Assembly: GCA_902775285.1 (NCBI GenBank)
Contig: CACYLI010000001.1
Coordinates: 62,001 to 126,000 of the forward strand
Source: an uncultured Erysipelotrichaceae bacterium
Lineage (GTDB): Bacteria > Bacillota_I > Bacilli_A > RF39 > UBA660
Reading direction: 5' to 3'
Length of the DNA stretch: 64,000 nt
Positions 1-64,000 of the stretch are shown piece by piece. The stretch's first letter is position 1, and each line of letters starts with the position of its first letter. The notes under the pieces were generated by a model. That model saw nothing but the letters and a program-made list of their open reading frames with translations. It was not told where the DNA came from and did not search any database. A program made the position numbers and the translations under genes.

Positions 1-416
1 TTGTCTTTATATTTATCAATAATTCCAATATCAAACTTTTTAGCATTATCAAATTTTTTATTAATATTTTTAACAAAATCAAATTCAACTATATCATCTA
101 ATTCTATTTCATATGAATATATACTATAATATTTAAATTTTTTAATAAACGGAGATAATATATTTGATAAACTTTTATTTTTTATTTCTTTTAAAAAACT
201 CACATGTAAAATATTATCATCTATTTTTATATAACAATTTTTAAGCATTAAAAATCCATTAATTAAAATTACAAATAAATATATATTTACAATTACAATA
301 GATATTTTAAATATTTGACTTTCAATTTTATTAAATAATACTATAGATATTATTATAATAATTAATATCGTTATTAATTCAATAATTTCCAGTTTATTCT
401 TTCTCTTGATTTTCAT
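1..416 (-). CDS. Hypothetical membrane protein, 3' end outside the window
   Basis: The reverse strand is open from an ATG at 416 to the window edge. The first residues are basic (MKIKRKNK), followed by two hydrophobic segments at about residues 10-28 and 35-56 and then a polar, charged domain. This is the layout of a small bitopic or hairpin membrane protein with a cytoplasmic C-terminal domain. I do not recognise the family. The start overlaps the end of the upstream gene by 23 bases, so the two are probably translationally coupled and belong to the surface-assembly locus. The C-terminus is missing here, so length and domain content cannot be judged. Confidence 0.6.
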   Translation of the reverse strand, partial: MKIKRKNKLEIIELITILIIIIISIVLFNKIESQIFKISIVIVNIYLFVILINGFLMLKNCYIKIDDNILHVSFLKEIKNKSLSNILSPFIKKFKYYSIYSYEIELDDIVEFDFVKNINKKFDNAKKFDIGIIDKYKD

Positions 417-2025
417 ACTCATCACTACTAAAAATAGTATCCTCTTTTGGTAATATATTTAAATAATTATAAATATTTTTTTCTATTTTATCAATAGCTG
501 TCTCAATATGATTTGATTCTCTAGTTAATTTAATATTAAATGGTTTAATTGTTACTTTAAATCTATTATTAAAGTTTTCATTCATTTTTTTATAACATAA
601 ATTTAATTCTATTTCTATTATCCTTACATCTTTTAATAATCTGGAATTAAACATTTTATTAAGTAAGGCTAAATGATTATCAAAAGATAATATTTTATAG
701 GAATTAAACAATATATAAACATTTAATCCAGTCAAATAAGTTTTATCAATATTGTTCATTTTTTCTAAGCTTTCATCAAAACTTGAATACACATAATTAA
801 AATATTCTATTATTTGATTAATATTTTTATTACTTGAAAGTACATTAGAAAAATCATATACTTTTTTAATTTGTTCACTACTTGTATCTTTCTTTTTATA
901 GTCTTTTTCTTCTTTAATAGATAATAAAATATCTAAATCTATATTAAAATCTTTAGAATTAATTAAATCTGTATATTTTTTATAAAGAATACTATTTTCT
1001 AAACTAGATTCTATCTTTAAAATATGATTATTAACAGTAACATAATATATATTTAAAATATCATTATCTTTTCTTAATATATTATGAATAATATTATCTG
1101 GTAAATTGTCAGAAGTAAGTGAATATTCTTTAATTAAAGTAAATCCTTCTTCATCACATAATTTTTGATCTAATTCAACATTATTACCATTAGACACTCC
1201 TAAATCATAAAAAATAATACTTTTTGTATAGTTTTTATTTGAAATTAATAATAATTGATTCTTTTCATTTGATTCTTCTACTATTAAATTAATATTCTTA
1301 ATAAAAGAAAAACTCAAATTATTATTTACACATATAACTTTTTCTTCTACTTTTTCATTTGATGTAAGCCACATAAGTGCATTATATTGTTCATTAACAA
1401 CACTTTTGTTTAATCTTTTATTATTAATAGACATATATCTTATAATTAAATCAGACATATCAAGTATTTCTTTTTTACTTCTAATCTTACTATTATTTAT
1501 AAGACTATTTTTATCTTTAATAGTAAAAATAACTCTATTTATTTTTTTAATATTACATTCTTTACTTGAATCTAATGAATCTAAATAACCTAATGCCCAT
1601 AAAAATACATATACTCTTTCATATAAAGAACTATAATAATTTAATTTTATTTCTGAAATATTCTTTTTAAGTATCTCTTCTACTAAAACCAAATCATCAT
1701 TTTTAAAGATACTTTCTATATTAAATTTATTATTTAATACTTTATATGTAGCATTAATTAAATTAGATGATTTATCTAAAGAATATGTAGCAAAAGTTGC
1801 TAAAGTATAATATATTAATAATTTATCTACAATTTCACTAACTGATTTTATTTTACTAGTATTATTTGTAATAGTATAAATAATCTTTTTTGGATTAACA
1901 AAATTATTGTATTCTAAAAAATCAACATTGTTTTTAATTCTAATCTTATCTATTTCTTCTAATTTATTATCATTTACAATGTTTTCAATATAAATCGTTA
2001 ATTTATCATTTAACTCCTTATTCAT
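394..2025 (-). CDS. Hypothetical cytoplasmic protein (543 aa)
   Basis: This is a Lys/Asn/Ile-rich protein with no signal peptide and no clear membrane segment, probably mostly helical and cytoplasmic. The start is supported by AGGTGA a few bases before the ATG. I do not recognise a family. Residues near position 65 contain the string EIVDKLLIYY, which also occurs near the C-terminus of the unknown protein at 12257-13765 in the same locus, hinting at a shared helix or distant paralogy. The gene lies at the distal end of a run of minus-strand genes and overlaps the next one, which suggests a cytoplasmic accessory of the surface-assembly system. The function is unknown. Confidence 0.6.
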   Translation of the reverse strand: MNKELNDKLTIYIENIVNDNKLEEIDKIRIKNNVDFLEYNNFVNPKKIIYTITNNTSKIKSVSEIVDKLLIYYTLATFATYSLDKSSNLINATYKVLNNKFNIESIFKNDDLVLVEEILKKNISEIKLNYYSSLYERVYVFLWALGYLDSLDSSKECNIKKINRVIFTIKDKNSLINNSKIRSKKEILDMSDLIIRYMSINNKRLNKSVVNEQYNALMWLTSNEKVEEKVICVNNNLSFSFIKNINLIVEESNEKNQLLLISNKNYTKSIIFYDLGVSNGNNVELDQKLCDEEGFTLIKEYSLTSDNLPDNIIHNILRKDNDILNIYYVTVNNHILKIESSLENSILYKKYTDLINSKDFNIDLDILLSIKEEKDYKKKDTSSEQIKKVYDFSNVLSSNKNINQIIEYFNYVYSSFDESLEKMNNIDKTYLTGLNVYILFNSYKILSFDNHLALLNKMFNSRLLKDVRIIEIELNLCYKKMNENFNNRFKVTIKPFNIKLTRESNHIETAIDKIEKNIYNYLNILPKEDTIFSSDEYENQEKE

Positions 2026-2074
2026 TCTTTCACCTATTATAATTATAACAATTTTTTTTAAAATTATAAAGATA

Positions 2075-3031
2075 TTATTCTTCTTTATGAATATATTTCA
2101 TTATACTTAATTTGGCATTCCAATTATTAGTTTTTTTAGATAACTCCATAATTTCATTATTAGTCATTAATCCCATTATTAAATCTATTTGATGATCTAT
2201 TTCAAGATTATTAATAATATTTTCTTTTTCTTCATTTGTTATATTAAGATTATAAATAAACTCTTTATTTGAGATTAAATTAATAATATTATCAAATTTA
2301 TCTTTCTTTTTAGTTCTTAATTTTTCCCAATCTAATATTTCAGGCTTAATTCTATTTATACAAGATGCGAATAGATAAACATAATCAGTAACTGAAATAC
2401 ACATTATGAGTTCATAATTATTCATCATTGAACATAAATCAACACATGTTTTAGTATAAAGTCTTTTATATTTTTCATAGTTTATTTTTCTTTGAATTTT
2501 AGATTTATTGTTTTTTTCAATATTATATGTTATTTCATCGTCTAACATAATCATTAATTGTAAAACACTTTCATCTTTTATTTCTTTTCTCTTATATTGA
2601 TAGTTACTTATTCCAGAGTAAACTAATAAATAATTAATAAAGTCATAAAATCCATTATTAATAATATCATCGCTTTCATTATTAAAAGTATAGAAAATAT
2701 TATTAGATGGTAGAAAACAAAAGAAACTATCTTCTCTTATTTCATTTTGTTGATAATTTTTAACTTCATAATTAAAAGTATAATTAATTAAAGATATAAG
2801 TCTTCTATTATTTTTAACATTTTTTAATTCCTTAATATTCTTTTTATTAATTTTATTATCTTTCTTATTAATAAAAATATGCTTTACAACACTATTATTA
2901 TCACTATTTAAAACAAAATAATAATGTTTTATTTCATTAATAAAACCAGTTGAAAAAATCAAATAAATTCCATCATTTTTATTAATATATTTGTTAGCAA
3001 TCTGTTCATATTCATTAATAATATCATCCAT
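2075..3031 (-). CDS. Hypothetical protein (318 aa)
   Basis: The start was placed at the ATG of MDDIINEYE because GAGGTG lies five bases upstream; an in-frame extension of 14 residues has no ribosome binding site. The product is Asn/Lys/Ile-rich with no signal peptide or convincing transmembrane helix, so it is probably cytoplasmic. I recognise no domain. It is divergent from the TasA-like gene at 3184, with about 150 bases between the two starts that must contain both promoters. It may be a regulator or assembly factor of that neighbour, but nothing in the sequence proves this. Confidence 0.6.
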   Translation of the reverse strand: MDDIINEYEQIANKYINKNDGIYLIFSTGFINEIKHYYFVLNSDNNSVVKHIFINKKDNKINKKNIKELKNVKNNRRLISLINYTFNYEVKNYQQNEIREDSFFCFLPSNNIFYTFNNESDDIINNGFYDFINYLLVYSGISNYQYKRKEIKDESVLQLMIMLDDEITYNIEKNNKSKIQRKINYEKYKRLYTKTCVDLCSMMNNYELIMCISVTDYVYLFASCINRIKPEILDWEKLRTKKKDKFDNIINLISNKEFIYNLNITNEEKENIINNLEIDHQIDLIMGLMTNNEIMELSKKTNNWNAKLSIMKYIHKEE

Positions 3032-3122
3032 AAAAACACCTCGCAACAATAACATTATAAATAAATCAAACAAAAGTGTAAATTATTTTTGTAAACTTGA
3101 CAATAAAATTTTACATTTTGTA

Positions 3123-3151
3123 TTGTTAATTAAATGTATATATGTTATAAT
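3123..3151 (+). promoter_or_regulatory. Sigma-A type promoter of the TasA-like gene at 3184
   Basis: TTGTTA at 3123-3128, a 17-base spacer, then TATAAT at 3146-3151 preceded by the extended -10 element TGT. The start codon at 3184 follows an AGGAGG at 3169-3174. The better -35 match TTGACA at 3097 is too far from this -10 box to be its partner. Confidence 0.65.
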
Positions 3152-3183
3152 AAAATCAAGATACAGATAGGAGGAATTAATAT

Positions 3184-3762
3184 ATGAAAACAAAAAGAAA
3201 AATTATATTTTTTGTAGCTTTATTATCTCTATTCTATTGTGTGACTTTAATCCAAAAAACTTATGCTAAATATGTAAGTAGCGCAAGTGCTTCTGCTGAT
3301 TTAACAGTAGCAAGATGGAATATTTTAATTAATGATCAAGATATTTTAAGAAACTCAGATTTCTCTGATACAATCGTTCCTGTATTTGCTGGAACAAGTA
3401 ATATTAAAAGTGATGTAATTGCTCCAACTGCTGAAGGTTACTTCGATGTAATAATAGATGGAACAAATACTGATGTATCTTATAATTTTACAGTAAGTGC
3501 TAGTCAATCAGTAAGTAACACAGTTACAGATTTAGAAATCTATAAATATTCATTAAATGGAACTGAATATACTTTTAATGGAAATGATATTACTGGAACT
3601 GTATTATTAAATGATACTAATAAAGTTAAATCATTAAGATTCTATATTAGATGGAATGATGATCAAGCAACTGAAACTATGGATAATGAAGAAGATACAG
3701 CAGCTGCTAATTCAGGACTTGCAGCATTCATAGTAAATGTTAATTTAATTCAACAAAGATAA
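3184..3762 (+). CDS. TasA/camelysin-like secreted fibre-type protein
   Basis: The 192-residue product has a basic N-terminus, a hydrophobic core (about residues 7-20) and then ...TYAKYVSSASASADLTVARW. This is the arrangement of SipW-processed TasA/CalY precursors, where cleavage near the Ala/Tyr cluster is followed by a beta-sandwich subunit. The mature part is rich in Thr, Ser, Asn and Asp, as expected for a beta protein. Near the C-terminus comes a hydrophobic strand with an invariant-looking Trp (RFYIRWND) that recurs in the other putative subunits of the locus. It is the only gene of the cluster on the plus strand and is monocistronic, with its own strong promoter and terminator. A SipW-type peptidase is encoded 1.3 kb away. 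Confidence 0.7.
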   Translation: MKTKRKIIFFVALLSLFYCVTLIQKTYAKYVSSASASADLTVARWNILINDQDILRNSDFSDTIVPVFAGTSNIKSDVIAPTAEGYFDVIIDGTNTDVSYNFTVSASQSVSNTVTDLEIYKYSLNGTEYTFNGNDITGTVLLNDTNKVKSLRFYIRWNDDQATETMDNEEDTAAANSGLAAFIVNVNLIQQR

Positions 3763-3766
3763 AATT

Positions 3767-3798
3767 AAAACTGATATTTATTAAATATCAGTTTTTTT
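3767..3798. terminator. Bidirectional rho-independent terminator
   Basis: The stem ACTGATATTT/AAATATCAGT is flanked by an A run on the left and a T run on the right. It lies between the convergent genes ending at 3762 and 3809 and can serve both strands. Confidence 0.8.
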
Positions 3799-3808
3799 AT
3801 GTTCATTT

Positions 3809-4465
3809 TTAATTATTTAATTGTGTTATATATATTTTAACAACAAGTCTTATACAAGGAGAAGAAGGATTATTTTGTCTAAAAGTATATGCTGTTGTTC
3901 CCCAATATGTATCTAAATCATCATCCCCTGATTCATATGGCCATGCTATTCTTACTATATAAGTCGCTTCTCCATTCTCTGGTTGCATTGTTGAATTTGA
4001 CAATGAAAATGATATTTTAAATGGATAATCAGTTGCTAATTTTGTAACTAATTGTTCACTAGTTAAATCTCCTTCTTGTACAGTTTCACCATTTTCTTGT
4101 CTACCTTCAGTTGTAATATAAGATGTACCCATTACTTCTGCTTCTAATACTTTGAAATCTACACTAGCACTTACTTCACTATAGTTATGTGCTGTAATTG
4201 GTTTTTCATAAGTTGTCATACCTGGATAAACATTATCTACATAAACATTAACATAATCAGTAATTGGTGTGTCTTCAGATTCAAAATCTATATTCCATGA
4301 TTTAACATGAACATCTAAACTATTACTAACTGTATTAATATATATAAACCATGCATAAGAATTAGCTGCAAGTAATACAATTAATATTACTATATGACTA
4401 ATTCTTACTTTTTTAAGAATTTTTAAAAATAAACTTTTTTTCTTTTTCTTATTTTCTTCTTTCAT
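3809..4465 (-). CDS. TasA/camelysin-like secreted protein, paired with the SipW-like peptidase
   Basis: After a Lys-rich N-terminus comes a hydrophobic segment ending in ...LAANSYAWF, a SipW-type signal sequence of the camelysin/TasA class. The mature part is beta-rich with YIVRIAWPYESG near the C-terminus, matching the conserved Trp strand of its paralogs. The ATG at 4465 follows AGGAGG but with only three bases between; upstream in-frame starts at 4480, 4483 or 4492 are possible and would extend the overlap with the peptidase gene. The 3' end of the peptidase gene overlaps this gene, so processing enzyme and substrate are translated together. The likely role is a subunit or initiator of an extracellular fibre. 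Confidence 0.68.
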   Translation of the reverse strand: MKEENKKKKKSLFLKILKKVRISHIVILIVLLAANSYAWFIYINTVSNSLDVHVKSWNIDFESEDTPITDYVNVYVDNVYPGMTTYEKPITAHNYSEVSASVDFKVLEAEVMGTSYITTEGRQENGETVQEGDLTSEQLVTKLATDYPFKISFSLSNSTMQPENGEATYIVRIAWPYESGDDDLDTYWGTTAYTFRQNNPSSPCIRLVVKIYITQLNN

Positions 4466-5021
4466 CTTCCTCCTTTTCATCATCAGAGTCAAACATTGAA
4501 GAAACTATTTCTATTGAAACTATAAGTCCTACTACCATAAATAATATGTAGTAAGATAGTGAATTTGTCATTAATCTTCCAAAAAAACTTAGTATTACTG
4601 TTTTATATACTACTTTTCCTATAACATTATCATATGTTATTTCTGGGTCTTTTTCCATATTAGCAATACCCTTAGTAACAAAATGAGTAACACCATCTTT
4701 TTCATATTTTTTTATTACTCTATGTGTTATAGTTCTACCTTTAAAATCACCTTTTTCGCCTAAATAAGTAACATCATCACCTACTATAATATCTTTTGAT
4801 TCACATTTCTTTGATATAAGTATATCTCCTACTTTATATTCATCATTCATAGATCCAGATGCAATCATATATACTCTAAATCCACCTAAATCTTTATTAG
4901 ATGTTCTTTGTACTATTATTACAATAAGTAATATTACTACAATCGTATATAATAAGAATTTACCTATTCTAAAAAATATATTATTTTCTATTTTTTCTTT
5001 AATGTTTTTAATCTTTTTCAT
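4449..5021 (-). CDS. sipW: SipW-like signal peptidase I (S26B)
   Basis: The protein has an N-terminal membrane helix (about residues 20-37) and the catalytic motif SGSM at 55-58, with Ser57 as nucleophile. THRV follows with His100, giving the Ser/His pair of the archaeal/ER-type S26B peptidases in place of the Ser/Lys pair of ordinary bacterial signal peptidases. A second hydrophobic segment (about 152-172) and an acidic tail complete it. S26B enzymes such as SipW of Bacillus cleave TasA-type precursors during matrix assembly. The gene sits between the DUF2357 gene (4 bases upstream) and an overlapping TasA-like gene, so its natural substrate is probably that neighbour. Confidence 0.88.
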   Translation of the reverse strand: MKKIKNIKEKIENNIFFRIGKFLLYTIVVILLIVIIVQRTSNKDLGGFRVYMIASGSMNDEYKVGDILISKKCESKDIIVGDDVTYLGEKGDFKGRTITHRVIKKYEKDGVTHFVTKGIANMEKDPEITYDNVIGKVVYKTVILSFFGRLMTNSLSYYILFMVVGLIVSIEIVSSMFDSDDEKEEDERRK

Positions 5022-5025
5022 TCTA

Positions 5026-6153
5026 TCACCTAAAGTTATATTCTAATATCTTATCTGTAAATGCTTCTAGTCTCTCATTAAACTTACGTTCAACTTCAGC
5101 AATAGAAGCTTCTCTCTTATTCTTAATAATTGCAATCTTATCACCAATAATTTCTTGTATTTTTTCTACAGGTAATTCAGCATTTATTTCTACGATTTTA
5201 TCAATCATTTTATTTGTTAAATCTTCAACTATTTCTGCCTTAGCATCTTCATCTATTTGTGTTTCATCATCATTAATACTAGTAATAGTTAAATATGATA
5301 ATAAGAATGTATCATCTAATAATTGTTTAATTTTAATATCACTATCAATATTTCTTTTATCTCTGACTATTTTTGTATCATCTCTCATATAAGATTGTAA
5401 AAAATCCCATAATTTCATAGCATACTGAAAGTTAACATTTTTTAAAATAACATTTGTCTTTTTTATAGGTGGTATTACCTTAGCAACATGCTCTTTGGCT
5501 AAAGCTACATATACTGGTGTATTAGTTAAATCAGATATTCTCAACTTTAATTTTTCAATTCTTTGATTAACGTTCATTCCGTTTCTCATACCATCTTCTT
5601 TTTCAAAATCTGTTTTAGAACTAATAACACTCTTTATTGTTATTTTTTCAGCACCTATTTTAGTTGCTCCAATATATTCACAAATCTTATCATCTTTCAA
5701 AGAAGAAGCTGATACAAAAGTTTTTTCTTTCATATCAATAAATAGTCTCATATTATTAATTAAAGTATATATAAGTCTATTTTCATAAGTATTATAACTT
5801 TCATCTTTATTAATATTTAATATTTTAGATGGTTTAACATCACCATTATCTTCTATTTCTTGAATATAACTTGTATGTTTAGCTAAATGCTTAATACTTT
5901 CTACAGTTATACGTCTTGCTTGTTCTACTTTAACTATCTCTTCTTCATTAATAATAAATCTATTTGGATTTCTTAAAATATTATCTAAATACATAATTGT
6001 ATCTTCCATAATATTTAACCATGCAAAATCAGCTTCAACCTTTTCATAGTTTGAAGAAAGTGAATATTTTGATCTAATTGAAGCATTAAATTTATTAATT
6101 CTTTGATTATCTGATTCATTATATAAATCAAATACTTTTAAATCATTTTGCAT
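5026..6153 (-). CDS. DUF2357-like protein lacking an obvious nuclease domain
   Basis: The pattern SYNTYENRLIYTLI (about residue 125), followed later by PPIKKTNVILKNVNFQYAMKLW, resembles the DUF2357 family. That family usually sits beside McrB-type AAA+ ATPases in LlaJI/McrBC-like systems and often carries a PD-(D/E)XK nuclease. Here I cannot find a convincing nuclease motif and the protein ends at 375 residues in a charged helix. The gene directly precedes the SipW-like peptidase and follows the AAA+ ATPase by 17 bases, so it is almost certainly the ATPase partner. The DUF assignment comes from pattern memory and would need a profile search. Confidence 0.6.
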   Translation of the reverse strand: MQNDLKVFDLYNESDNQRINKFNASIRSKYSLSSNYEKVEADFAWLNIMEDTIMYLDNILRNPNRFIINEEEIVKVEQARRITVESIKHLAKHTSYIQEIEDNGDVKPSKILNINKDESYNTYENRLIYTLINNMRLFIDMKEKTFVSASSLKDDKICEYIGATKIGAEKITIKSVISSKTDFEKEDGMRNGMNVNQRIEKLKLRISDLTNTPVYVALAKEHVAKVIPPIKKTNVILKNVNFQYAMKLWDFLQSYMRDDTKIVRDKRNIDSDIKIKQLLDDTFLLSYLTITSINDDETQIDEDAKAEIVEDLTNKMIDKIVEINAELPVEKIQEIIGDKIAIIKNKREASIAEVERKFNERLEAFTDKILEYNFR

Positions 6154-6170
6154 ACATAACCCTTCTTATT

Positions 6171-7709
6171 CTAAGATATTTTCTTTAATCTAAGTACATA
6201 TTCTATACATTCTTTCATTTTATTTTCACCAAATGTTCTATTTAAGAAATTAACAAAACCATCGATTTCATCTCTAATGAAAGAAATATTTAATTGTTCA
6301 AATTTACGAAGTATTTTTTTAGCAATAAAATAATCTACTCCATCAATTTCATCTCCACCACATGCCATATAAACTGGTACAAATTTTTTCATATGAGCAA
6401 CAATTCTGTTACCAAAAGCAATTCTAAAATGTTGAATTACATAATCATCCATTTCTTCAATTTTTCCAAGTACTTCTTCACTCATTTGTATATTATTAAT
6501 AGCATCTTGGAATAATTTATTTAAATAGCTATAATTGATATCTTGAGCTGGTACACTTGTTGGTTCAAAAACTTGTCCTTTATCATTTATATCTATTGGC
6601 ATAGCACGGTCGTAAACCTTATCTGTTACCATAAATGTAGAGTCATCGTTATTGATTGTACCTATATACCAACAGTTTGGTGGTATTTTTAATTTACCAT
6701 TTTTTAAATGTTTTGGATCACTTGGCCAACCAGATGAAACAACTTCAACAATCCATTCATCTTGATTAGGCATTTCTAGAATAGATAACATTTCTGCAAA
6801 GTAGTACTCAACACGTGAGATATTCATTTCATCTAGGATTACTGTATGAATATCATCTGTATACCCTGCTTCATATAATTCTTTTAAAATATCTGTTTCA
6901 TTAAATTTCTTTGTAAATTCATTGAAATATCCAAAAAGTTCTGATCTATCACGCCATGATGGTTGAACTGATGCAACACATGAGTCATGTTTTAAAAATT
7001 TTCCCCAAGCATATGCAAGTGATGTTTTACCAGTACCAGAGATACCTTGTAATATTACAAGTTTTGTACTTGCTAGAGCTGAAATAAATAATCTAATCAT
7101 TTCACTTTTATAATATAAACCTAATTGACTAGCAGCAAAATTTCTAAATAATTCTACTAATTCTGATAATGTAAAACTATTTCCATAATCTAATTGTTTA
7201 TAATCTTGATATTTAACATCAACATCATGTAATTTTGCAAATCTACAATCAGTTGCAGGATTTAATTCTTCTTCTCCATTTTCTCCTTCAGTAGAAGCTG
7301 TTTCTATAGTAGGACTTTCTCCAGGTTTTAATCCTAATTGAGATACTTTCATAGCTAAAATATCTTCTTTTTCTTTCATTAATGTAGCAACCTTACCATT
7401 TAATTCAGATATTTCTTCTAACATAGATTCTTGTTCTACAACTGTTTTTCTAAATCTTAAATATTTCCTAATAATAAATAAGATTAAGAATATTACTAAA
7501 GCAACAAAAGCTAGTATTAATAATAAAGAAACTCCAAATAATACCCATTCTCCTACATTAAAATCTCCTTTATAGTCTTTAGCTATTTGAAGATACATTT
7601 TAAAATTAAAAATCTTTTTAAATCCTTCTATTAATCCTTTAAATATAGATCCAAATCCAGAAAAGAATTGAGATAGAACTTCATAAAAATATTTTAAAAA
7701 TGTTTTCAT
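6171..7709 (-). CDS. Membrane-anchored McrB/MoxR-like AAA+ ATPase
   Basis: Residues 1-48 are amphipathic, 55-80 form a strong transmembrane helix and 88-115 look like coiled coil. An acidic linker leads into an AAA+ module: Walker A GISGTGKT at 222-229, Walker B VILDE at 290-294 followed by MNISR, and the sensor-1 segment GTINNDDS at 350-357. DKVYDRA at 363-369 may supply the arginine finger. The LDE-N-S order is typical of McrB-like ATPases. McrB proteins are normally soluble; the N-terminal anchor here would place the motor at the membrane. Its DUF2357 neighbour and the signal peptidases suggest work on envelope assembly, though a membrane-sited defence role is also possible. Confidence 0.75.
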   Translation of the reverse strand: MKTFLKYFYEVLSQFFSGFGSIFKGLIEGFKKIFNFKMYLQIAKDYKGDFNVGEWVLFGVSLLLILAFVALVIFLILFIIRKYLRFRKTVVEQESMLEEISELNGKVATLMKEKEDILAMKVSQLGLKPGESPTIETASTEGENGEEELNPATDCRFAKLHDVDVKYQDYKQLDYGNSFTLSELVELFRNFAASQLGLYYKSEMIRLFISALASTKLVILQGISGTGKTSLAYAWGKFLKHDSCVASVQPSWRDRSELFGYFNEFTKKFNETDILKELYEAGYTDDIHTVILDEMNISRVEYYFAEMLSILEMPNQDEWIVEVVSSGWPSDPKHLKNGKLKIPPNCWYIGTINNDDSTFMVTDKVYDRAMPIDINDKGQVFEPTSVPAQDINYSYLNKLFQDAINNIQMSEEVLGKIEEMDDYVIQHFRIAFGNRIVAHMKKFVPVYMACGGDEIDGVDYFIAKKILRKFEQLNISFIRDEIDGFVNFLNRTFGENKMKECIEYVLRLKKIS

Positions 7710-7717
7710 ACTTCACC

Positions 7718-8692
7718 TCACAAAGTTATTAAATTTGTTTTAACTTCTTCTTTATTATTAATAATATTATTATAATAATTATACTTTTTATCAACTAATA
7801 CATAAGTAAATAAGAATAAATTATCAAAATCAATATCATATGTTTCATCTAATTCTAAACATACACTATATCCTTGATTAATAAGTCCTAATATTTCTTT
7901 TTTATATGTTTTATAATCTTTATAATAAAATTTTAAATGAACTTTACCTCTTAAATAATCATCATCTAAGGCTTTTAAATATTTTAATATTTTTTTTGTT
8001 TTTTCCAATAATGTTGGTGGAAAATCTATAATATAATTATTATTAAAATTTAATGAAATAACTTCAGATAATATTTTTGAAGTAACCATTAACACTGTTA
8101 AATATGTTCTATTTTCAACTACAACATTTGAATTATATGCTTTTTCAATAGCATAATCACTATATAATTTAGATAATTTACAGTTTTGTCCTAAAGAAAC
8201 TATAAATGCATTTCCATATTTTTTACCTTTAATATAGAATTCATCTGATTGAAATAATTTAAAGAAATTAACTTTTTTATTGATATACTCTCTTACTAAA
8301 GTATTAAAATCTTTTTTAACAGCATCAGAATACTCTAATGTTATATTTTCATCAGTAAATAGCGTCTTTAATAAAGAATTAAGATCAGAAAAATGTGTAC
8401 AACCATCTATAAATAAAACATAACTAAATAAAGCGAAAATATTTTTTATCTTTTCACCTTTTTCTTGATTTTCTTCTATTACTTCTCTAGCTATATTATT
8501 TAGTTCTTTATTTAATCTTTGAGTAAAATTCTCTTCATTTATTACATTTTTATTATAGTATCTAACATCTATATATTTATCAATAAATGGTTTAACTAGT
8601 TTTTTCTCATACTTACTTGCTAATAATAGTTTAAAGTAATTTACTAAGAAATTATCAACAAATTTTATATATTCTTCAAATATACAATCCAT
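7718..8692 (-). CDS. Hypothetical protein of the surface-assembly locus (324 aa)
   Basis: No signal peptide is visible and no family is recognised. The protein is Tyr/Phe/Lys/Asn-rich with mixed helical segments, probably cytoplasmic. It ends nine bases before the AAA+ ATPase start and begins nine bases after the preceding secreted protein, so it is embedded in the same operon. Its constant position next to the ATPase and DUF2357 genes makes it a third candidate member of that intracellular module. Confidence 0.6.
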   Translation of the reverse strand: MDCIFEEYIKFVDNFLVNYFKLLLASKYEKKLVKPFIDKYIDVRYYNKNVINEENFTQRLNKELNNIAREVIEENQEKGEKIKNIFALFSYVLFIDGCTHFSDLNSLLKTLFTDENITLEYSDAVKKDFNTLVREYINKKVNFFKLFQSDEFYIKGKKYGNAFIVSLGQNCKLSKLYSDYAIEKAYNSNVVVENRTYLTVLMVTSKILSEVISLNFNNNYIIDFPPTLLEKTKKILKYLKALDDDYLRGKVHLKFYYKDYKTYKKEILGLINQGYSVCLELDETYDIDFDNLFLFTYVLVDKKYNYYNNIINNKEEVKTNLITL

Positions 8693-8700
8693 TATTCCTC

Positions 8701-9609
8701 CTAAGAAGCAGTAAAACTTATAATTGAAGTATTATTAACTATTGGATACGTATAATTCTTACTACTATCTATTTTATAAAACCTAATTTCTTGACTTGTC
8801 ATTACATCAACATTAAATGTAATTTGATTAATATAAGCTATATTATTGTAGTTTGTTGTAGTATAAGTAGCACTTTTCAGTATGTCGCTTGTTGTATCAA
8901 GTATTACTTTAGAAGGATCAAAATTTAATGTTACTACAACAGAAGCACACTTTGCTTTATTTTCAGCACTTAATCCTAAATATTCTTGTGTTGGAATAAT
9001 ATCACCAACTGAATATCCATTAAATGCTGTTATTACTTTATAAGTATCTAAAGCATTAGTTATTCTAAATATTAAATATGGAGAATTAATACTATCTGTT
9101 ATTTCATAATCAATTCCTCTTCTACCAACAGTAACAACAAAAGTAGCACTTAATGTTTTAACATATGGACTACTTGAAGTAGCACTAACACTAACTGTAA
9201 CTGATTCATTATCATTAAAAGCCCTAGTAGGAGTTAATGTTAAAGTAAAACTATCTGTTTTTTCTGCAACTTGAATTACTCCACTATTTGAATTTAATGA
9301 ACAAATCAAACCTGAATCACATGTAGTAGTTAATGTATACTCAATATCACTAACACTTGTTAATATATTATTTTTATGATTATTTAATTCAAATTGAATT
9401 TCAATATTTGTAGAACCACCCCAGTTATTGATTTCATAAGTAATTCCACCATCAACAAGTTTATCGCTATTAAAGAAAAAATTGTTTGCTTCCATTATAT
9501 AATTTTTAATGTTCTGCAAAACATATCTACTAAATGTAACCCCAATTGGAGACATAAGAAATAAACCTATTAAAACTATAATAATCATGATTAGATATTT
9601 TTTCTTCAT
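8701..9609 (-). CDS. Secreted beta-rich protein with TasA-type N-terminus
   Basis: The ATG at 9609 follows GGAG at a good distance; a TTG start 15 bases upstream would overlap that site. The N-terminus MKKKYL plus a long hydrophobic stretch leads to GVTFSRYV, similar to the Ala/Arg-Tyr junction of the other SipW-type substrates here. The exported part is Thr/Ser/Asn-rich. It contains one likely disulphide (TTCDSGLICS) and a segment TSVSDIEYTLTTTC, followed by bacterial Ig-like strands with repeated TVSVSAT/TFVVTVG elements. It is larger than the other subunits (302 aa) and could be a capping or anchoring component. It lies directly downstream of another TasA-like gene and a SipW-type peptidase. 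Confidence 0.6.
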   Translation of the reverse strand: MKKKYLIMIIIVLIGLFLMSPIGVTFSRYVLQNIKNYIMEANNFFFNSDKLVDGGITYEINNWGGSTNIEIQFELNNHKNNILTSVSDIEYTLTTTCDSGLICSLNSNSGVIQVAEKTDSFTLTLTPTRAFNDNESVTVSVSATSSSPYVKTLSATFVVTVGRRGIDYEITDSINSPYLIFRITNALDTYKVITAFNGYSVGDIIPTQEYLGLSAENKAKCASVVVTLNFDPSKVILDTTSDILKSATYTTTNYNNIAYINQITFNVDVMTSQEIRFYKIDSSKNYTYPIVNNTSIISFTAS

Positions 9610-9653
9610 TTGCCTATTCTCCAATCATAAAAATTATAACATATAAAAAAAGA

Positions 9654-10250
9654 TTATGCAACTTGAGTTGCATCTATAATTATAGAAAATAATTCAACTA
9701 CACCTTGATAAGCATCAGGATTATTCTTATAACTTTCAGGAAATACCACTTTCAAAGTATATGAATCTTGTTCATTTGTATTATATCTAAATTTATACTT
9801 TCCATTGCAGTTAAAAACCTTATAAAAAACATCATAATCATCTTGTCTTATATCTGTACTACTAATTATATTAGTATGTTCAGAAGAAAAAGATTCATTT
9901 CTAATTATTTCATATGTCAAAGGTAAATTAGTTGTTGTTTCAAATTTAATACTATATTCCAAATTTACATTAGCTCTTTTTTCTTCATTAAAATTAGATA
10001 CATAAAAAGTATAGTATATAGGATCTGGACTTGGAGTTAAACCTGTAAGAGAAATAGTATTTTCATAAGTTCCCTGATTTATAAGAAAAAATGCAACAGA
10101 TGCTTCAGCACTAACATCAACTTCAGATTCATATCTTGCATGAGTTCTTCCAATAATATTAACTATCAAAAAAAGACACAATAAAATTAGAATTAATTGT
10201 GTAACTATTGTAAATCTTTTTTTATCAAATACTTTAAAGAAACTATTCAT
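9654..10250 (-). CDS. TasA-like secreted protein
   Basis: The 198-residue product carries a hydrophobic segment (about 15-32) ending in GRTHARYESEVDVSAEASVAFF, which is the classic precursor layout of SipW-dependent proteins: signal, Ala-Arg-Tyr, then a first beta strand. The mature part is Thr/Asn/Tyr-rich with no anchoring motif. It starts one base after the stop of the signal peptidase at 10252-10998, so enzyme and substrate form a translational pair, the second such pair in the locus. Confidence 0.65.
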   Translation of the reverse strand: MNSFFKVFDKKRFTIVTQLILILLCLFLIVNIIGRTHARYESEVDVSAEASVAFFLINQGTYENTISLTGLTPSPDPIYYTFYVSNFNEEKRANVNLEYSIKFETTTNLPLTYEIIRNESFSSEHTNIISSTDIRQDDYDVFYKVFNCNGKYKFRYNTNEQDSYTLKVVFPESYKNNPDAYQGVVELFSIIIDATQVA

Positions 10251-10251
10251 A

Positions 10252-10998
10252 CTATTGTCCCTTCATTTTACCATCTATTCTCTTTTGTAATTCATTTAAA
10301 TCTAACCTAATTGTATAATTTAAAAACTCTTTTTCTTTTTTATCAAATTTTACTTCTTCTCCAGCTTTAACCATATCTGTTTTCTTAACAAGTTCAACTA
10401 TTTCTAAATTAGACATTTTAGGACTATCTGGCATTTTATTAACTTGTTTTAAAGAAACATCTTGTATTTTATCAACTATTTTTTTATTTTGTTTTTTCTT
10501 AAATCCTTTATAAGAAAATGCAAAATCAAATAATATTAAAGTAACAAATACCATTATTATAATAGTAGGATCTGTAAATACTTTTTTCCAGATACCACCT
10601 TTTTTATAAACTTTTATTACTTTTCCAATAACATCTTTAACATCAACTGTAGCCATATCATCATCATTATTAGCATCTCCCCTAGTAGTTAGGATATTAC
10701 CTCTTTTAGTTTTAATTCTATGTGTAATTAAATTATTATCTTTATCTTTAAATGTAATAATATCATCTACAAAATAATCTTTTTTATTTTTAACGATAAC
10801 AATATCATCTTTACTAAAAATAGGTTCCATACTACCAGATGCTACAACAAAGGTAGAATAACCAAATACAACTGGATAATCATTTCCACTAACCATCATT
10901 TTAACATTACTATATATCAAAAGAATTAATATTAAGAATATTAAAAATGTTAATGCATCAATTATAAATTTTAATATCTTTTTTAATATATTTGGCAC
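10252..10998 (-). CDS. sipW: SipW-like signal peptidase I (S26B) with cytoplasmic tail
   Basis: An N-terminal helix (about 11-29) is followed by SGSM at 54-57 (nucleophile Ser56), ITHRI with His93, and TRGDANNDDD, the conserved region just after the His box. A second membrane helix lies near 145-163. About 80 charged residues follow, ending in NELQKRIDGKMKGQ, longer than usual for the family. The tail may bind a cytoplasmic partner. It is the second apparently active peptidase in the locus and is followed at once by its putative substrate at 9654-10250. Confidence 0.87.
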   Translation of the reverse strand: MPNILKKILKFIIDALTFLIFLILILLIYSNVKMMVSGNDYPVVFGYSTFVVASGSMEPIFSKDDIVIVKNKKDYFVDDIITFKDKDNNLITHRIKTKRGNILTTRGDANNDDDMATVDVKDVIGKVIKVYKKGGIWKKVFTDPTIIIMVFVTLILFDFAFSYKGFKKKQNKKIVDKIQDVSLKQVNKMPDSPKMSNLEIVELVKKTDMVKAGEEVKFDKKEKEFLNYTIRLDLNELQKRIDGKMKGQ

Positions 10999-11031
10999 CC
11001 TTTTTACCTTCCTTTTTTCTTTTTTTCTTAA

Positions 11032-11688
11032 TTATGGTTCGCTTGGTTCATCTGGCTCACTTGGTTCTTCTGGTACATAAGGAGTTATTGTTTCTCCTAA
11101 ATATTGAACTGCTCTTACAGTAATTGGAACAGCTAACTTACTATCTTCAGTAGTTCCAAGAATTGTATCACTTTCATTATATTCTTCTAAATCATCCCAA
11201 GTGATACTTACTCTAAGTGTAATAGTTTGACCACTATTAATAGAATCTAAATCTATTATGCCTGAATAAGTATTCTCAGCAGTTTTAATTGTTTGACTTT
11301 CTCCTAATTCATTTACATTAATACTAATATTATCTGAATAATTAATAGAATCAAAATTAAAAGAAACATCATATTTAACAGCTACATCACATTCAGTAGC
11401 ATCAAATACTAAATCAAAATAAGCACTTCCTCCAGGAGCAATATATCCACTTTCTACTCCTTCTATAGAATCATATACAAAACTATCTACTACTAATTCT
11501 TCTATTTCTCCATCACTAATTAATTCATTACTTATTTTTATAATCCATTTACCTATATCACTATCTGCTCTACCTCTTGAATTATTTTCAAACAAAGCAA
11601 AAGTATCAGAAAACATATATAATGTTAAACATGCAAATCCAAAAACAAGTAACCACAATATTAATCTAACATTAATCTTCTTCATCAT
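11032..11688 (-). CDS. TasA-like secreted protein with Pro/Glu-rich C-terminus
   Basis: A hydrophobic signal (about 9-27) ends in SDTFALFENNSRGRADSDIGKWIIKI, like the other SipW-type substrates. The mature domain contains the conserved strand TLRVSITWDDLEEY. The last 18 residues are a PEEPSEPDEPSEP tail, which looks like a flexible wall-spanning or crosslinking segment. No LPxTG motif is present. The start overlaps by 17 bases the end of the degenerate peptidase gene upstream, so the pair repeats the peptidase-substrate gene order of the locus even though this peptidase looks inactive. Confidence 0.65.
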   Translation of the reverse strand: MMKKINVRLILWLLVFGFACLTLYMFSDTFALFENNSRGRADSDIGKWIIKISNELISDGEIEELVVDSFVYDSIEGVESGYIAPGGSAYFDLVFDATECDVAVKYDVSFNFDSINYSDNISINVNELGESQTIKTAENTYSGIIDLDSINSGQTITLRVSITWDDLEEYNESDTILGTTEDSKLAVPITVRAVQYLGETITPYVPEEPSEPDEPSEP

Positions 11689-12199
11689 TCTTTGCTTCTT
11701 CTATAATAGAATATATTTCATATACAATTGCAAATATTGTTGGTAATATTACTAAAAACATAAATCCCCATCTAGATTCAAATATACTTAATATTGTTCC
11801 TAAATGATGATATACAATTGCTCCATCAGCTTTACCAATCATATCATTATATCCCACTACAGCATCTTTATCAAAATAATAAGAATCTTCTGCATGATCT
11901 GCTTCTACAACCTTTTGAATATCTCCAATATTTACAAATACTCCATCTTGAGCATTAGGTAAATAGAAAAATGCTTTATCTCCTGCTCTATAATTACTTT
12001 CAGATACTTTCTTAACAATAACAGCATCTCCTTCATTAAAAGGTTTACATTCATCATCATCTATTAAAATAACTGAATATTTTCCCAACACACTTATACT
12101 ATAATCATTATAAGATATTAACAATATTGTTGTTAATATAGCAATTAATGCCCACACTGAAACGATTATTCCTTTTATAAAACCTAATATCTTTCTCAT
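11672..12199 (-). CDS. Catalytically dead SipW-like protein
   Basis: The overall layout matches the SipW-type peptidases: N-terminal helix (about 10-33), a core with the GDAVIVKKV strand, a VVGYNDMIGKADGAIVYH region like the family's domain end, and a second helix near 148-168. But the nucleophile region reads YSVILIDDDECKPFNEGD where the active paralogs have SGSM, and the THR box is replaced by VFVNIGDIQKV. Both catalytic residues are therefore missing. The frame is intact and translationally coupled to the next gene, so this is a maintained pseudoenzyme, perhaps a chaperone or scaffold for a fibre subunit. The ATG at 12199 was preferred over a GTG 12 bases upstream. Confidence 0.62.
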   Translation of the reverse strand: MRKILGFIKGIIVSVWALIAILTTILLISYNDYSISVLGKYSVILIDDDECKPFNEGDAVIVKKVSESNYRAGDKAFFYLPNAQDGVFVNIGDIQKVVEADHAEDSYYFDKDAVVGYNDMIGKADGAIVYHHLGTILSIFESRWGFMFLVILPTIFAIVYEIYSIIEEAKNDEED

Positions 12200-12256
12200 A
12201 GAAAACCTCACTCTATCTTCATTTTAATTATAATATTTTATATATTATTAGTCAAA

Positions 12257-13765
12257 TTAATATTTATTTAAAGCTTCAGGAGCTTGTATTAAATATTTAA
12301 TTTCTTTTAAATTCATCATAAGCGTATAAACATCATAGTAAATCAACAACTTATCAACAATTTCAATAAATTTATCAATTTGTTCTTTAGTTAATTTGTT
12401 TTCATCAACAATTATACTATTTAATTTATACATTTCACTTATTATTTTAGGAATATTCTTTTCTTCTGCAATTACTATATTATTAATTATTTCACAACTA
12501 GAGTCATATATATACTTATTTAATTCAAGCATATGAGCATCTATATTTTCCAAAGATAATTCCTCATTTTGACCTTCTAATAATTTAACAAAATAGTTAA
12601 AATTATAACTTGTAAACTTAAGAATATCATAATAATTAGTTTCATTTGTTATATATTTAGAAATACATTCTTTAATTTTTAAATCATCTAATTCACTATA
12701 ATCTTTTACAAGTTCTCCAATTATATTATTTCTTTTTAATTTTGTATCTGCAAGTTTAACTTTATTTAATTTAAATAATCCAGTATTATTTATTTTTTTA
12801 TTTAAAGAAAATAATTCTTTTTCTTTTTTATTGATATCTTTTAATTTATTAGAAAATAATCCTTTATACTCTTCTTTTTTCTTAAACAATTCTTTAAAAT
12901 CATCTATTATATATTCAAACTTAATATAACCTTTATATTCATTTAAAGACTTTTTTAATTTAAGCAAGTTTTCATAATTTCTAGGAGAAGATGGATCAAC
13001 AAGTAATATTGATATTAAATCTTGAATTCTACTCTCAATTATAAAATCATCTATATCTAAAGTCTTATTAATAAATAAATCATATATATATTTAATACTC
13101 TTATGTTTTAATAATTCATTTGAATAAACTTTATTTCTATGATTAGATATAAAAGCTGCAAAATCAAAACCAGCATATTTAGTTTTAAAAAACTCATTTA
13201 ATTTAGATTCATTTTTATAATAAATATGCTTAATATTTAGTTCAATCTGCTTAATAATATCTGGTGTTTGCCAATATATATTATTAAATGTATCTTGAAT
13301 ATTTTGATCATTATTAAGTAAAGCTCTCATAAATACATTAACATTTTCAGAATATTGAAAATCTTTTTCGCTTAAATTTATTCCACAAGCTTTAAATAAA
13401 CCTACTATATGTAAAAATATAGCATTTGCATCATTTAAATTACCCTCTGATAGATTTTCTAATTTGAAAAACATATAATCTAGATTTAATTTTTCACTAG
13501 AAGTTACTCTAACATCAGATAATTTAAGTGTACTATACTCTATAGTTATAGGATTTAAATTAAAAGTTAAATCTTTGTATTTAGCTAATGTATAATCATA
13601 TCTTTTTTTGATTTCTGCTTCACATGACTCAAATATAGGTTTAAACTTTTGAATACATTCATCTATATATTCATTATATTTTTCTATATTCTTCTTATTA
13701 CTTTTAGGAAGGAGTTCAATATTAGCATTAACTTTTTCTATTTCTTGATTTAATTTATCAATCAT
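12257..13765 (-). CDS. Hypothetical helical protein (502 aa)
   Basis: A long Lys/Glu/Asn-rich protein with predicted coiled-coil stretches (residues 1-60 and about 290-340) and no signal peptide. No family is recognised. The C-terminus contains EIVDKLLIYYDVYTL, sharing ten identical residues with the unknown protein at 394-2025. The start overlaps the stop of a 33-codon gene and has AAGGAGG upstream. It probably acts in the cytoplasm as part of the surface-assembly locus. Confidence 0.6.
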   Translation of the reverse strand: MIDKLNQEIEKVNANIELLPKSNKKNIEKYNEYIDECIQKFKPIFESCEAEIKKRYDYTLAKYKDLTFNLNPITIEYSTLKLSDVRVTSSEKLNLDYMFFKLENLSEGNLNDANAIFLHIVGLFKACGINLSEKDFQYSENVNVFMRALLNNDQNIQDTFNNIYWQTPDIIKQIELNIKHIYYKNESKLNEFFKTKYAGFDFAAFISNHRNKVYSNELLKHKSIKYIYDLFINKTLDIDDFIIESRIQDLISILLVDPSSPRNYENLLKLKKSLNEYKGYIKFEYIIDDFKELFKKKEEYKGLFSNKLKDINKKEKELFSLNKKINNTGLFKLNKVKLADTKLKRNNIIGELVKDYSELDDLKIKECISKYITNETNYYDILKFTSYNFNYFVKLLEGQNEELSLENIDAHMLELNKYIYDSSCEIINNIVIAEEKNIPKIISEMYKLNSIIVDENKLTKEQIDKFIEIVDKLLIYYDVYTLMMNLKEIKYLIQAPEALNKY

Positions 13766-13859
13766 TATTAGAACCCTCCTTGCTGTTTTCTAAGTTTCTA
13801 ATAAATTTCTTTAATATTTCATACATTTCTAATAATTCTTTATTACTTAACTCGCTCAT
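13758..13859 (-). CDS. Small protein, 33 aa
   Basis: The reading frame begins MSELSNKELLEMYEILKKF and ends ...SKEGSNND. It has a good ribosome binding site (GGAAGGAG) and its TGA overlaps the ATG of the downstream 502-aa gene. The sequence is predicted to form one amphipathic helix. Size, coupling and ribosome binding site support real translation. It may be a small partner of the downstream protein or a translational-coupling leader. Confidence 0.5.
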   Translation of the reverse strand: MSELSNKELLEMYEILKKFIRNLENSKEGSNND

Positions 13860-13872
13860 AATTAACTCCTTC

Positions 13873-16800
13873 CTATTTTATAACAATATATTTTTCTACT
13901 GTTCCTATAGCGGAACTTCCATCATATAATATAAATTCTAACCTATATGTACCTGTTATTAATTCAGATTTTGTTCTAAATGTAACACTATTAGTTTCAT
14001 TAGGGTTATCAATTATAATATACTCTTTTTCTTTATCTCTTACAAGCGCATTATCAAAATAATCTTGTGCATTAATAAGAGTATAAGTTGTATCATCTAT
14101 TGTATTATAATTTCTTCTATACATTTTTAAATGTATACTTGGATTATTTAATCCTGAATTATAATCAATATCAAATTTAATACTTGCTTCTCCATTTGCA
14201 TTCTTACCAGTTAATGAATTAATTATCATTTCTTCAGGTGTAGTATTTACATCTAAGCCATAAATTTCATTAACTATCTCAATAGCAAAATCCTTAGTAT
14301 CTGAAGAATTTAAACCATAATAGATTCCATCTGGAGAACCAAATGATTCAAATCTCAATGTATAATTACCTGATGCTATCTTTGATGTTCCAGTATTAAT
14401 TATAACCCATTTTTCAGCACTATCAACTTTATCTGCAATTTTTATTCTTGTTGTACCATCAATATTTGGATAATATCTAACACCATCAATTTCATAATAC
14501 AAACCTAATAAAGTAGTTCCTGTTACAACATCACCATCTTCATTAATAAGAGATATTTTCATACCTAGTTTTGAATCAAAATAATGAGTATCATATATTG
14601 TTGTAGAACCTACAGTTGATTGTGTATAATCTATTGTCATATCCGCAATAACTGTTTCTCCATTATATATTTTATTTCTATCAAGTGTTCCATCCATATC
14701 TATAATAGCATCTTTATTAGTATATATATTATATACCATATCTTGATGTTGTGGACCAAGCACACTATAAATGATTTCATCATCATTATCTCGTATCTCT
14801 ATTAATAATTGATTATTTAATGAATCTGCATTTATTTGCGTATCACCAAAATCAATTATGAAAATATATTCTTCATTACAATAATTTCCTGTACTACAAT
14901 ATGAAGTATTCTTAGCAACATCATCATAATATACCCCACTATTAACAGCTCCCATAGTCTCAAACATAGATAAGTTATAGAATACTGTATCACTTGTTGT
15001 TAACTGAGTTTGTGCATTTGTTACATCACTAGCTGTAATAGTATGATAATAATACTCTGGAGTATCTTTTGCTAAATCAATCATAGTTATTTTAGTATTT
15101 AAAGGTAATACATAATTAGATACAAGACCTCTATGATATCCACTTCTATAAATTGAAGCACCTGAATTAAACAAAGAGTAATATGCACTAATTGAAGATG
15201 AAGAAGTAATATTTGTTGCACTTGATGTAAACAATTCATATTTTCTTCCTGCAGTCATTGCACCTTCATAGTTTACCGTATCAAATAATACTTTTGACAT
15301 ATTTACAGTAATAACAAGTCTTTTTGATTCTTTATTTAAAGCATCAACTTGTCTTATAGATAAAAGCTTAATTGTTGCTTTTCCCATACTAGCTGCTTCT
15401 GTAATATTTTTTGAATGGTGTAAATAAAATAACAAAGTTGGTGCTGAATCATTATTACCACCAATATAGTCTTTATCTCCAATGTAACTCTGTTGTTCAT
15501 TTGTTATGAATTGTGTATAACTATTTGATAACCATCCAATATTACTTGTTTGCATTGAAAGACCCATAACAGTGTTAGCTTCTGCGTCCGTTGGTGCTAT
15601 TTTTTTAATACTATTTTTATCAACTAAGCTAATATCTGGATCTAATTCACTAAAATCAAATCCTTGAATTTCAAAACTTGTATTTGGATCAGTAAAATCT
15701 CTTAATGATAATTCTATAGTACCTAATGTTGAATACTTTGAAGCTACTAATTCAATTTCATATTCAATAACACCTGCACCAATTGTCCACATATATAATG
15801 GTCCAGTTGGAGGTGTTGGTTCAATATAATTGACAATATTTTTACTAGTTGCTTCATCCATATAATTTGTATAGAAACCATCAACTTCTATATCATGATT
15901 AGTTTTATGAAGTCCAAGTACATAAGAACTAACATTTTCAAATACATCTCCCCAATCAAGTGTATCATCATAATCATATTTATCATAAATACCTGTATTG
16001 ATTGTACCATTTGAATTATATTTATACATTCCGAAGAATGTCATTCCTGTTACTTCACCATAATCAGTAATATTTTGATTTTTAGCAATATTCAAGTTTT
16101 TACCAGTATACATATATATTCTATTATCAACATTTTTTGTTACTGTTTTATTATTTTCATTTATTGTAACTTGAGCAACACTTCCATTAGAAGTTAAACT
16201 CTTAAATTCTTGTAATAGATTAGCACCTGTTTCTAAATATAATGTTGAATTATTTGTTAAATCAAGTTCATCTATTCTTGATAATGAGAATAATACATCA
16301 GAGTATTCATTTTCTCTATCGGTTGCTCCTATTAATAAAATTGAAGAATTGTTTAATACTAGTAAATCTGTTCTTTGAATTGAAATATTCTTTTTAGGAT
16401 TATCATATGTACCATAATTCTTAATTGTAATTTGACTAGTACCAGTTGTAGTAGAAGCATTACCACTTCCAAATATAGAACCTAATATTTCAAAATTTTC
16501 ATAATTATGTCCATTAATATTAACATCAATTGCTTTTGTAACACTAACAAATGTCCAGTCGTATTCATCAGATCCAGAAGCGTTAGCTTCACCACCACCG
16601 AATACAGTTCCTTTTATAGAAACATCTCCTCTTTGAACATTATTTCCTACAGCAACATCAGCTCCAATATTTACACTTGTTTGTCCATATACTTTTGATG
16701 TATTAGCTCCACCATATACATTTCCATATACAGTAGCACCTGCTATATTTACAAGAGCAGTTGAATTATTAACATTTTCACTACCAGTTGTAGCGGCATT

Positions 16801-19800
16801 TCCTCCACCAAATACAGAGCATGTACTTAATACTGAACATGAAGGTGTTCCAATAACTGTTGTACCACCTACTGTAATACTTGTATTTCCATATACAGTA
16901 GCAGTAGAACCATTTCCTCCTGCATATGCACTTCCATTTATGTTAGCATTGTTAATTAATACACTTGTATTTGTTCCAACACTACCTTCATTTCCTCCAC
17001 CATATACATTGTTGATAACTGTTCCACCTTGAATTAATAATGAAGTATCATTTGTTATACCAGCTGCATTTCCACCAGCATATATATTATTTACAGTTCC
17101 ATTTCTCATAAATACACTTGATTTATCAGAAATAGCTCTATTTCCTCCACCATATACATTAGCTATAGTACCATTATTTATTTTAACACTTGTACTTAGT
17201 GTTTTACCTCCGGCGTTATTTCCACCATAGACACTACCTACTTGTCCATTACTAATAACTACATTAGAAGTATCTACGTTTCCGCTTTCATTTGATCCTC
17301 CAAATACATTTGTTACATTTATTACACTTGTTGCATCAGTTGCTTCTAAAGTAATATTTGTACTTGCTGCACCTGCATGATTTCCTCCACCATAAATATT
17401 TGAAATAGTAGATGTCGCATTATGAACTGTAACATTTGTTTCTTCATTTACATAAGCTTCATTTCCACCACCAAATATAGTTGTTAGTGTTCCATCATTA
17501 ACTATTACTTCTGTTGTATCAACTGTTGCTTTATTTCCTCCTCCATAAACAGTAGGTGTTTGTCCACCATTAATAGTTACATGTGTATCTTCTGCTTCAG
17601 CTTGATTTCCTCCACCGAATATTGTAGTAACTTGTCCAGCTGACACTGCTATATTAGTTGTAGTTGTTTTTCCACCAGCGTTATTACCACCATATAAAGT
17701 TGTAACTGTTCCATTATTTATATTTACATTAGATACACTAACATTACCAGCTTGATTAGATCCACCATAAACATTAGTAGCTTTAGCAGTATTATTTAAT
17801 GTTACATTTGTAGTATTTGCTCCAGCTTGATTTCCTCCACCATATACATTTGGTATTGTGTTAGTTGTGTTAGTAATTGTTACAGTAGTGCTTCCACCAA
17901 CGTTTCCTTCGTTACCTCCGCCATAAACTACTGAATTAATTGTTCCATTAGAAATTGTAACATTAGTATTATTTGTAATTCCAGCTTTATTTCCTCCACC
18001 ATATACTGTAGTTAAAGTTCCACCAGAAATTGTAACAGTACTATTTGAAGAAGTAGCTTCATTACCTCCACCAAATACTGTTGTTGTGGTACCTCCAGTA
18101 ATAGTTACTATATTAGTTCCAGTTTCTGCTTCATTACCTCCACCATATATAGTAGTAATTGTTCCTGCAGTTTGATTAACATTAGAATTTGTAGTATTTC
18201 CTCCAGCATTATTACCACCAAATACATTTGTAACTGTTCCGTTGTTAACATTTACATTTGAAGTAGTAACTACTCCAGTTTCATTAGAACCTCCATATAC
18301 ATTTGTAATATTTATAGGTCCACTTCCAGATGCTAGTGTTACATTTGTTGTCGTAGATCCAGCATTATTACCACCACCAAATACATTTGGTATTGTATTA
18401 CCAGTTTTACTTATATTTACATTTGTTGTTGTAGTATTTACTAAGTTTCCACCACCATATATAGCAGTGTTAACAGTAGCACCTGTAACATCTACATTAG
18501 TAGTTGTACAAGTTCCACCTTCATTATTTCCACCAAATACTGTTGAAACAATTCCATTTTGTATATGTACATTTGTTTCGATTACATCACCTAATTGATT
18601 AGATCCTCCATATAGTGTTGTAACAGTTCCACCTCTTAAATAGATATTTGTTTCATCTATAGAAGTTTTATTACCTCCACCATATGCATTAGTAACTGTT
18701 CCACCATCAATATAAACTGTATCAGTTCCTTCTGGTTTACCAGCTTCATCAAATCCACCAAATACATTTGTAATTGTTCCACCATTTATATCAACTGTAA
18801 TATTTCCTTTAACGTAAGGAGTAGCACTAGAACTACCTTTAGCACCTCCAAATACTGATTTTAAAATAGTTCCGTTATTAACTGTAACATTAACTGTATT
18901 TGAATTACTTGATGCAGTAGTAGATAAAGCATTAACAGTACCAAAAGCACTTCCTCCATATACTGAACCATTAATATTTGGTCCACTTGTTGAATCTCCT
19001 ATTGTTACACCTACATTATTTCTAACAAAAGTATTAGCTCCTTCACCACCACCATAAACATCTGTATAAACTTTTCCATTTATGATATTTACATTAGTTG
19101 AACCATATACTTCTCCTTTAGTTCTAGAACCTCCATAAACTGAACCATACACTTCTCCATCATTCATAGTGATATAAATATTTGTAGTATTATTTGAACT
19201 ACCAGCTCCGTTATTGTTTCCTCCACCATATACAGAACCTTTAATTTCACCACCATTTATAACAATATTTGTATTATATGTATTATTACTACCATTTTGT
19301 CCAGTAGCACCAAAGTTTCCTCCACCATATACATTTTTATTTATTGTACAATTTCCATCAATTACAACATTAGAATTATTTACAGTACCAATTGAGCTTT
19401 GGCCTTCTTTACCATTACCAATTCCAAATACACTACCAGCTTCTACTTTACTATAAGATTCAATTGAATTATTTTGTACAAGAGTTGGATTTCCTATAAC
19501 AGCATTACCGCCAATGTATACATAAGAATCAGCATCTAGAGTTCCATCTCCATTGCTACCATCAACACCATTAGATCCACCTAATACTGCATAGTTTACA
19601 CGTCCTCCAGTCACTTGAATAATTCTATTTCCATAAGTTTCACTGACTCCAGCTCCACCTACTATTAAATCTACTTCTCCACCTTTCATATAGATAAATG
19701 CATTATTTAATGTTTTCAAAGTAGATGACGCAAGAGGTCCACCTAAAAGGTTATAAATATATCCACCTTCAATTATAGCAGTTCTTGCAGAATATTGAGT

Positions 19801-22800
19801 ACCATAACCTCTACCACCGACATAAATTCCAGTTGCTTCATCATATTTATTTGTTCCAAAGCTTCCACTTTTAACAATAGTTGTAAATAATGATGAAGTA
19901 CTACTAGCACCATAGTTATTTCCAGACCAAGATCCTGAAATGGTATGTCTATATATTAATCTATTATTTTTATTAGCATCAGTACTTACTCTATCATAAT
20001 CACATCCATATGTAGCAGTAGCTTCTACATATAATGTTTTACTAGAAGAATTTGATGGTGTACTTGTTGATCCATCATTATATAAACCAGATTCAACTAT
20101 TAATCTATATTTTGTAAGATTTGTTCTACTAGTACCAGTACTTGAATTATTTCCTCCAGCAATATAGCCAAAATTAGTTGTTGTTGAATTATATTGTTTA
20201 AGACCTCTTCCAATCTTTAAATTATTATAACCTCCATATATACTTCCATAAGAAGGTCTACCATTATTACCAGAAGATGGCGCACTTTCACCATCAACAG
20301 TATCAACAGATCTAATTTTTATATTATCAATTCTTGTATCTTCACTACAAATAATATATGTATTTCTAACATCCCAAGTATTACTACCTGAATAATCATT
20401 TCCATTATTTAATCCTGTAACAGTGAATGGTTTAGTCTGATTATTAGTCCATGTAGAATTAGAAGTACCACTCATTACAATAACATTCGTATCACGAGTA
20501 GTTAAATAATAATAATTTGTTCCAGAAACTACTACTTCAACATTATTATTTGAATCATAATATTGGATTAATTCATAGTAATTATTACATCCACCATATG
20601 TATTACACCTTCCACTTGTTTGCAAATTTCCATCAGAATTATAATATCCCGCTAAGTTTCCTGAATTTGGAATTGTAATTTTTCTATAAAAGCCTGCAAT
20701 AGATTGCCCTACAGGAACTTCATTAATATAATTTGTTCCAATGACTTGTATTGTATGATAATCCATACCATAATTAGTAAGTTCATAATATGTAGTATTT
20801 GGATCATAACTTCCGGTTGCCGGAACATAACATGTACAATTACCCCAAAATGCTTGACAATTTCCTGTTAAAGGTTGTCCACTTGAGTTTACACTGCCAT
20901 CCGGATATGCTCTACCATTTCTTACAGTTTGACGAGTATAATAATTTGTAATATCTTCATAAATATTTTCAGTTGAAGATATAGTATGATAACCAGAAGA
21001 ATCTAAAGCATTTTGAGCAGCAGTCCAGCTTGAATAAGTAGTTATTTTACCATCAGCCCATGATGCATAAATATCAATATTAATATTAGCTGGATTACTT
21101 CCAGAATAAGTTACAGGTATTTTAACTTGTCTAGTATAAATATTCATATCAAGTGTAATTAAAGCACCACTATAATTAGTTACCCATCCATTAAATGTCT
21201 TATTATTAGGTCTTCTTTCAAATGGATTATCTATTAAATCTATTAAAACATAATCATCACTAGTATTTCCACTAGTTCCATTATTATTAACTTCATATAT
21301 TTTATAATAAACTATTTCATTTTGTGTTTCACTAACAGAAATAGTTCCAGTATAATTGCCTTCTATATCACTACCATGATAATGAACTTCAGTATATACA
21401 AGATTTGTATCATTATATATATTCTTTTTAGTTGTTGTTGGAATAGAACCATCACTAGAATAAGTATAGTTTAATCCATCATAATAATTAGCATCATTTA
21501 AATAATCATTTACATAAACAACTGAACCTTCTATTCCACTATCATGAGCACTTGGAGCATTTCTTACCATTTTCTTAGCTTTTGCTTTAGTTGGAACTGT
21601 ATCATCTTTTCCATTATTAACAATTCTAAATTTATTATCTTCTAATTTCCATTCAAAATCACTATTGTCATTTAAAATACCAACTATTGAACTAGAAGGA
21701 TAATTATTATAAAATGATACCTTATTATTTTTAATTTCATATCTAAATAACAAATCATTTTTTACGTTATAATCTTCTATTAAATCTAGTCCATTAATAT
21801 TATAAACAATATTTTCAACTTGAGAATCACCATATATTTTAATTAAACCAGTTGTGTCATTTATACTACTATTACCATTAACATGAATATTCTTAATAGT
21901 GTTATTACCTTTATCATTAAGAATAAATAAAGATGTTTTAGCATTTTCTTCTTTACCTTCATAATTAACACTTATATTATATAAATTAATATTTTCTATT
22001 TTGCTTGATTCAGCATTTTTAATTAAAGCAATAGTAATATTTTCAACATTATTAGTTATAACTTCATCAGAAGTATCAGTATTTTCTGTATTTTCATCTT
22101 CAGTACTACCAGGTTCTGCGTTTTCTATATTGTTATCAGTAGTATTAGATTCTGCATTATTATTTTCATCTACTTCAGTTTTATTATCTGTAACTACATC
22201 ATCAGTTTTTGTTTCTGTATTAGTTTCTGTCTCTTCTTTTGTTTCAGTAGATGCTGGTGTTTCATTATTAGATGAATTATTATCTTTGTTTTCTGTTTCT
22301 ATATTCTCTGTTGTTTTATTATCAGATTCTTTACTTTCTGTTACTTCGTTTGAATTTTGTTCAGTTTTTATTTCATTGTCATTATTAGTATCTGAAGTAT
22401 TAGTAGTTTCCTCATTTGTATTTTCTAAATTAGAAGCATTATATTCTTCACTACTATTTGTTGATTTAACATTATTTTGTCCTATTATATCTTTTTCTTC
22501 TGCTATAAAAGTAATATCTGAAAAGTTAATGTTTTTTATATTAGCACTATATGTTGAATCAAATAAGCTTAAATTAGCCAACTTTTCTTCATCACTTAAA
22601 TAGTAATTTGATATTTTAAAATTAAATATTGAATATCCATTTCCATCAAAAACTCCACTAAATGATTTACCATCTTGAGCAAATGAAAATTCTTTACCAT
22701 TTAAATTAATATTATTAGTTAAACTATAAAATTTATTGAAATATTCTCCAGATTCATCACCATTTATTATAGAAAAGAAATAAGCCAGTTCACTTCCGGT

Positions 22801-22995
22801 ATTTATGATATATGGATCATCCACACTACCAGAACCATTTTTAAACTTTTTAGCAACTGTTCCATCCCAAATACTAGATGATGTTTTTTCACTAAAAGTA
22901 CTAGTTATTATAAAGAAATTCACAGCAAAAAATAGAAGTATAATTACTACTAATAAACGTTTGTCTTTTAATTTTTCAAGTATTTTTTTGTACAT
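13873..22995 (-). CDS. Giant secreted protein with GGGN beta-repeats (3040 aa)
   Basis: Residues 14-36 form a signal/anchor helix. Residues 44-165 (WDGTVAKKFKNGSGSVDDPY...) resemble the GLUG-type beta-helix entry domains of large surface proteins. Residues about 170-325 are a Thr/Glu/Asn/Ser-rich linker. Residues about 480-1080 form beta-rich domains with scattered Cys. Residues about 1080-2145 carry some 40 repeats of 20-25 residues with the core [VI][YF]GG[GSN]N, a likely right-handed beta-solenoid. The remaining 900 residues are Ig-like. There is no LPxTG, SLH or LysM motif, so attachment may be through the N-terminal helix or by fibre binding. It is probably an adhesin or a matrix scaffold decorated or polymerised with the TasA-like subunits. 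Confidence 0.8.
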   Translation of the reverse strand: MYKKILEKLKDKRLLVVIILLFFAVNFFIITSTFSEKTSSSIWDGTVAKKFKNGSGSVDDPYIINTGSELAYFFSIINGDESGEYFNKFYSLTNNINLNGKEFSFAQDGKSFSGVFDGNGYSIFNFKISNYYLSDEEKLANLSLFDSTYSANIKNINFSDITFIAEEKDIIGQNNVKSTNSSEEYNASNLENTNEETTNTSDTNNDNEIKTEQNSNEVTESKESDNKTTENIETENKDNNSSNNETPASTETKEETETNTETKTDDVVTDNKTEVDENNNAESNTTDNNIENAEPGSTEDENTENTDTSDEVITNNVENITIALIKNAESSKIENINLYNISVNYEGKEENAKTSLFILNDKGNNTIKNIHVNGNSSINDTTGLIKIYGDSQVENIVYNINGLDLIEDYNVKNDLLFRYEIKNNKVSFYNNYPSSSIVGILNDNSDFEWKLEDNKFRIVNNGKDDTVPTKAKAKKMVRNAPSAHDSGIEGSVVYVNDYLNDANYYDGLNYTYSSDGSIPTTTKKNIYNDTNLVYTEVHYHGSDIEGNYTGTISVSETQNEIVYYKIYEVNNNGTSGNTSDDYVLIDLIDNPFERRPNNKTFNGWVTNYSGALITLDMNIYTRQVKIPVTYSGSNPANINIDIYASWADGKITTYSSWTAAQNALDSSGYHTISSTENIYEDITNYYTRQTVRNGRAYPDGSVNSSGQPLTGNCQAFWGNCTCYVPATGSYDPNTTYYELTNYGMDYHTIQVIGTNYINEVPVGQSIAGFYRKITIPNSGNLAGYYNSDGNLQTSGRCNTYGGCNNYYELIQYYDSNNNVEVVVSGTNYYYLTTRDTNVIVMSGTSNSTWTNNQTKPFTVTGLNNGNDYSGSNTWDVRNTYIICSEDTRIDNIKIRSVDTVDGESAPSSGNNGRPSYGSIYGGYNNLKIGRGLKQYNSTTTNFGYIAGGNNSSTGTSRTNLTKYRLIVESGLYNDGSTSTPSNSSSKTLYVEATATYGCDYDRVSTDANKNNRLIYRHTISGSWSGNNYGASSTSSLFTTIVKSGSFGTNKYDEATGIYVGGRGYGTQYSARTAIIEGGYIYNLLGGPLASSTLKTLNNAFIYMKGGEVDLIVGGAGVSETYGNRIIQVTGGRVNYAVLGGSNGVDGSNGDGTLDADSYVYIGGNAVIGNPTLVQNNSIESYSKVEAGSVFGIGNGKEGQSSIGTVNNSNVVIDGNCTINKNVYGGGNFGATGQNGSNNTYNTNIVINGGEIKGSVYGGGNNNGAGSSNNTTNIYITMNDGEVYGSVYGGSRTKGEVYGSTNVNIINGKVYTDVYGGGEGANTFVRNNVGVTIGDSTSGPNINGSVYGGSAFGTVNALSTTASSNSNTVNVTVNNGTILKSVFGGAKGSSSATPYVKGNITVDINGGTITNVFGGFDEAGKPEGTDTVYIDGGTVTNAYGGGNKTSIDETNIYLRGGTVTTLYGGSNQLGDVIETNVHIQNGIVSTVFGGNNEGGTCTTTNVDVTGATVNTAIYGGGNLVNTTTTNVNISKTGNTIPNVFGGGNNAGSTTTNVTLASGSGPINITNVYGGSNETGVVTTSNVNVNNGTVTNVFGGNNAGGNTTNSNVNQTAGTITTIYGGGNEAETGTNIVTITGGTTTTVFGGGNEATSSNSTVTISGGTLTTVYGGGNKAGITNNTNVTISNGTINSVVYGGGNEGNVGGSTTVTITNTTNTIPNVYGGGNQAGANTTNVTLNNTAKATNVYGGSNQAGNVSVSNVNINNGTVTTLYGGNNAGGKTTTTNIAVSAGQVTTIFGGGNQAEAEDTHVTINGGQTPTVYGGGNKATVDTTEVIVNDGTLTTIFGGGNEAYVNEETNVTVHNATSTISNIYGGGNHAGAASTNITLEATDATSVINVTNVFGGSNESGNVDTSNVVISNGQVGSVYGGNNAGGKTLSTSVKINNGTIANVYGGGNRAISDKSSVFMRNGTVNNIYAGGNAAGITNDTSLLIQGGTVINNVYGGGNEGSVGTNTSVLINNANINGSAYAGGNGSTATVYGNTSITVGGTTVIGTPSCSVLSTCSVFGGGNAATTGSENVNNSTALVNIAGATVYGNVYGGANTSKVYGQTSVNIGADVAVGNNVQRGDVSIKGTVFGGGEANASGSDEYDWTFVSVTKAIDVNINGHNYENFEILGSIFGSGNASTTTGTSQITIKNYGTYDNPKKNISIQRTDLLVLNNSSILLIGATDRENEYSDVLFSLSRIDELDLTNNSTLYLETGANLLQEFKSLTSNGSVAQVTINENNKTVTKNVDNRIYMYTGKNLNIAKNQNITDYGEVTGMTFFGMYKYNSNGTINTGIYDKYDYDDTLDWGDVFENVSSYVLGLHKTNHDIEVDGFYTNYMDEATSKNIVNYIEPTPPTGPLYMWTIGAGVIEYEIELVASKYSTLGTIELSLRDFTDPNTSFEIQGFDFSELDPDISLVDKNSIKKIAPTDAEANTVMGLSMQTSNIGWLSNSYTQFITNEQQSYIGDKDYIGGNNDSAPTLLFYLHHSKNITEAASMGKATIKLLSIRQVDALNKESKRLVITVNMSKVLFDTVNYEGAMTAGRKYELFTSSATNITSSSSISAYYSLFNSGASIYRSGYHRGLVSNYVLPLNTKITMIDLAKDTPEYYYHTITASDVTNAQTQLTTSDTVFYNLSMFETMGAVNSGVYYDDVAKNTSYCSTGNYCNEEYIFIIDFGDTQINADSLNNQLLIEIRDNDDEIIYSVLGPQHQDMVYNIYTNKDAIIDMDGTLDRNKIYNGETVIADMTIDYTQSTVGSTTIYDTHYFDSKLGMKISLINEDGDVVTGTTLLGLYYEIDGVRYYPNIDGTTRIKIADKVDSAEKWVIINTGTSKIASGNYTLRFESFGSPDGIYYGLNSSDTKDFAIEIVNEIYGLDVNTTPEEMIINSLTGKNANGEASIKFDIDYNSGLNNPSIHLKMYRRNYNTIDDTTYTLINAQDYFDNALVRDKEKEYIIIDNPNETNSVTFRTKSELITGTYRLEFILYDGSSAIGTVEKYIVIK
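16560..19755 (-). repeat. Coding repeats: about 40 VYGGGN-type units
   Basis: On the plus strand, variants of TTTCCTCCACCATATAC recur about every 60-75 bases. Each encodes [VI][YF]GG[GSN]N preceded by a T/N/V-rich strand such as TNVTISGGT. In the central part six to seven units form a higher-order block in the order GGGNxAG, GGSNxxG, GGNNAGG, GGGNxA, GGGN, GGGN, repeated three times, showing past segmental duplication. Such DNA can expand or shrink by slippage or recombination. Confidence 0.85.
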
Positions 22996-23023
22996 CTACT
23001 TCCTACTCTCCCATAATAATAAA

Positions 23024-23052
23024 ATTATACCATATTTAAAGAATTCAAACAA
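23024..23052 (-). promoter_or_regulatory. Promoter of the giant surface-protein gene
   Basis: On the minus strand TTGTTT (23052-23047), a 17-base spacer and TATAAT (23029-23024) preceded by TGG, i.e. an extended -10. It lies about 30 bases upstream of the start codon, immediately after the terminator of the preceding gene. Confidence 0.7.
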
Positions 23053-23063
23053 TATTTTACACA

Positions 23064-23090
23064 TAAAAAAAATCAGCTTTTTAGCTGATT
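23064..23090 (-). terminator. Rho-independent terminator after the major TasA-like gene
   Basis: On the minus strand the stem AATCAGCT/AGCTGATT with an AAAA loop is followed by a run of seven T. It separates the transcript from 24.9 kb from that of the giant gene. Confidence 0.85.
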
Positions 23091-23093
23091 TAA

Positions 23094-24170
23094 TTATGGT
23101 GTTTCATTTCCATCATCTAATGAGAATCCAAGTTTATATGTAAGGTCAGAACCTGAAGCGCTGTTTTCACAATCAACATCTTGTCCTTCAATCCACATAT
23201 ATACCCTAATTTTTGTAATTCCAGTGCTTAAATGGAATGCATTAAGTAAATTAGTTTCTTTTGTACTTCCTTTATAAGCTTCTTTATGTTCTTCATCTTG
23301 ATCAGAATAAGCTACATTAGTTCTATATAATGTTGGAACACTTTCAAAGTAAGTAGAACTTGGAGTTCCACCTGTTCCAGGGTTTGTATCTAATAATACG
23401 ATTGGAGTTGATATAGCAGCTTTAACCCCTAAATATGGTACAGCAGCAACTCCTGAAGCAGCAGTTGTTGTGCTAAGTCCATAATATAAACTAGCATTAT
23501 TTGTACCACTTGCTTTATGAGCATCATAGTTTGGTTCAACTACAATTGAAGAGTTTCCACTCATTAATGCTTGTGCAGCAGCTGCAGTTGCTGTTGAAGC
23601 TACATTTCCTTCAATAACAAATGCATATCTTGCAGCATATTGTAAACCTTTATCAGTTGTTTCAGCTTTAACTTTTACACCAGAACCATTTTCTAAATAA
23701 ATATCAGCTCCAGCTTCATCATCAACTTTTAAGAAAATATCAAATGCGATAAAATCTCCAGTTGTACCTTTTGCTTCAGCTGGTGATTTAGTTGCAGTAA
23801 GTGCAAGTTTACCTGCATCAGCTCCAGTTTTAATACCTTCAACAGTACCCTTATAGAAATTTAAATATCCATTAGTAACTGAACCATTTGTTGAAACTGG
23901 TGCTAATTGTGATGGTAATTGATTTGTATTACCACTCCAGTTTGTTGGTGTAGTTATATCAGTATTTGATATTAATGTTTTCCATTCAGTTGCATCAGTT
24001 GAAATTTGCAAACCTGAACTTGCAGCTATACGCACATTGATAGGATCAATTGTTACACTTCTGTTAGCAGTGAACCATGCGTAAGTTGATGTTGATAATA
24101 ATACTATTGTTAAAAATAGTAGTAATACCAATGATTTTAATTTTTTCTTTTTTTCTTTTCTTTTTGCCAT
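23094..24170 (-). CDS. Putative major TasA-like fibre subunit (Ala-rich)
   Basis: The start at 24170 is set by GGAGTGA upstream. A Lys-rich N-terminus, a hydrophobic core and STSTYAWFTANRSVTI form a SipW-type signal. The mature protein is about 325 residues and rich in Ala, Gly, Thr and Ser. It shows less AT-driven codon bias than its neighbours, as expected for an abundant structural protein. The C-terminus holds YMWIEGQDVDCEN, a motif shared with the upstream gene. Size and composition resemble TasA. It is second in a two-gene transcript driven by the strongest-looking promoter in the region and closed by a terminator, so it is my best candidate for the main fibre subunit. Confidence 0.7.
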   Translation of the reverse strand: MAKRKEKKKKLKSLVLLLFLTIVLLSTSTYAWFTANRSVTIDPINVRIAASSGLQISTDATEWKTLISNTDITTPTNWSGNTNQLPSQLAPVSTNGSVTNGYLNFYKGTVEGIKTGADAGKLALTATKSPAEAKGTTGDFIAFDIFLKVDDEAGADIYLENGSGVKVKAETTDKGLQYAARYAFVIEGNVASTATAAAAQALMSGNSSIVVEPNYDAHKASGTNNASLYYGLSTTTAASGVAAVPYLGVKAAISTPIVLLDTNPGTGGTPSSTYFESVPTLYRTNVAYSDQDEEHKEAYKGSTKETNLLNAFHLSTGITKIRVYMWIEGQDVDCENSASGSDLTYKLGFSLDDGNETP

Positions 24171-24175
24171 AAAAA

Positions 24176-24898
24176 TCACTCCAATTCATTTAATGTTTCT
24201 TCTGTATGTTCTTCTATTAATTTCATATGTAATCTAACATGTCCACCAATCAAGGCATTTGTACATTCAGGGTCATCCCCTTCAATCCAAACAACAACTG
24301 TTATTTTGTCAAGATCTCCCGCTTTCATGTCTTTTCTTTGCTCTAAAATTATCATTCCGTCTTCATCATCCCTAAACTTCTTAGTTCCAGGTTCAGCTTC
24401 ACCATCTATACTGTTGCCTTTCGCATAAATAGTTTTCTCATCGTTAACGTAAATCATAATTCTAAGAGCTTCATCGGCATTTTTGATTACATCATCCATT
24501 ACAATAGAATACCAATAATTTAATATTGCTTCCCCTTGATTCTCCATATAGAACGAATATGCAATGTAATTTTTGCCATTATGTGAGCCTTCATACTCCG
24601 TGATATCATCAGGTAACCACTTTATAGATATATTATCCATAAACTGCAAATCTTCTGCTTTAAGTTTTCTCTTTGGAGTAGGATCATTTAATGTTTCATA
24701 CATAGCAAGTCCACTATACAGCATTTTATTATCCTCAAGAGCAACAACAAAACTTCCATCATTAAAAAGTATTTTTAACACAATATAGATAACAATTAAA
24801 AGCAATAAAAGTAATAAAACAGCAAGCTTTGCAAATTTGCCAAGTCTTTGCCAATTTCTTATTTTATTTGCCTTAACTACTACATCCTTTTTTGCCAT
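24176..24898 (-). CDS. Membrane-anchored TasA-related protein
   Basis: The ATG at 24898 follows GGAGGAG; a longer frame from 24925 would start inside the leader hairpin. A basic N-terminus (about 25 residues) precedes a long Leu/Ile helix (about 27-46) without the Ala-Tyr/Trp-Phe junction typical of the secreted subunits, so it may stay anchored. The exported domain ends in VVVWIEGDDPECTN, clearly related to the WIEGxDxxCxN motif of the downstream fibre candidate. It may be a base or anchor subunit, comparable in position to TapA relative to TasA, although I see no sequence link to TapA. The next gene starts five bases after its stop. Confidence 0.65.
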   Translation of the reverse strand: MAKKDVVVKANKIRNWQRLGKFAKLAVLLLLLLLIVIYIVLKILFNDGSFVVALEDNKMLYSGLAMYETLNDPTPKRKLKAEDLQFMDNISIKWLPDDITEYEGSHNGKNYIAYSFYMENQGEAILNYWYSIVMDDVIKNADEALRIMIYVNDEKTIYAKGNSIDGEAEPGTKKFRDDEDGMIILEQRKDMKAGDLDKITVVVWIEGDDPECTNALIGGHVRLHMKLIEEHTEETLNELE

Positions 24899-24926
24899 AA
24901 TACTCCTCCAATGATTAGTAGTCATA

Positions 24927-24958
24927 ATATATGATAGCCACTCTTGTCTATCATATAT
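24927..24958 (-). promoter_or_regulatory. Perfect dyad at the predicted transcript start
   Basis: ATATATGATAG and CTATCATATAT are perfect 11-base arms around a 10-base loop. The dyad begins at about +1 of the promoter just upstream, so it can act as a DNA operator or as a 5'-terminal hairpin stabilising the mRNA for the fibre proteins. Confidence 0.6.
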
Positions 24959-24964
24959 ATTTCA

Positions 24965-24993
24965 ATTATAATCAAATAATTTAAAAAAATCAA
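24965..24993 (-). promoter_or_regulatory. Promoter of the two-gene fibre transcript
   Basis: On the minus strand TTGATT (24993-24988), a 17-base spacer and a perfect TATAAT (24970-24965). The transcript would start near 24958, at the edge of the 11-base dyad. Confidence 0.75.
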
Positions 24994-25026
24994 CAAAAAT
25001 CGACATTAATTTTAAATAATTTTTAT

Positions 25027-25062
25027 AAAAAAAAGACTATTTATTTATTTTATTAATAGTCT
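25027..25062 (-). terminator. Terminator overlapping the end of the coat-like gene
   Basis: The minus strand reads AGACTATT, an AT-rich loop, AATAGTCT and then a run of eight T. The first arm lies inside the last codons of the gene ending at 25037. Confidence 0.7.
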
Positions 25063-25279
25063 CTTTTATAATATTAGTTTTAACATTTTCAACTTCATAA
25101 AAACCATACTCAGTCATTAAATCATATGTATTTGCTTGATGTTTCATTGTTTCATCTAATCCATTTTTTAAAACTTTTCTTACATCTTCATTTGAACTTT
25201 CTAATGTACCATGTACAAAAACTTCAACATTGCTTTTTAAAATCATTAAATAATTATCTAATAATAAATTATCATTCAT
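25037..25279 (-). CDS. CotF-like spore coat family protein
   Basis: The 80-residue protein contains HGTLESSNEDVRKVLKNGLDE and later MTEYGFYEVENV, matching the short Coat_F family, which forms a helical ferritin-like bundle. In spore formers such proteins are coat components; in non-sporulating lineages similar proteins exist with unknown roles. It overlaps the preceding CotF-associated gene by eight bases and shares its terminator. Whether this organism sporulates cannot be told from the window. Confidence 0.7.
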   Translation of the reverse strand: MNDNLLLDNYLMILKSNVEVFVHGTLESSNEDVRKVLKNGLDETMKHQANTYDLMTEYGFYEVENVKTNIIKETINKINK

Positions 25280-25463
25280 TTAGTTTTTCCTCCATTAAAC
25301 ACATTATTTTTTCTTTAATACTCATATGTATTTTTTCTTCCTTTTTAAAAAAATCAACTAATTCTTCTTCACTAACCATATCTTGCATTTCTTCACATAT
25401 ACAAATAGTATTATCTTCATGCTTAATCGCATCTTCTAAATATAATAATTCTTTTTGTGTCAT
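25272..25463 (-). CDS. CotF-associated small helical protein
   Basis: The ATG at 25463 is chosen for its GGAGG; a 16-residue upstream extension lacks one. The 63-residue sequence MTQKELLYLEDAIKHEDN... with KIHMSIKEKIMCL near its end matches the short helical proteins usually encoded directly before CotF in Clostridia and Bacilli. It contains two closely spaced Cys (ICIC). It is translationally coupled to the CotF-like gene and probably works with it. Confidence 0.65.
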   Translation of the reverse strand: MTQKELLYLEDAIKHEDNTICICEEMQDMVSEEELVDFFKKEEKIHMSIKEKIMCLMEEKLNE

Positions 25464-25512
25464 AATATTCCTCCTAAAATTATTATTAACCAAACAAAAA
25501 GTTTTATACAAA

Positions 25513-25536
25513 AAAAGAGTACTTCTACTCTATTAT
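25513..25536 (-). terminator. Terminator of the Nudix/hypothetical pair
   Basis: GAGTA-GAAG-TACTC followed by seven T on the minus strand. The 5' arm overlaps the last codons of the gene ending at 25525. Confidence 0.7.
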
Positions 25537-25851
25537 AAATAATAAATCTTTATCTATTAATTCTTTTTCAGTAATATATTTATCATAATTACCATCTTTA
25601 TAATTTGCCATAAGCTCATCTATTACTTCAAAAAAGTATTCATCTCTTAAATTTAGTTTTTTCATTATAACACATATAGCTAATGTATTATAGAATTCTT
25701 CTATTTCATTTTCAAAAGAAGAAGGTCCTAACACATCATCAACAATATAATCATTAAAACTTTCTATTCCAATTTCATCTATCTTTTCTTTTTCTCTTAC
25801 ATAATTCGCTTCAATAAAATCTTTTATTTCTTTATATGATATTTTTTTCAT
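25525..25851 (-). CDS. Hypothetical acidic protein (108 aa)
   Basis: A mainly helical acidic protein with no signal peptide. No family is recognised with confidence; the segment FYNTLAICVIMKKLNLRDEYF might suit a small immunity- or regulator-like fold. Its start overlaps the Nudix gene by 20 bases and has GGAG eight bases upstream, so the two are co-expressed. Confidence 0.55.
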   Translation of the reverse strand: MKKISYKEIKDFIEANYVREKEKIDEIGIESFNDYIVDDVLGPSSFENEIEEFYNTLAICVIMKKLNLRDEYFFEVIDELMANYKDGNYDKYITEKELIDKDLLFIIE

Positions 25852-26236
25852 TATATTCTCCTTCTACATACTTAGCAAGATTTATATCTGCCCGTGATAA
25901 ATCATAATCAAGTAATTCATTTATATTAACATATTTATATTCACTATGATCATGTAAATTAAAACTACCACTAATATATTCACACTCATATAGTTTTAAA
26001 TTAATTACTTTATTAGGATATTTATATATATTATTTGTTATATATTTTTTAGCTTTTATATTTAATTCAAACTCTTCTTTTATTTCTCTTTCTATAGCTT
26101 CTTCATCACTTTCATCACTTTTTGCTTTTCCACCAGGAAATTCCCATTTACCTAAATTATTAACATCTCCTGTACTTCTTTTAGCAATCAAAACTTTATT
26201 ATCTTTAAATATTAATGCAGCTATAACATTAATCAT
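25832..26236 (-). CDS. Nudix hydrolase, MutT-like
   Basis: The Nudix box is complete: GKAKSDE, seven residues, then REIKEEF (about residues 36-57), preceded by GKWEFPGG. At 134 residues with an N-terminal MINVIAALIF strand it has the size of MutT-type enzymes that hydrolyse oxidised nucleoside triphosphates such as 8-oxo-dGTP. The exact substrate cannot be read from the sequence. It is divergent from the purine permease with about 70 bases between the starts. Confidence 0.85.
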   Translation of the reverse strand: MINVIAALIFKDNKVLIAKRSTGDVNNLGKWEFPGGKAKSDESDEEAIEREIKEEFELNIKAKKYITNNIYKYPNKVINLKLYECEYISGSFNLHDHSEYKYVNINELLDYDLSRADINLAKYVEGEYNEKNII

Positions 26237-26307
26237 AAAACCACCCGAATTAATTATAGCACAAATATTATTTTTTATATGTTATAATTATAATTAGGTG
26301 AAATAAT

Positions 26308-27660
26308 ATGATAGAAAAACTATTTAAATTAAAAGAAAACAAAACAAATATAAACACTGAATTTATAGCAGGACTTACCACTTTTATGGCTATGTCTTAT
26401 ATAATATTTGTTAACCCTTCTGTACTTAGTCAAACAGGAATGGATTATGCTTCTGTATATGCAGCTACCATAATTACAAGTATACTTGCTACATTAATAT
26501 TAGGACTATATGCTAATGTTCCATATGCTTCTAGTGCTGGAATTGGTCTTGGAAGTTTATTTACATATACTATTTGTGGTGGCCTTGGATATTCTTGGCA
26601 ACAAGCTCTAGCAATAGTATTTATATGTGGAATAATCAATTTAATAATAACACTTACTAGTTTAAGAAAAAAAATAATAAAATCAATTCCTACATTCTTA
26701 CAAGAAGCAATAACTGTTGGTATTGGATTATTCATTACATATGTTGGACTTATAAATGCTGGAATTATAAAATTTGGTGCATCTACTATAGAAAATGGAT
26801 TTGCATTAGATGTAGTACCTCAAATAGGTTCACTCACTGATCCAGAAGTATTACTTGCATTATTTTGTTTAGTATTCACTTCAATTTTATTAATTAAAAA
26901 AATTAAAGGTGCTTATTTAAAAGGAATACTTGTTACTACAATTGTTGGTATGATATTTAGAATTACACCATTACCGGATTTTCAAAACTATACAATTCTT
27001 CCAAGTATAGAGCCAACTTTTTTAAAATTAGATTTCAATGGATTATTTAATTTAAGTAGTAGCGCTTTAATAGTATTAATGACAATATTTACACTTTGTA
27101 TTTCTGACTTATTTGATACAATTGGTATATTTATAGGAACTGGTAAAAAAGCAGGAATATTTAAAGTAGATAAAGATGGAAATATGCCAAAAAGATTAGA
27201 AAAAGCAATGATTGCAGATTCATGTGGCACTATAATTGGTTCAGTTCTTGGTACAAGTAATGCTACTACTTATTTAGAAAGTAGTGCTGGTATTGAAGCT
27301 GGAGGAAGAACTGGTTTAACCTCTGTATTTGTTGCACTATGTTTCTTCTTATCACTATTCTTATATCCAATTATTAAATGTGTACCTATGGCAGCTGTTT
27401 CACCAATATTAATATTAATTGGTGTATCAATGCTTGAAAATATTGGACAAATTGATTGGAAAGACTTAATGATAGCAATACCTTCATTCTTTATAATAGT
27501 AATGATGCCATTATCATATTCAATCACAACAGGAATTGAATTTGGATTTATATTTTATTCAATTGTAAATCTATACACAGGTAATGCTAAAAAAGTATCA
27601 CCAATAATTTATATATTCTCAATATTATTTATTATTAAATATATTATGATGGCATTTTAA
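26308..27660 (+). CDS. NCS2-family purine permease (hypoxanthine/guanine/adenine)
   Basis: The 450-residue protein has a dozen or more hydrophobic segments. It carries family hallmarks: TEFIAGLTTFMAMSYIIFVNPS at the N-terminus, a GIGLGSLF segment, ITVGIGLFITYVGL and GTSNATTYLESSAGIEAGGRTG. It belongs to the AzgA/PbuG/PbuO branch that imports hypoxanthine, guanine or adenine by proton symport. AGGTGA precedes the ATG. The 70-base upstream gap is too short for a purine riboswitch and I see no such structure. It is monocistronic, with its own terminator. Confidence 0.88.
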   Translation: MIEKLFKLKENKTNINTEFIAGLTTFMAMSYIIFVNPSVLSQTGMDYASVYAATIITSILATLILGLYANVPYASSAGIGLGSLFTYTICGGLGYSWQQALAIVFICGIINLIITLTSLRKKIIKSIPTFLQEAITVGIGLFITYVGLINAGIIKFGASTIENGFALDVVPQIGSLTDPEVLLALFCLVFTSILLIKKIKGAYLKGILVTTIVGMIFRITPLPDFQNYTILPSIEPTFLKLDFNGLFNLSSSALIVLMTIFTLCISDLFDTIGIFIGTGKKAGIFKVDKDGNMPKRLEKAMIADSCGTIIGSVLGTSNATTYLESSAGIEAGGRTGLTSVFVALCFFLSLFLYPIIKCVPMAAVSPILILIGVSMLENIGQIDWKDLMIAIPSFFIIVMMPLSYSITTGIEFGFIFYSIVNLYTGNAKKVSPIIYIFSILFIIKYIMMAF

Positions 27661-27689
27661 AAGAGAAAAATAATTTTTCTCTTTTTTAT
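27661..27689. terminator. Bidirectional terminator
   Basis: AAGAGAAAAA and TTTTTCTCTT pair around a three-base loop, with T runs on both strands. It separates the convergent permease and glucosaminidase genes. Confidence 0.8.
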
Positions 27690-28810
27690 TGTGGATCATA
27701 TCTTGTAAGATTATATGTATTTATAATTGATTGTATTTTACCAGGATAAGTTTGTGAACCATTAGCATAAGCAGATAATGACCCAGCTGCTGCTATAGGA
27801 TTATTACTTTTACAATTGTTTAAAAAATTATTATAAACACTAGAATAAGTAAAAAAGTACTGAGTATGATAATATGTAGATTCATAAAAATTATCAAATT
27901 GTCTTAATGATCCAATCTTAGGCTTATTTCCTGGATAACCAATTAAACCATATACATTGTATGTATTATCAATAAAACTTTTTCCATAACCAGACTCAAG
28001 TGATGCTTGAGCTATTGTTATACTTGGAAGCACTCCTCCACATTCATTATAAACAATTTGAGCAGCACAACCTATAAAATCAAAAAACTCTTCTTTACTC
28101 ATTGATTTTACTTGTGCTTCACTCATTTGTTGAATTTGTTCTTTTGTATACTTTCCATTTAAACTTTCAATCTTAATGTAATCACCAGCATTAACTGAAC
28201 CAGCACTTCCTCCACCACCAGTTAGTCCATTTCTAATGATTTCACTTATTCTTTTTCTTTGATTATTGATTCTTTCTAATAAAGCTTTTAATTCATCTAT
28301 TGTGGATGCTTCTTGTTTTTTCTTTTCTTCTTCTTTAATTCTTTTCTCTTCATCCATTTCAGCTTTTACAATATCTAATTCTTTTTTAAGCTTGTTTTTT
28401 GCATTCTCATCTTTAAGATTATCAACTGCTACTTTAGCAGAAGTATAGGCCCCACTATTTAAAGTTGTTTTTGCTGTTTGAACTAAAGCAGATGCTTGAT
28501 TTGCATATAAAACATTAATATATTCGCTATTAGCATTATCTATACAACCATAATACTCTATATTTGTATCTGCGACTTTTACAATAAAACTTACTATTAA
28601 AGGTAAAACAAATATAATAGCTGCTGCTATTATTCTTTTAGAAAATACTGTAAAAGTTGCGCCCTCACCAGATATCATTGATTTAACAAAATCAATCATA
28701 CATACAACTATAAGAATAATTGGTACACTTATTCTTATTATATTTATAAATGTTTTAACAACAGACATAACAGATAAAACATCTGGACTATCACATATAT
28801 TTAAAATCAT
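27686..28810 (-). CDS. Membrane-anchored glucosaminidase (GH73-like) with pilin-like N-terminus
   Basis: Residues about 20-41 and 60-82 are two membrane helices flanking a short MISGEGATFTVFSKR turn, an arrangement resembling VirB2/TrbC-type membrane proteins. A charged coiled coil (about 130-195) and a Gly/Ser linker follow. The C-terminal domain (about 215-374) contains ITIAQASLESGYGKS, typical of GH73/Mnd-type endo-beta-N-acetylglucosaminidases that cut peptidoglycan, where the Glu is the likely catalytic residue. Cell-surface anchoring through an N-terminal helical hairpin is unusual for this family. It may remodel wall locally, for division or for passage of the surface fibres. Confidence 0.72.
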   Translation of the reverse strand: MILNICDSPDVLSVMSVVKTFINIIRISVPIILIVVCMIDFVKSMISGEGATFTVFSKRIIAAAIIFVLPLIVSFIVKVADTNIEYYGCIDNANSEYINVLYANQASALVQTAKTTLNSGAYTSAKVAVDNLKDENAKNKLKKELDIVKAEMDEEKRIKEEEKKKQEASTIDELKALLERINNQRKRISEIIRNGLTGGGGSAGSVNAGDYIKIESLNGKYTKEQIQQMSEAQVKSMSKEEFFDFIGCAAQIVYNECGGVLPSITIAQASLESGYGKSFIDNTYNVYGLIGYPGNKPKIGSLRQFDNFYESTYYHTQYFFTYSSVYNNFLNNCKSNNPIAAAGSLSAYANGSQTYPGKIQSIINTYNLTRYDPQ

Positions 28811-28856
28811 ACTTCATCACACACACATTATAACATATTTTTATTTATAATCTAAA

Positions 28857-29207
28857 TTATTTTTTTCTATGTCTTTTTTTGTTTTTAATATCTTTTTTAA
28901 CTTTCTTTATAATTGTTAACATTTCATCATAATATTTTTTTGTAGGAGGCATCTTACTTTCATTTAATTCTAATAATAATTTATTAATAAGATTATATTC
29001 TTTATTATAATTAATTTCTAAATAGTGAATTAAATGATGTGAAGAACTTGTTAATAATGCATAATTATTAATACTATTTTCTCCATTATGTTCTTTTTTA
29101 ATAATATGATGGCGCGTTAAATCAGATGGATTAGTTATAGTATCCCCCATCCAGTCCAAATCAAATGTATTATATATATTAATCATTTCTTTTATATCAT
29201 CATTCAT
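28857..29207 (-). CDS. HNH-like protein
   Basis: The core RHHIIKKEHNGENSINNYAL followed by LTSSSHHLIHYLE has the His-His...Asn...His spacing of HNH nucleases, where the first His is catalytic and the later residues bind metal. The C-terminus is strongly basic (KNKKRHRKK), which would bind nucleic acid. At 116 residues with no other domain it resembles small phage or stand-alone HNH proteins. No zinc-binding Cys pairs are present. The function is unproven. Confidence 0.6.
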   Translation of the reverse strand: MNDDIKEMINIYNTFDLDWMGDTITNPSDLTRHHIIKKEHNGENSINNYALLTSSSHHLIHYLEINYNKEYNLINKLLLELNESKMPPTKKYYDEMLTIIKKVKKDIKNKKRHRKK

Positions 29208-29270
29208 ATATTTATTATAAATAATATTCTTTTAAAAATAAATATGTTATAATAATAATGAGGTGATTAT

Positions 29271-29906
29271 ATGAAAGATAGTACTAAGAAAATATTATCA
29301 TTTGCTCTAGCTAGTACAATTATAGCTGGTGTACCAACAGTTGCACATGCAAATGATAATAATACTAGTAATGTAGTTTTAGATACTACAAATAATGATA
29401 TTTATTATACTGTTAAAAATGGGGATACACTTGGTAAAATATCTACAATGTTTTATGGTTCTAGTGAATACTATAATGAACTAGCAACTTATAATAATAT
29501 TGAAGATGCATATTTAATTTATGTTGGTCAAACTATTAGAATTCCAAGAACTAGACCAATAAAATCACCAGATTGTTATTCACAACCTGCTACAGTTTAT
29601 TACTATCCAGAATACAGCGAAGATCAAACATATACAGTTCAAAATGGTGATTTAATGATTTGTATTGTTGATAAATTTTATGGTACAAAGAGTTTAAATT
29701 ATGTTGATAAACTTGCTACATATAATAATTTAAGCGATCCAAATTTAATTTATGTTGGACAAGTACTTAGAATTCCAGAAGAAAATAAACTTAAACAAGT
29801 TTTAGCTAATGATTATACACTTCAATATCAAATGTTAAATTGGAGAATTGAACATCCTAATGAAAAATATCCATCAAAAGAAAATACATTAGTTTTAAAG
29901 CCATAG
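29271..29906 (+). CDS. Secreted protein with two LysM domains
   Basis: The signal peptide (about residues 1-27) ends in TVAHANDN. Two LysM modules follow: YTVKNGDTLGKISTMFYG...YVGQTIRIP (about 46-93) and YTVQNGDLMICIVDKFYG...YVGQVLRIP (about 122-168). LysM binds the N-acetylglucosamine of peptidoglycan. There is no catalytic domain, so this is a wall-binding protein of unknown task. It is monocistronic, with AGGTGA before the ATG and a strong terminator after the stop. Confidence 0.85.
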   Translation: MKDSTKKILSFALASTIIAGVPTVAHANDNNTSNVVLDTTNNDIYYTVKNGDTLGKISTMFYGSSEYYNELATYNNIEDAYLIYVGQTIRIPRTRPIKSPDCYSQPATVYYYPEYSEDQTYTVQNGDLMICIVDKFYGTKSLNYVDKLATYNNLSDPNLIYVGQVLRIPEENKLKQVLANDYTLQYQMLNWRIEHPNEKYPSKENTLVLKP

Positions 29907-29917
29907 ATTAATAAAAC

Positions 29918-29945
29918 AAAAGATCTACAAATGTAGATCTTTTTT
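29918..29945. terminator. Bidirectional terminator
   Basis: The stem AGATCTAC/GTAGATCT with an AAAT loop at 29921-29940 is flanked by A and T runs. It lies between convergent genes. Confidence 0.85.
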
Positions 29946-32900
29946 ATTTGAATAAATTTAATATTCTATCTAAAACAGTATCACTTTCTTTACTTGTTTG
30001 TTTTGTTTTTTCTTCTTTTACATTTAATGAATCAATAACTAATACAAATTTAGTATCACCATCCATATTAGAACCAGTAAATGAAGTATAATTTTCACCT
30101 AATTTAATTAAATCTTTTGTCTTTGTTATAGTATTTTTTATATCTTTATTTACAATACTATTTATTTTATTAATTCCTTCTTTATTAAACTTAGTAATAC
30201 CATTTGATAATTCATTAGTACCATTTTTAAGTTGATTTATTCCACCATATATTTGATTAGAATATCCTGATAATAAATTCATTCCCTCTTGTAACTTACC
30301 AGTTGCATCACTAATAGTTTTAACTCCACTCTCAAATTCATTAATACCATTTTCTATCTTATTAATCTTATCAGGAAGTTCATTAATAATAGAAATATTT
30401 TTATCAATATTATTTATATTATTATGAATGCTCTTATTTGCTTCTTTAATTTTACTTTCAACTTCTTTTAAATCAACACTTGATTTTCTAATACTATCTA
30501 AATCTTTTATAAGTTTACTATCATCTTGTGTTAACTTATTAGTAACACTTTCTAATCTTTCTTTTTCTTTATTCAAACTTGTTTTTAGTTTTTCTAAATC
30601 TTTTTTATCTTTTTCAATTGATTTTTTTAGATTAGCTATATCACTATTTTTAATCTTTTTAGCTTCTTTATATAATTCTTTCAATTCATCACTTGCATTT
30701 TCACTATCTTCTTCATATGTTTTAATAATATAATCAGCACTAGAAATAGCAAAACTACTAATATTATCTAATTTATCTAAATAAGACTCTGATATATCTA
30801 AAAATGATGATATTTCATTTATATATTTACTCATATTAGATGAATATGTACTAACTATTGAATTATAATCATGAGTACTATCTAAATACTCATCAACTGT
30901 TTCTAAATAATTAATAATATTTAATATATCAGAAGTTATACCATCAACTATTTTATTAGATTCACTGGCATACTCTTCTATATTACTAGAATACTTATTA
31001 GTTATTTCTTTTATTTTATTAGCATCATTTTCTAACTTAGGTAAATATGCTCTAAACTCTTTTACACTTTCATTATTTAAAACATTATTAACTTCATCAT
31101 TTAATTTATGGGTACCATCATTTAATAAATTAAAGTTTTTATTAAATGTATTAATTCCTTCATTAAACTTATCATAATTTGTATATAAAAGATTAAGTCC
31201 ATTATTAATTTTCTTACTTCCATTTTCAATTTGATTCATACTTTTTTGTAAAGTATTAATATTCTTATATATATCATCCATTTTATCAAATATCTTTAAA
31301 TCACTTGAATCTATAAGTTTAGTTGATATTAAAGAGTATATAGAAGATAACTCAAATTTTGAAGTATAATAACTAATATTTATTGTATCCATTCCTTTTA
31401 ATTCTTCAAAATCTAAACTTTCATATAAACCAGGAGATACAATTCCAACTACTATATAATCATTTCCATTATTAATTACTTTACCATTATCAATTCTTAC
31501 ATTTTTATTTGTATTACCATCTATAATGGTAGCTGCTGTTACAACAAAAGGTGTATATAAAGATCCATGTTTTTGATTATTTTTATATTTTAGTTTAATT
31601 TCTACTTTTCCACTTTTACCTAACATATCTTGTGGTCTTAATTCTTTAGAATCTAAATAGTATGTAGCAGTTAATGTAACAGGAAGTGTTTTAGATGTTG
31701 TACCTTTATAAAAAATATCATCTTCCTTAGCATCCCATACTAGTCTACTATCTTTTATTTCATATGTATAATCATTTTTTAAATTAACAATATCCTCAAG
31801 TATGCTACTATCTTCTACTCTACTTAATTTTTCATCGTTAATTATTTGTTCATTAACTATTAATTTATTAACTTTTCCATTATAATCTAAAGAACCATAT
31901 ACAACTTCATGTTTAGATAATGCATGTGTATTATTTGGAAAAATTAATAACATTATTAATAATAATATTGCTAGTTTTTTAGTTGATTTTTTCATTTTTA
32001 CATTTCCTTTCTTTTTAAAAATTATTTTATCAAATGTTAATAATACAGAAGGTAAGCAAGTTGATACTATAAATACACTAATCAATGCTCCTCTAGATAT
32101 AAGTGTACAAATAGAACCAATCATTTCAATATTGGAATAAATTCCTACACCAAATGTTGCTGCAAAGAAACACATACCACTAATTAATATTGAAGGAAGT
32201 GCATTATTTAAAGTATCAATCATCGCTTCTTCTTTATTCATTCCTTCCTTTCTCTTTGAAAGATAAGTAGTAGTTACTAAAATTGCATAATCAATAGTTG
32301 CTCCTAATTGTATGGTACCTAATGTAATTGGTGCTATAAATGGAAGAATACTTCCATCAAAATAAGAAATACTAAGATTTATAAATATTGCTCCTTCTAT
32401 TACTACAATTAATAGAATTGGTACAATAAATGATTTTAATACAAATAATAAAACTATAAATATACAAATAATTGAAAAATAATTAACATTATTATAATCA
32501 GTATCATACGTTTCAATTAAATCTTTTGTTAAAGCTCCCTCTCCTGCTACTATAGCATTTTTATCATATGATTTAACAATCTTATTAATTTCATCTATTT
32601 GATTATTAAGTTCATTCGTAGCTGTTTCATATAAAGAATTTACAAGTAACAATTCATATTTATCACTTTCAAATAAATTATTAAATTTACTAGGAAGCAT
32701 ATCTTCAGTAATACCAAATTTTTTAATACTTCTAAGTGATAAAACAAAATCAATACCATCTATTTTATTAATATCATTAATCATTTCATTAACTTCATCA
32801 TCTTTTAACTTCTTATCTATTAATATCATTTCAGGATTAACTATATTATATTTCTCTTTTAGTATTTTATTAGTACTAATACTTTCTAAAGTATCAGGTA

Positions 32901-34047
32901 AAGATGAATCAAGATTATAATAAACAACTGTATTTTTTTGAGCAAAATAAGTTGGAATTAATAATATCAAAAACATTATAAATATCACTTTATTATGTTT
33001 AACAATAAAACTATTATATTTATTAAAATTAGGCATTAATTCTTTATGTTTAGTTTTATCTAAATATTTATCAAATAATAATAACATACTAGGAAATACT
33101 GTAAGAACACTAATAACTCCTAAAAATACACCTTTAGCCATAACTATACCTAAATCATATCCAAGAGTTAATTTCATTGCACACAAAGCAAGAAATCCAA
33201 CTATTGTAGTAAGACTACTACCAGTTACCGAAACAAATGTGTCTTTAATAGCTATACTCATAGCTTCATTTCTACTTTTATATTTCTTTTTATTCTCTTC
33301 ATATGAATGATATAAAAATATTGAAAAATCTGTTGTAACACCTAATTGTAAAACTGCAACTAATGCTTTAGTTATATAAGATATTTGTCCTAAAAACACA
33401 TTAGTTCCTAAATTATAAACAATAGAAAAACCTATATTAATAAGTAATATAAATGGAACTAAATAAGAATTAAGAGATATTTCTAAAACAACAATACATA
33501 ATAATACAGCTATTACTATATAAACCATTATTTCTTTTTGACTTAATTCCATAGTATCAAGTACCATAGAACTCATACCACCCTGTTTAATAACACCATC
33601 AGTTGTTTTCCTAATCTCTTTAACTGCATTAATAGTTTTTTCATTTGAAGTTGACTCTTCAAAAGTAATAAAAATGATATCAGTATTTTCTTTATGAAGT
33701 TTATCTTTAACTTTATTAGGTAACATCATAACTGGAATATCACCAATCACATCATAAATACTAACTGCATTATTCACACCATCTATTTTTTTAATTTCAC
33801 TTTCTAACTTTGTAACAGAAGAAGGCTTCATATTTTCTATAACTGCTATAGAATAAGCGCCCATTTTAAAATCATTTGTTAATATATTTTGTCCTTTAAT
33901 AGTTTCTATATCATCTGGTAAATATACTAAAATATCATAATTAATTTTAGTCTTTAAGATACCAATAAAAGAAAGTACAAGTAATATAAGTGAAATAATG
34001 ACTATTAAAAACTTGTTATTACAAATAAAATCCCCAATCTTTTTCAT
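29944..34047 (-). CDS. MMPL/RND transporter fused to YhgE/Pip-like exporter domain
   Basis: The ATG at 34047 follows GGTGA. The first 680 residues are an MMPL-type RND transporter: 12 membrane helices in two six-helix blocks with two large extracytoplasmic loops. From about residue 685 the chain reads MKKSTKKLAILLLIMLL...NTHAL, a perfect secretory signal. A beta domain and a long helical region with spaced Gly (LNDG, LQEG, LKNG) follow, as in YhgE/Pip proteins. In many Bacillota these are two adjacent genes. Here they are in frame, but AAAGGA lies nine bases before the internal ATG at 31995, so separate translation of the second half is possible. The likely substrate is a lipid or antimicrobial. 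A TetR gene lies opposite. Confidence 0.8.
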   Translation of the reverse strand: MKKIGDFICNNKFLIVIISLILLVLSFIGILKTKINYDILVYLPDDIETIKGQNILTNDFKMGAYSIAVIENMKPSSVTKLESEIKKIDGVNNAVSIYDVIGDIPVMMLPNKVKDKLHKENTDIIFITFEESTSNEKTINAVKEIRKTTDGVIKQGGMSSMVLDTMELSQKEIMVYIVIAVLLCIVVLEISLNSYLVPFILLINIGFSIVYNLGTNVFLGQISYITKALVAVLQLGVTTDFSIFLYHSYEENKKKYKSRNEAMSIAIKDTFVSVTGSSLTTIVGFLALCAMKLTLGYDLGIVMAKGVFLGVISVLTVFPSMLLLFDKYLDKTKHKELMPNFNKYNSFIVKHNKVIFIMFLILLIPTYFAQKNTVVYYNLDSSLPDTLESISTNKILKEKYNIVNPEMILIDKKLKDDEVNEMINDINKIDGIDFVLSLRSIKKFGITEDMLPSKFNNLFESDKYELLLVNSLYETATNELNNQIDEINKIVKSYDKNAIVAGEGALTKDLIETYDTDYNNVNYFSIICIFIVLLFVLKSFIVPILLIVVIEGAIFINLSISYFDGSILPFIAPITLGTIQLGATIDYAILVTTTYLSKRKEGMNKEEAMIDTLNNALPSILISGMCFFAATFGVGIYSNIEMIGSICTLISRGALISVFIVSTCLPSVLLTFDKIIFKKKGNVKMKKSTKKLAILLLIMLLIFPNNTHALSKHEVVYGSLDYNGKVNKLIVNEQIINDEKLSRVEDSSILEDIVNLKNDYTYEIKDSRLVWDAKEDDIFYKGTTSKTLPVTLTATYYLDSKELRPQDMLGKSGKVEIKLKYKNNQKHGSLYTPFVVTAATIIDGNTNKNVRIDNGKVINNGNDYIVVGIVSPGLYESLDFEELKGMDTINISYYTSKFELSSIYSLISTKLIDSSDLKIFDKMDDIYKNINTLQKSMNQIENGSKKINNGLNLLYTNYDKFNEGINTFNKNFNLLNDGTHKLNDEVNNVLNNESVKEFRAYLPKLENDANKIKEITNKYSSNIEEYASESNKIVDGITSDILNIINYLETVDEYLDSTHDYNSIVSTYSSNMSKYINEISSFLDISESYLDKLDNISSFAISSADYIIKTYEEDSENASDELKELYKEAKKIKNSDIANLKKSIEKDKKDLEKLKTSLNKEKERLESVTNKLTQDDSKLIKDLDSIRKSSVDLKEVESKIKEANKSIHNNINNIDKNISIINELPDKINKIENGINEFESGVKTISDATGKLQEGMNLLSGYSNQIYGGINQLKNGTNELSNGITKFNKEGINKINSIVNKDIKNTITKTKDLIKLGENYTSFTGSNMDGDTKFVLVIDSLNVKEEKTKQTSKESDTVLDRILNLFK

Positions 34048-34173
34048 CTCAATCACCATTAATATAGTTTATTATTATGGAATTAAAATTACCACATTAA
34101 AAAAATAATTTTGTATGATATCCAACACTTTTATCAATATATATGTATAAATAACCAACAAAATGTATTTTAT

Positions 34174-34202
34174 TTGCATTTTTGTTTATTAAATACTATA
34201 AT
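34174..34202 (+). promoter_or_regulatory. Promoter of the TetR-type gene
   Basis: TTGCAT at 34174-34179, a 17-base spacer and TATAAT at 34197-34202, 17 bases before the start codon. The 170-base region shared with the divergent transporter gene is where the regulator would bind. Confidence 0.65.
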
Positions 34203-34218
34203 TATAAAGGTGATTCAA

Positions 34219-34782
34219 ATGGAAAAAACAGATTTAAGAATAATTAAAACAAATAAAATATTATTTGATGCATTACTCACTTTAATGAAAGAAAAAAACT
34301 TTGAAAAAATTAAAATATCTGATATATGTGAAGTAGCATTAATAAATAGATCAACATTTTATGCACATTATGAAGATAAATATGATTTATTAATAGCTCT
34401 AATTGAAGAACTTAAAAATACATTTTTAAATGAATTAAAAGAAAATGAATATAATTCTATATCTAAAGAATATTTTATGAATTTACTTAAAATATTAATT
34501 GAACATACAGATCAAAACAGAAGTATTTACACTTCAATTCTTTCAAATAATAAAAATGGATTATTTTTAGATTTCATTATGGATGTTGCTAATCGTGATA
34601 TTGCTAATAGACTTAAAAATAATAAAGATATAATCAATTCTAATATTCCAATAGATACAATAACAAAATTCTATTTAGGTGGAATTATTAACTTAGGTCT
34701 TGATTGGATTCTAAATAAAGATAAATATACAAAAGAAGAATTACTTTCATATTTAGATAAACTAATACCAGAAAAAATATAG
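34219..34782 (+). CDS. TetR-family transcriptional regulator
   Basis: The ATG at 34219 is chosen because AGGTGA precedes it and the promoter lies just upstream; a longer open frame has neither. The N-terminal helix-turn-helix reads KIKISDICEVALINRSTFYAHYEDKYDLL (about residues 30-58), with the Ser-Thr-Phe-Tyr-x-His-Tyr signature of TetR proteins. The C-terminal ligand domain resembles those of AcrR/YhgE-type regulators. Divergent orientation next to the MMPL/YhgE exporter gene suggests that it represses that exporter and is released by an effector. Confidence 0.85.
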   Translation: MEKTDLRIIKTNKILFDALLTLMKEKNFEKIKISDICEVALINRSTFYAHYEDKYDLLIALIEELKNTFLNELKENEYNSISKEYFMNLLKILIEHTDQNRSIYTSILSNNKNGLFLDFIMDVANRDIANRLKNNKDIINSNIPIDTITKFYLGGIINLGLDWILNKDKYTKEELLSYLDKLIPEKI

Positions 34783-34791
34783 TACAAAAAA

Positions 34792-34815
34792 ACCACTTAT
34801 TATAAAGTGGTATTT
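34792..34815. terminator. Bidirectional terminator
   Basis: The stem ACCACTT/AAGTGGT is flanked by an A run on the left and a T run on the right. It lies between convergent genes. Confidence 0.75.
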
Positions 34816-36131
34816 TTATTCTTTCTTTTAAATAAAACTACAATAATTATTATTATAAATTCAATAATTGAAATAATCATAAAAATGTTTATATCTTTTT
34901 TTTCATTTGGAGTTTGTTCATTTTTTACTTCCTCTTTATTTTCTTCACTAGTATTACTATTTTGAAGTAAATCTTTTTTCAAGACATTTATTTTATAATC
35001 TTTAGTACTTCCACTTTCACTAGTCACAGATATAGTAACCACATTTATTGGCTTATCAAAATTGCTATTATTTTTTATTTCATATTTTGCTTTTGAATCT
35101 GATAAAACTATATCTAAATTTAAAGTATTAACATCATTCTTAACTTCAACATAATAATTATTATTATTAGAATTAAAACTAATATCATAATTTTTTATTT
35201 TTAAAGATTTAATTGAATTGTTAGCAGATAATACCCCTAGAGTTCCAGCAGAATTTTTTCTTTTTATTTCAATTTTGTAAACTCTTTTACTTCCATTTTC
35301 TGCTTCTACAGTTACATTAAATGAATTAGTATAATCAACTAATTTCTTAGTACCTGTTCCACTAACCTTTGCCTTAGAGTCACTTACAGTAGCACTTATA
35401 GTAACAGATTCTAATGAATGTTCTACTATAAAATCATATTTTTCAGTTGTTTTATTAAATTTTAAATCTACTCCACTTACTTTTAAACTAGATAAATAAT
35501 TATCATTACTTCTATTATCTATTCTAGTAATATTTAAAGTATAAGTTTTTGTTGAACCATTTTCTGCTTTTACATTAATTTTAAATGTATTTTTTCCATA
35601 TAATAAATTCTTTTTACCAGTTCCTGATATAGTTGATTTACTATCCTCACTACTTGCATTTATATTTATAGATGTATCATTTGTACTTCCTAAATCATAT
35701 GATGTTTTAGATGAACTAAAACCTAATATTAAAGTATCATTTACTTTTAATGAAGATAAATTATTATTACTAGATTTAGGAGGAGTAACTGTTACAGTTA
35801 TAGTCTGAGTCTTTTTTATTACCTCTTCATCATACGTTGCTGCATTAATATCTATATTAATTTTTGTAGAGCCTGCTTCATTTGCTTTAATAGTAACTTT
35901 AACAGAATTATTATCAAGCCATTCAGATGATTTATCTATACTTGCTACACTACTATTTGATGATGAAAAAGTAATTTTACCTGCACTATTCTTAGCAGAA
36001 ACAGTAAAAGTAGCTGTTTTTCCTTTTTCAATAGTTACTGACGACTTATCAACATTTACACTACCAGTTGCAAATAAAGTTAATGGGAAAAACATAAATA
36101 AACAAATTATTAACAATAATTTTCTTTTCAT
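34800..36131 (-). CDS. Surface protein with cadherin-like beta-sandwich repeats
   Basis: The protein has a signal peptide (1-21), a Big-type Ig domain (about 24-115, SSNSSVASIDKSSEW) and then three cadherin-like beta-sandwich modules. Each starts with a LSSLKV or IKSLKI strand and ends with ENGSTKTYTLNI or GSTKDYKINV, the PF12733-type pattern. An Asn/Glu-rich linker, a C-terminal transmembrane helix (about 414-434) and a Lys-rich tail anchor it. No catalytic motif is present. It follows the dockerin-containing gene with no intergenic space, so the two are probably made together and may associate on the cell surface. Confidence 0.75.
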   Translation of the reverse strand: MKRKLLLIICLFMFFPLTLFATGSVNVDKSSVTIEKGKTATFTVSAKNSAGKITFSSSNSSVASIDKSSEWLDNNSVKVTIKANEAGSTKINIDINAATYDEEVIKKTQTITVTVTPPKSSNNNLSSLKVNDTLILGFSSSKTSYDLGSTNDTSININASSEDSKSTISGTGKKNLLYGKNTFKINVKAENGSTKTYTLNITRIDNRSNDNYLSSLKVSGVDLKFNKTTEKYDFIVEHSLESVTISATVSDSKAKVSGTGTKKLVDYTNSFNVTVEAENGSKRVYKIEIKRKNSAGTLGVLSANNSIKSLKIKNYDISFNSNNNNYYVEVKNDVNTLNLDIVLSDSKAKYEIKNNSNFDKPINVVTISVTSESGSTKDYKINVLKKDLLQNSNTSEENKEEVKNEQTPNEKKDINIFMIISIIEFIIIIIVVLFKRKNKNTTL

Positions 36132-39100
36132 CTAATTTGCTCCTTTCATTATATAGTTTTTAATACCAACATAATCAAGTGGTGTTATTTCTTTATCATT
36201 ATTATAATCAGCTGCTAATTTGTATGAATTTTCAACAATTATATTTTCTTCCATTATATGATTTTTAATTTTAACATAATCAAGTGGACTAATAGCACCA
36301 TCTCCACTAACATCACCAGGTATAGAAATATCATAATAATCTTCATTAGAACTTGAATTAATATACTTTACTTTATCTCCAGTAAATAAAACACCTGTAT
36401 TTTTTAATTTATTATCTTTATCATATATCAAAACAGATTCATTATTAATAATATCATTTATAAATGTAGTTATATCCATATTTAATGGTAATCTGTATAT
36501 TATTTTATTTTCATTTGATATAGTAGCAGGAAGATAATCAAATATAGGAGCATTTGTAGTTTTAACAATCACTTCACAAGAAGAAGATTTTCCATTACTT
36601 GTTGTTGCTGTTATTGTGGCAGTTCCACTCTTTAATGCACTTACTTTTCCACTTTGGTCTACACTTGCTACACTACTATCACTACTACTCCACGTGACAC
36701 TTTTATCTGTTGTATTTGCCGGTGTTATTGTTGCACTTAATGTTTCACTACTTCCTTTTTCTAAACTTATATTTGTTTTATTTAATTCTATCTTTGTTGC
36801 TAGTATTTTTGATATTTCAAACAGCTCTACAAATCCATCTTCATCTTCAGTTTCATAACCATTATGTCCAGCATGAACACTTACTTTAATAGAATAATCT
36901 TTAGTATAATCAATATTCGATATTGCATCTTTTACTTCACTAGAAATATCATTAAATATAGAATAATAACTTCTAGTTCTTGGCCAATCGACATATGTTT
37001 TTGTAGTAGAATCATTTGTAATAGTATACTTTATTCCATCAATCATATAATTACTTATAATTAAGCCTTTTAATGTTTTACTATTTTCTAAATCACTATA
37101 ATTACTTAATGCCTGCACATTAATATCTTTTTTTACATATTTATCTTTATCAATTATTTCATCCATTATTTTGTAACGAAATGGTAAATATGTGTATCTT
37201 CCTTCATTAGTACACTTTAAATATTTTCCATTATTATCAACACCATCAGAGTCTCTACATGCTCCATTTTCTATTGGTCCATCAACTTTAGCATAAAGCA
37301 ATTCATTAAATGTATATTTTCTATTTATTACAAACGTACTATAAACATTTGAAAATGCTTCTAAACTATCTATATCAGTAATACCTTTTGTATAATCTGA
37401 ATTAAAAGTATTAAAAGTTAGTTTCCAATCTTTGTCATCTTCTGGTGTAACATTTCTAAATATATTACTAAATTCTGCATCACTAGGAGCAATGTTTTCT
37501 ATTTTATAATTACTACTAATTTCCGTAGTTATAACATAACTTTTTTGACCATCTATCCCTCCATGTTCATCACAAAAATTGGGATTAGAATTATATTTAT
37601 TTGTAAACACATCATCCTCTTTACAATATACAACTGTTCTACCGCTAATCATTCTAACATGACCTTTTTTTGATACAATATCACCAGGATATAATTCGGC
37701 ATAAGCTTTGAATATAGTTTGATCAGTGTATTTATTCTTTATTATATTTGAATAATAATTATTAAATATCTCATTACTAAATTGAGTATTCTCATCAATA
37801 TTTGCTTTATTTCTTAGACAACTTTCAACTTCTTTATAAGTTAGTGATAAATTTCCAAGCATTCTTACACTAGCATCAGAATAATAATCTCCTGAATTAA
37901 ATAATGAATTTTGAATAGGTAATTCTAAAGCTTCTGATGTATATGTACTCTTACCACAATCACTTCCTAAAAAATAATCAAATGTATTATTAATATATTT
38001 ATTACTTTTTAATTCATTTATCTTTTCATCACTTGTATTTATTGTGGTTCCCTCATAAAGATATAAATCTTCACCTATTGATTCATCTTTTTGAACTTTT
38101 TCATTTTCATATTCTCCACCTTCATTAGCAATTTTACTTCTATACGTCTCTGCATCATCAACATATTTAGTTGGCAAATGATATCTATATGAACCATTAT
38201 AAAAATTACTTCTAGAAATAAAAGTATTAATAGTTGCATTTGCTGATTCATTATTAACATAAGGAAGTCCATATAAAGCTTGTTTAACATCTTTTGAAAT
38301 ATATGAACTAGTATCATCTGAATCCATATTATTTTCATCTGTATTTTTATAATAAAATTTATTTGAAAAAACGCCTTGTTCATAATTAAATATCATAGGG
38401 TAAGTATTATATGCATGAAAAAAATGAAGTTTTGGATTACCACTCTTCATTCCCCACTTTATAGTTGATAAATCTATCATATTATTAACTATATCGTGTC
38501 TAACTTTATTATTAAATTTACTATGTTCCTCTTCACTAGTATTATCAGTAGTATTTCCTGTTTTAATTCCATTATTATATGTTTCATTTTTATAACCTAC
38601 TAGTTTAATACTAAATAATCTTAATTCTCCTAAATGTATTTTATAGTATTCATAAGGTCTAATTGTAACAAATCTAATTAGTTTTGTTAGTGATTTATTA
38701 GCTAAATTTTCACTTGTAACTCTGTATTTAACTATATTTGTTTCTGCTATTTTATACACATCAACTAATTCTTGTTTTTCAAGTTTAGCATTAACTTGAA
38801 TATTATCATCTGTATCTACTAAATAAGTTCTTAAAGTATCTTTTGAATATATATTTATATCATTATTACCATTAACTCCATATTCAAAAACTAATCTAAT
38901 ATCATCATACTCACTAATATCTATATCTTGTTCTAATCTTTTCTTTATTAATAAAGTTTCACCTGGATTTAAAGAACGTATTTTTACTAATTTGTTATTA
39001 TCATCTTTTTGAAAATTTCTATTAGCTATTTTTAAATAATGATAATTTCTTGACTCTGGTTTTTTTATTGTATTACCTTCCACTTTTATAGTTCCACTAG

Positions 39101-39443
39101 ACAATCCAAACCATGTCCATGGGTTATCTTCTATATCTGAATTAACATGAGCGTTATAGTATTCATTATTTGTACAGCTTATCAAATCAGGATCACTATA
39201 AAAAGAACTTTTAGTACAATCTGTTTGAGTTCCTGTAGTATCAGGACATACTTTTGTTTTATCTGATCCATTTTTATTTAATACAAAAATATTTAACTTA
39301 TTATTTTTTATATCATTACAAAGACTATCTACATTTTCTAGTTCCATGATAGTTTCAGTACTTGCACTGATTCTATTAATAAATGTATAAGATATTAAAA
39401 AAAGAAATATAAATTTTACAAATATTTTACTTATATTTTTCAT
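36132..39443 (-). CDS. Large secreted protein with Big_2 and dockerin-like domains
   Basis: The signal peptide (about 1-27) is followed by some 850 residues of unrecognised exported sequence with several Cys. A Big_2 Ig-like domain then appears (about 880-965; ATKIELNKTNISLEKGSS...VTWSSSDSSVASVDQSGKV). The C-terminus holds two dockerin type I-like calcium loops: GDVSGDGAISPLDYVKIKN and ADYNNDKEITPLDYVGIKN. Dockerins bind cohesins in cellulosome-like complexes, but no cohesin is recognisable in this window. In related gut genomes such single dockerin pairs occur on many surface proteins. The function of the large N-terminal part is unknown. Confidence 0.78.
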   Translation of the reverse strand: MKNISKIFVKFIFLFLISYTFINRISASTETIMELENVDSLCNDIKNNKLNIFVLNKNGSDKTKVCPDTTGTQTDCTKSSFYSDPDLISCTNNEYYNAHVNSDIEDNPWTWFGLSSGTIKVEGNTIKKPESRNYHYLKIANRNFQKDDNNKLVKIRSLNPGETLLIKKRLEQDIDISEYDDIRLVFEYGVNGNNDINIYSKDTLRTYLVDTDDNIQVNAKLEKQELVDVYKIAETNIVKYRVTSENLANKSLTKLIRFVTIRPYEYYKIHLGELRLFSIKLVGYKNETYNNGIKTGNTTDNTSEEEHSKFNNKVRHDIVNNMIDLSTIKWGMKSGNPKLHFFHAYNTYPMIFNYEQGVFSNKFYYKNTDENNMDSDDTSSYISKDVKQALYGLPYVNNESANATINTFISRSNFYNGSYRYHLPTKYVDDAETYRSKIANEGGEYENEKVQKDESIGEDLYLYEGTTINTSDEKINELKSNKYINNTFDYFLGSDCGKSTYTSEALELPIQNSLFNSGDYYSDASVRMLGNLSLTYKEVESCLRNKANIDENTQFSNEIFNNYYSNIIKNKYTDQTIFKAYAELYPGDIVSKKGHVRMISGRTVVYCKEDDVFTNKYNSNPNFCDEHGGIDGQKSYVITTEISSNYKIENIAPSDAEFSNIFRNVTPEDDKDWKLTFNTFNSDYTKGITDIDSLEAFSNVYSTFVINRKYTFNELLYAKVDGPIENGACRDSDGVDNNGKYLKCTNEGRYTYLPFRYKIMDEIIDKDKYVKKDINVQALSNYSDLENSKTLKGLIISNYMIDGIKYTITNDSTTKTYVDWPRTRSYYSIFNDISSEVKDAISNIDYTKDYSIKVSVHAGHNGYETEDEDGFVELFEISKILATKIELNKTNISLEKGSSETLSATITPANTTDKSVTWSSSDSSVASVDQSGKVSALKSGTATITATTSNGKSSSCEVIVKTTNAPIFDYLPATISNENKIIYRLPLNMDITTFINDIINNESVLIYDKDNKLKNTGVLFTGDKVKYINSSSNEDYYDISIPGDVSGDGAISPLDYVKIKNHIMEENIIVENSYKLAADYNNDKEITPLDYVGIKNYIMKGAN

Positions 39444-39618
39444 ACTCTACATCCTATTATATATGTTACCATAAAATAAAGAAAAAGTATATTTTTTACA
39501 TTTAAAAGCCAATTATTTATAAAAAAATATTTTTACATTTTATTTACTTTTTTGTTTTACACATATGTACATATTCATTTACATCATAATTGTAAATTTG
39601 CTAGCGTTTTTTCATAAT

Positions 39619-39646
39619 AAAAATGGACCAAATATGATCCATTTTT
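39619..39646 (-). terminator. Terminator after the NlpC/P60-like surface protein gene
   Basis: AAAAATGGA and TCCATTTTT pair around a loop of about ten bases just downstream of the stop at 39652. The remaining 175 bases to the next gene are AT-rich without a recognisable element apart from the likely promoter of that gene. Confidence 0.7.
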
Positions 39647-39651
39647 GTATA

Positions 39652-42513
39652 TTACCTTAATATAGTTTTTCTTTTTTTATTAACAATATAAATTAAGAAT
39701 AATAATATTATAATTGCACTTACAATTTCAAGAGCTGAAAATTCTTCTTTATTTTCAATTTTGAAACTATATTCTTTTTCATTACCATTTTGTGATTTAA
39801 CAACTACTCTTACAATACTTCCATCTTTTAAATTATCATTTCCTATAATTTCATATGTATCACTTTCATTATCTAATGATATAACAAAATCAAGTTTTTT
39901 CTTATCAGTTTTTATTACATAACTATATTTATCTTTTGTAAAATTTAAATTTACACCATCAATATTAATATTACTTATAAATGTTTCATTTGATGTGGTT
40001 TCTTGTTTATTCTTATCATCTGATTCCATATCTTTATTTTCTGGTGTTTTAACTGTTGGTTTTTGTTCTTCTTTTATTTCAACAGGAACTGTAGTTGTAG
40101 GATTTTGTGGTTTTGCAGACTCTGAAGGCTTTACAGTTTCAGTTTTTGTAGAACTATTCGAATCATTTTTTGAAGAATTATTCTTTTGTTCATTCTGAGA
40201 AGTAGTATCTTTTTGTTCATTTTGAGAAGATGGAGGGTTTTGTTCAGTTTGTGTTTCTGGTTGTGTTGGCACACTTGGTTCTGTTTTTACTTCATCTACT
40301 CTATATTGTAAATCATAATACATACTTGGTCTTAAAACCACATACAAATCACTAATATATAATTCATATATTAATAAGTTATTAGCATACCATTTAGTAT
40401 AAAACTTACTTCTTGGATCAGAAGATGATAAATCTCTTATTCTATGTCTAATAACTTTATTATTTTCACAATAAACATATGTAGGTACACTATCTTGTAA
40501 TCCATCATACATTAGTACATTATTTATTTTATAAGTATTATTATCTTTCTTTAATGTTACAATTATATCACCAACATTTAAATTTATTCTACTTGACCAT
40601 AAAGGTTTAATCTTATTAAAATAATCCATATTATTATCATAGAATAATTTATTATAATTATATCCTCCATAAAAACCTGGTACTAGCATTTGATTAATTA
40701 TTTTATAATTACCAGTTAATTTATTAACTTCAGTACTTGTCTTTTTAGTATAACTTTTTTTATCTCCAAAACTTACTTCTTTAAAAATACCATTTACTAT
40801 ATTATCTACAGTTATAACTTTAGATAAATCAGTATTAATTAAAGAATATACGTGTTTTGTTTTATCATCACTTTTAGTAAGATATTTTTTATATGTATCT
40901 AATGCATAATTAATACTAGAACTACATTTATTATTACTTGAAATATCATTGTTTATAATATTTTTAAACTCAGTAGCATACTTTCCATTTACTGTAGAAT
41001 TAATTAATGTTTTAAAAGGTCCCATTTGTAGATTAGTATTATCATATGTTAAAGTCATTCCATTAAATTGTACATTACTTGCTTTATCTGAAACTTTTAC
41101 AGAAAAACCATATTTATTTTCAGAAGTACTAGTAGAAGGAATTGAAACATTATTCCATGTTACTACTCCATTTGAATATTTACAGTTATAATTACATGAA
41201 GAAAATGTTGTATTAGCAGGAATTTGAGCTTTAATAGTAATATTATTATAATTAATTGGTTTATTTATTGTAATCCAATTATTATCTGTCCAAATATATT
41301 TATTCTTTTCACAATCTGTTTTAGTAGTATAATTTGCATTTGAACAATATCCTGTATTCTTACAATCACTTTCTTTTGCTTTTACTCCTGATGTACAAAA
41401 TGAAAAATTTGATTTATTAGTTAAATATATATAATAAGTTATTTCATCATTTTTATTAACTGATGCTGAATCTGATCCTAGTATTCTATCTCCTGTTTTA
41501 TCATATACAAATTGTTCTACCCTAAGACGTTTTAATTTGTTTCTCGCAAGTGAATTAGATACAACATTAGCATAATTACTATTTAAAGTACACTTACCAT
41601 TATTAATTGTACACAATGAATTAATAGGTCTTAGAATTGTAATTGCATCATTTGATTTATCCCCATGATAAATAATACCTTTTCTAAATAGATAACTTGC
41701 ACTTGAATATCTAACATCAAAATCCTCATATCCATTTGAATAAGCAGTTATATTACCATTTTCTCTTGTCATTTTAGATGTTACTGCTGTTGAATGTAAA
41801 ATTCCACCAGATGGTTCAAAAACATCTCCTACCCATAACATTGCATGACCATCATTTAAAATAATATCTCCTGGCTGCAATTTAGAAACAATTTTATTAA
41901 GAATTGTCTGCCCATTTGAACCAGTCAATAATTCAGTAACAGTTTTTGAAGTATCTGTTACACCTTCTATTGTAGATATAAGACCTTTTTGATAAGTTAA
42001 AACTACCATCGGATCATTTTTATTATCTCTTGCTATTTTATTCATATATGAAACACTATATAATTTATAAAAATATTTATATGTATTTTTATATGCTTGA
42101 TCACTAGAATAAGCATATATTCTTTGACCAGAATTATTATAATAACTTGTATATAAACCACTTAATAAAGAACTCTTATATTTTGAAAAATCAAATCCTA
42201 ATGAATATAAATAACTTGATACAACAAAAGCATCACACTGAGTAGTCATATACTTAGATCTACTTATCATTTCAGGACTAAGATTATACATTACAGCATA
42301 TTCAGAATGAGATTCATCTGCCCAATACCCATCATAATCAGTATATTTATTATTATAATAATAGCTTAATCCTGTTGAAACAATATAGTTTTGTAACTCT
42401 TCAACAGTATATGTTTTATTATCAACAGATAATGTTGATTTAGGAAAAGAATTAACTATTACTAATATAATAATTATAAGTATTGGAAATATTATTATTA
42501 GTTTATTTCTCAT
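39652..42513 (-). CDS. Membrane-anchored surface protein with NlpC/P60-like domain
   Basis: After a signal helix (about 5-22) a region around residues 80-260 contains TTQCDAFVVSSYLYSLGFD and, later, LQPGDIILNDGHAMLWVGDV. This is the Cys and His pair of NlpC/P60-type papain-like peptidases, which cut peptidoglycan stem peptides. About 400 residues of Cys-containing beta-rich sequence follow, then a Gln/Ser/Thr/Pro-rich linker with tandem SQNEQK motifs. A cadherin-like module (ISNINIDGVNLNF...NGNEKEYSF) and a C-terminal membrane helix complete it. Its anchor resembles that of the neighbour at 34800. A wall hydrolase or a catalytically altered adhesin are both possible. Confidence 0.65.
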   Translation of the reverse strand: MRNKLIIIFPILIIIILVIVNSFPKSTLSVDNKTYTVEELQNYIVSTGLSYYYNNKYTDYDGYWADESHSEYAVMYNLSPEMISRSKYMTTQCDAFVVSSYLYSLGFDFSKYKSSLLSGLYTSYYNNSGQRIYAYSSDQAYKNTYKYFYKLYSVSYMNKIARDNKNDPMVVLTYQKGLISTIEGVTDTSKTVTELLTGSNGQTILNKIVSKLQPGDIILNDGHAMLWVGDVFEPSGGILHSTAVTSKMTRENGNITAYSNGYEDFDVRYSSASYLFRKGIIYHGDKSNDAITILRPINSLCTINNGKCTLNSNYANVVSNSLARNKLKRLRVEQFVYDKTGDRILGSDSASVNKNDEITYYIYLTNKSNFSFCTSGVKAKESDCKNTGYCSNANYTTKTDCEKNKYIWTDNNWITINKPINYNNITIKAQIPANTTFSSCNYNCKYSNGVVTWNNVSIPSTSTSENKYGFSVKVSDKASNVQFNGMTLTYDNTNLQMGPFKTLINSTVNGKYATEFKNIINNDISSNNKCSSSINYALDTYKKYLTKSDDKTKHVYSLINTDLSKVITVDNIVNGIFKEVSFGDKKSYTKKTSTEVNKLTGNYKIINQMLVPGFYGGYNYNKLFYDNNMDYFNKIKPLWSSRINLNVGDIIVTLKKDNNTYKINNVLMYDGLQDSVPTYVYCENNKVIRHRIRDLSSSDPRSKFYTKWYANNLLIYELYISDLYVVLRPSMYYDLQYRVDEVKTEPSVPTQPETQTEQNPPSSQNEQKDTTSQNEQKNNSSKNDSNSSTKTETVKPSESAKPQNPTTTVPVEIKEEQKPTVKTPENKDMESDDKNKQETTSNETFISNINIDGVNLNFTKDKYSYVIKTDKKKLDFVISLDNESDTYEIIGNDNLKDGSIVRVVVKSQNGNEKEYSFKIENKEEFSALEIVSAIIILLFLIYIVNKKRKTILR

Positions 42514-42667
42514 AAATATAACCTACTCTCTATAAAACTATTCTTATAAAATAATTATATCATACTTATATTTTTGTTAAAGTAAAATCTCTCAAATTTT
42601 TATATTTGTATTTTTTTAAAAAATGTGCTATTATGGTGTTTCGGTTAAAAAAGAAAGGAAGTATAAA

Positions 42668-43525
42668 ATGAAATTATTAAATTATTTATTAACATTTGAT
42701 TATAGTAAATATTTTATTATAATGGGTAGAACATTAATCATATATATGTTTTTTAAACTATTAAACTATATTATAGTCATTATTACTACTAAATGGCTTA
42801 AAAGAAGCAAAACAAGATTTGTTTTTCATCAAAGTGTAAATATTATTTTAAATATAATATGTTTTAGTTTTATATTTTTATTATGGTTTCCATATTTAAA
42901 AAATGTTATGACTATCATATCTTTTATATCAGCTGGAATTACTATTGCAATTAGAGATATAATACTAAATCTTTTTGCGGGATTATATATAAAAGCTAAA
43001 AAACCATTTAAAATAGAAGATAGAATAAGTATAGATGGAATTACTGGAGATGTAGTTTTAATTAATAATTTATCATTTAAAGTATTAGAAGTTGGAGATA
43101 GAATTAATGGTGAACAAAGCAGTGGATTAATAATTAATATTCCAAATTCATATGTATTTTCTAAATCACTAAAAAACTATAATACAGCATTTAAATATAT
43201 ATGGGATGAAATAACTATTAGAATTAATATAGATGCAGATTTAGAAAAAAATAAAAAAGAAATAATGGATATAATTAATTCAAATGAAATAGTTTCTGAA
43301 ATTCCTAAAAAAATGAAAAAAGAAATAAAACAAGCTACTGTAGATTATAGAATCTATTATAATCACTTAGAACCAATTATATATACAAAAGTAAATGAAA
43401 ATCACATAGAGCTTAACTTAAGATTCTTAACACATCCTAAAAAAACAAGAATAATAGAAGATTATCTATGGACAAATATATTAAAGAAATATAAAGATAA
43501 TAAAATAGATTTATTTGTTAATTAA
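42668..43525 (+). CDS. mscS: Mechanosensitive channel, MscS family
   Basis: The ATG at 42668 has AAGGAAG upstream; an earlier in-frame ATG lacks a ribosome binding site. Three N-terminal membrane helices (about 15-35, 58-80 and 84-108) are followed by the MscS core: ISAGITIAIRDIILNLFAGLYIKAKKPFKIEDRISIDGITGDV. This is the pore helix, beta-domain entry and GDVVLINNLSFKVL strand of the family. A C-terminal alpha/beta domain ends near residue 285. It releases solutes under hypo-osmotic shock. Confidence 0.85.
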   Translation: MKLLNYLLTFDYSKYFIIMGRTLIIYMFFKLLNYIIVIITTKWLKRSKTRFVFHQSVNIILNIICFSFIFLLWFPYLKNVMTIISFISAGITIAIRDIILNLFAGLYIKAKKPFKIEDRISIDGITGDVVLINNLSFKVLEVGDRINGEQSSGLIINIPNSYVFSKSLKNYNTAFKYIWDEITIRINIDADLEKNKKEIMDIINSNEIVSEIPKKMKKEIKQATVDYRIYYNHLEPIIYTKVNENHIELNLRFLTHPKKTRIIEDYLWTNILKKYKDNKIDLFVN

Positions 43526-43576
43526 TTGTAAATTTATTTTATTATTTTTATTTGTAATAATGATATAATTATAAGT

Positions 43577-43840
43577 ATGAATGAGTATATTATTTATTAT
43601 TTAATTATTATTAATGTAGTTACATTTATCACTTTTGGATTAGATAAATTATTTGCTATTAAAAATATGTATAGAGTTAGAGAATCTACTCTACTTTCAT
43701 TATGTATTTTAGGTGGTACACCCCTAGGATATATAGGTATGAAAGTATTTAGACATAAAACTAAAAAACCATTTTTTAAATATGGTATTCCAATAATATT
43801 TGTAATTCAAATAATAATTATAATACTACTACTCATATAA
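43577..43840 (+). CDS. DUF1294 family membrane protein
   Basis: The 87-residue protein has three hydrophobic segments. It carries the DUF1294 signature: FGLDKLFAIKN, RVRESTLLSLCILGG, then GYIGMKVFRHKTKKPFF. The molecular function of the family is not known. It stands between the MscS gene and another small membrane protein gene in the same orientation and may share a transcript with them. Confidence 0.75.
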   Translation: MNEYIIYYLIIINVVTFITFGLDKLFAIKNMYRVRESTLLSLCILGGTPLGYIGMKVFRHKTKKPFFKYGIPIIFVIQIIIIILLLI

Positions 43841-43891
43841 TTAAAGTTATGATAAAATATTATTAAGTTAATAATAATGGTAGTGATGATT

Positions 43892-44488
43892 ATGATAAAT
43901 ATTGAAAATAAAGTTAAAGAAAAGATTAAACAGTATTCTAATGATGAATATTTGGATGGTTACATAAAAAATGAGTTTTTAACAAATGATGGAGATGCTG
44001 ATATTCTATTAAATATCAATAATAAAGATGAATTATTTGATTCTAAAACAAGTGATAATCAACTAGATTTAAAAAATGATATATATGAATATATAGATAA
44101 TGAATCATCTATGTTAAATAATAATATTAAATTAAATTTAAAAATCATTAGTAATAAACTATCTAAAAATAATGAGGGAATAATAAAACATATTATAAAT
44201 GAACACTATGCTATAGAATTATACAAAATAGAAAAAAAGTATAAAATGTATAAAAATATTATATTTAGATTAGTATTATCAGGATTATTATTTTTATCAA
44301 CATATGCATTAATAACATTTAATTTTACTTCTAAATTTTTTATAGAAATATTTGGATTTTTATTTTCTTTTACACTATGGAAAGCATTAGAAACATATAT
44401 TTATACATTAAATGAAATAAAATATGAAAGAGAATCTATAACACAAAAATTAATAATGGAAATAGTATTTGATAATAAAAAAGATTAA
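43892..44488 (+). CDS. Hypothetical membrane protein (199 aa)
   Basis: The soluble N-terminal 120 residues are charged and Asn/Asp-rich. Two hydrophobic helices follow (about 130-150 and 155-172), then a cytoplasmic tail. No family is recognised. The start is uncertain because several ATG and GTG codons lie between 43877 and 43892 with only weak ribosome binding sequences. It is last in a plus-strand group ending at a terminator. Confidence 0.55.
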   Translation: MINIENKVKEKIKQYSNDEYLDGYIKNEFLTNDGDADILLNINNKDELFDSKTSDNQLDLKNDIYEYIDNESSMLNNNIKLNLKIISNKLSKNNEGIIKHIINEHYAIELYKIEKKYKMYKNIIFRLVLSGLLFLSTYALITFNFTSKFFIEIFGFLFSFTLWKALETYIYTLNEIKYERESITQKLIMEIVFDNKKD

Positions 44489-44502
44489 TAAACATAAAAA
44501 AA

Positions 44503-44530
44503 ATAGATTAGAAAAAATTCTAATCTGTTT
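44503..44530. terminator. Bidirectional terminator
   Basis: AGATTAGAA and TTCTAATCT pair with an A-rich loop, flanked by an A run and a T run. It separates convergent genes. Confidence 0.75.
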
Positions 44531-44549
44531 TTTAAATTTGAGAAAAAAG

Positions 44550-45590
44550 TTATAATGATTTAACTAATTGTGTTTCTTCATTTTCATCTAAAACATGTTT
44601 AAATGATTCAATATTTTTTATATCATCAAAAACTACAGTTCTATTTTTTAATAAATCAAAAAATGATTCACTTATTACTATATCTTTTTCTCCAAAATAT
44701 ATTTGTTTAATACCAACAACATCAAAAAATCCTTTATTAAAACTTATCTTTAATTCTAAAGCAGTTGGCATAGGTTGATTTATATTAGATAAAGATGGAA
44801 GAATTACATTCAAAGCATTATCTTTTATATATGTTTTGTATCTGTGAATATGACCATGTAATATTATAGGAGCAGTTGAAATTCTTGTATTTCCAGCATC
44901 AATATGATGATGTAATAATATTTGATCATTTTTTATATTTATTACAGCATTATTATATCCTCCAATGATAATATCATGTCTATAATTGTTACACTTTTCA
45001 ATTAGACATAATGACTCGTGTGTAAATGCACTAATATCATGGTCACCTGCTACACTAAAAGTTAATATATTTTTATCATATGGATAGTTTTTTATAAAAT
45101 ACTCGATTTGTTCTTGTAAATTAGATATTTTCTGATTACTTCTTGAAAATGTCCCATCTATTAAATCACCACCACATAAAATAATATTTATATTCTTTTT
45201 AGTGCAATAATTAAATGCTCGATTTATTAAATCTATTCTTTCTAATTCATTTCCAAAATGCAAATCTGATATAGCTAATAATTTAATTTCATTCTCTTTA
45301 GAGTCAGTTATAATTGTTTTATCTGTTTCAAAAAGACTTGCTTTCTTTAAATCAAAAAATGTATAAATTGGTTTATATTTTAAAGAACCATCTGAATAAT
45401 ATTTTCTAGAAAGCATAATTCCATTATTCTTTAAATCAAGTAATAAACTATACAATTGCCCTGTACTTATATTAAGAGTTTCACATATTTCTTTATTATT
45501 CTTTTTTCTATCAATCAATTCTAATAATTGTTTTTTTAAAACTAATTCATCTTTTTCAGTATACTCATATATATTTTGTATTCTCTCCAT
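44550..45590 (-). CDS. HTH-metallophosphoesterase fusion
   Basis: Residues about 1-75 look like a winged helix domain: KEICETLNISTGQLYSLLLDLKNNG is a typical helix-turn-helix. A calcineurin-like phosphoesterase follows with its metal motifs SDLHFG (about 108), GGDLID (about 139), AGDHD (about 183), LLHHH (about 228) and HGHIHR (about 247). The usual GNHD box is GDHD here, a change of one metal/phosphate-site residue. A regulator-phosphodiesterase fusion of this type may act on DNA ends or on a small-molecule signal. The gene is monocistronic. Confidence 0.72.
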   Translation of the reverse strand: MERIQNIYEYTEKDELVLKKQLLELIDRKKNNKEICETLNISTGQLYSLLLDLKNNGIMLSRKYYSDGSLKYKPIYTFFDLKKASLFETDKTIITDSKENEIKLLAISDLHFGNELERIDLINRAFNYCTKKNINIILCGGDLIDGTFSRSNQKISNLQEQIEYFIKNYPYDKNILTFSVAGDHDISAFTHESLCLIEKCNNYRHDIIIGGYNNAVINIKNDQILLHHHIDAGNTRISTAPIILHGHIHRYKTYIKDNALNVILPSLSNINQPMPTALELKISFNKGFFDVVGIKQIYFGEKDIVISESFFDLLKNRTVVFDDIKNIESFKHVLDENEETQLVKSL

Positions 45591-45599
45591 AATTTTAAC

Positions 45600-45933
45600 C
45601 CCTTATAATTAATTATTTAAACTTTTAATAACCCCTTGTAAATGGATTTATATAATACCACAAATCATAAAAAAGTCAAGATTAGCCTTTAACAATACTA
45701 AAATCACGCTTATTAAAGAAATTCATATTCTTAAAAGTAGAAAACTAAATAATAATAGAATTAAAACAGAAGAGAAAATTTTAGTGCTGTCTTCAGGGGT
45801 TCTAAATTATCGATTCATTTCGGTTCAAAAAATGTTAAAATGTGCTAAAAAGTATTAAAAGTTGTTATATTTTATTATATCTTGTTAGCTTATTTTGCTT
45901 TTTTCTTACCTAATTCTTACCTAGAATATATTA
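45600..45933. other. Gene-free region with putative cassette junction
   Basis: No coding sequence is seen. At 45906-45923 lies TTACCTAATTCTTACCTA, an exact copy of 46513-46530. CTTCAGGGG occurs about 115 bases further left (near 45800), matching the distance between the same elements near 53.4-53.5 kb. The region is best read as the end of an inserted cassette. Confidence 0.5.
45906..45923. repeat. 18-bp direct repeat, left copy
   Basis: TTACCTAATTCTTACCTA is identical to 46513-46530 and in the same orientation. On the minus strand it reads as two TAGGTAA units 11 bases apart. The two copies flank the HepT-like gene. Confidence 0.75.
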
Positions 45934-46347
45934 TTAATCCATATTTGTAAATTTTTTATTTTTTAAAAATCTTTCATGTTGTTGATTACAATAATTTGTG
46001 TAATAAATAGGAAGTTCCATTTTTAAAATGTTACTTAAATCCCTCTTTAATTCTTTTTTTAAAACAATGTTTGCAAGTTCCCAAACTTTTCCCATTTTAA
46101 GAATCTTGAATTCACCATCTTGTTCCTTATAAGAATCTATAACACACCAATTAACATTATCATATTTTCTTTTAATTTTTGTACTAATCTTATTCAAATT
46201 AATTTCCACTTCATTTACTAAACTGCAAAGAATTGGCATTTCATAACTGTCATAAAAATAGCTATCATCCCTACCAGTACAAATTATTTCCAATTCATTA
46301 ATACAATTTAAAATTTTCTCTATTGCTATTATGCTTTTCTTATTCAT
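45934..46347 (-). CDS. HepT-like (DUF86) protein, catalytic motif not evident
   Basis: The 137-residue helical protein follows the HepT layout: an N-terminal helix with INELEIICTGRDDSYF, then a long central helix with LVNEVEINLNKISTKIKRKY, then YDNVNWCVIDSYK and a C-terminal WELANIVLKKELKRDL. In HepT toxins the helix after the Trp carries the RX4HxY ribonuclease motif (RNxxxHxY); here that position is not conserved. No MntA-type nucleotidyltransferase partner is encoded beside it. It sits alone in a cassette flanked by 18-bp direct repeats. It could be a degenerate toxin, an antitoxin-free relative, or an unrelated helical protein. Confidence 0.4.
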   Translation of the reverse strand: MNKKSIIAIEKILNCINELEIICTGRDDSYFYDSYEMPILCSLVNEVEINLNKISTKIKRKYDNVNWCVIDSYKEQDGEFKILKMGKVWELANIVLKKELKRDLSNILKMELPIYYTNYCNQQHERFLKNKKFTNMD

Positions 46348-46512
46348 ACATTTACCTCCTCAATAAGCATTATTTTTAACTGCTTCACTTAACTTATTAT
46401 AACATAATAAACCAAAACTGTCAGAAGAGAGCATATAAATTTTCAATCCCTTAAAATACAACACTTTACTACATATCATTGGTATAATCTATACTTTTAG
46501 GTAAGTTTTTTA

Positions 46513-46530
46513 TTACCTAATTCTTACCTA
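46513..46530. repeat. 18-bp direct repeat, right copy
   Basis: Identical to 45906-45923. The distance between copies is 607 bases and the only gene between them is the HepT-like one. Confidence 0.75.
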
Positions 46531-46581
46531 AAATCTTATTAAAAAAGGGTAAGTTCTTATACAAAATTACTAATTTCTTAT

Positions 46582-46613
46582 AAAAAAACGAGAGTCAATT
46601 ATTCATGACTCTC
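46582..46613 (-). terminator. Terminator of the retron-like operon
   Basis: The minus strand reads GAGAGTCA, an 8-base loop, TGACTCTC and a T run. It is directly preceded by CCCCCTGAA, as is the terminator at 53341-53374. Confidence 0.8.
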
Positions 46614-46765
46614 TTTCAGGGGGAAATCTAAATACCAGTTCGTAATAATTTAATACTTGGTTAAAGTCTTATAAAATAAGGCTTTTTCATTTTCTTAAAT
46701 TTACTAAAGTTTATTAAAATAATTTTATTATTTATAATTAGTATCTAGATTTGGTATCTAGAAAA

Positions 46766-47947
46766 TTAAAATCTTCTTTTCTTTAATTTATCCTTATTAG
46801 CTAAATAAAATTTTTCTATTTCATTGCATTTATATGCATTATAAAATTTAGACTTCCAATAATTACTATTAAACTTTTTAGTATATGGTGATAATCCTTG
46901 TATAAAATAAATTCTGTTTTGTTTTAAATAATCTCTTATAAAATCTCTTTTTCTTTTATTTACTGGTTCAATATAATCAATTGTATTTAATAGTCCATCT
47001 AAAACAACAAAATGCTTCCAAGCATTTAAATAACTAGTACCATCTACAATAGGATTAGATATGAGCCATCTATAATTAGAAATCATTTTTTTATACATTT
47101 TAGAAGAAGCTCTTACTTTATGTCTTTTTATCCAAATGCCAGTTATTGTTGGACATTTGCTATCTTTTAATAAACAAATTTGTGTCTTTTCCTTTTTTCT
47201 TTTATGACCATATTTTTCTAATACTTTATCTACTGAATCTAAAATTGAATTAAAATCAAAATCTTCATTATCAGTAGAAAAAGTTACATCATCAACATAA
47301 GTACTAAATATCAAATCATTTTCTAAGGCAATCTTATTTAATTCTGCAAACATTTTTCTATATGCAAAGAAACTTATTAATGTACTGGTTGGAAATCCCT
47401 GTGGGATTACTCTTATTTTTGAATTACTCTTTTCTGGTACAGTTACTAATTCTGCCATTCTTTGTGCAAGATCATTCTTCATTTTAAATCCGCCACCAGA
47501 CATAAAAAAGCGTTTTACTTCTTTTAATTTACAATTAGGATAAAAACTAGCAATATCTATTAACAAGAAATTGGTATTTCCTCTATGATGTCTTGCATTT
47601 TTTACATAGCCACCATCAGTTTTAGCAAATACATAATCAGGTATACTTAGTTCGGACAAATAATTATTTAACTTTTTTAGTGCCGTCTTTCTAGGCTCTG
47701 GAACATCAGTAAATTTTCTATATTTTTTAGATGTATAATCTTTTGGCTCTCTTTTACATCTTTTTTTAGTTTTCTTATTCTCGTAAAAAATAATTTCTTT
47801 TTTATCGTATTTATAAATAATATTGTTCAAATCATTCTTTGTAAAAACTATATTCTTATCTTTATCTGATAGTAAATCTGCTACATATTTTTTACTGCCT
47901 CTATTGTATAATTTAGAATCAGTATTTTTTATCAATTTAGTTTTCAT
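46766..47947 (-). CDS. Retron-type reverse transcriptase
   Basis: Motifs appear in the retron order: NARHH at 117-121 (NAxxH), DIASFYP at 131-137 (first catalytic Asp), IPQGFPTS at 181-188, YVDDVTFS at 217-224 (two catalytic Asp, closest to the YADDLTFS of retrons) and PTITGIWI at 266-273 (the VTG-type motif that binds the template RNA). Length (393 aa) fits a stand-alone retron enzyme. There is no maturase/X-domain nuclease and no DGR-type motif. AGAGGTGAA precedes the ATG. A small two-helix membrane protein and a structured RNA lie directly upstream, giving the complete retron layout. The enzyme would copy part of that RNA into multicopy ssDNA and act in phage defence. Confidence 0.85.
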   Translation of the reverse strand: MKTKLIKNTDSKLYNRGSKKYVADLLSDKDKNIVFTKNDLNNIIYKYDKKEIIFYENKKTKKRCKREPKDYTSKKYRKFTDVPEPRKTALKKLNNYLSELSIPDYVFAKTDGGYVKNARHHRGNTNFLLIDIASFYPNCKLKEVKRFFMSGGGFKMKNDLAQRMAELVTVPEKSNSKIRVIPQGFPTSTLISFFAYRKMFAELNKIALENDLIFSTYVDDVTFSTDNEDFDFNSILDSVDKVLEKYGHKRKKEKTQICLLKDSKCPTITGIWIKRHKVRASSKMYKKMISNYRWLISNPIVDGTSYLNAWKHFVVLDGLLNTIDYIEPVNKRKRDFIRDYLKQNRIYFIQGLSPYTKKFNSNYWKSKFYNAYKCNEIEKFYLANKDKLKKRRF

Positions 47948-47994
47948 TTTTCACCTCTTTAACGCAAAAACGCCAAACATACATCAACAATTAA

Positions 47995-48192
47995 TTAAGT
48001 GATAATACTCAGCTTCACTAGAAGGGCTTCCCCAAAATTAAAATTTGAGTATAAGCTGACTACTAATCCATAAAATACTACACAAGTAGTCATCTGATTA
48101 GAGTCTAAATTTAAAACCTTCACCATAATTGGAAAAATAAATGCAAGAATTATTGTAATAACAATAACTTTTTGTTTCTTTTTCTTTTTCAT
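47995..48192 (-). CDS. Small two-helix membrane protein, putative retron effector
   Basis: The ATG at 48192 follows AGGAGG at a 7-base spacing; an ATG six bases earlier is too close. A Lys-rich start (MKKKKKQK) precedes two hydrophobic helices (about residues 9-26 and 38-55). The 65-residue protein resembles in size and topology the 2-TM effectors of Ec48-like retrons, which damage the inner membrane when phage attack the host. It is placed between the structured RNA and the reverse transcriptase, as expected for that architecture. I have no sequence evidence of homology to Ec48 beyond topology and context. Confidence 0.65.
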   Translation of the reverse strand: MKKKKKQKVIVITIILAFIFPIMVKVLNLDSNQMTTCVVFYGLVVSLYSNFNFGEALLVKLSIIT

Positions 48193-48214
48193 AGGCATTC
48201 CTCCTTTATATATT

Positions 48215-48460
48215 TATTAATAAACAAAGGGGAAAAGCAGCAACCTGAAATCTTAATTAATCTCCATATGTTTGGCAATTTACGTCATGTATGGTAAGTA
48301 CTCGTAGGTGAGCTGCAGCTTGTCTGCAAGCGAACCACGAGGACTCCATATCATTACCTAGCTATTGCGACTAGCAATGCTAATACTCCCATTATAAGGA
48401 TTCCTCGGACTTTCACCGAATTGAATGTACTAAATAAAACTATTATCTGTTCCTAAGTAC
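48215..48460 (-). ncRNA. Candidate retron msr-msd RNA
   Basis: About 200 bases visibly richer in G and C than the surroundings, without an open frame, just upstream of the putative effector. A TATAAT at 48472-48467 places the start near 48460. On the minus strand CGAGGAATCC (48407-48398) pairs with GGAGTCCTCG (48347-48338) with one mismatch. This encloses ATTGC-loop-GCAAT (48378-48364) extended by TAGC/GCTA. Further hairpins are GCTTG/CAAGC at 48331-48318 and CCATA/TATGG at 48294-48264. CTCGT/ACGAG (about 48341-48301) is an alternative pairing. The exact ends, the priming G and the a1/a2 arms could not be fixed. Confidence 0.6.
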
Positions 48461-48515
48461 AAAATTATTATATCAAAAATAGCCATTTATTTCCATTAAT
48501 TTAGCTAAATTCATC

Positions 48516-48584
48516 AAAAAAATGACACAGTGACACACTGTTTGTGAGTACCCCACACACATTTATAGTGTCATAGTGTCATTT
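48516..48584 (-). terminator. Long-stem terminator between the RdgB gene and the retron
   Basis: Arms of 17 bases (48520-48536 and 48568-48584) are complementary except for two central positions, and on the minus strand are followed by a T run. The loop holds further short dyads (ACAGTG/CACTGT). It insulates the retron from the upstream operon. Confidence 0.65.
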
Positions 48585-48607
48585 AATCTAAAAAATATAA
48601 ATATTAA

Positions 48608-49231
48608 TTAAAATCGTTTTAAAGATTTTCTTAATGCATTATATCTATAAGTATTATCTAATTCTTCTCCTTTAAGTTCATTAAAAGCAACATTAGTTCC
48701 ATTTAAAACAAATACAGAGTAAAAATATGGCTTTTTTAGTTCACCTATAATATCTTTAGCGATTGTTCCTTCGCTTTCACCTAATTCTTGGTGATATTCT
48801 CCATTAGGCATCATACTAGTCACGCAACATCTATATTTTGCCTTTCTATTTTCTTCACCATTTAAATTTCTAAGTAATTTAACAACACATTGATGTTTTG
48901 GCAAAGTCGGATCTAATGATAATTCATCATCGGCATACCTTGCTGTATATATACCAGGTTCGCCATTTAGTGCATCTACGAATAATCCTGCATCATCAGT
49001 CATTATAGGATACTGAATATTATGAATATTATGATTATTACAAAAATCGAAAATAGCTTGTGCCTTAATTAAAGAATTTTCTTCAATAGTAGAACCATTT
49101 TCTTCAATTTCTCCTCTATCCCATCCAATATCTTCCATGCTTACTACTTCTATATCTAAATTCATTTCATTAATTATGTTTTGTAAATCTTCTACCTTTC
49201 TTTTATTAGTAGTTCCAAAAATTAACTTCAT
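48608..49231 (-). CDS. rdgB: RdgB/HAM1-type non-canonical purine NTP pyrophosphatase
   Basis: The family motifs are clear: FGTTNKRKVEDL at the N-terminus (phosphate-binding loop), then TDDAGLFVDALNGEPGIYTARYA (about 77-99). Such enzymes hydrolyse ITP, XTP and dITP to monophosphates. At 207 residues it is the usual size. The C-terminus SFAHR box is altered to DNTYRYNALRKSLKRF. It is in line with a run of accessory genes and not in a housekeeping context, so it may be a specialised copy working on nucleotide signals or modified phage nucleotides. It is the last gene before the long-stem terminator. Confidence 0.78.
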   Translation of the reverse strand: MKLIFGTTNKRKVEDLQNIINEMNLDIEVVSMEDIGWDRGEIEENGSTIEENSLIKAQAIFDFCNNHNIHNIQYPIMTDDAGLFVDALNGEPGIYTARYADDELSLDPTLPKHQCVVKLLRNLNGEENRKAKYRCCVTSMMPNGEYHQELGESEGTIAKDIIGELKKPYFYSVFVLNGTNVAFNELKGEELDNTYRYNALRKSLKRF

Positions 49232-49289
49232 AGTATTCCTCCTACATATGATTATACCACCAAAAATTATGATTTGAATCCTAACTTGA

Positions 49290-49664
49290 TTAATATTTTG
49301 GTTTCTTTCTTGTTAACTCAAGTTTCTTTTCATTTTCAGAATGTTCAGAAAATCCTGGAATTCGAAGAAACCTTTCTGGATCTAATTTTCCAATAATTAT
49401 TCTATTAGTTTTTCTCCATTTTTCTTCTAATTTTTCGGCAGTTATTTCACAATCAATTTCTGATTCTTTTTCATAAATATTAGTATTTAAACCAACATTT
49501 ATTACCAATTCAAGATGTTCAACTGTAATTCTATATTGACATATCCTTGCTAGAACATCTGGATTATCTTTTAATTCAATAATAGTTCCAATTCCATATG
49601 GAACTTCAATATTTTCTTTTTTATTAGGGTTAAAATCAGTATATGTATCTCTACTATTAATCAC
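49290..49664 (-). CDS. Hypothetical protein (124 aa)
   Basis: The product is a charged soluble protein with a strand-rich N-terminal half (GIGTIIELKDNPDVLARI) and a basic C-terminus (SENEKKLELTRKKPKY). No family is recognised. It lies within the minus-strand accessory operon between the RdgB gene and four further genes of unknown function. Confidence 0.5.
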   Translation of the reverse strand: MINSRDTYTDFNPNKKENIEVPYGIGTIIELKDNPDVLARICQYRITVEHLELVINVGLNTNIYEKESEIDCEITAEKLEEKWRKTNRIIIGKLDPERFLRIPGFSEHSENEKKLELTRKKPKY

Positions 49665-49713
49665 AATAAAACCTCCATAAATATTTATTTATAATAAATT
49701 TAATTCATTATTT

Positions 49714-50373
49714 TTAATGTTCTGTTAAAACCAATTTTTTTGTTTTTGTATCTTTTGCCTCTGTTATTTTTTCATATATTTCATCTAATGATTGAGGTTT
49801 TAGTATTTCTCTTATATCCATATTATCATATGCTCTAAATTGATTATCTAACGAATAACTTGGAGTGACTAGTTTTTCATTATAGAATAAACCAAATGCT
49901 TCTCTATCTTCCCAATGAGTATCACAATAATATGGATCACCACAATATATACTTTGATTATATACTTTACCTACGCAATTATTAATTTTTAAAATTTCAT
50001 AATCAATCGAATAATGATTTTCTATAACTGAATACATATTTTCAGAAGAATATAATCTTAGTAATGTATCACTATCAATTAAGAATAATCGATCTTTATC
50101 ATTTTTGTAAGAATAGCCATTATTTACACATGTTAAGCATTCATCATTTCTAAATGATAAAAACAAGTCATCAATTTTTTTCCCGTAGCATATTGAATTT
50201 GAATAATATTGTTTAGTATTTGTTTCTTCTTTTTCATATTCTCTTTTAGCCTTCAATAGTAGAATGCAATATGCATTATAGCTTGATAATAATTGATATA
50301 ATTCCTTGGTATTTTTTGCATTTTCCTGTCCAAGTTCAATTTCATGTTCTAAATTCAATAATTTTTCCCCCAT
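49714..50373 (-). CDS. Hypothetical protein with KKLVLT tail (219 aa)
   Basis: AAAGGTGAAG precedes the ATG. The N-terminal half is helical (MGEKLLNLEHEIELGQE). The middle contains several Cys (ECLTCVNNG, INNCVG, SIYCGDPYYCDTHW) that might bind metal. The C-terminus ends AKDTKTKKLVLTEH, matching the tail of the next gene upstream. No family is recognised. It belongs to the same operon as the HTH/NTPase/CYTH protein. Confidence 0.55.
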   Translation of the reverse strand: MGEKLLNLEHEIELGQENAKNTKELYQLLSSYNAYCILLLKAKREYEKEETNTKQYYSNSICYGKKIDDLFLSFRNDECLTCVNNGYSYKNDKDRLFLIDSDTLLRLYSSENMYSVIENHYSIDYEILKINNCVGKVYNQSIYCGDPYYCDTHWEDREAFGLFYNEKLVTPSYSLDNQFRAYDNMDIREILKPQSLDEIYEKITEAKDTKTKKLVLTEH

Positions 50374-50394
50374 ACTTCACCTTTCTTTAATAAT

Positions 50395-50946
50395 TTATAT
50401 TCTTGGATATTTTGTTAAAACTAATTTTTTTGCTTTTGCCTGTCCATCTTTTAGTGCGGTTTCGAAGAAGTCAAATTTTACTTCATCATAACCATTTCTA
50501 TTATTACCTGTATTGTATGGATTTAATACTATATTATTTTGCTCAAAGTTTGAAATTAATGGTCTTATATCCATACAATTTACCACTTTTTTTGCACAAA
50601 TACATTCACCAGATTCTATATCAGTATATATTTTACTTTCTGCATACTCTGAATTAATATCAACATCTTGTGAATAATAATTAGTTTCTTCATAACATAC
50701 TTTCCAATCTGTATACCAAGCGCTTGTGCATACATAAATTCCATTTGTTTTACTAATAGTAAATGAAGATAATACTTTACTAATAATTTCTGAAATATTA
50801 TTAATATCTAGGTCAACTGGATTTGTCTTTGTTATTTCTAAATATTCCATTACAAGTTCGTTTCCTAATAATTCTTTTATCCTTTTTCTCCTTTTTATTT
50901 CATCATCTACAAGTTCTCTTAATTGAATTAATTCATTTCTTTTCAT
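50395..50946 (-). CDS. Hypothetical protein with KKLVLT tail (183 aa)
   Basis: The N-terminal helix is MKRNELIQLRELVDDEIKRR, a beta-rich middle follows with Cys residues (IYVCTSAWYTDW, GECICAKKVVNC), and the end is GQAKAKKLVLTKYPRI. The middle and tail arrangement parallels the protein encoded at 49714-50373, so the two may be distant paralogs. The gene overlaps its upstream neighbour by 14 bases. The function is unknown. Confidence 0.55.
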   Translation of the reverse strand: MKRNELIQLRELVDDEIKRRKRIKELLGNELVMEYLEITKTNPVDLDINNISEIISKVLSSFTISKTNGIYVCTSAWYTDWKVCYEETNYYSQDVDINSEYAESKIYTDIESGECICAKKVVNCMDIRPLISNFEQNNIVLNPYNTGNNRNGYDEVKFDFFETALKDGQAKAKKLVLTKYPRI

Positions 50947-51499
50947 TTCTCAACACTCTTACTTTTCTATTATTATATCTATCAATTAATTCTTGAGCTT
51001 GTTCGATATTATTTAATTTTGCTCTTTCTTCAGGAGTTTCAATTTCATACAATGTTTTCATAATATCAAATATTTCAGTATCATCAGCATCTGGTCTAAT
51101 TAACTTAGCGATACTATATAAAAGCATTGGACGATTAACATTCCATACCTCATTAGAAATCAAATTAAACACACTATCATCAAAACTTTTTCCACCTCTT
51201 CGCCATGCATGACCATATTGTTTTCTAAAAATTTTATCATTAACTTCAATAAATCCATTGTAATATGGATTACGCCATCTTAACATCATGTCATATTTTT
51301 TATCTATTGAATCCATTTCAATAAATCTATTTGTTAAACCACATTTTAAGCAAGTAACAACACAAGGATCATATCCACAGTCTGATGAGTGAAAACCATA
51401 ATAATTTTGTCCCTCTTTTATTTTAAGAAATAAGTGCTGACATTCTTCCATTTGAGATTCTTTCTTTTTTAAATACTCTATAACTTTTTCTTTATCCAT
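50933..51499 (-). CDS. Hypothetical protein with putative zinc-binding Cys cluster
   Basis: Residues about 19-60 contain ECQHLFLKI followed by SSDCGYDPCVVTCLKCGLTN. These supply enough Cys and His for one zinc ribbon-like site; CLKCG is the typical knuckle. The rest is helical. It starts one base after the end of the preceding gene and overlaps the next. No family is recognised. Presumably it is a nucleic-acid- or protein-binding member of the island. Confidence 0.5.
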   Translation of the reverse strand: MDKEKVIEYLKKKESQMEECQHLFLKIKEGQNYYGFHSSDCGYDPCVVTCLKCGLTNRFIEMDSIDKKYDMMLRWRNPYYNGFIEVNDKIFRKQYGHAWRRGGKSFDDSVFNLISNEVWNVNRPMLLYSIAKLIRPDADDTEIFDIMKTLYEIETPEERAKLNNIEQAQELIDRYNNRKVRVLRNEKK

Positions 51500-51500
51500 A

Positions 51501-51917
51501 TTAAATTACTCCAATCTTTTTGGTCTTTACAAGTTTTGGTGCTTCCTGTTTTAAACTTTTAATTTTAACATTTTCTATCATTTGTTGAATTTTTTGATTT
51601 TCTTCATTAATTTCTAATATTTTTTCTTGATTGTTAGCAATTTTTCTTTCTAGATAATGAATATAATCTTCTTGTGTCATAAAGAAACTGTTACCCAAAG
51701 TTGGATGTTTATAATTACCAAAATATAGGGTACCATCTTCACCTAAAACTGTATAATTCATTACACACCAAGGAGATCCATGATACGATAAGTCATCAGA
51801 CATTTTACTTTTTACAACATTTCCTCTTATATAATGTTCATCATCTTGATTTATTCCCCATTCTTGTATATATTTGAAAATTAATACTTCATCGCCAATA
51901 TTCAACACTTTATCCAT
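51501..51917 (-). CDS. Hypothetical protein (138 aa)
   Basis: A small beta domain (NIGDEVLIFKYIQEWGI...GTLYFGNYKHPTLGNSFF) is followed by a coiled coil (about 85-120) and a basic tail (PKLVKTKKIGVI). No family is recognised. It is directly adjacent to the HTH/NTPase/CYTH gene, whose stop it touches, so it is co-expressed with it. Confidence 0.5.
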   Translation of the reverse strand: MDKVLNIGDEVLIFKYIQEWGINQDDEHYIRGNVVKSKMSDDLSYHGSPWCVMNYTVLGEDGTLYFGNYKHPTLGNSFFMTQEDYIHYLERKIANNQEKILEINEENQKIQQMIENVKIKSLKQEAPKLVKTKKIGVI

Positions 51918-53255
51918 TTACTTTAATCTCCTTTTAACTAGTTGTTTTGGCATTTCTTTTGCCATTTGATAATTCTTATAACTTTCATCATCAGTTACAT
52001 CTTTAATAATTTTAATAAATTCAGGGGTTTTTATTTCTTGATCTTCGCTACTTAATTCAATTTCCATTATTGCTTGATTATCCCATTCAGGATATATATC
52101 AATTTCAAAGTATTGATTATTTTCTGATAAACAATATCTTGTTTTATGAATCGTATGTAATTTATTGTCTGATTCCATTAGTAATGCTAAATATTCATCT
52201 TGTGTAAGTTTTCTTTCTATTTCAATTCTCTTTAATCCTGATATTTTTCTTTTTTCTGTTAAATAATATAGATAATCGCCATCAATTCCTCTGGCACGAA
52301 TTCTTCTTTCTACATCATCATTACTTTTTAAATATGTTTGTGTAATATCGACTTTAGTACAATTTGGCATATTTTCTAATTCTTTGATATTCGGATAATA
52401 TATCAAGAATTTTCTCTCAATTTCATATGGCTCTGGTTCACCCAAAAATGAAGCAATTTCTTTTAATAACCTTTCAAGTTTCTCTTCAAACTCTGTACTG
52501 TTATCTATGATTCTAAAATGTGGATGACCAGTCCATGCAGAAATAATTTTATCATCAAGTTTTTGAGCTTCTTCTATACTTTCGGTTCTTGCTACATTAT
52601 TAGCAAGAGTATAAACTTCTTCTTTTCCTTTCGCTGCACTTACAAGATGAAATACAGCATCATAGGAATCTCTTTCCTTCGTTTCATTTGTTCCCAATTC
52701 TTTTAGTATTCTCTTAAATTCAACATCTTTCATATATGCCTTATTATCTAGAATTCCACGATCACATACTATTAGTATTTTATCATTTTTCATTGTTTTA
52801 GCTGCATCATCAAATATTTGCTCTTTTATTTTTTGCAATCTAATTTGAAACGTTTGATAGTCATAATTTGTTCCACAAGTCCAAGGGGCTACACCATTTG
52901 TAATTAGTTCAGTAGCTGTTTCAGAAACAAATAATACTGTATAACCTCTTTTTGAAAAATAATTATTAATCCAAGTTAATGCTGTAGTTTTTCCAGCACA
53001 TGGACCTCCCGTTAAAACAATTTTGCTAATTTTAATTTCTTTCTTATCTTCTTGAATTTCTAGCAAATCGTTTAACGGAACATTATATAGAGTAGATAAC
53101 AATTTTAGTTTATCTAAATCTGGTTTTGATTTTCCCATTTCCCATTTGCTAACCGCTTTATCACTTACATCAAGTTGATAAGCGACAAATCTTTGTGTTA
53201 AATTATTTTCTTTTCTAAGTTGGTATAAATAATTTCCAAAATCAATATTTTTCAT
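51918..53255 (-). CDS. XRE-HTH / P-loop kinase-like / CYTH three-domain protein
   Basis: The protein has three domains: an XRE helix-turn-helix at about 8-62 (NNLTQRFVAYQLDVSDKAVSKWE), a NadR/thymidylate-kinase-like P-loop module at about 75-270 (Walker A GGPCAGKTT at 83-91, CDRGILD at 164-170), and a CYTH domain from about 276 (EIERKFL at 278-284). CYTH enzymes are triphosphate-tunnel hydrolases or nucleotide cyclases. The P-loop domain resembles those that phosphorylate nucleosides or their derivatives. The fusion thus joins DNA binding with nucleotide chemistry, and the operon ends with an RdgB-type NTP pyrophosphatase. It may be an autoregulator and sensor. It is first in its operon. Confidence 0.75.
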   Translation of the reverse strand: MKNIDFGNYLYQLRKENNLTQRFVAYQLDVSDKAVSKWEMGKSKPDLDKLKLLSTLYNVPLNDLLEIQEDKKEIKISKIVLTGGPCAGKTTALTWINNYFSKRGYTVLFVSETATELITNGVAPWTCGTNYDYQTFQIRLQKIKEQIFDDAAKTMKNDKILIVCDRGILDNKAYMKDVEFKRILKELGTNETKERDSYDAVFHLVSAAKGKEEVYTLANNVARTESIEEAQKLDDKIISAWTGHPHFRIIDNSTEFEEKLERLLKEIASFLGEPEPYEIERKFLIYYPNIKELENMPNCTKVDITQTYLKSNDDVERRIRARGIDGDYLYYLTEKRKISGLKRIEIERKLTQDEYLALLMESDNKLHTIHKTRYCLSENNQYFEIDIYPEWDNQAIMEIELSSEDQEIKTPEFIKIIKDVTDDESYKNYQMAKEMPKQLVKRRLK

Positions 53256-53530
53256 CTAAACCCTCCTCACAATTACATTATACAATAGAATTATCCATTT
53301 TTATCAGTTATCACTCTACTTTTGGTAGAACTTTAAAGCCAAAAAAATGAACGGAACATTTATTCGTTCCGTTCTTCAGGGGGTTTTGGTTGTATCCTTC
53401 AAATATGGTTAAAATGGGCTTTTTTTGATGATTTTTATTTAAAAAATTGTTGATGTTTCCGTAATTATCCCATTCTTTTTAAGGCCATTGTACCTAAATT
53501 GTACCTAATTATCATTGAACTTTTATATTT
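53256..53530. other. Gene-free region with cassette-end signatures
   Basis: It holds a terminator, CTTCAGGGGG just beyond it, and TACCTAAATTGTACCTA at 53491-53507, i.e. two TAGGTAC units on the minus strand right after the stop of the next gene. The order and spacing match the junction at about 45.8-45.9 kb. The promoter of the XRE-fusion gene must lie in the left part. Confidence 0.5.
53341..53374 (-). terminator. Rho-independent terminator with CCCCCTGAA leader
   Basis: The stem GAACGGAAC/GTTCCGTTC is followed by a T run on the minus strand. It ends the transcript of the small membrane protein gene at 53531. Confidence 0.8.
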
Positions 53531-53881
53531 TTAAAACATTGTTTTCTCAGCAAATAATTTGTTTTCAATATAATATAGTAAAACAGTTAAAACAAGAATA
53601 ACTATTGCAATCCACAATACATCTTGAATTACTTTACTAATTACAATTGTTAGAAAAGTAAGTATAGTATAATTAATCAAAAATCCCAGACTGCCAATCC
53701 ACCATTCACCTTTTCTACTTATATACCAAGAGCCTGTAATCCTATATGCTAATCTCACAAAAATACCTCCAAATAATAGATTAACTATATATGCATAATT
53801 GGCATCAACAATATTTATAAACGGATTAGGCAACAAAAATTGTCTAACTAGAAAACTTATAATTCTTATTATTTGATACAT
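53531..53881 (-). CDS. Hypothetical membrane protein (116 aa)
   Basis: GGAGG lies before the ATG at 53881. The protein has an amphipathic start and three to four hydrophobic helices (about 5-20, 27-47, 62-82 and 87-106). A segment GSWYISRKGEWWIGS sits between helices 2 and 3. No family is recognised. It stands between cassette-end signatures and the restriction locus and may be a membrane component of a small defence or addiction cassette. Confidence 0.5.
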   Translation of the reverse strand: MYQIIRIISFLVRQFLLPNPFINIVDANYAYIVNLLFGGIFVRLAYRITGSWYISRKGEWWIGSLGFLINYTILTFLTIVISKVIQDVLWIAIVILVLTVLLYYIENKLFAEKTMF

Positions 53882-53913
53882 ATTATCCTCCATATTAGTT
53901 ATTTATTATATCA

Positions 53914-53942
53914 TAAAAAAAGATTGTTTTTTACAATCTTTT
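53914..53942 (-). terminator. Terminator of hsdR
   Basis: AAAGATTGT and ACAATCTTT pair around a short loop and are followed by a T run on the minus strand. The first arm reaches the hsdR stop codon. Confidence 0.8.
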
Positions 53943-56900
53943 AATCTTCTTGTTGCTTATAACAACCGTTTCCATTTATTAAATCAATAATCATTATTAT
54001 TATTTGAATAATATTCATTTGACCATCAAATAGTTGGAGTATATTTCCATAGTTTGTAAATGGATCTTCATTTAATATTCTCTTATCCATAACGCCATTT
54101 TTCATAATATAATTTTTTATTAAATTAATGAATCTTGTTTGTTCAACATTTAATTCATTTTCATTTATATATTTAGAAAATTCTTTATCAATAGCTTCTT
54201 TTGATAATCCAACAGTTTTTCTTACAAGTAATACTAATGATTCATCACTATAGTTTAGTTTATATTCGTTTGAATCAGTATTTAACTCATTAAATAAGAT
54301 TTGTTGCAATTTATTTATTTCTTCTTGACTTATTATTTCATTATTTCTTATCTTATTTATGATTTCATTGTCCATATGATTTTTTAAATAAAAGTTCATC
54401 TTTTTCTTGTAATCAGTTAATTCGGTTTGAACTATTCTTCTATCATCATGTTCAACAATATTAATTTCATCATTAAAATCAGTATATACATCTGGCCTAA
54501 TTCTTCTTGGCAAATATTTAATTAATTCTCTTAATGAATTTCTTATTCTTTCAATCTCTAATATATTAACTTTGATAATATAATTATCTTGAATAATTTT
54601 TTTAATATCTTCATTTCTTAATTGAACTTGTGGAATATTATTTAATCTCATAAGCCCTTCACCAATATAATTTAATCTATTTACTTCTCTATCAAACTTA
54701 ATATTTAACATTTTTGATAGTTCTATTGCTAACATTAGTCTATCAAATTGTTTTGCTGATTCATCATTGTCATTTGACATAATTAGCAAAGTTAAATTGT
54801 CTTTTATTTCTTTAACAGTTAGATCAGTCAAATTATTCCAGTTAACTATTTCCTTATATTTTTCAACATATTTAATTTTCTGTTTAACATCAAATTTTAA
54901 AGGGTTTAATGAGGATATAGTATCGACTAAGTTATCTAATAATAAATTTTTGTAATTAATGTATTCTTGATCATTTAAATATTCTACTTTTTCCAATTCT
55001 TTTACAATATCAACTTTTAATTCAAATATAAATTGAGACAAACTCATTCCAATTGTTGATTCTTTTCCTTTAGGGTTTTGTTCAAAGAATTCAAAATTAT
55101 TACAAGCATCAAATATGTAAAACTCTTTTTTGTCTCTACCCCATCCTAACAAGTTTGGACACAATCTTGTGCCACGTCCAATCATTTGTAAAAATTTCAC
55201 TTTAGATTTTACATCTTTAAAAAATACAAGATTCAATATTTCTGGAATATCAATTCCTGTATCTAGCATGTCAACAGAAATTGCAATTTGTGGCATTTTA
55301 TTAATATCTGAAAAATCATCAATTAATGAAGAATAATAATTTGTATGAATATCAATAACTCTAGCAAATTGCCCACCATATTGCGGATATAACAAATTAA
55401 ATCTTTCTTCAATCGCTAGAGCATGTTTATGATTTTTTGCAAAAATAATTGTTTTGCCTAATTTATCATTGCTTTCAACTTTTATTCCCCTGTCCATTAA
55501 TATATTTAAAATTTTATCAATTGTTTCACTATTAAACAACCAACTATTTATAGATGAAGCGTTTACAGTATCAATTATTTCTTCATCATTTGCAAATGTG
55601 TCTTCAAACTTTTCTTTATCTTCCTCAGACAAATCACTATATTTAATTCCATTTTTTATAAAATCAGTCGAACATTCTATAGTATGATAATCAACTAAGA
55701 ATCCATCTCTTACTGCTTCTTCATATTCATAAGAATAAGTTGGAACATTATCTTGCAATTCAAATATTTTATAAGTATTTTTATCAATATCACTTCTTGG
55801 AGTTGCAGTTAATCCCAATAAAATACCATCAAAGTAGTCAAATATTGCTTGATATTTCTTATAAATTGATCTATGGGCCTCATCTACTATAATCAAATCA
55901 AAATGGCCTACTGTGAATAATTTTTTACCATTTTTTGTTTTAACTTCATCAATAGCATTCATCATTGTTTGATAAGTAGAAAAAACCATACGCGCATTCT
56001 CAGCATTATCCTTATCAATTGTTAGATTAATTGTTGATAAAGATGGCATTAATTTGTTAAATTGCTTTTTAGCTTGCTTAACTAATTCTGCTCTATCAGC
56101 TAAAAACAACACATTTTTAACCCAATTAGAATTCGTTAACACATCTACAATTGATATAGCTGTTCTTGTTTTTCCAGTACCAGTTGCCATTACTAATAAT
56201 CCTTTTCTCTGATGATTATTTAAATCATCACAAAAAGACTTAATAGCCTCTTGTTGATAAGTCCTATTAGTAATATTTTCATCTATTGAAATATTTTTTA
56301 AACTTTTCTTTAAACTTCTTCTATCAATTAATAACTGCAATTGGTCTTGCGTATAATAACCTGAAACTTTTCTATATGGATAATTTACATCATCCCAAAT
56401 ATAAGTATCAAATCCATTACTAAAAAATATAATTGGTCGTTGACCATACTTTAATTCCAAACAGTCAGCATATATTTTGGCTTGCTGTTGACCTACTCTA
56501 GCATCTTTAGATGTTTTTTTTGCTTCGACAAGACCTACTGGTTTTCCATTTGCTCCCATTAAAACATAATCAACGAAACCATCGCCTGATACATTAGGCA
56601 TACCTGTGACTGGCATTTCTTCAACAATATTATTATTGAATTCCCATCCAGCAATTTCTAAGTCTAAGTCAATGTACTGCTTTCTAGTTTTGAATTCAGA
56701 AATATCTTTTATATCAAATGGTATACTATTTTGTTTTTTCTTTCTATTATTGAAAGAAACACCTCTCAACTCTTCATATTGTTTTTGCAATTCTTCTATA
56801 GTTTTTTCTTTTGATTCAATTTGTTGTATTAAGTCTAATTTTTTCTTTTCTAATGCTTTATTATTTTCAGGAATTGGTATAATTGATTCATCAAATTTAT

Positions 56901-57294
56901 GTTCAATATAATTATCACAATATAAATATGTTATCCATAAAACAAAATCATGTAAATTTTTAAGTGACAAAATTGACTCTTCTTTTTTTATTTTTACATT
57001 ACTATGAACAGATTGATTTCCTAATTTTTGAATATAAACTATTTTTTTAAACAATCCTTCATCAATAATATATCTAAAATTTCTATCATATATCAATGTT
57101 GCTAATGTTTGCTGATAAGGTATTTTTAATTCTCCATCAACACCATAAACCCACTTCACACCTATTTCTAGTGCTTTACGAGCCATTATAGCACATGTTG
57201 ATGAAGTCACAGCTAAACTTTTTTCTGCTTCTACACATGCATCTTTTAAATCTTCTAATCTAGTGTCACTAATAAAATCGAAATTAGACTTCAT
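53941..57294 (-). CDS. hsdR: Type I restriction enzyme, R subunit
   Basis: The N-terminal 110 residues match DUF4145, followed by a coiled coil and the HSDR_N nuclease region (about 190-330, containing GLVEAKKTSKDARVGQQQ, whose Glu/Lys fit the PD-ExK core). The SF2 translocase follows: MATGTGKTRTAI (Walker A), IVDEAHRSIYKK (DEAH box), LGLTATPRSD and QMIGRGTRLCP (motif VI). The C-terminal third is the EcoEI-type R_C domain. At 1117 residues it is full length. It cuts unmethylated DNA after ATP-driven translocation, together with HsdM and HsdS. It is last in the locus, downstream of the silent hsdS cassette. Confidence 0.92.
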   Translation of the reverse strand: MKSNFDFISDTRLEDLKDACVEAEKSLAVTSSTCAIMARKALEIGVKWVYGVDGELKIPYQQTLATLIYDRNFRYIIDEGLFKKIVYIQKLGNQSVHSNVKIKKEESILSLKNLHDFVLWITYLYCDNYIEHKFDESIIPIPENNKALEKKKLDLIQQIESKEKTIEELQKQYEELRGVSFNNRKKKQNSIPFDIKDISEFKTRKQYIDLDLEIAGWEFNNNIVEEMPVTGMPNVSGDGFVDYVLMGANGKPVGLVEAKKTSKDARVGQQQAKIYADCLELKYGQRPIIFFSNGFDTYIWDDVNYPYRKVSGYYTQDQLQLLIDRRSLKKSLKNISIDENITNRTYQQEAIKSFCDDLNNHQRKGLLVMATGTGKTRTAISIVDVLTNSNWVKNVLFLADRAELVKQAKKQFNKLMPSLSTINLTIDKDNAENARMVFSTYQTMMNAIDEVKTKNGKKLFTVGHFDLIIVDEAHRSIYKKYQAIFDYFDGILLGLTATPRSDIDKNTYKIFELQDNVPTYSYEYEEAVRDGFLVDYHTIECSTDFIKNGIKYSDLSEEDKEKFEDTFANDEEIIDTVNASSINSWLFNSETIDKILNILMDRGIKVESNDKLGKTIIFAKNHKHALAIEERFNLLYPQYGGQFARVIDIHTNYYSSLIDDFSDINKMPQIAISVDMLDTGIDIPEILNLVFFKDVKSKVKFLQMIGRGTRLCPNLLGWGRDKKEFYIFDACNNFEFFEQNPKGKESTIGMSLSQFIFELKVDIVKELEKVEYLNDQEYINYKNLLLDNLVDTISSLNPLKFDVKQKIKYVEKYKEIVNWNNLTDLTVKEIKDNLTLLIMSNDNDESAKQFDRLMLAIELSKMLNIKFDREVNRLNYIGEGLMRLNNIPQVQLRNEDIKKIIQDNYIIKVNILEIERIRNSLRELIKYLPRRIRPDVYTDFNDEINIVEHDDRRIVQTELTDYKKKMNFYLKNHMDNEIINKIRNNEIISQEEINKLQQILFNELNTDSNEYKLNYSDESLVLLVRKTVGLSKEAIDKEFSKYINENELNVEQTRFINLIKNYIMKNGVMDKRILNEDPFTNYGNILQLFDGQMNIIQIIIMIIDLINGNGCYKQQED

Positions 57295-57379
57295 ATTCCC
57301 AACTCCTAATTACATAATACAATATAATTTTAACACAAAATTATAATTTTACATAATAATTGCCTAATTTTCTTACATA

Positions 57380-57404
57380 CAAATTTCTGTTTATCGATTT
57401 GTTC
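57380..57404. repeat. 25-bp direct repeat, 3' edge of silent hsdS cassette
   Basis: Identical to 59039-59063 in the active hsdS. It encodes the VEQIDKQKF segment at the start of the second conserved region. Confidence 0.85.
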
Positions 57405-57897
57405 AACTAACTCTACAAACTTGTTTTGTAATTCTATTGGAGGTGTTATAACATCTAAATCAGATAATATTTGAAGATTTATATTTTTTTGAGCAACTTG
57501 TGTTGCTTTACTATCAATAATCTTTTGCAAAAAAGAAAACCAATAATGGATAAATATACTTTTAATTTTATTATTTGGGTTAAAACCTACAACACTATCT
57601 GGAAAGCAAGCATCAAAATTCAATATTCCAGTTTGAGCAATATTAGCAGCAATTGTAATACATAAAGTGCCTTTTGGCCACATTTTACTTTGCTTTAACC
57701 CTAATTCAGAATAAGTCGAACTATAATCTTTGATGTATAATCCAGAATTTGACACATCTCCTGTTTGAATTAATGGATATGGACCATTTAATAGCTCTGG
57801 TGCATTTCTCGGTCTATATTTAGACACACCTCTACCAAAATCACCAAGTTCAGTAAATTTATTTAAATCCCAACCTTTTTCATTGTATACAGGATCA

Positions 57898-57923
57898 CCA
57901 AACATCTCGACAAACTGAGATTT
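57898..57923. repeat. 26-bp direct repeat, 5' edge of silent hsdS cassette
   Basis: Identical to 59581-59606 in the active hsdS and same orientation. It encodes KSQFVEMFG in the central conserved helix. A shorter match occurs at 60095-60110 in the half-length hsdS. Confidence 0.85.
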
Positions 57924-57931
57924 GAAATATA

Positions 57932-58912
57932 CTAGCAAATGTATTTATGGTGTGATAGTTTAACATTATTTTGGTTTACCATCGCATATTGTAATGTTGT
58001 GTCAATTTTAGCGTGTCCAAGTAATCTTTGAACCTGTTCTATTGGCATTCCCTTATCAATTGCTTTGGTAGCTAATGTCCTTCTAAATTTATGTGGATGA
58101 ACTTTATAAACATTTAATTGCTCTCCTAATTTTCTCAGTCTTATTTCAACTCCACTGATTTCAAGTCTTTTATAAGGTTTTAATAAACTTACAAAAAGTG
58201 CATCATTTGTATCATTTCTTGTCTTTAAATATTTTTCTAAATGTAATTTTGTTCTAGCGTCAAAATATACTTCTCTTTCTTTGCTTCCTTTGCCAAAAAC
58301 AATACAAGATCTACTATTAAAGTCAATATCATTTTTGTTTAATTTTACAAGTTCACCCACTCTAACTCCTGTTGATGATAAAAAATCTATTAGAGCTAAA
58401 TCTCGAATTTCTATACAGCCATCTCTTAACTTTTCTAGAATTTCATCACTATAAGTTTCTCTCACAATTTTTGTTGTTTTTATCTTGTGAATCCTTCTTA
58501 TAGGACTTTTAACTATATAATCTTCATCCTCAAGCCAAGAAAAGAAACTTGATAAAATTCTTCTTACATTATCAATAGTTACTTTACTACAATTATTTTT
58601 TTGTTGATAATCTGTTAAATATTTTCTCAAATCTTCTGTTTGAATAACTTTAATATCTTTACCAATATTTTCCAACATATTTTCAATAGTGGTTTTATAA
58701 TAATTGATTGTTCTATCGGAACAGCCTTCCACTTTTTTAGAAGATATAAATAGTGTTGCATAATCAACTATTTTCTCTTCTAAAACATTAACCTGAATGA
58801 TATCAAATGCATAAAAATTATGATTTAATATTTCATTTAATTTTTCAAGTTGATAATTGTTGAGATATGAATTCATTTCACTACTAATTGTTCTAATTAT
58901 ATTTTCTTTCAT
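57932..58912 (-). CDS. XerC/D-like tyrosine recombinase of the hsdS locus
   Basis: The 326-residue protein has an N-terminal SAM-like domain (about 48-130) and a complete catalytic set: Arg184 (TGVRVGEL), Lys in GKGSKER near 208-211, His274-x-x-Arg277 (HKFRR), Gly-His at 299-300 and Tyr309 (TTLQYAMV). Recombinases of this type beside duplicated hsdS genes shuffle recognition domains in phase-variable type I systems. GGGGGA precedes the ATG, and it has its own extended -10 promoter separated from hsdS by a terminator. Its stop lies within 15 bases of the repeated site at the edge of the silent cassette, suggesting that the site is its substrate. Confidence 0.87.
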   Translation of the reverse strand: MKENIIRTISSEMNSYLNNYQLEKLNEILNHNFYAFDIIQVNVLEEKIVDYATLFISSKKVEGCSDRTINYYKTTIENMLENIGKDIKVIQTEDLRKYLTDYQQKNNCSKVTIDNVRRILSSFFSWLEDEDYIVKSPIRRIHKIKTTKIVRETYSDEILEKLRDGCIEIRDLALIDFLSSTGVRVGELVKLNKNDIDFNSRSCIVFGKGSKEREVYFDARTKLHLEKYLKTRNDTNDALFVSLLKPYKRLEISGVEIRLRKLGEQLNVYKVHPHKFRRTLATKAIDKGMPIEQVQRLLGHAKIDTTLQYAMVNQNNVKLSHHKYIC

Positions 58913-58943
58913 ATATCATTCCCCCTTTTTTAGAACGATACAT

Positions 58944-58952
58944 ATTATATCA
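58944..58952 (-). promoter_or_regulatory. Extended -10 promoter of the recombinase gene
   Basis: On the minus strand TGA followed by TATAAT (58949-58944), with no good -35 box. It lies between the hsdS terminator and the recombinase start, so the switch enzyme can be expressed apart from the RM operon. Confidence 0.5.
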
Positions 58953-58958
58953 TGTATT

Positions 58959-58987
58959 AAAAAAGAGTATTTATCCAAAATACTCTT
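58959..58987 (-). terminator. Terminator at the end of hsdS
   Basis: AAGAGTATT/AATACTCTT followed by a T run on the minus strand. The 5' arm overlaps the last hsdS codons. Confidence 0.8.
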
Positions 58988-60080
58988 GCATTAATGCTGA
59001 TTGTAATTCTTTTAATTTTTCTAATTGCTTTTCAAATTCAAATTTCTGTTTATCGATTTGTTCCACTATTGTTGCATATTTATTTTGTATATCTATTGGT
59101 GGCAATGGAATCATCAGTAATCCAATTATTTTGGCTGAAGGTAAATGAGTCAAACAAGCATTTCTAATATCGTGACTCAATTCACCAAGCATATATTGCT
59201 TCCATAGTTCCTCAAAATATTTATAATTTATTTTATTATTAAGAGTTATTTTAAGTAAAGATGCACTTATTATTCCACGTTCCATTTCGTTATCTAGTCT
59301 CAATAATTTACCCAATGTGCCATCACATGTAACAATATAATCTTTTGGTTTCAATTCGAACTTATACATTTTAGAATCAAAGTACTCTTTAGAAATATAA
59401 TAATTTCCCAACGATTCATCTTGTTGTATTGCATTTATTTGAATGTACACTTTATACGTATCATCAGATTTTGGTACATATAAAGATTTTTTTATATCGC
59501 TACCAAATGGCCCTTTAAGCATACTATCAGTACACTTATTAAATTCAATTAAATTGTATTTAAAACCATCTTGCTTATTTCCAAACATCTCGACAAACTG
59601 AGATTTTATTATTTCATCAAGTTTTAATATTTCATTTTTCTTAATTAGTATTCCATTTTCGATTTTTTCAAATAATTTAACAATATTTTTTTGTTCTGAC
59701 AATGGTAAAACTTTTATCATTACTTTGTTTAAACTATTAATTGTTATTTGAGGTTGAGCAGACCCTGATATGACATTTTTCATATCATAATTCTTAAGAT
59801 AAAAATATAAATATTTTATATCACATTTAGAAGTATCTAAATTATCCAAACACATAGCATTTCCATTTATATAAGAGTAAGGCTCAGAGATATGAACATT
59901 TCCACATGTAGCACCTCTACACGTGATCATTAATGTTTTTTCTTTATGATTATAATCATCATATTTTCCAATTATACCATTTGCTCCATATACTAAATAT
60001 TTTCCGTCAGCAATTAATTCATTTGTTGCCAAGGTCTTCCATTGCTTTGGGTTACATAAATCAGTTAGCTTATACTGCAT
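58971..60080 (-). CDS. hsdS: Type I specificity subunit HsdS (two TRDs)
   Basis: The ATG at 60080 (MQYKLTDLC) follows AGGAGG at a 6-base distance. It has two target-recognition domains: TRD1 about 1-150 and TRD2 about 178-330. Each is followed by a conserved helix (LDEIIKSQFVEMFGN and VEQIDKQKFEFEKQ...LMQEYFG). The two TRDs read the two halves of the split target site and the helices bind HsdM. TRD2 is bounded by the two exact repeats that also flank the silent cassette, so it can be swapped. The gene overlaps the half-length hsdS upstream by 11 bases. Confidence 0.88.
   Translation of the reverse strand: MQYKLTDLCNPKQWKTLATNELIADGKYLVYGANGIIGKYDDYNHKEKTLMITCRGATCGNVHISEPYSYINGNAMCLDNLDTSKCDIKYLYFYLKNYDMKNVISGSAQPQITINSLNKVMIKVLPLSEQKNIVKLFEKIENGILIKKNEILKLDEIIKSQFVEMFGNKQDGFKYNLIEFNKCTDSMLKGPFGSDIKKSLYVPKSDDTYKVYIQINAIQQDESLGNYYISKEYFDSKMYKFELKPKDYIVTCDGTLGKLLRLDNEMERGIISASLLKITLNNKINYKYFEELWKQYMLGELSHDIRNACLTHLPSAKIIGLLMIPLPPIDIQNKYATIVEQIDKQKFEFEKQLEKLKELQSALMQEYFG
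59039..59063. repeat. 25-bp direct repeat in active hsdS (3' edge of TRD2)
   Basis: Exact partner of 57380-57404, 1.66 kb away in the same orientation. Confidence 0.85.
59581..59606. repeat. 26-bp direct repeat in active hsdS (5' edge of TRD2)
   Basis: Exact partner of 57898-57923, 1.68 kb away in the same orientation. The sequence encodes the KSQFVEMFG motif. Confidence 0.85.
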
Positions 60081-60621
60081 AAACATCCTCCTCAACAAAC
60101 TGAGATTTGATTAATTCATTTAGTTTATTTATTTGCTTTATTTTGTTGGAAATCAAACAATCTATTTTCTTCAATTTACTAACAATTTTTATTTGTTCAT
60201 TGATAGTGGGTATACTGTTAATTATTATTTTACCTAATCCTTCATTTGTTATAGCTTTTTGAGTAGCTCCTGAACAATTTTTATCCTTTTGTTTATTAAA
60301 TGATTCACTATTCAAAAAATAATATAGATATTCATTATTAACATTTTCTTTTGGTTTCAAGCAACAAAAACCTGTTGAATATATATTGTTTATATTATCT
60401 TTGTCTGCTATTAAAACTTTTTTTGTGTTTAACATTTTAGCAAATAAAATTTCATTTTCACTTATTTCAATATTAGCTCTAGATGGTTTATTATCATACG
60501 TTACTACAGTATATTGAAAAATACTATTATCTATAACATCACCTGTTGCTATATATTTTTTTTGACCACAAAACTTTTTAACCGATTTCCCACTTATATC
60601 GCATATATCTAAAAGCTTCAT
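60070..60621 (-). CDS. hsdS: Half-length HsdS (single TRD)
   Basis: The 183-residue protein carries one target-recognition domain (about 1-150) and the start of the central helix (LNELIKSQFVE), and then stops seven codons later. The repeat sequence runs directly into the AGGAGG and ATG of the full-length hsdS. It looks like an hsdS whose second half was replaced by a complete gene. Half subunits can dimerise in some type I systems, so it may still be functional and give a second, palindromic specificity; alternatively it is a TRD1 donor. It starts one base after hsdM. Confidence 0.75.
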   Translation of the reverse strand: MKLLDICDISGKSVKKFCGQKKYIATGDVIDNSIFQYTVVTYDNKPSRANIEISENEILFAKMLNTKKVLIADKDNINNIYSTGFCCLKPKENVNNEYLYYFLNSESFNKQKDKNCSGATQKAITNEGLGKIIINSIPTINEQIKIVSKLKKIDCLISNKIKQINKLNELIKSQFVEEDVYAV

Positions 60622-60622
60622 A

Positions 60623-62071
60623 TTATAACAACCTTTCTAATTCCTCAAGTTCTCTTTGAAATTCTTCTTCCATGTCAATTATTTGTTTTAATATTACTCT
60701 TGGATTTTCATATTCTACTTTTTCTTGAATAATTTCTTTATACTTATTTATAGATAAATCATAATTATTTTTAACAATTTCTTCTTTTGAAACAAAGAAT
60801 GATTTTTCAGTTCTAGTTCTATCATTTTCTTTATCAAGATTATTATATCTTTCAATTATATCAGGTATGTCATTTTCATTTATAGATGTCCTTTTAGCAT
60901 CTAAACTATACCCATCTGCAGTCATATCATAAAACCATACTTTATCAGTTCCGCCAGTTGTTGTTTTAGTAAATATAATTATAGCAGTTGACACACCAGC
61001 ATATGGTTGAAATACTCCACTAGGCATGGATATAACAGCTTCTAACTTTTGATTTTCAATAATTTCTGATCTAATTGCCTTATGAGCATTACTACTACCA
61101 AATAATACACCATCAGGTACTATGCAAGCACATCTTCCACCAGTTCTTAATGACCTTACAAATAAAGCTAAAAATAATAATTCAGTTTTCTTGGTATTAC
61201 AAATTTTTAATAATGATGGAGCTATAGTCGTTTCATCTATTGATCCTTTAAATGGAGGATTAGCTAAAATTAAAGAATATTTATCAGTATCTGTATTCTC
61301 TCCAGAAGCAGAATCCTTATATTCAATATTTGGATTATCTATTCCGTGCATAATCATATTCATAGCACTAATACTTAACATCGTATCGTCAGTATCAAAT
61401 CCATAAAACATTTCATTATTAAAATGATGTTTTTGTCTATCACTATTAAACAATTCAGAATGTCTATTTCTTAAATATTCGCTAGCTTCTAATAAAAATC
61501 CGCCAGTTCCACATGCAGGATCACATATAACATCATTTGGAGTTGGTTTTACTAATTCAACCATCATTTTTATAATATGTCTAGGTGTTCTAAATTGTCC
61601 ATTTCTTCCTGCAGTTGATAATTTAGAAAGTAAATATTCATAAATATCGCCTTTTGTATCTCTATCTTTCATAGGAATTGAATCTAATTTTGTAACCACT
61701 TTTTCCAACACTAAAGCACTAGGTACCATAAAAATCGCTTTTTCCATATATCTTGAAAAAGAAGAATCCTTTCCGGCTTTCATATTTTTAATAAATGGGA
61801 AAATTTTTGTGGACATCAAATTAAACATTTCTGTAGCAGATAAATTTTTAAATTTACTCCATCTACAATCTTGATGTTCACTATCAAATATTCTTGGAAA
61901 CTTAACCCCCAACACTTGCTCTGTTTGTTCATTATTTGTTTCAACTTCGTCTAATCCTTTTATAAATAATAAATATGTCATTTGTTTTATTACTGATAAA
62001 GGATCTGTCATTCCACCATTTGCAAAATCCAACCATATTGCATCTATCTTATTTTGAACTGATTTTTCCAC
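60623..62071 (-). CDS. hsdM: Type I DNA methyltransferase subunit HsdM
   Basis: The start is GTG at 62071 behind AGAGAGGTAA. An N-terminal helical HsdM_N domain (about 5-140) is followed by the N6-adenine methyltransferase core: DPACGTGGFLLEAS (SAM-binding motif I, about 183-196) and LANPPFKG (catalytic NPPF, about 265-272). With 482 residues it is full size. With HsdS it methylates the target and protects the host; with HsdR it forms the restriction complex. It is the first gene of the locus. Confidence 0.93.
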   Translation of the reverse strand: MEKSVQNKIDAIWLDFANGGMTDPLSVIKQMTYLLFIKGLDEVETNNEQTEQVLGVKFPRIFDSEHQDCRWSKFKNLSATEMFNLMSTKIFPFIKNMKAGKDSSFSRYMEKAIFMVPSALVLEKVVTKLDSIPMKDRDTKGDIYEYLLSKLSTAGRNGQFRTPRHIIKMMVELVKPTPNDVICDPACGTGGFLLEASEYLRNRHSELFNSDRQKHHFNNEMFYGFDTDDTMLSISAMNMIMHGIDNPNIEYKDSASGENTDTDKYSLILANPPFKGSIDETTIAPSLLKICNTKKTELLFLALFVRSLRTGGRCACIVPDGVLFGSSNAHKAIRSEIIENQKLEAVISMPSGVFQPYAGVSTAIIIFTKTTTGGTDKVWFYDMTADGYSLDAKRTSINENDIPDIIERYNNLDKENDRTRTEKSFFVSKEEIVKNNYDLSINKYKEIIQEKVEYENPRVILKQIIDMEEEFQRELEELERLL

Positions 62072-62129
62072 GATAATTACCTCTCTTATATAATTATTGT
62101 ATCATAAAAATTATTCTTTCGTATTATAA

Positions 62130-62159
62130 TTGCATTTAATATGTTGACTTTCTTATACT
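62130..62159 (+). promoter_or_regulatory. Possible promoter of the small plus-strand gene
   Basis: TTGCAT at 62130-62135, an 18-base spacer and TATACT at 62154-62159, about 37 bases before the start codon. The match is moderate. Confidence 0.4.
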
Positions 62160-62195
62160 TTTAAGTGATTAATGAAATCGTATTTGGAGGTAGAT

Positions 62196-62519
62196 ATGAT
62201 TAGACATGAAACTGGTAAAGATATAACTGATGAAGAATTTATTAAAGTTCTTAAACCTTTTGTAGATAATTATGATGAATATTTAGAAACTTATATTCTT
62301 CCTGAGATCATTTCTTATTATGTAGCTAATGCATACTATAGGCATGCCATGTATGAAACCACATGGATTCAAGAATTCAACTCTGCCAGAGATATTTTAA
62401 ATATCACAAAAATTGACAATGAAAAAGTATCAGACGAAGTAAAGAAACTGCTTAGAATAAAATATGCCTTAGAAATAATTAGTGATGACCCACTAGATTT
62501 TAAAAAAATTGAGTATTAA
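62196..62519 (+). CDS. Hypothetical protein (107 aa)
   Basis: The ATG at 62196 is fixed by GGAGG five bases upstream; the longer frame from 62172 would begin before that site. The protein is acidic and helical: MIRHETGKDITDEEFIKVL, then YYVANAYYRHAMYETTW in the middle. No family is recognised. It is divergent from hsdM and ends in a strong terminator. It might be a regulator or an anti-restriction/immunity-like companion of the RM locus, but there is no direct evidence. Confidence 0.55.
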   Translation: MIRHETGKDITDEEFIKVLKPFVDNYDEYLETYILPEIISYYVANAYYRHAMYETTWIQEFNSARDILNITKIDNEKVSDEVKKLLRIKYALEIISDDPLDFKKIEY

Positions 62520-62541
62520 CAAATAATTAATACTCTTTTTT
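62511..62541 (+). terminator. Rho-independent terminator
   Basis: GAGTATTA/TAATACTC followed by a run of seven T. The first arm includes the stop codon of the preceding gene. Confidence 0.8.
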
Positions 62542-62679
62542 TATTATTTTCCAAAAAACTCACGGAAAATATTAAATTGTGTGAATGTAGGTGGGCTGTC
62601 GGTGTAGATTATTTTTTAATATACTCTTTAGTCAGTCCGGGGGGGACTATTCTACATAGTGATATTTGAATTCATTTTC
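62542..62679. other. G-rich non-coding stretch with nested dyads
   Basis: Unlike everything around it this region has G-rich blocks (GTAGGTGGGCTGTCGGTG and AGTCCGGGGGGGACT). The latter is a perfect 5-base hairpin. Outer arms TGTAGA and TCTACA are complementary over a distance of about 60 bases. No open frame is present. Confidence 0.45.
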
Positions 62680-64000
62680 TTATTTTTCTAAGACATCTAC
62701 ATTAACCTTATAGATAACTGGTTGAAAAAACTCTTTATTATTTTTTAATATCATTTCTCTATTGATAATATGGCACTTTGGCTTACCTTTAATATTAAAT
62801 AAATAATAAATATAATAATTACTATCATTTATTAAATGTTGTAATTCATTATCTGTTATATAAAAATCTAAATATGATTTATTACCACTATTTGTTTTAA
62901 CCTCAATATGAATAGGATTTCCGTTATTATCAAATGAATCTATATCATATCCAATTGCATCATTATCACATATTATAACTTGTTTTGCCAAATCATTTAG
63001 ACCTAATAATTTTAATTTATTAATCTCACTTTTGAGTACAGCTTTTTCTCCCCTGTTGCCAATATCCTTTTTATTTCTATTTATTTTTTCATAATCGGTT
63101 GTTCTAGATCTATAAGAATTCTTTTTTAAAAACTCATGATTTCTCAAATATTCAAAATCTACAAATTCAATATTATAGTCTATTTCACCAGAAATTGTAT
63201 TTTTTACTTTAACTTCATTTCTAAATGTTTTATATAAAAATAGAACATAATAGTAATCTGAATAATCTTTCAATAATTTATTACTATTCTTAAAGTCTGC
63301 AAGTAACTTTTTCTTTTTTTCTAATGTATTAAATTCATGAATATCATATTCAATATTTAAAAGGTTAAGAAATTTATTAATATCTTCTTCATCAAAAATG
63401 CATAAAAACTTTTCAGGGTAATATGTTGATAATATTTTTCCTTTAAATAAATCAGCGATTTTGCATTTTTCAATTGCCTCATAATCATCATTATTAGCAC
63501 TGGTTAGTAAGAAACAGATTTCCTTTTTTAAATTTTCAAAGGCTTCTTCTAATGTACTACCATATTTTTTTGTATAATCATATCTATTGTTTTTCTTAGA
63601 ATACCATACTCCCATTTTACTAACAAATGAGCCAAGCATCTGACCAAGATGTTGCATTTTTCTTTCTATTAAATAACAAAATGTATCTCTTCCATTTTCA
63701 TCTATATTAGCTTTTCCAATTACAAATTCATCAATACTTAATTTCATAATATTATTTACTGTAAATCTTTCTACAAATAATTTTCTTACAGCTAAGTCCT
63801 CTTCAATTGAAGCACAATATTCATCATAAGGGTATTCTTCAATAAATTGCTTTATTTTGTCTTCCAATGATTCATATTCTTTTGGTATTAAATCATATTG
63901 TTCAGCTAAAGCTTCTACCAATTCATTTCTTAACTTCCAAGTAAATATACCATTTTTATTTAGTTCTGGCACAGTTTCAAAAGGTATATTCCATCTTCTA
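62680..64000 (-). CDS. DUF3883-domain protein, 5' end outside the window
   Basis: A GTG at 63972 is the first possible start inside the window, but the frame continues without a stop to the edge (RRWNIPFETVPEL...), so the real start is probably upstream. Residues near 300-400 contain GNRGEKAVLKSEINKL, IGYDIDSFD and IHIEVKTNSGNK. This is the DUF3883 pattern, a PD-(D/E)XK-like fold with Asp and Glu-x-Lys in place. The N-terminal 290 residues are helical and unrecognised. DUF3883 proteins occur in defence loci, often beside helicases or restriction genes, which suits this position next to a type I RM system. Confidence 0.7.
   Translation of the reverse strand, partial: RRWNIPFETVPELNKNGIFTWKLRNELVEALAEQYDLIPKEYESLEDKIKQFIEEYPYDEYCASIEEDLAVRKLFVERFTVNNIMKLSIDEFVIGKANIDENGRDTFCYLIERKMQHLGQMLGSFVSKMGVWYSKKNNRYDYTKKYGSTLEEAFENLKKEICFLLTSANNDDYEAIEKCKIADLFKGKILSTYYPEKFLCIFDEEDINKFLNLLNIEYDIHEFNTLEKKKKLLADFKNSNKLLKDYSDYYYVLFLYKTFRNEVKVKNTISGEIDYNIEFVDFEYLRNHEFLKKNSYRSRTTDYEKINRNKKDIGNRGEKAVLKSEINKLKLLGLNDLAKQVIICDNDAIGYDIDSFDNNGNPIHIEVKTNSGNKSYLDFYITDNELQHLINDSNYYIYYLFNIKGKPKCHIINREMILKNNKEFFQPVIYKVNVDVLEK

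Follow-up and report, generated by a model that had tools for sequence, protein, structure and literature searches.

A CoCoPALM locus in an uncultured Erysipelotrichaceae bacterium joins a McrB-like NTPase to SipW-type signal peptidases and pilin-like secreted subunits

Fibres of TasA and AbpA are thought to polymerise by donor-strand exchange without a motor. In the tapA-sipW-tasA operon of Bacillus subtilis, SipW adjoins TasA-type subunits, and neither an AAA+/DUF2357 pair nor an EAL protein is known there. In McrBC, the McrB-type motor drives a nuclease. FimX is the EAL receptor of type IV pili for c-di-GMP, a signal for biofilm formation and attachment. SipW also accompanies the secreted BsaA matrix proteins of the gut Firmicute Clostridium perfringens (PMC7395162); the opening of its abstract mentions no McrB-like partner, such as the locus studied here has. 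CoCoPALM was named by Bell, Makarova and Koonin (eLife 2024, PMC11090510) in one paragraph, as an NxD McrB GTPase with an FtsB-like membrane and coiled-coil part, a McrC homologue and linked signal peptidases. The text devoted to it there mentions neither TasA, EAL nor biofilm, and NxD McrB-like GTPases are said to occur mostly in Type IV restriction systems. Beyond this naming paragraph CoCoPALM is otherwise uncharacterised.

The locus is a CoCoPALM system, so the arrangement, which the original prediction did not know from described systems, had a name before (PMC11090510). The locus and the described systems have in common the NxD McrB-like GTPase domain, a McrC homologue and linked signal peptidase genes. 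New here, and added to that description, are SipW fusions to g9 and to DUF2357, a subunit modelled as donor-strand-pilin-like, the predicted EAL fold of g9, true EAL genes and riboswitches in relatives and the catalytic loss in g14, a pseudo-SipW. As in McrBC Type IV restriction, a McrB-type AAA+ protein is paired with a DUF2357 partner; unlike McrBC, the locus has no detected nuclease, is membrane-anchored and is tied to signal peptidases and secreted subunits. It resembles tapA-sipW-tasA in that SipW adjoins TasA-type subunits, and differs in its several subunits and SipW copies and in having no sequence-level TasA match. What likens the locus to FimX is the association of a surface fibre with an EAL-type protein, here g9, which is EAL-like by predicted fold; unlike FimX, g9 lacks the EAL motifs and its partners are SipW and the McrB-like protein.

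Coordinates refer to the window, the 64,000-nt stretch of contig CACYLI010000001.1 that was analysed, from a gut bacterium. The analysis is computational throughout; it shows which genes are present, their conserved linkage, the fusions, the folds that are predicted and where the riboswitches lie. The cluster spans about 21 kb on the minus strand (3809-24925) and 3184-3762 on the plus strand, where g4 lies opposite to the remaining set. The minus-strand genes run 5' to 3' from g18 in unbroken descending order to g5, with intergenic gaps of at most about 110 bp or else gene overlaps. Genes g1-g3 (3-3073) are probably not members of the system, since among the loci compared g2 matches just three proteins and g3 just itself. 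Promoter scans of the sequence gave no more sites than shuffled sequence, and terminator-like sites were too few for defining transcription units. The SipW, TasA-like, 3040-aa and AAA+/DUF2357 genes claimed previously were all recovered. Three pairs (g14-g13, g12-g11 and g6-g5) each have a TasA-like gene directly 3' of a SipW-type gene; g9, g8 and g7 form the core.

Features of the cluster, with positions in the window
Gene	Position	Strand	Assignment	Basis
g18	24176..24925	-	249-aa membrane-anchored extracellular protein; W-EGDDP-C motif	ORF, TM prediction, alignment A6
g17	23094..24179	-	361-aa pilin-like secreted protein	Alignment A5 conserved columns
g16	13873..22995	-	3040-aa secreted repeat protein; probable giant surface adhesin	ORF, TM prediction
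g15	12257..13765	-	502-aa cytoplasmic protein	No TM predicted
g14	11672..12211	-	SipW-like pseudo-peptidase	TIGR02228 E 0.0015, catalytic columns
g13	11032..11688	-	TasA-like subunit	Family of g4 in alignment A3
g12	10252..10998	-	SipW-like signal peptidase, Ser-His intact	TIGR02228 E 2.8e-22, catalytic columns
g11	9654..10250	-	TasA-like secreted subunit	TM 10-39; position conserved
g10	8701..9624	-	TasA-like secreted protein, 307 aa	Alignment A7
g9 (N)	7718..8692	-	Cytoplasmic; helical domain and predicted degenerate EAL-fold domain	AF2, Foldseek, SipW fusion
g8	6171..7709	-	Membrane-anchored McrB-like AAA+ NTPase	Alignment A1, PDB profile match, TM prediction
g7	5026..6153	-	DUF2357 (McrC N-domain) protein	PF09823 match
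g6	4449..5021	-	SipW-like signal peptidase, Ser-His intact	TIGR02228 E 4.5e-22
g5	3809..4492	-	TasA-like subunit, overlapping g6	Alignment A3
g4	3184..3762	+	TasA-like subunit	AF2 model, Foldseek

One membrane helix is predicted in g8 (TM 49-87), followed by a coiled-coil-like stretch and an AAA+ domain with Walker A (GISGTGKTS), Walker B (LDEMN) and NxD (N353-x-D355 in GTINNDDS) motifs. N353 and D355 are invariant in the 30-sequence alignment A1, NxD standing in place of NxxD. McrB was the sole confident PDB match of the g8 profile (E 4e-6); a match to FtsL_2 was weak and sub-threshold (E 0.005). The earlier label of ATPase needs revision, as a McrB-like g8 is probably a GTPase-family protein. 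Its AAA+ domain matched PADLOC candidate PDC-M26A with an E-value of 2e-34, most strongly over residues 195-320. Five further cytoplasmic proteins were compared with PADLOC and had no match there. For g7, the DUF2357 match had an E-value of 6.7e-10, and no PD-(D/E)xK nuclease was detected: Pfam gave no nuclease match, and an alignment of 32 g7 sequences has no invariant columns beyond residue 238. The window's g7 has only a short, helical-looking tail; Clostridia homologues carry long charged repeats.

Across Bacilli and Clostridia, 103 loci had full flanks. SipW lies at most three genes from the AAA+ gene in 98 of these and is absent from five; the DUF2357 gene directly follows the AAA+ gene on its 3' side in 99. 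The AAA+ gene was found in 100 of 296 genomes of the window's class and in 32 of 117 of its family; it is missing from G058, the other genome of the genus, and the set is thus accessory. SipW was found in 111 of the 117 family genomes, so the AAA+ set is dispensable for SipW function in general. Genomes with the AAA+ gene hold more SipW copies (4.8 against 2.2 per genome, p 1.4e-8).

As SipW peptidases of the ER/archaeal type, both g6 and g12 exceed the TIGR02228 cut-off and have the Ser-His dyad, and the catalytic residues are intact in 84 of 85 counterparts of g6. In g14, which scores below the cut-off, both catalytic residues are lost: DDDEC replaces SGSM and THR is absent. By its residues g14 is therefore a conserved pseudo-enzyme, and of the three SipW-type genes predicted, all placed as claimed, two look active. 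Two kinds of fusion were found. In a sister clade, 18 loci carry a SipW-g9 fusion of a single origin; in two Ruminococcus-titled records, DUF2357 is joined to a SipW with an intact TGSMEP site. Together with the conserved neighbourhood, these fusions strongly support placing the intracellular AAA+/DUF2357 set within a locus for an extracellular fibre, as the original prediction did.

The AF2 model of g9 (pLDDT 92.9) is that of a degenerate EAL domain: the best 49 Foldseek matches in the PDB were all EAL, FimX among the best, at TM-scores that were modest (0.2-0.54) in both fold searches, with the g9 and g4 models. Profile comparison with EAL gave a P of 3.6e-4 (controls 0.33-0.82), using a g9 profile built from unfused proteins, as a version with fused proteins had drifted into SipW. 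Pfam gave no reliable match for the family, one of 48 members matching EAL at 0.011. The catalytic and c-di-GMP motifs EAL, NxS, ExTE, DDFG and KxD were absent when the g9 alignment was inspected by eye. No GGDEF gene was found in G083 and G114, two genomes with the SipW-g9 fusion, and g9 may for this reason be insensitive to c-di-GMP.

Related clusters are linked to this messenger. Among the Bacilli, 23 other loci were tested for c-di-GMP-I riboswitches, and 15 have one upstream of the operon; in 11 genomes, 21 of the 36 riboswitches of this class fall in this locus. True EAL genes are present in 15 of 16 Clostridia-type loci. No c-di-GMP riboswitch reached the gathering score in Clostridia loci. 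As relatives hold both at the same locus, c-di-GMP was probably the ancestral input. A role in the window's own lineage was rejected: the window, the genome it comes from and seven related loci all lacked a c-di-GMP-I riboswitch, and GGDEF, present in 110 of the 117 family genomes, does not separate carriers from other genomes. Pfam detected no EAL gene in the window's genome.

The AF2 model of subunit g4 (pLDDT 93.1) resembles donor-strand pilins, matching Pap/Fim pilin domains, the TasA fibre and AbpA in Foldseek. The label TasA-like derives from this predicted fold. Sequence identity with TasA was rejected, as the TasA-like genes gave no supporting Pfam, NCBIfam or PDB match, and the claim is limited to a TasA/AbpA/Fim-like predicted fold. 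TasA/camelysin Peptidase_M73 (PF12389) had no match anywhere in the window's genome.

The account judged reasonably probable is that an NTPase derived from McrBC controls how a surface fibre is matured or assembled with the help of SipW, and that this control was ancestrally subject to c-di-GMP. SipW peptidases would cleave the secreted pilin-type subunits and set them free to polymerise extracellularly through donor-strand exchange, together with the giant surface protein. Inside the cell, a McrB-type AAA+ ring, tethered by its membrane helix, would be engaged by the DUF2357 stalk protein. The SipW fusions to DUF2357 and g9 suggest that SipW has replaced McrBC's nuclease as motor output; if so, the motor would use NTP hydrolysis to gate or power the maturation of subunits and the assembly of the fibre, with g9 as a worn-down EAL domain bridging SipW and motor. 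We infer ring assembly, NTP use, the particular step that is driven, the formation of a fibre and any signal that g9 senses.

The NTPase could instead be a true motor of fibre assembly or retraction, like pilus ATPases, and not a controller of SipW. Membrane anchoring, the conserved core, surface subunits that are nearly always present and deep co-conservation across Bacilli and Clostridia would suit such a motor, yet it is considered unlikely: the fusions involve SipW and not a subunit, nothing like a conserved platform protein with many helices was seen, and TasA and AbpA fibres are thought motor-free. Anti-phage defence, with McrB/DUF2357 sensing nucleic acid and a fibre or matrix responding by surface blocking or aggregation, seems improbable. 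The predominance of NxD McrB-like GTPases in Type IV restriction (PMC11090510) and the PDC-M26A match speak for it; the failure to detect a nuclease in g7, the membrane helix of g8 and the lack of PADLOC matches among five other cytoplasmic proteins argue against it, as do the riboswitches and EAL genes of related operons, which fit attachment and not infection. Chance insertion of a known defence pair among SipW/TasA genes, compatible with the pair's absence from G058, is ruled out for practical purposes by the linkage survey and two independent fusion kinds.

A defence-type engine appears to be reused for surface attachment, since related clusters are wired to c-di-GMP. There is perhaps an even chance that this is a new, widespread class of Firmicute machine for surface fibres, in which a nucleotide-driven motor of the McrBC type no longer cuts nucleic acid and instead serves a membrane signal peptidase, so that an NTPase under second-messenger control sets the time at which donor-strand surface fibres mature and are built. 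If true, a restriction-type motor has moved from defence to cell-surface building, and energy enters a TasA-type fibre system thought energy-independent. CoCoPALM was so far a name lacking a function. The fusions and the pilin fold, along with the EAL subunits and the riboswitches for c-di-GMP, now suggest one that can be tested, namely the maturation of surface fibres under control of a signal, in gut Bacilli and Clostridia that are common and for the most part uncultured.

Among the other secreted proteins, g10 has no sequence relative in the PDB and directly precedes g9, an order conserved within the window's lineage. The g17 signal sequence ends in TYAWF; found in most relatives, g17 has a W-EGQD-DC motif common to g18. 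The latter opens the set in many relatives, with a membrane segment (TM 26-63) and W-EGDDP-C residues invariant in alignment A6. It has no Pfam relative, and its only PDB match, a designed helical toroid aligned to the charged N-terminus, was taken as spurious. The repeats of g16 are of the VYGGGN type; TM was predicted at its N-terminus only, and neither a Pfam match nor tandem repeats in its DNA were found. Relatives of the cytoplasmic g15 number about 30 sequences. In most relatives, large secreted proteins lie close to the locus.

The window's source genome is a 1.44-Mb, AT-rich draft, and uncultured gut records titled Erysipelotrichaceae, Clostridiales, Tenericutes and Bacilli are its closest named relatives among the matches listed. 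In the candidate fibre locus, an N-terminal hydrophobic segment is present in every member of the extracellular set.

Gene layout of the candidate fibre locus and other features of the window
Feature	Position	Strand	Description
g18 to g5	24925 to 3809	minus	overlapping or no more than about 110 bp apart
g4		plus	terminal end of the gene set
Extracellular set			g18, g17, g16 (3040 aa), g13, g11, g10, g5, g4
Membrane set			g6 and g12 (SipW), g14 (SipW-like)
Cytoplasmic set			g15, g9, g7; also g8, anchored via one helix at 49-87
Secreted proteins with Ig- or cadherin-like repeats	34800-36131, 39652-42513		two, large
Secreted protein	36132-39443		1103 aa
Protein with YVDD-type reverse transcriptase motif	46766-47947		393 aa
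HsdR, HsdM, split HsdS pieces	53941-62071		Type I restriction-modification locus, by eye
Tyrosine recombinase	57932-58912		between HsdS pieces

A Pfam search of the AAA+ protein g8 gave nothing above cut-off, and McrB was the sole confident PDB match of a profile built from 30 homologues (E 4e-6). The g8 alignment is invariant at Walker A (GISGTGKTS), at Walker B (LDEMN) and at the NxD motif (N353-x-D355). In g7, DUF2357 was found at E 6.7e-10, the McrC domain responsible for activating McrB. A nuclease family search of g7 returned zero matches, and invariant columns are absent beyond residue 238 in an alignment of 32 homologues. The single confident PADLOC match was that of the AAA+ region of g8 with the candidate model PDC-M26A.

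Within the family, 32 of 117 genomes encode a g8 homologue, and within the class 100 of 296 do. Relatives are encoded in at least 545 stretches of named bacterial genomes, and the titles of the best 80 include Bacilli, Tenericutes, Clostridia, Oscillospiraceae, Ruminococcus and Lachnospiraceae. Linkage was assessed in the 103 of 129 distinct loci with three genes on both flanks. SipW lies within three genes of the AAA+ gene in 98 of these (exceptions L061, L067, L114, L115 and L174), while chance linkage is estimated by us at a few per cent, given a few SipW genes per genome of more than 1 Mb. A DUF2357 gene follows the AAA+ gene immediately in 99/103. Genomes with g8 carry a mean of 4.8 SipW-type genes versus 2.2 in those without (Mann-Whitney p 1.4e-8), a difference partly accounted for by the locus's own SipW genes.

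Some divergent arrangements were also observed. Loci L061, L067, L068 and L069 hold a variant operon, g9-AAA+-DUF2357 followed by a transmembrane protein that has DxDGDG repeats and a C-terminal domain outside the cell; no SipW was seen in this operon, and cell-wall/division genes adjoin it in L061 and L067. L174 (G166:C1:1006000-1025900), also without SipW, has its DUF2357 gene amid three AAA+ homologues of 393, 453 and 470 aa, with a 1676-aa protein adjoining. In L173 and L175 a SipW gene immediately precedes distant 600-aa AAA+ relatives, so the SipW link extends beyond the g8 family.

Eighteen loci encode a polypeptide of 646-811 aa that combines an N-terminal SipW with a near full-length C-terminal g9 homologue (g9 profile E 1e-39 to 1e-51). 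This fusion gene sits immediately ahead of the AAA+ gene, and its loci form a single clade on the AAA+ tree with full local support (FastTree). A second fusion occurs in two records titled Ruminococcus (L132, L144): here a SipW domain whose TGSMEP site is intact follows DUF2357 in the same protein, the two being joined by a long charged stretch that looks helical. The majority of the remaining Clostridia and Bacilli loci have a separate SipW gene ahead of the AAA+ gene. Each of the motor's cytoplasmic partners is thus fused to SipW in some lineage.

The catalytic columns of 246 SipW-type domains were classed by position relative to the AAA+ gene. The Ser-His pair is kept two genes after it (84/85), immediately before it (39/40) and four genes before it (23/23). 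In the g14 class both residues are gone in most members, the window's g14 having DDDEC in place of SGSM. That this pseudo-peptidase is kept alongside active ones suggests a non-catalytic role, for example subunit holding.

The top matches of a g4 model built from 41 homologues (pLDDT 93.1) include a PapG pilin domain, FimG, the TasA fibre (8aur, at probability 0.99) and, at 0.98, the archaeal bundling pilus AbpA (7ueg). Since TM-scores are low, about 0.2-0.5, and the list also holds other beta-sandwich proteins, g4 is predicted to share with pilin, TasA and AbpA proteins the fold class only. None of the sequence searches tied g4 to TasA.

The g9 model (48 homologues, pLDDT 92.9) has an all-helical N-terminal and an alpha/beta C-terminal part, and the top 49 PDB matches of the latter are all EAL domains (TM reaching 0.54 by target length). 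g9 itself no longer has the EAL motifs. Its profile matched the degenerate EAL proteins of Clostridia loci at P 3.6e-4, against 0.33-0.82 for four control families. Among loci with enough upstream flank, true EAL genes lie within the set in 15 of 16 of Clostridia type and in 27/44 of all those lacking g9, against none of 81 g9-type loci. A g9 relative in L043 and L066 stands immediately before g18, the position of EAL in Clostridia loci; several other Bacilli encode two EAL proteins in succession, the first of ~790-870 aa with its motifs intact and the second shorter, its motifs altered. Within the window's family, the EAL search listed such a gene, at E 1e-12 to 1e-13, in G031 and G219, both of one genus, and in none of the other family genomes listed.

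Upstream of the operon, c-di-GMP-I riboswitches were found in 15 of 23 scanned Bacilli loci outside the window's family. They score 50-69 bits against a gathering score of 35; up to three occur in tandem, and most lie no more than about 300 bp from the operon's first gene. In 11 of these genomes, selected for having such a match, 21 of 36 riboswitches of this class fall in the AAA+/SipW locus, and in two it is the genome's only one. Scans of the window, its genome, seven loci of its family and nine Clostridia-type loci gave none. The window's genome lacks an EAL gene and has one GGDEF protein; a GGDEF search found none in G083 and G114, which both carry the SipW-g9 fusion. For the relatives, then, the c-di-GMP link is firm; for the window's organism it is doubtful.

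Bell, Makarova and Koonin (PMC11090510) use the name CoCoPALM for a clade of NxD McrB GTPases that carry an FtsB-like part and are linked to signal peptidases; their account is one paragraph long and defers a fuller one to a later paper. A full-text literature search found no such later treatment. Two of the four features set out there are clear in the window's locus, and none tested was found lacking. The text of PMC11090510 contains no mention of TasA, EAL or biofilm; its supplementary files, outside this check, may list some parts. Among the papers listed by literature searches on c-di-GMP riboswitches with SipW, there was no report of an AAA+/DUF2357/SipW system.

The DUF2357 stalk of McrBC is the link between the McrB ring and the nuclease (PMC11090510). 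The window's system differs in that no nuclease is detected, and in relatives SipW is fused to the DUF2357 partner or to g9. The simplest reading from this is that the ring would act on, or through, SipW at the membrane, with subunit release or polymerisation only while the motor runs. Whether the motor pulls, gates or times the subunit step we can only infer.

Elsewhere in the window, the recombinase between the HsdS pieces suggests a switchable specificity gene, and the reverse transcriptase-like protein possibly belongs to a retron or is another defence RT. The 1103-aa protein, by reading, has a dockerin-like C-terminus and is adjoined by the two repeat proteins.
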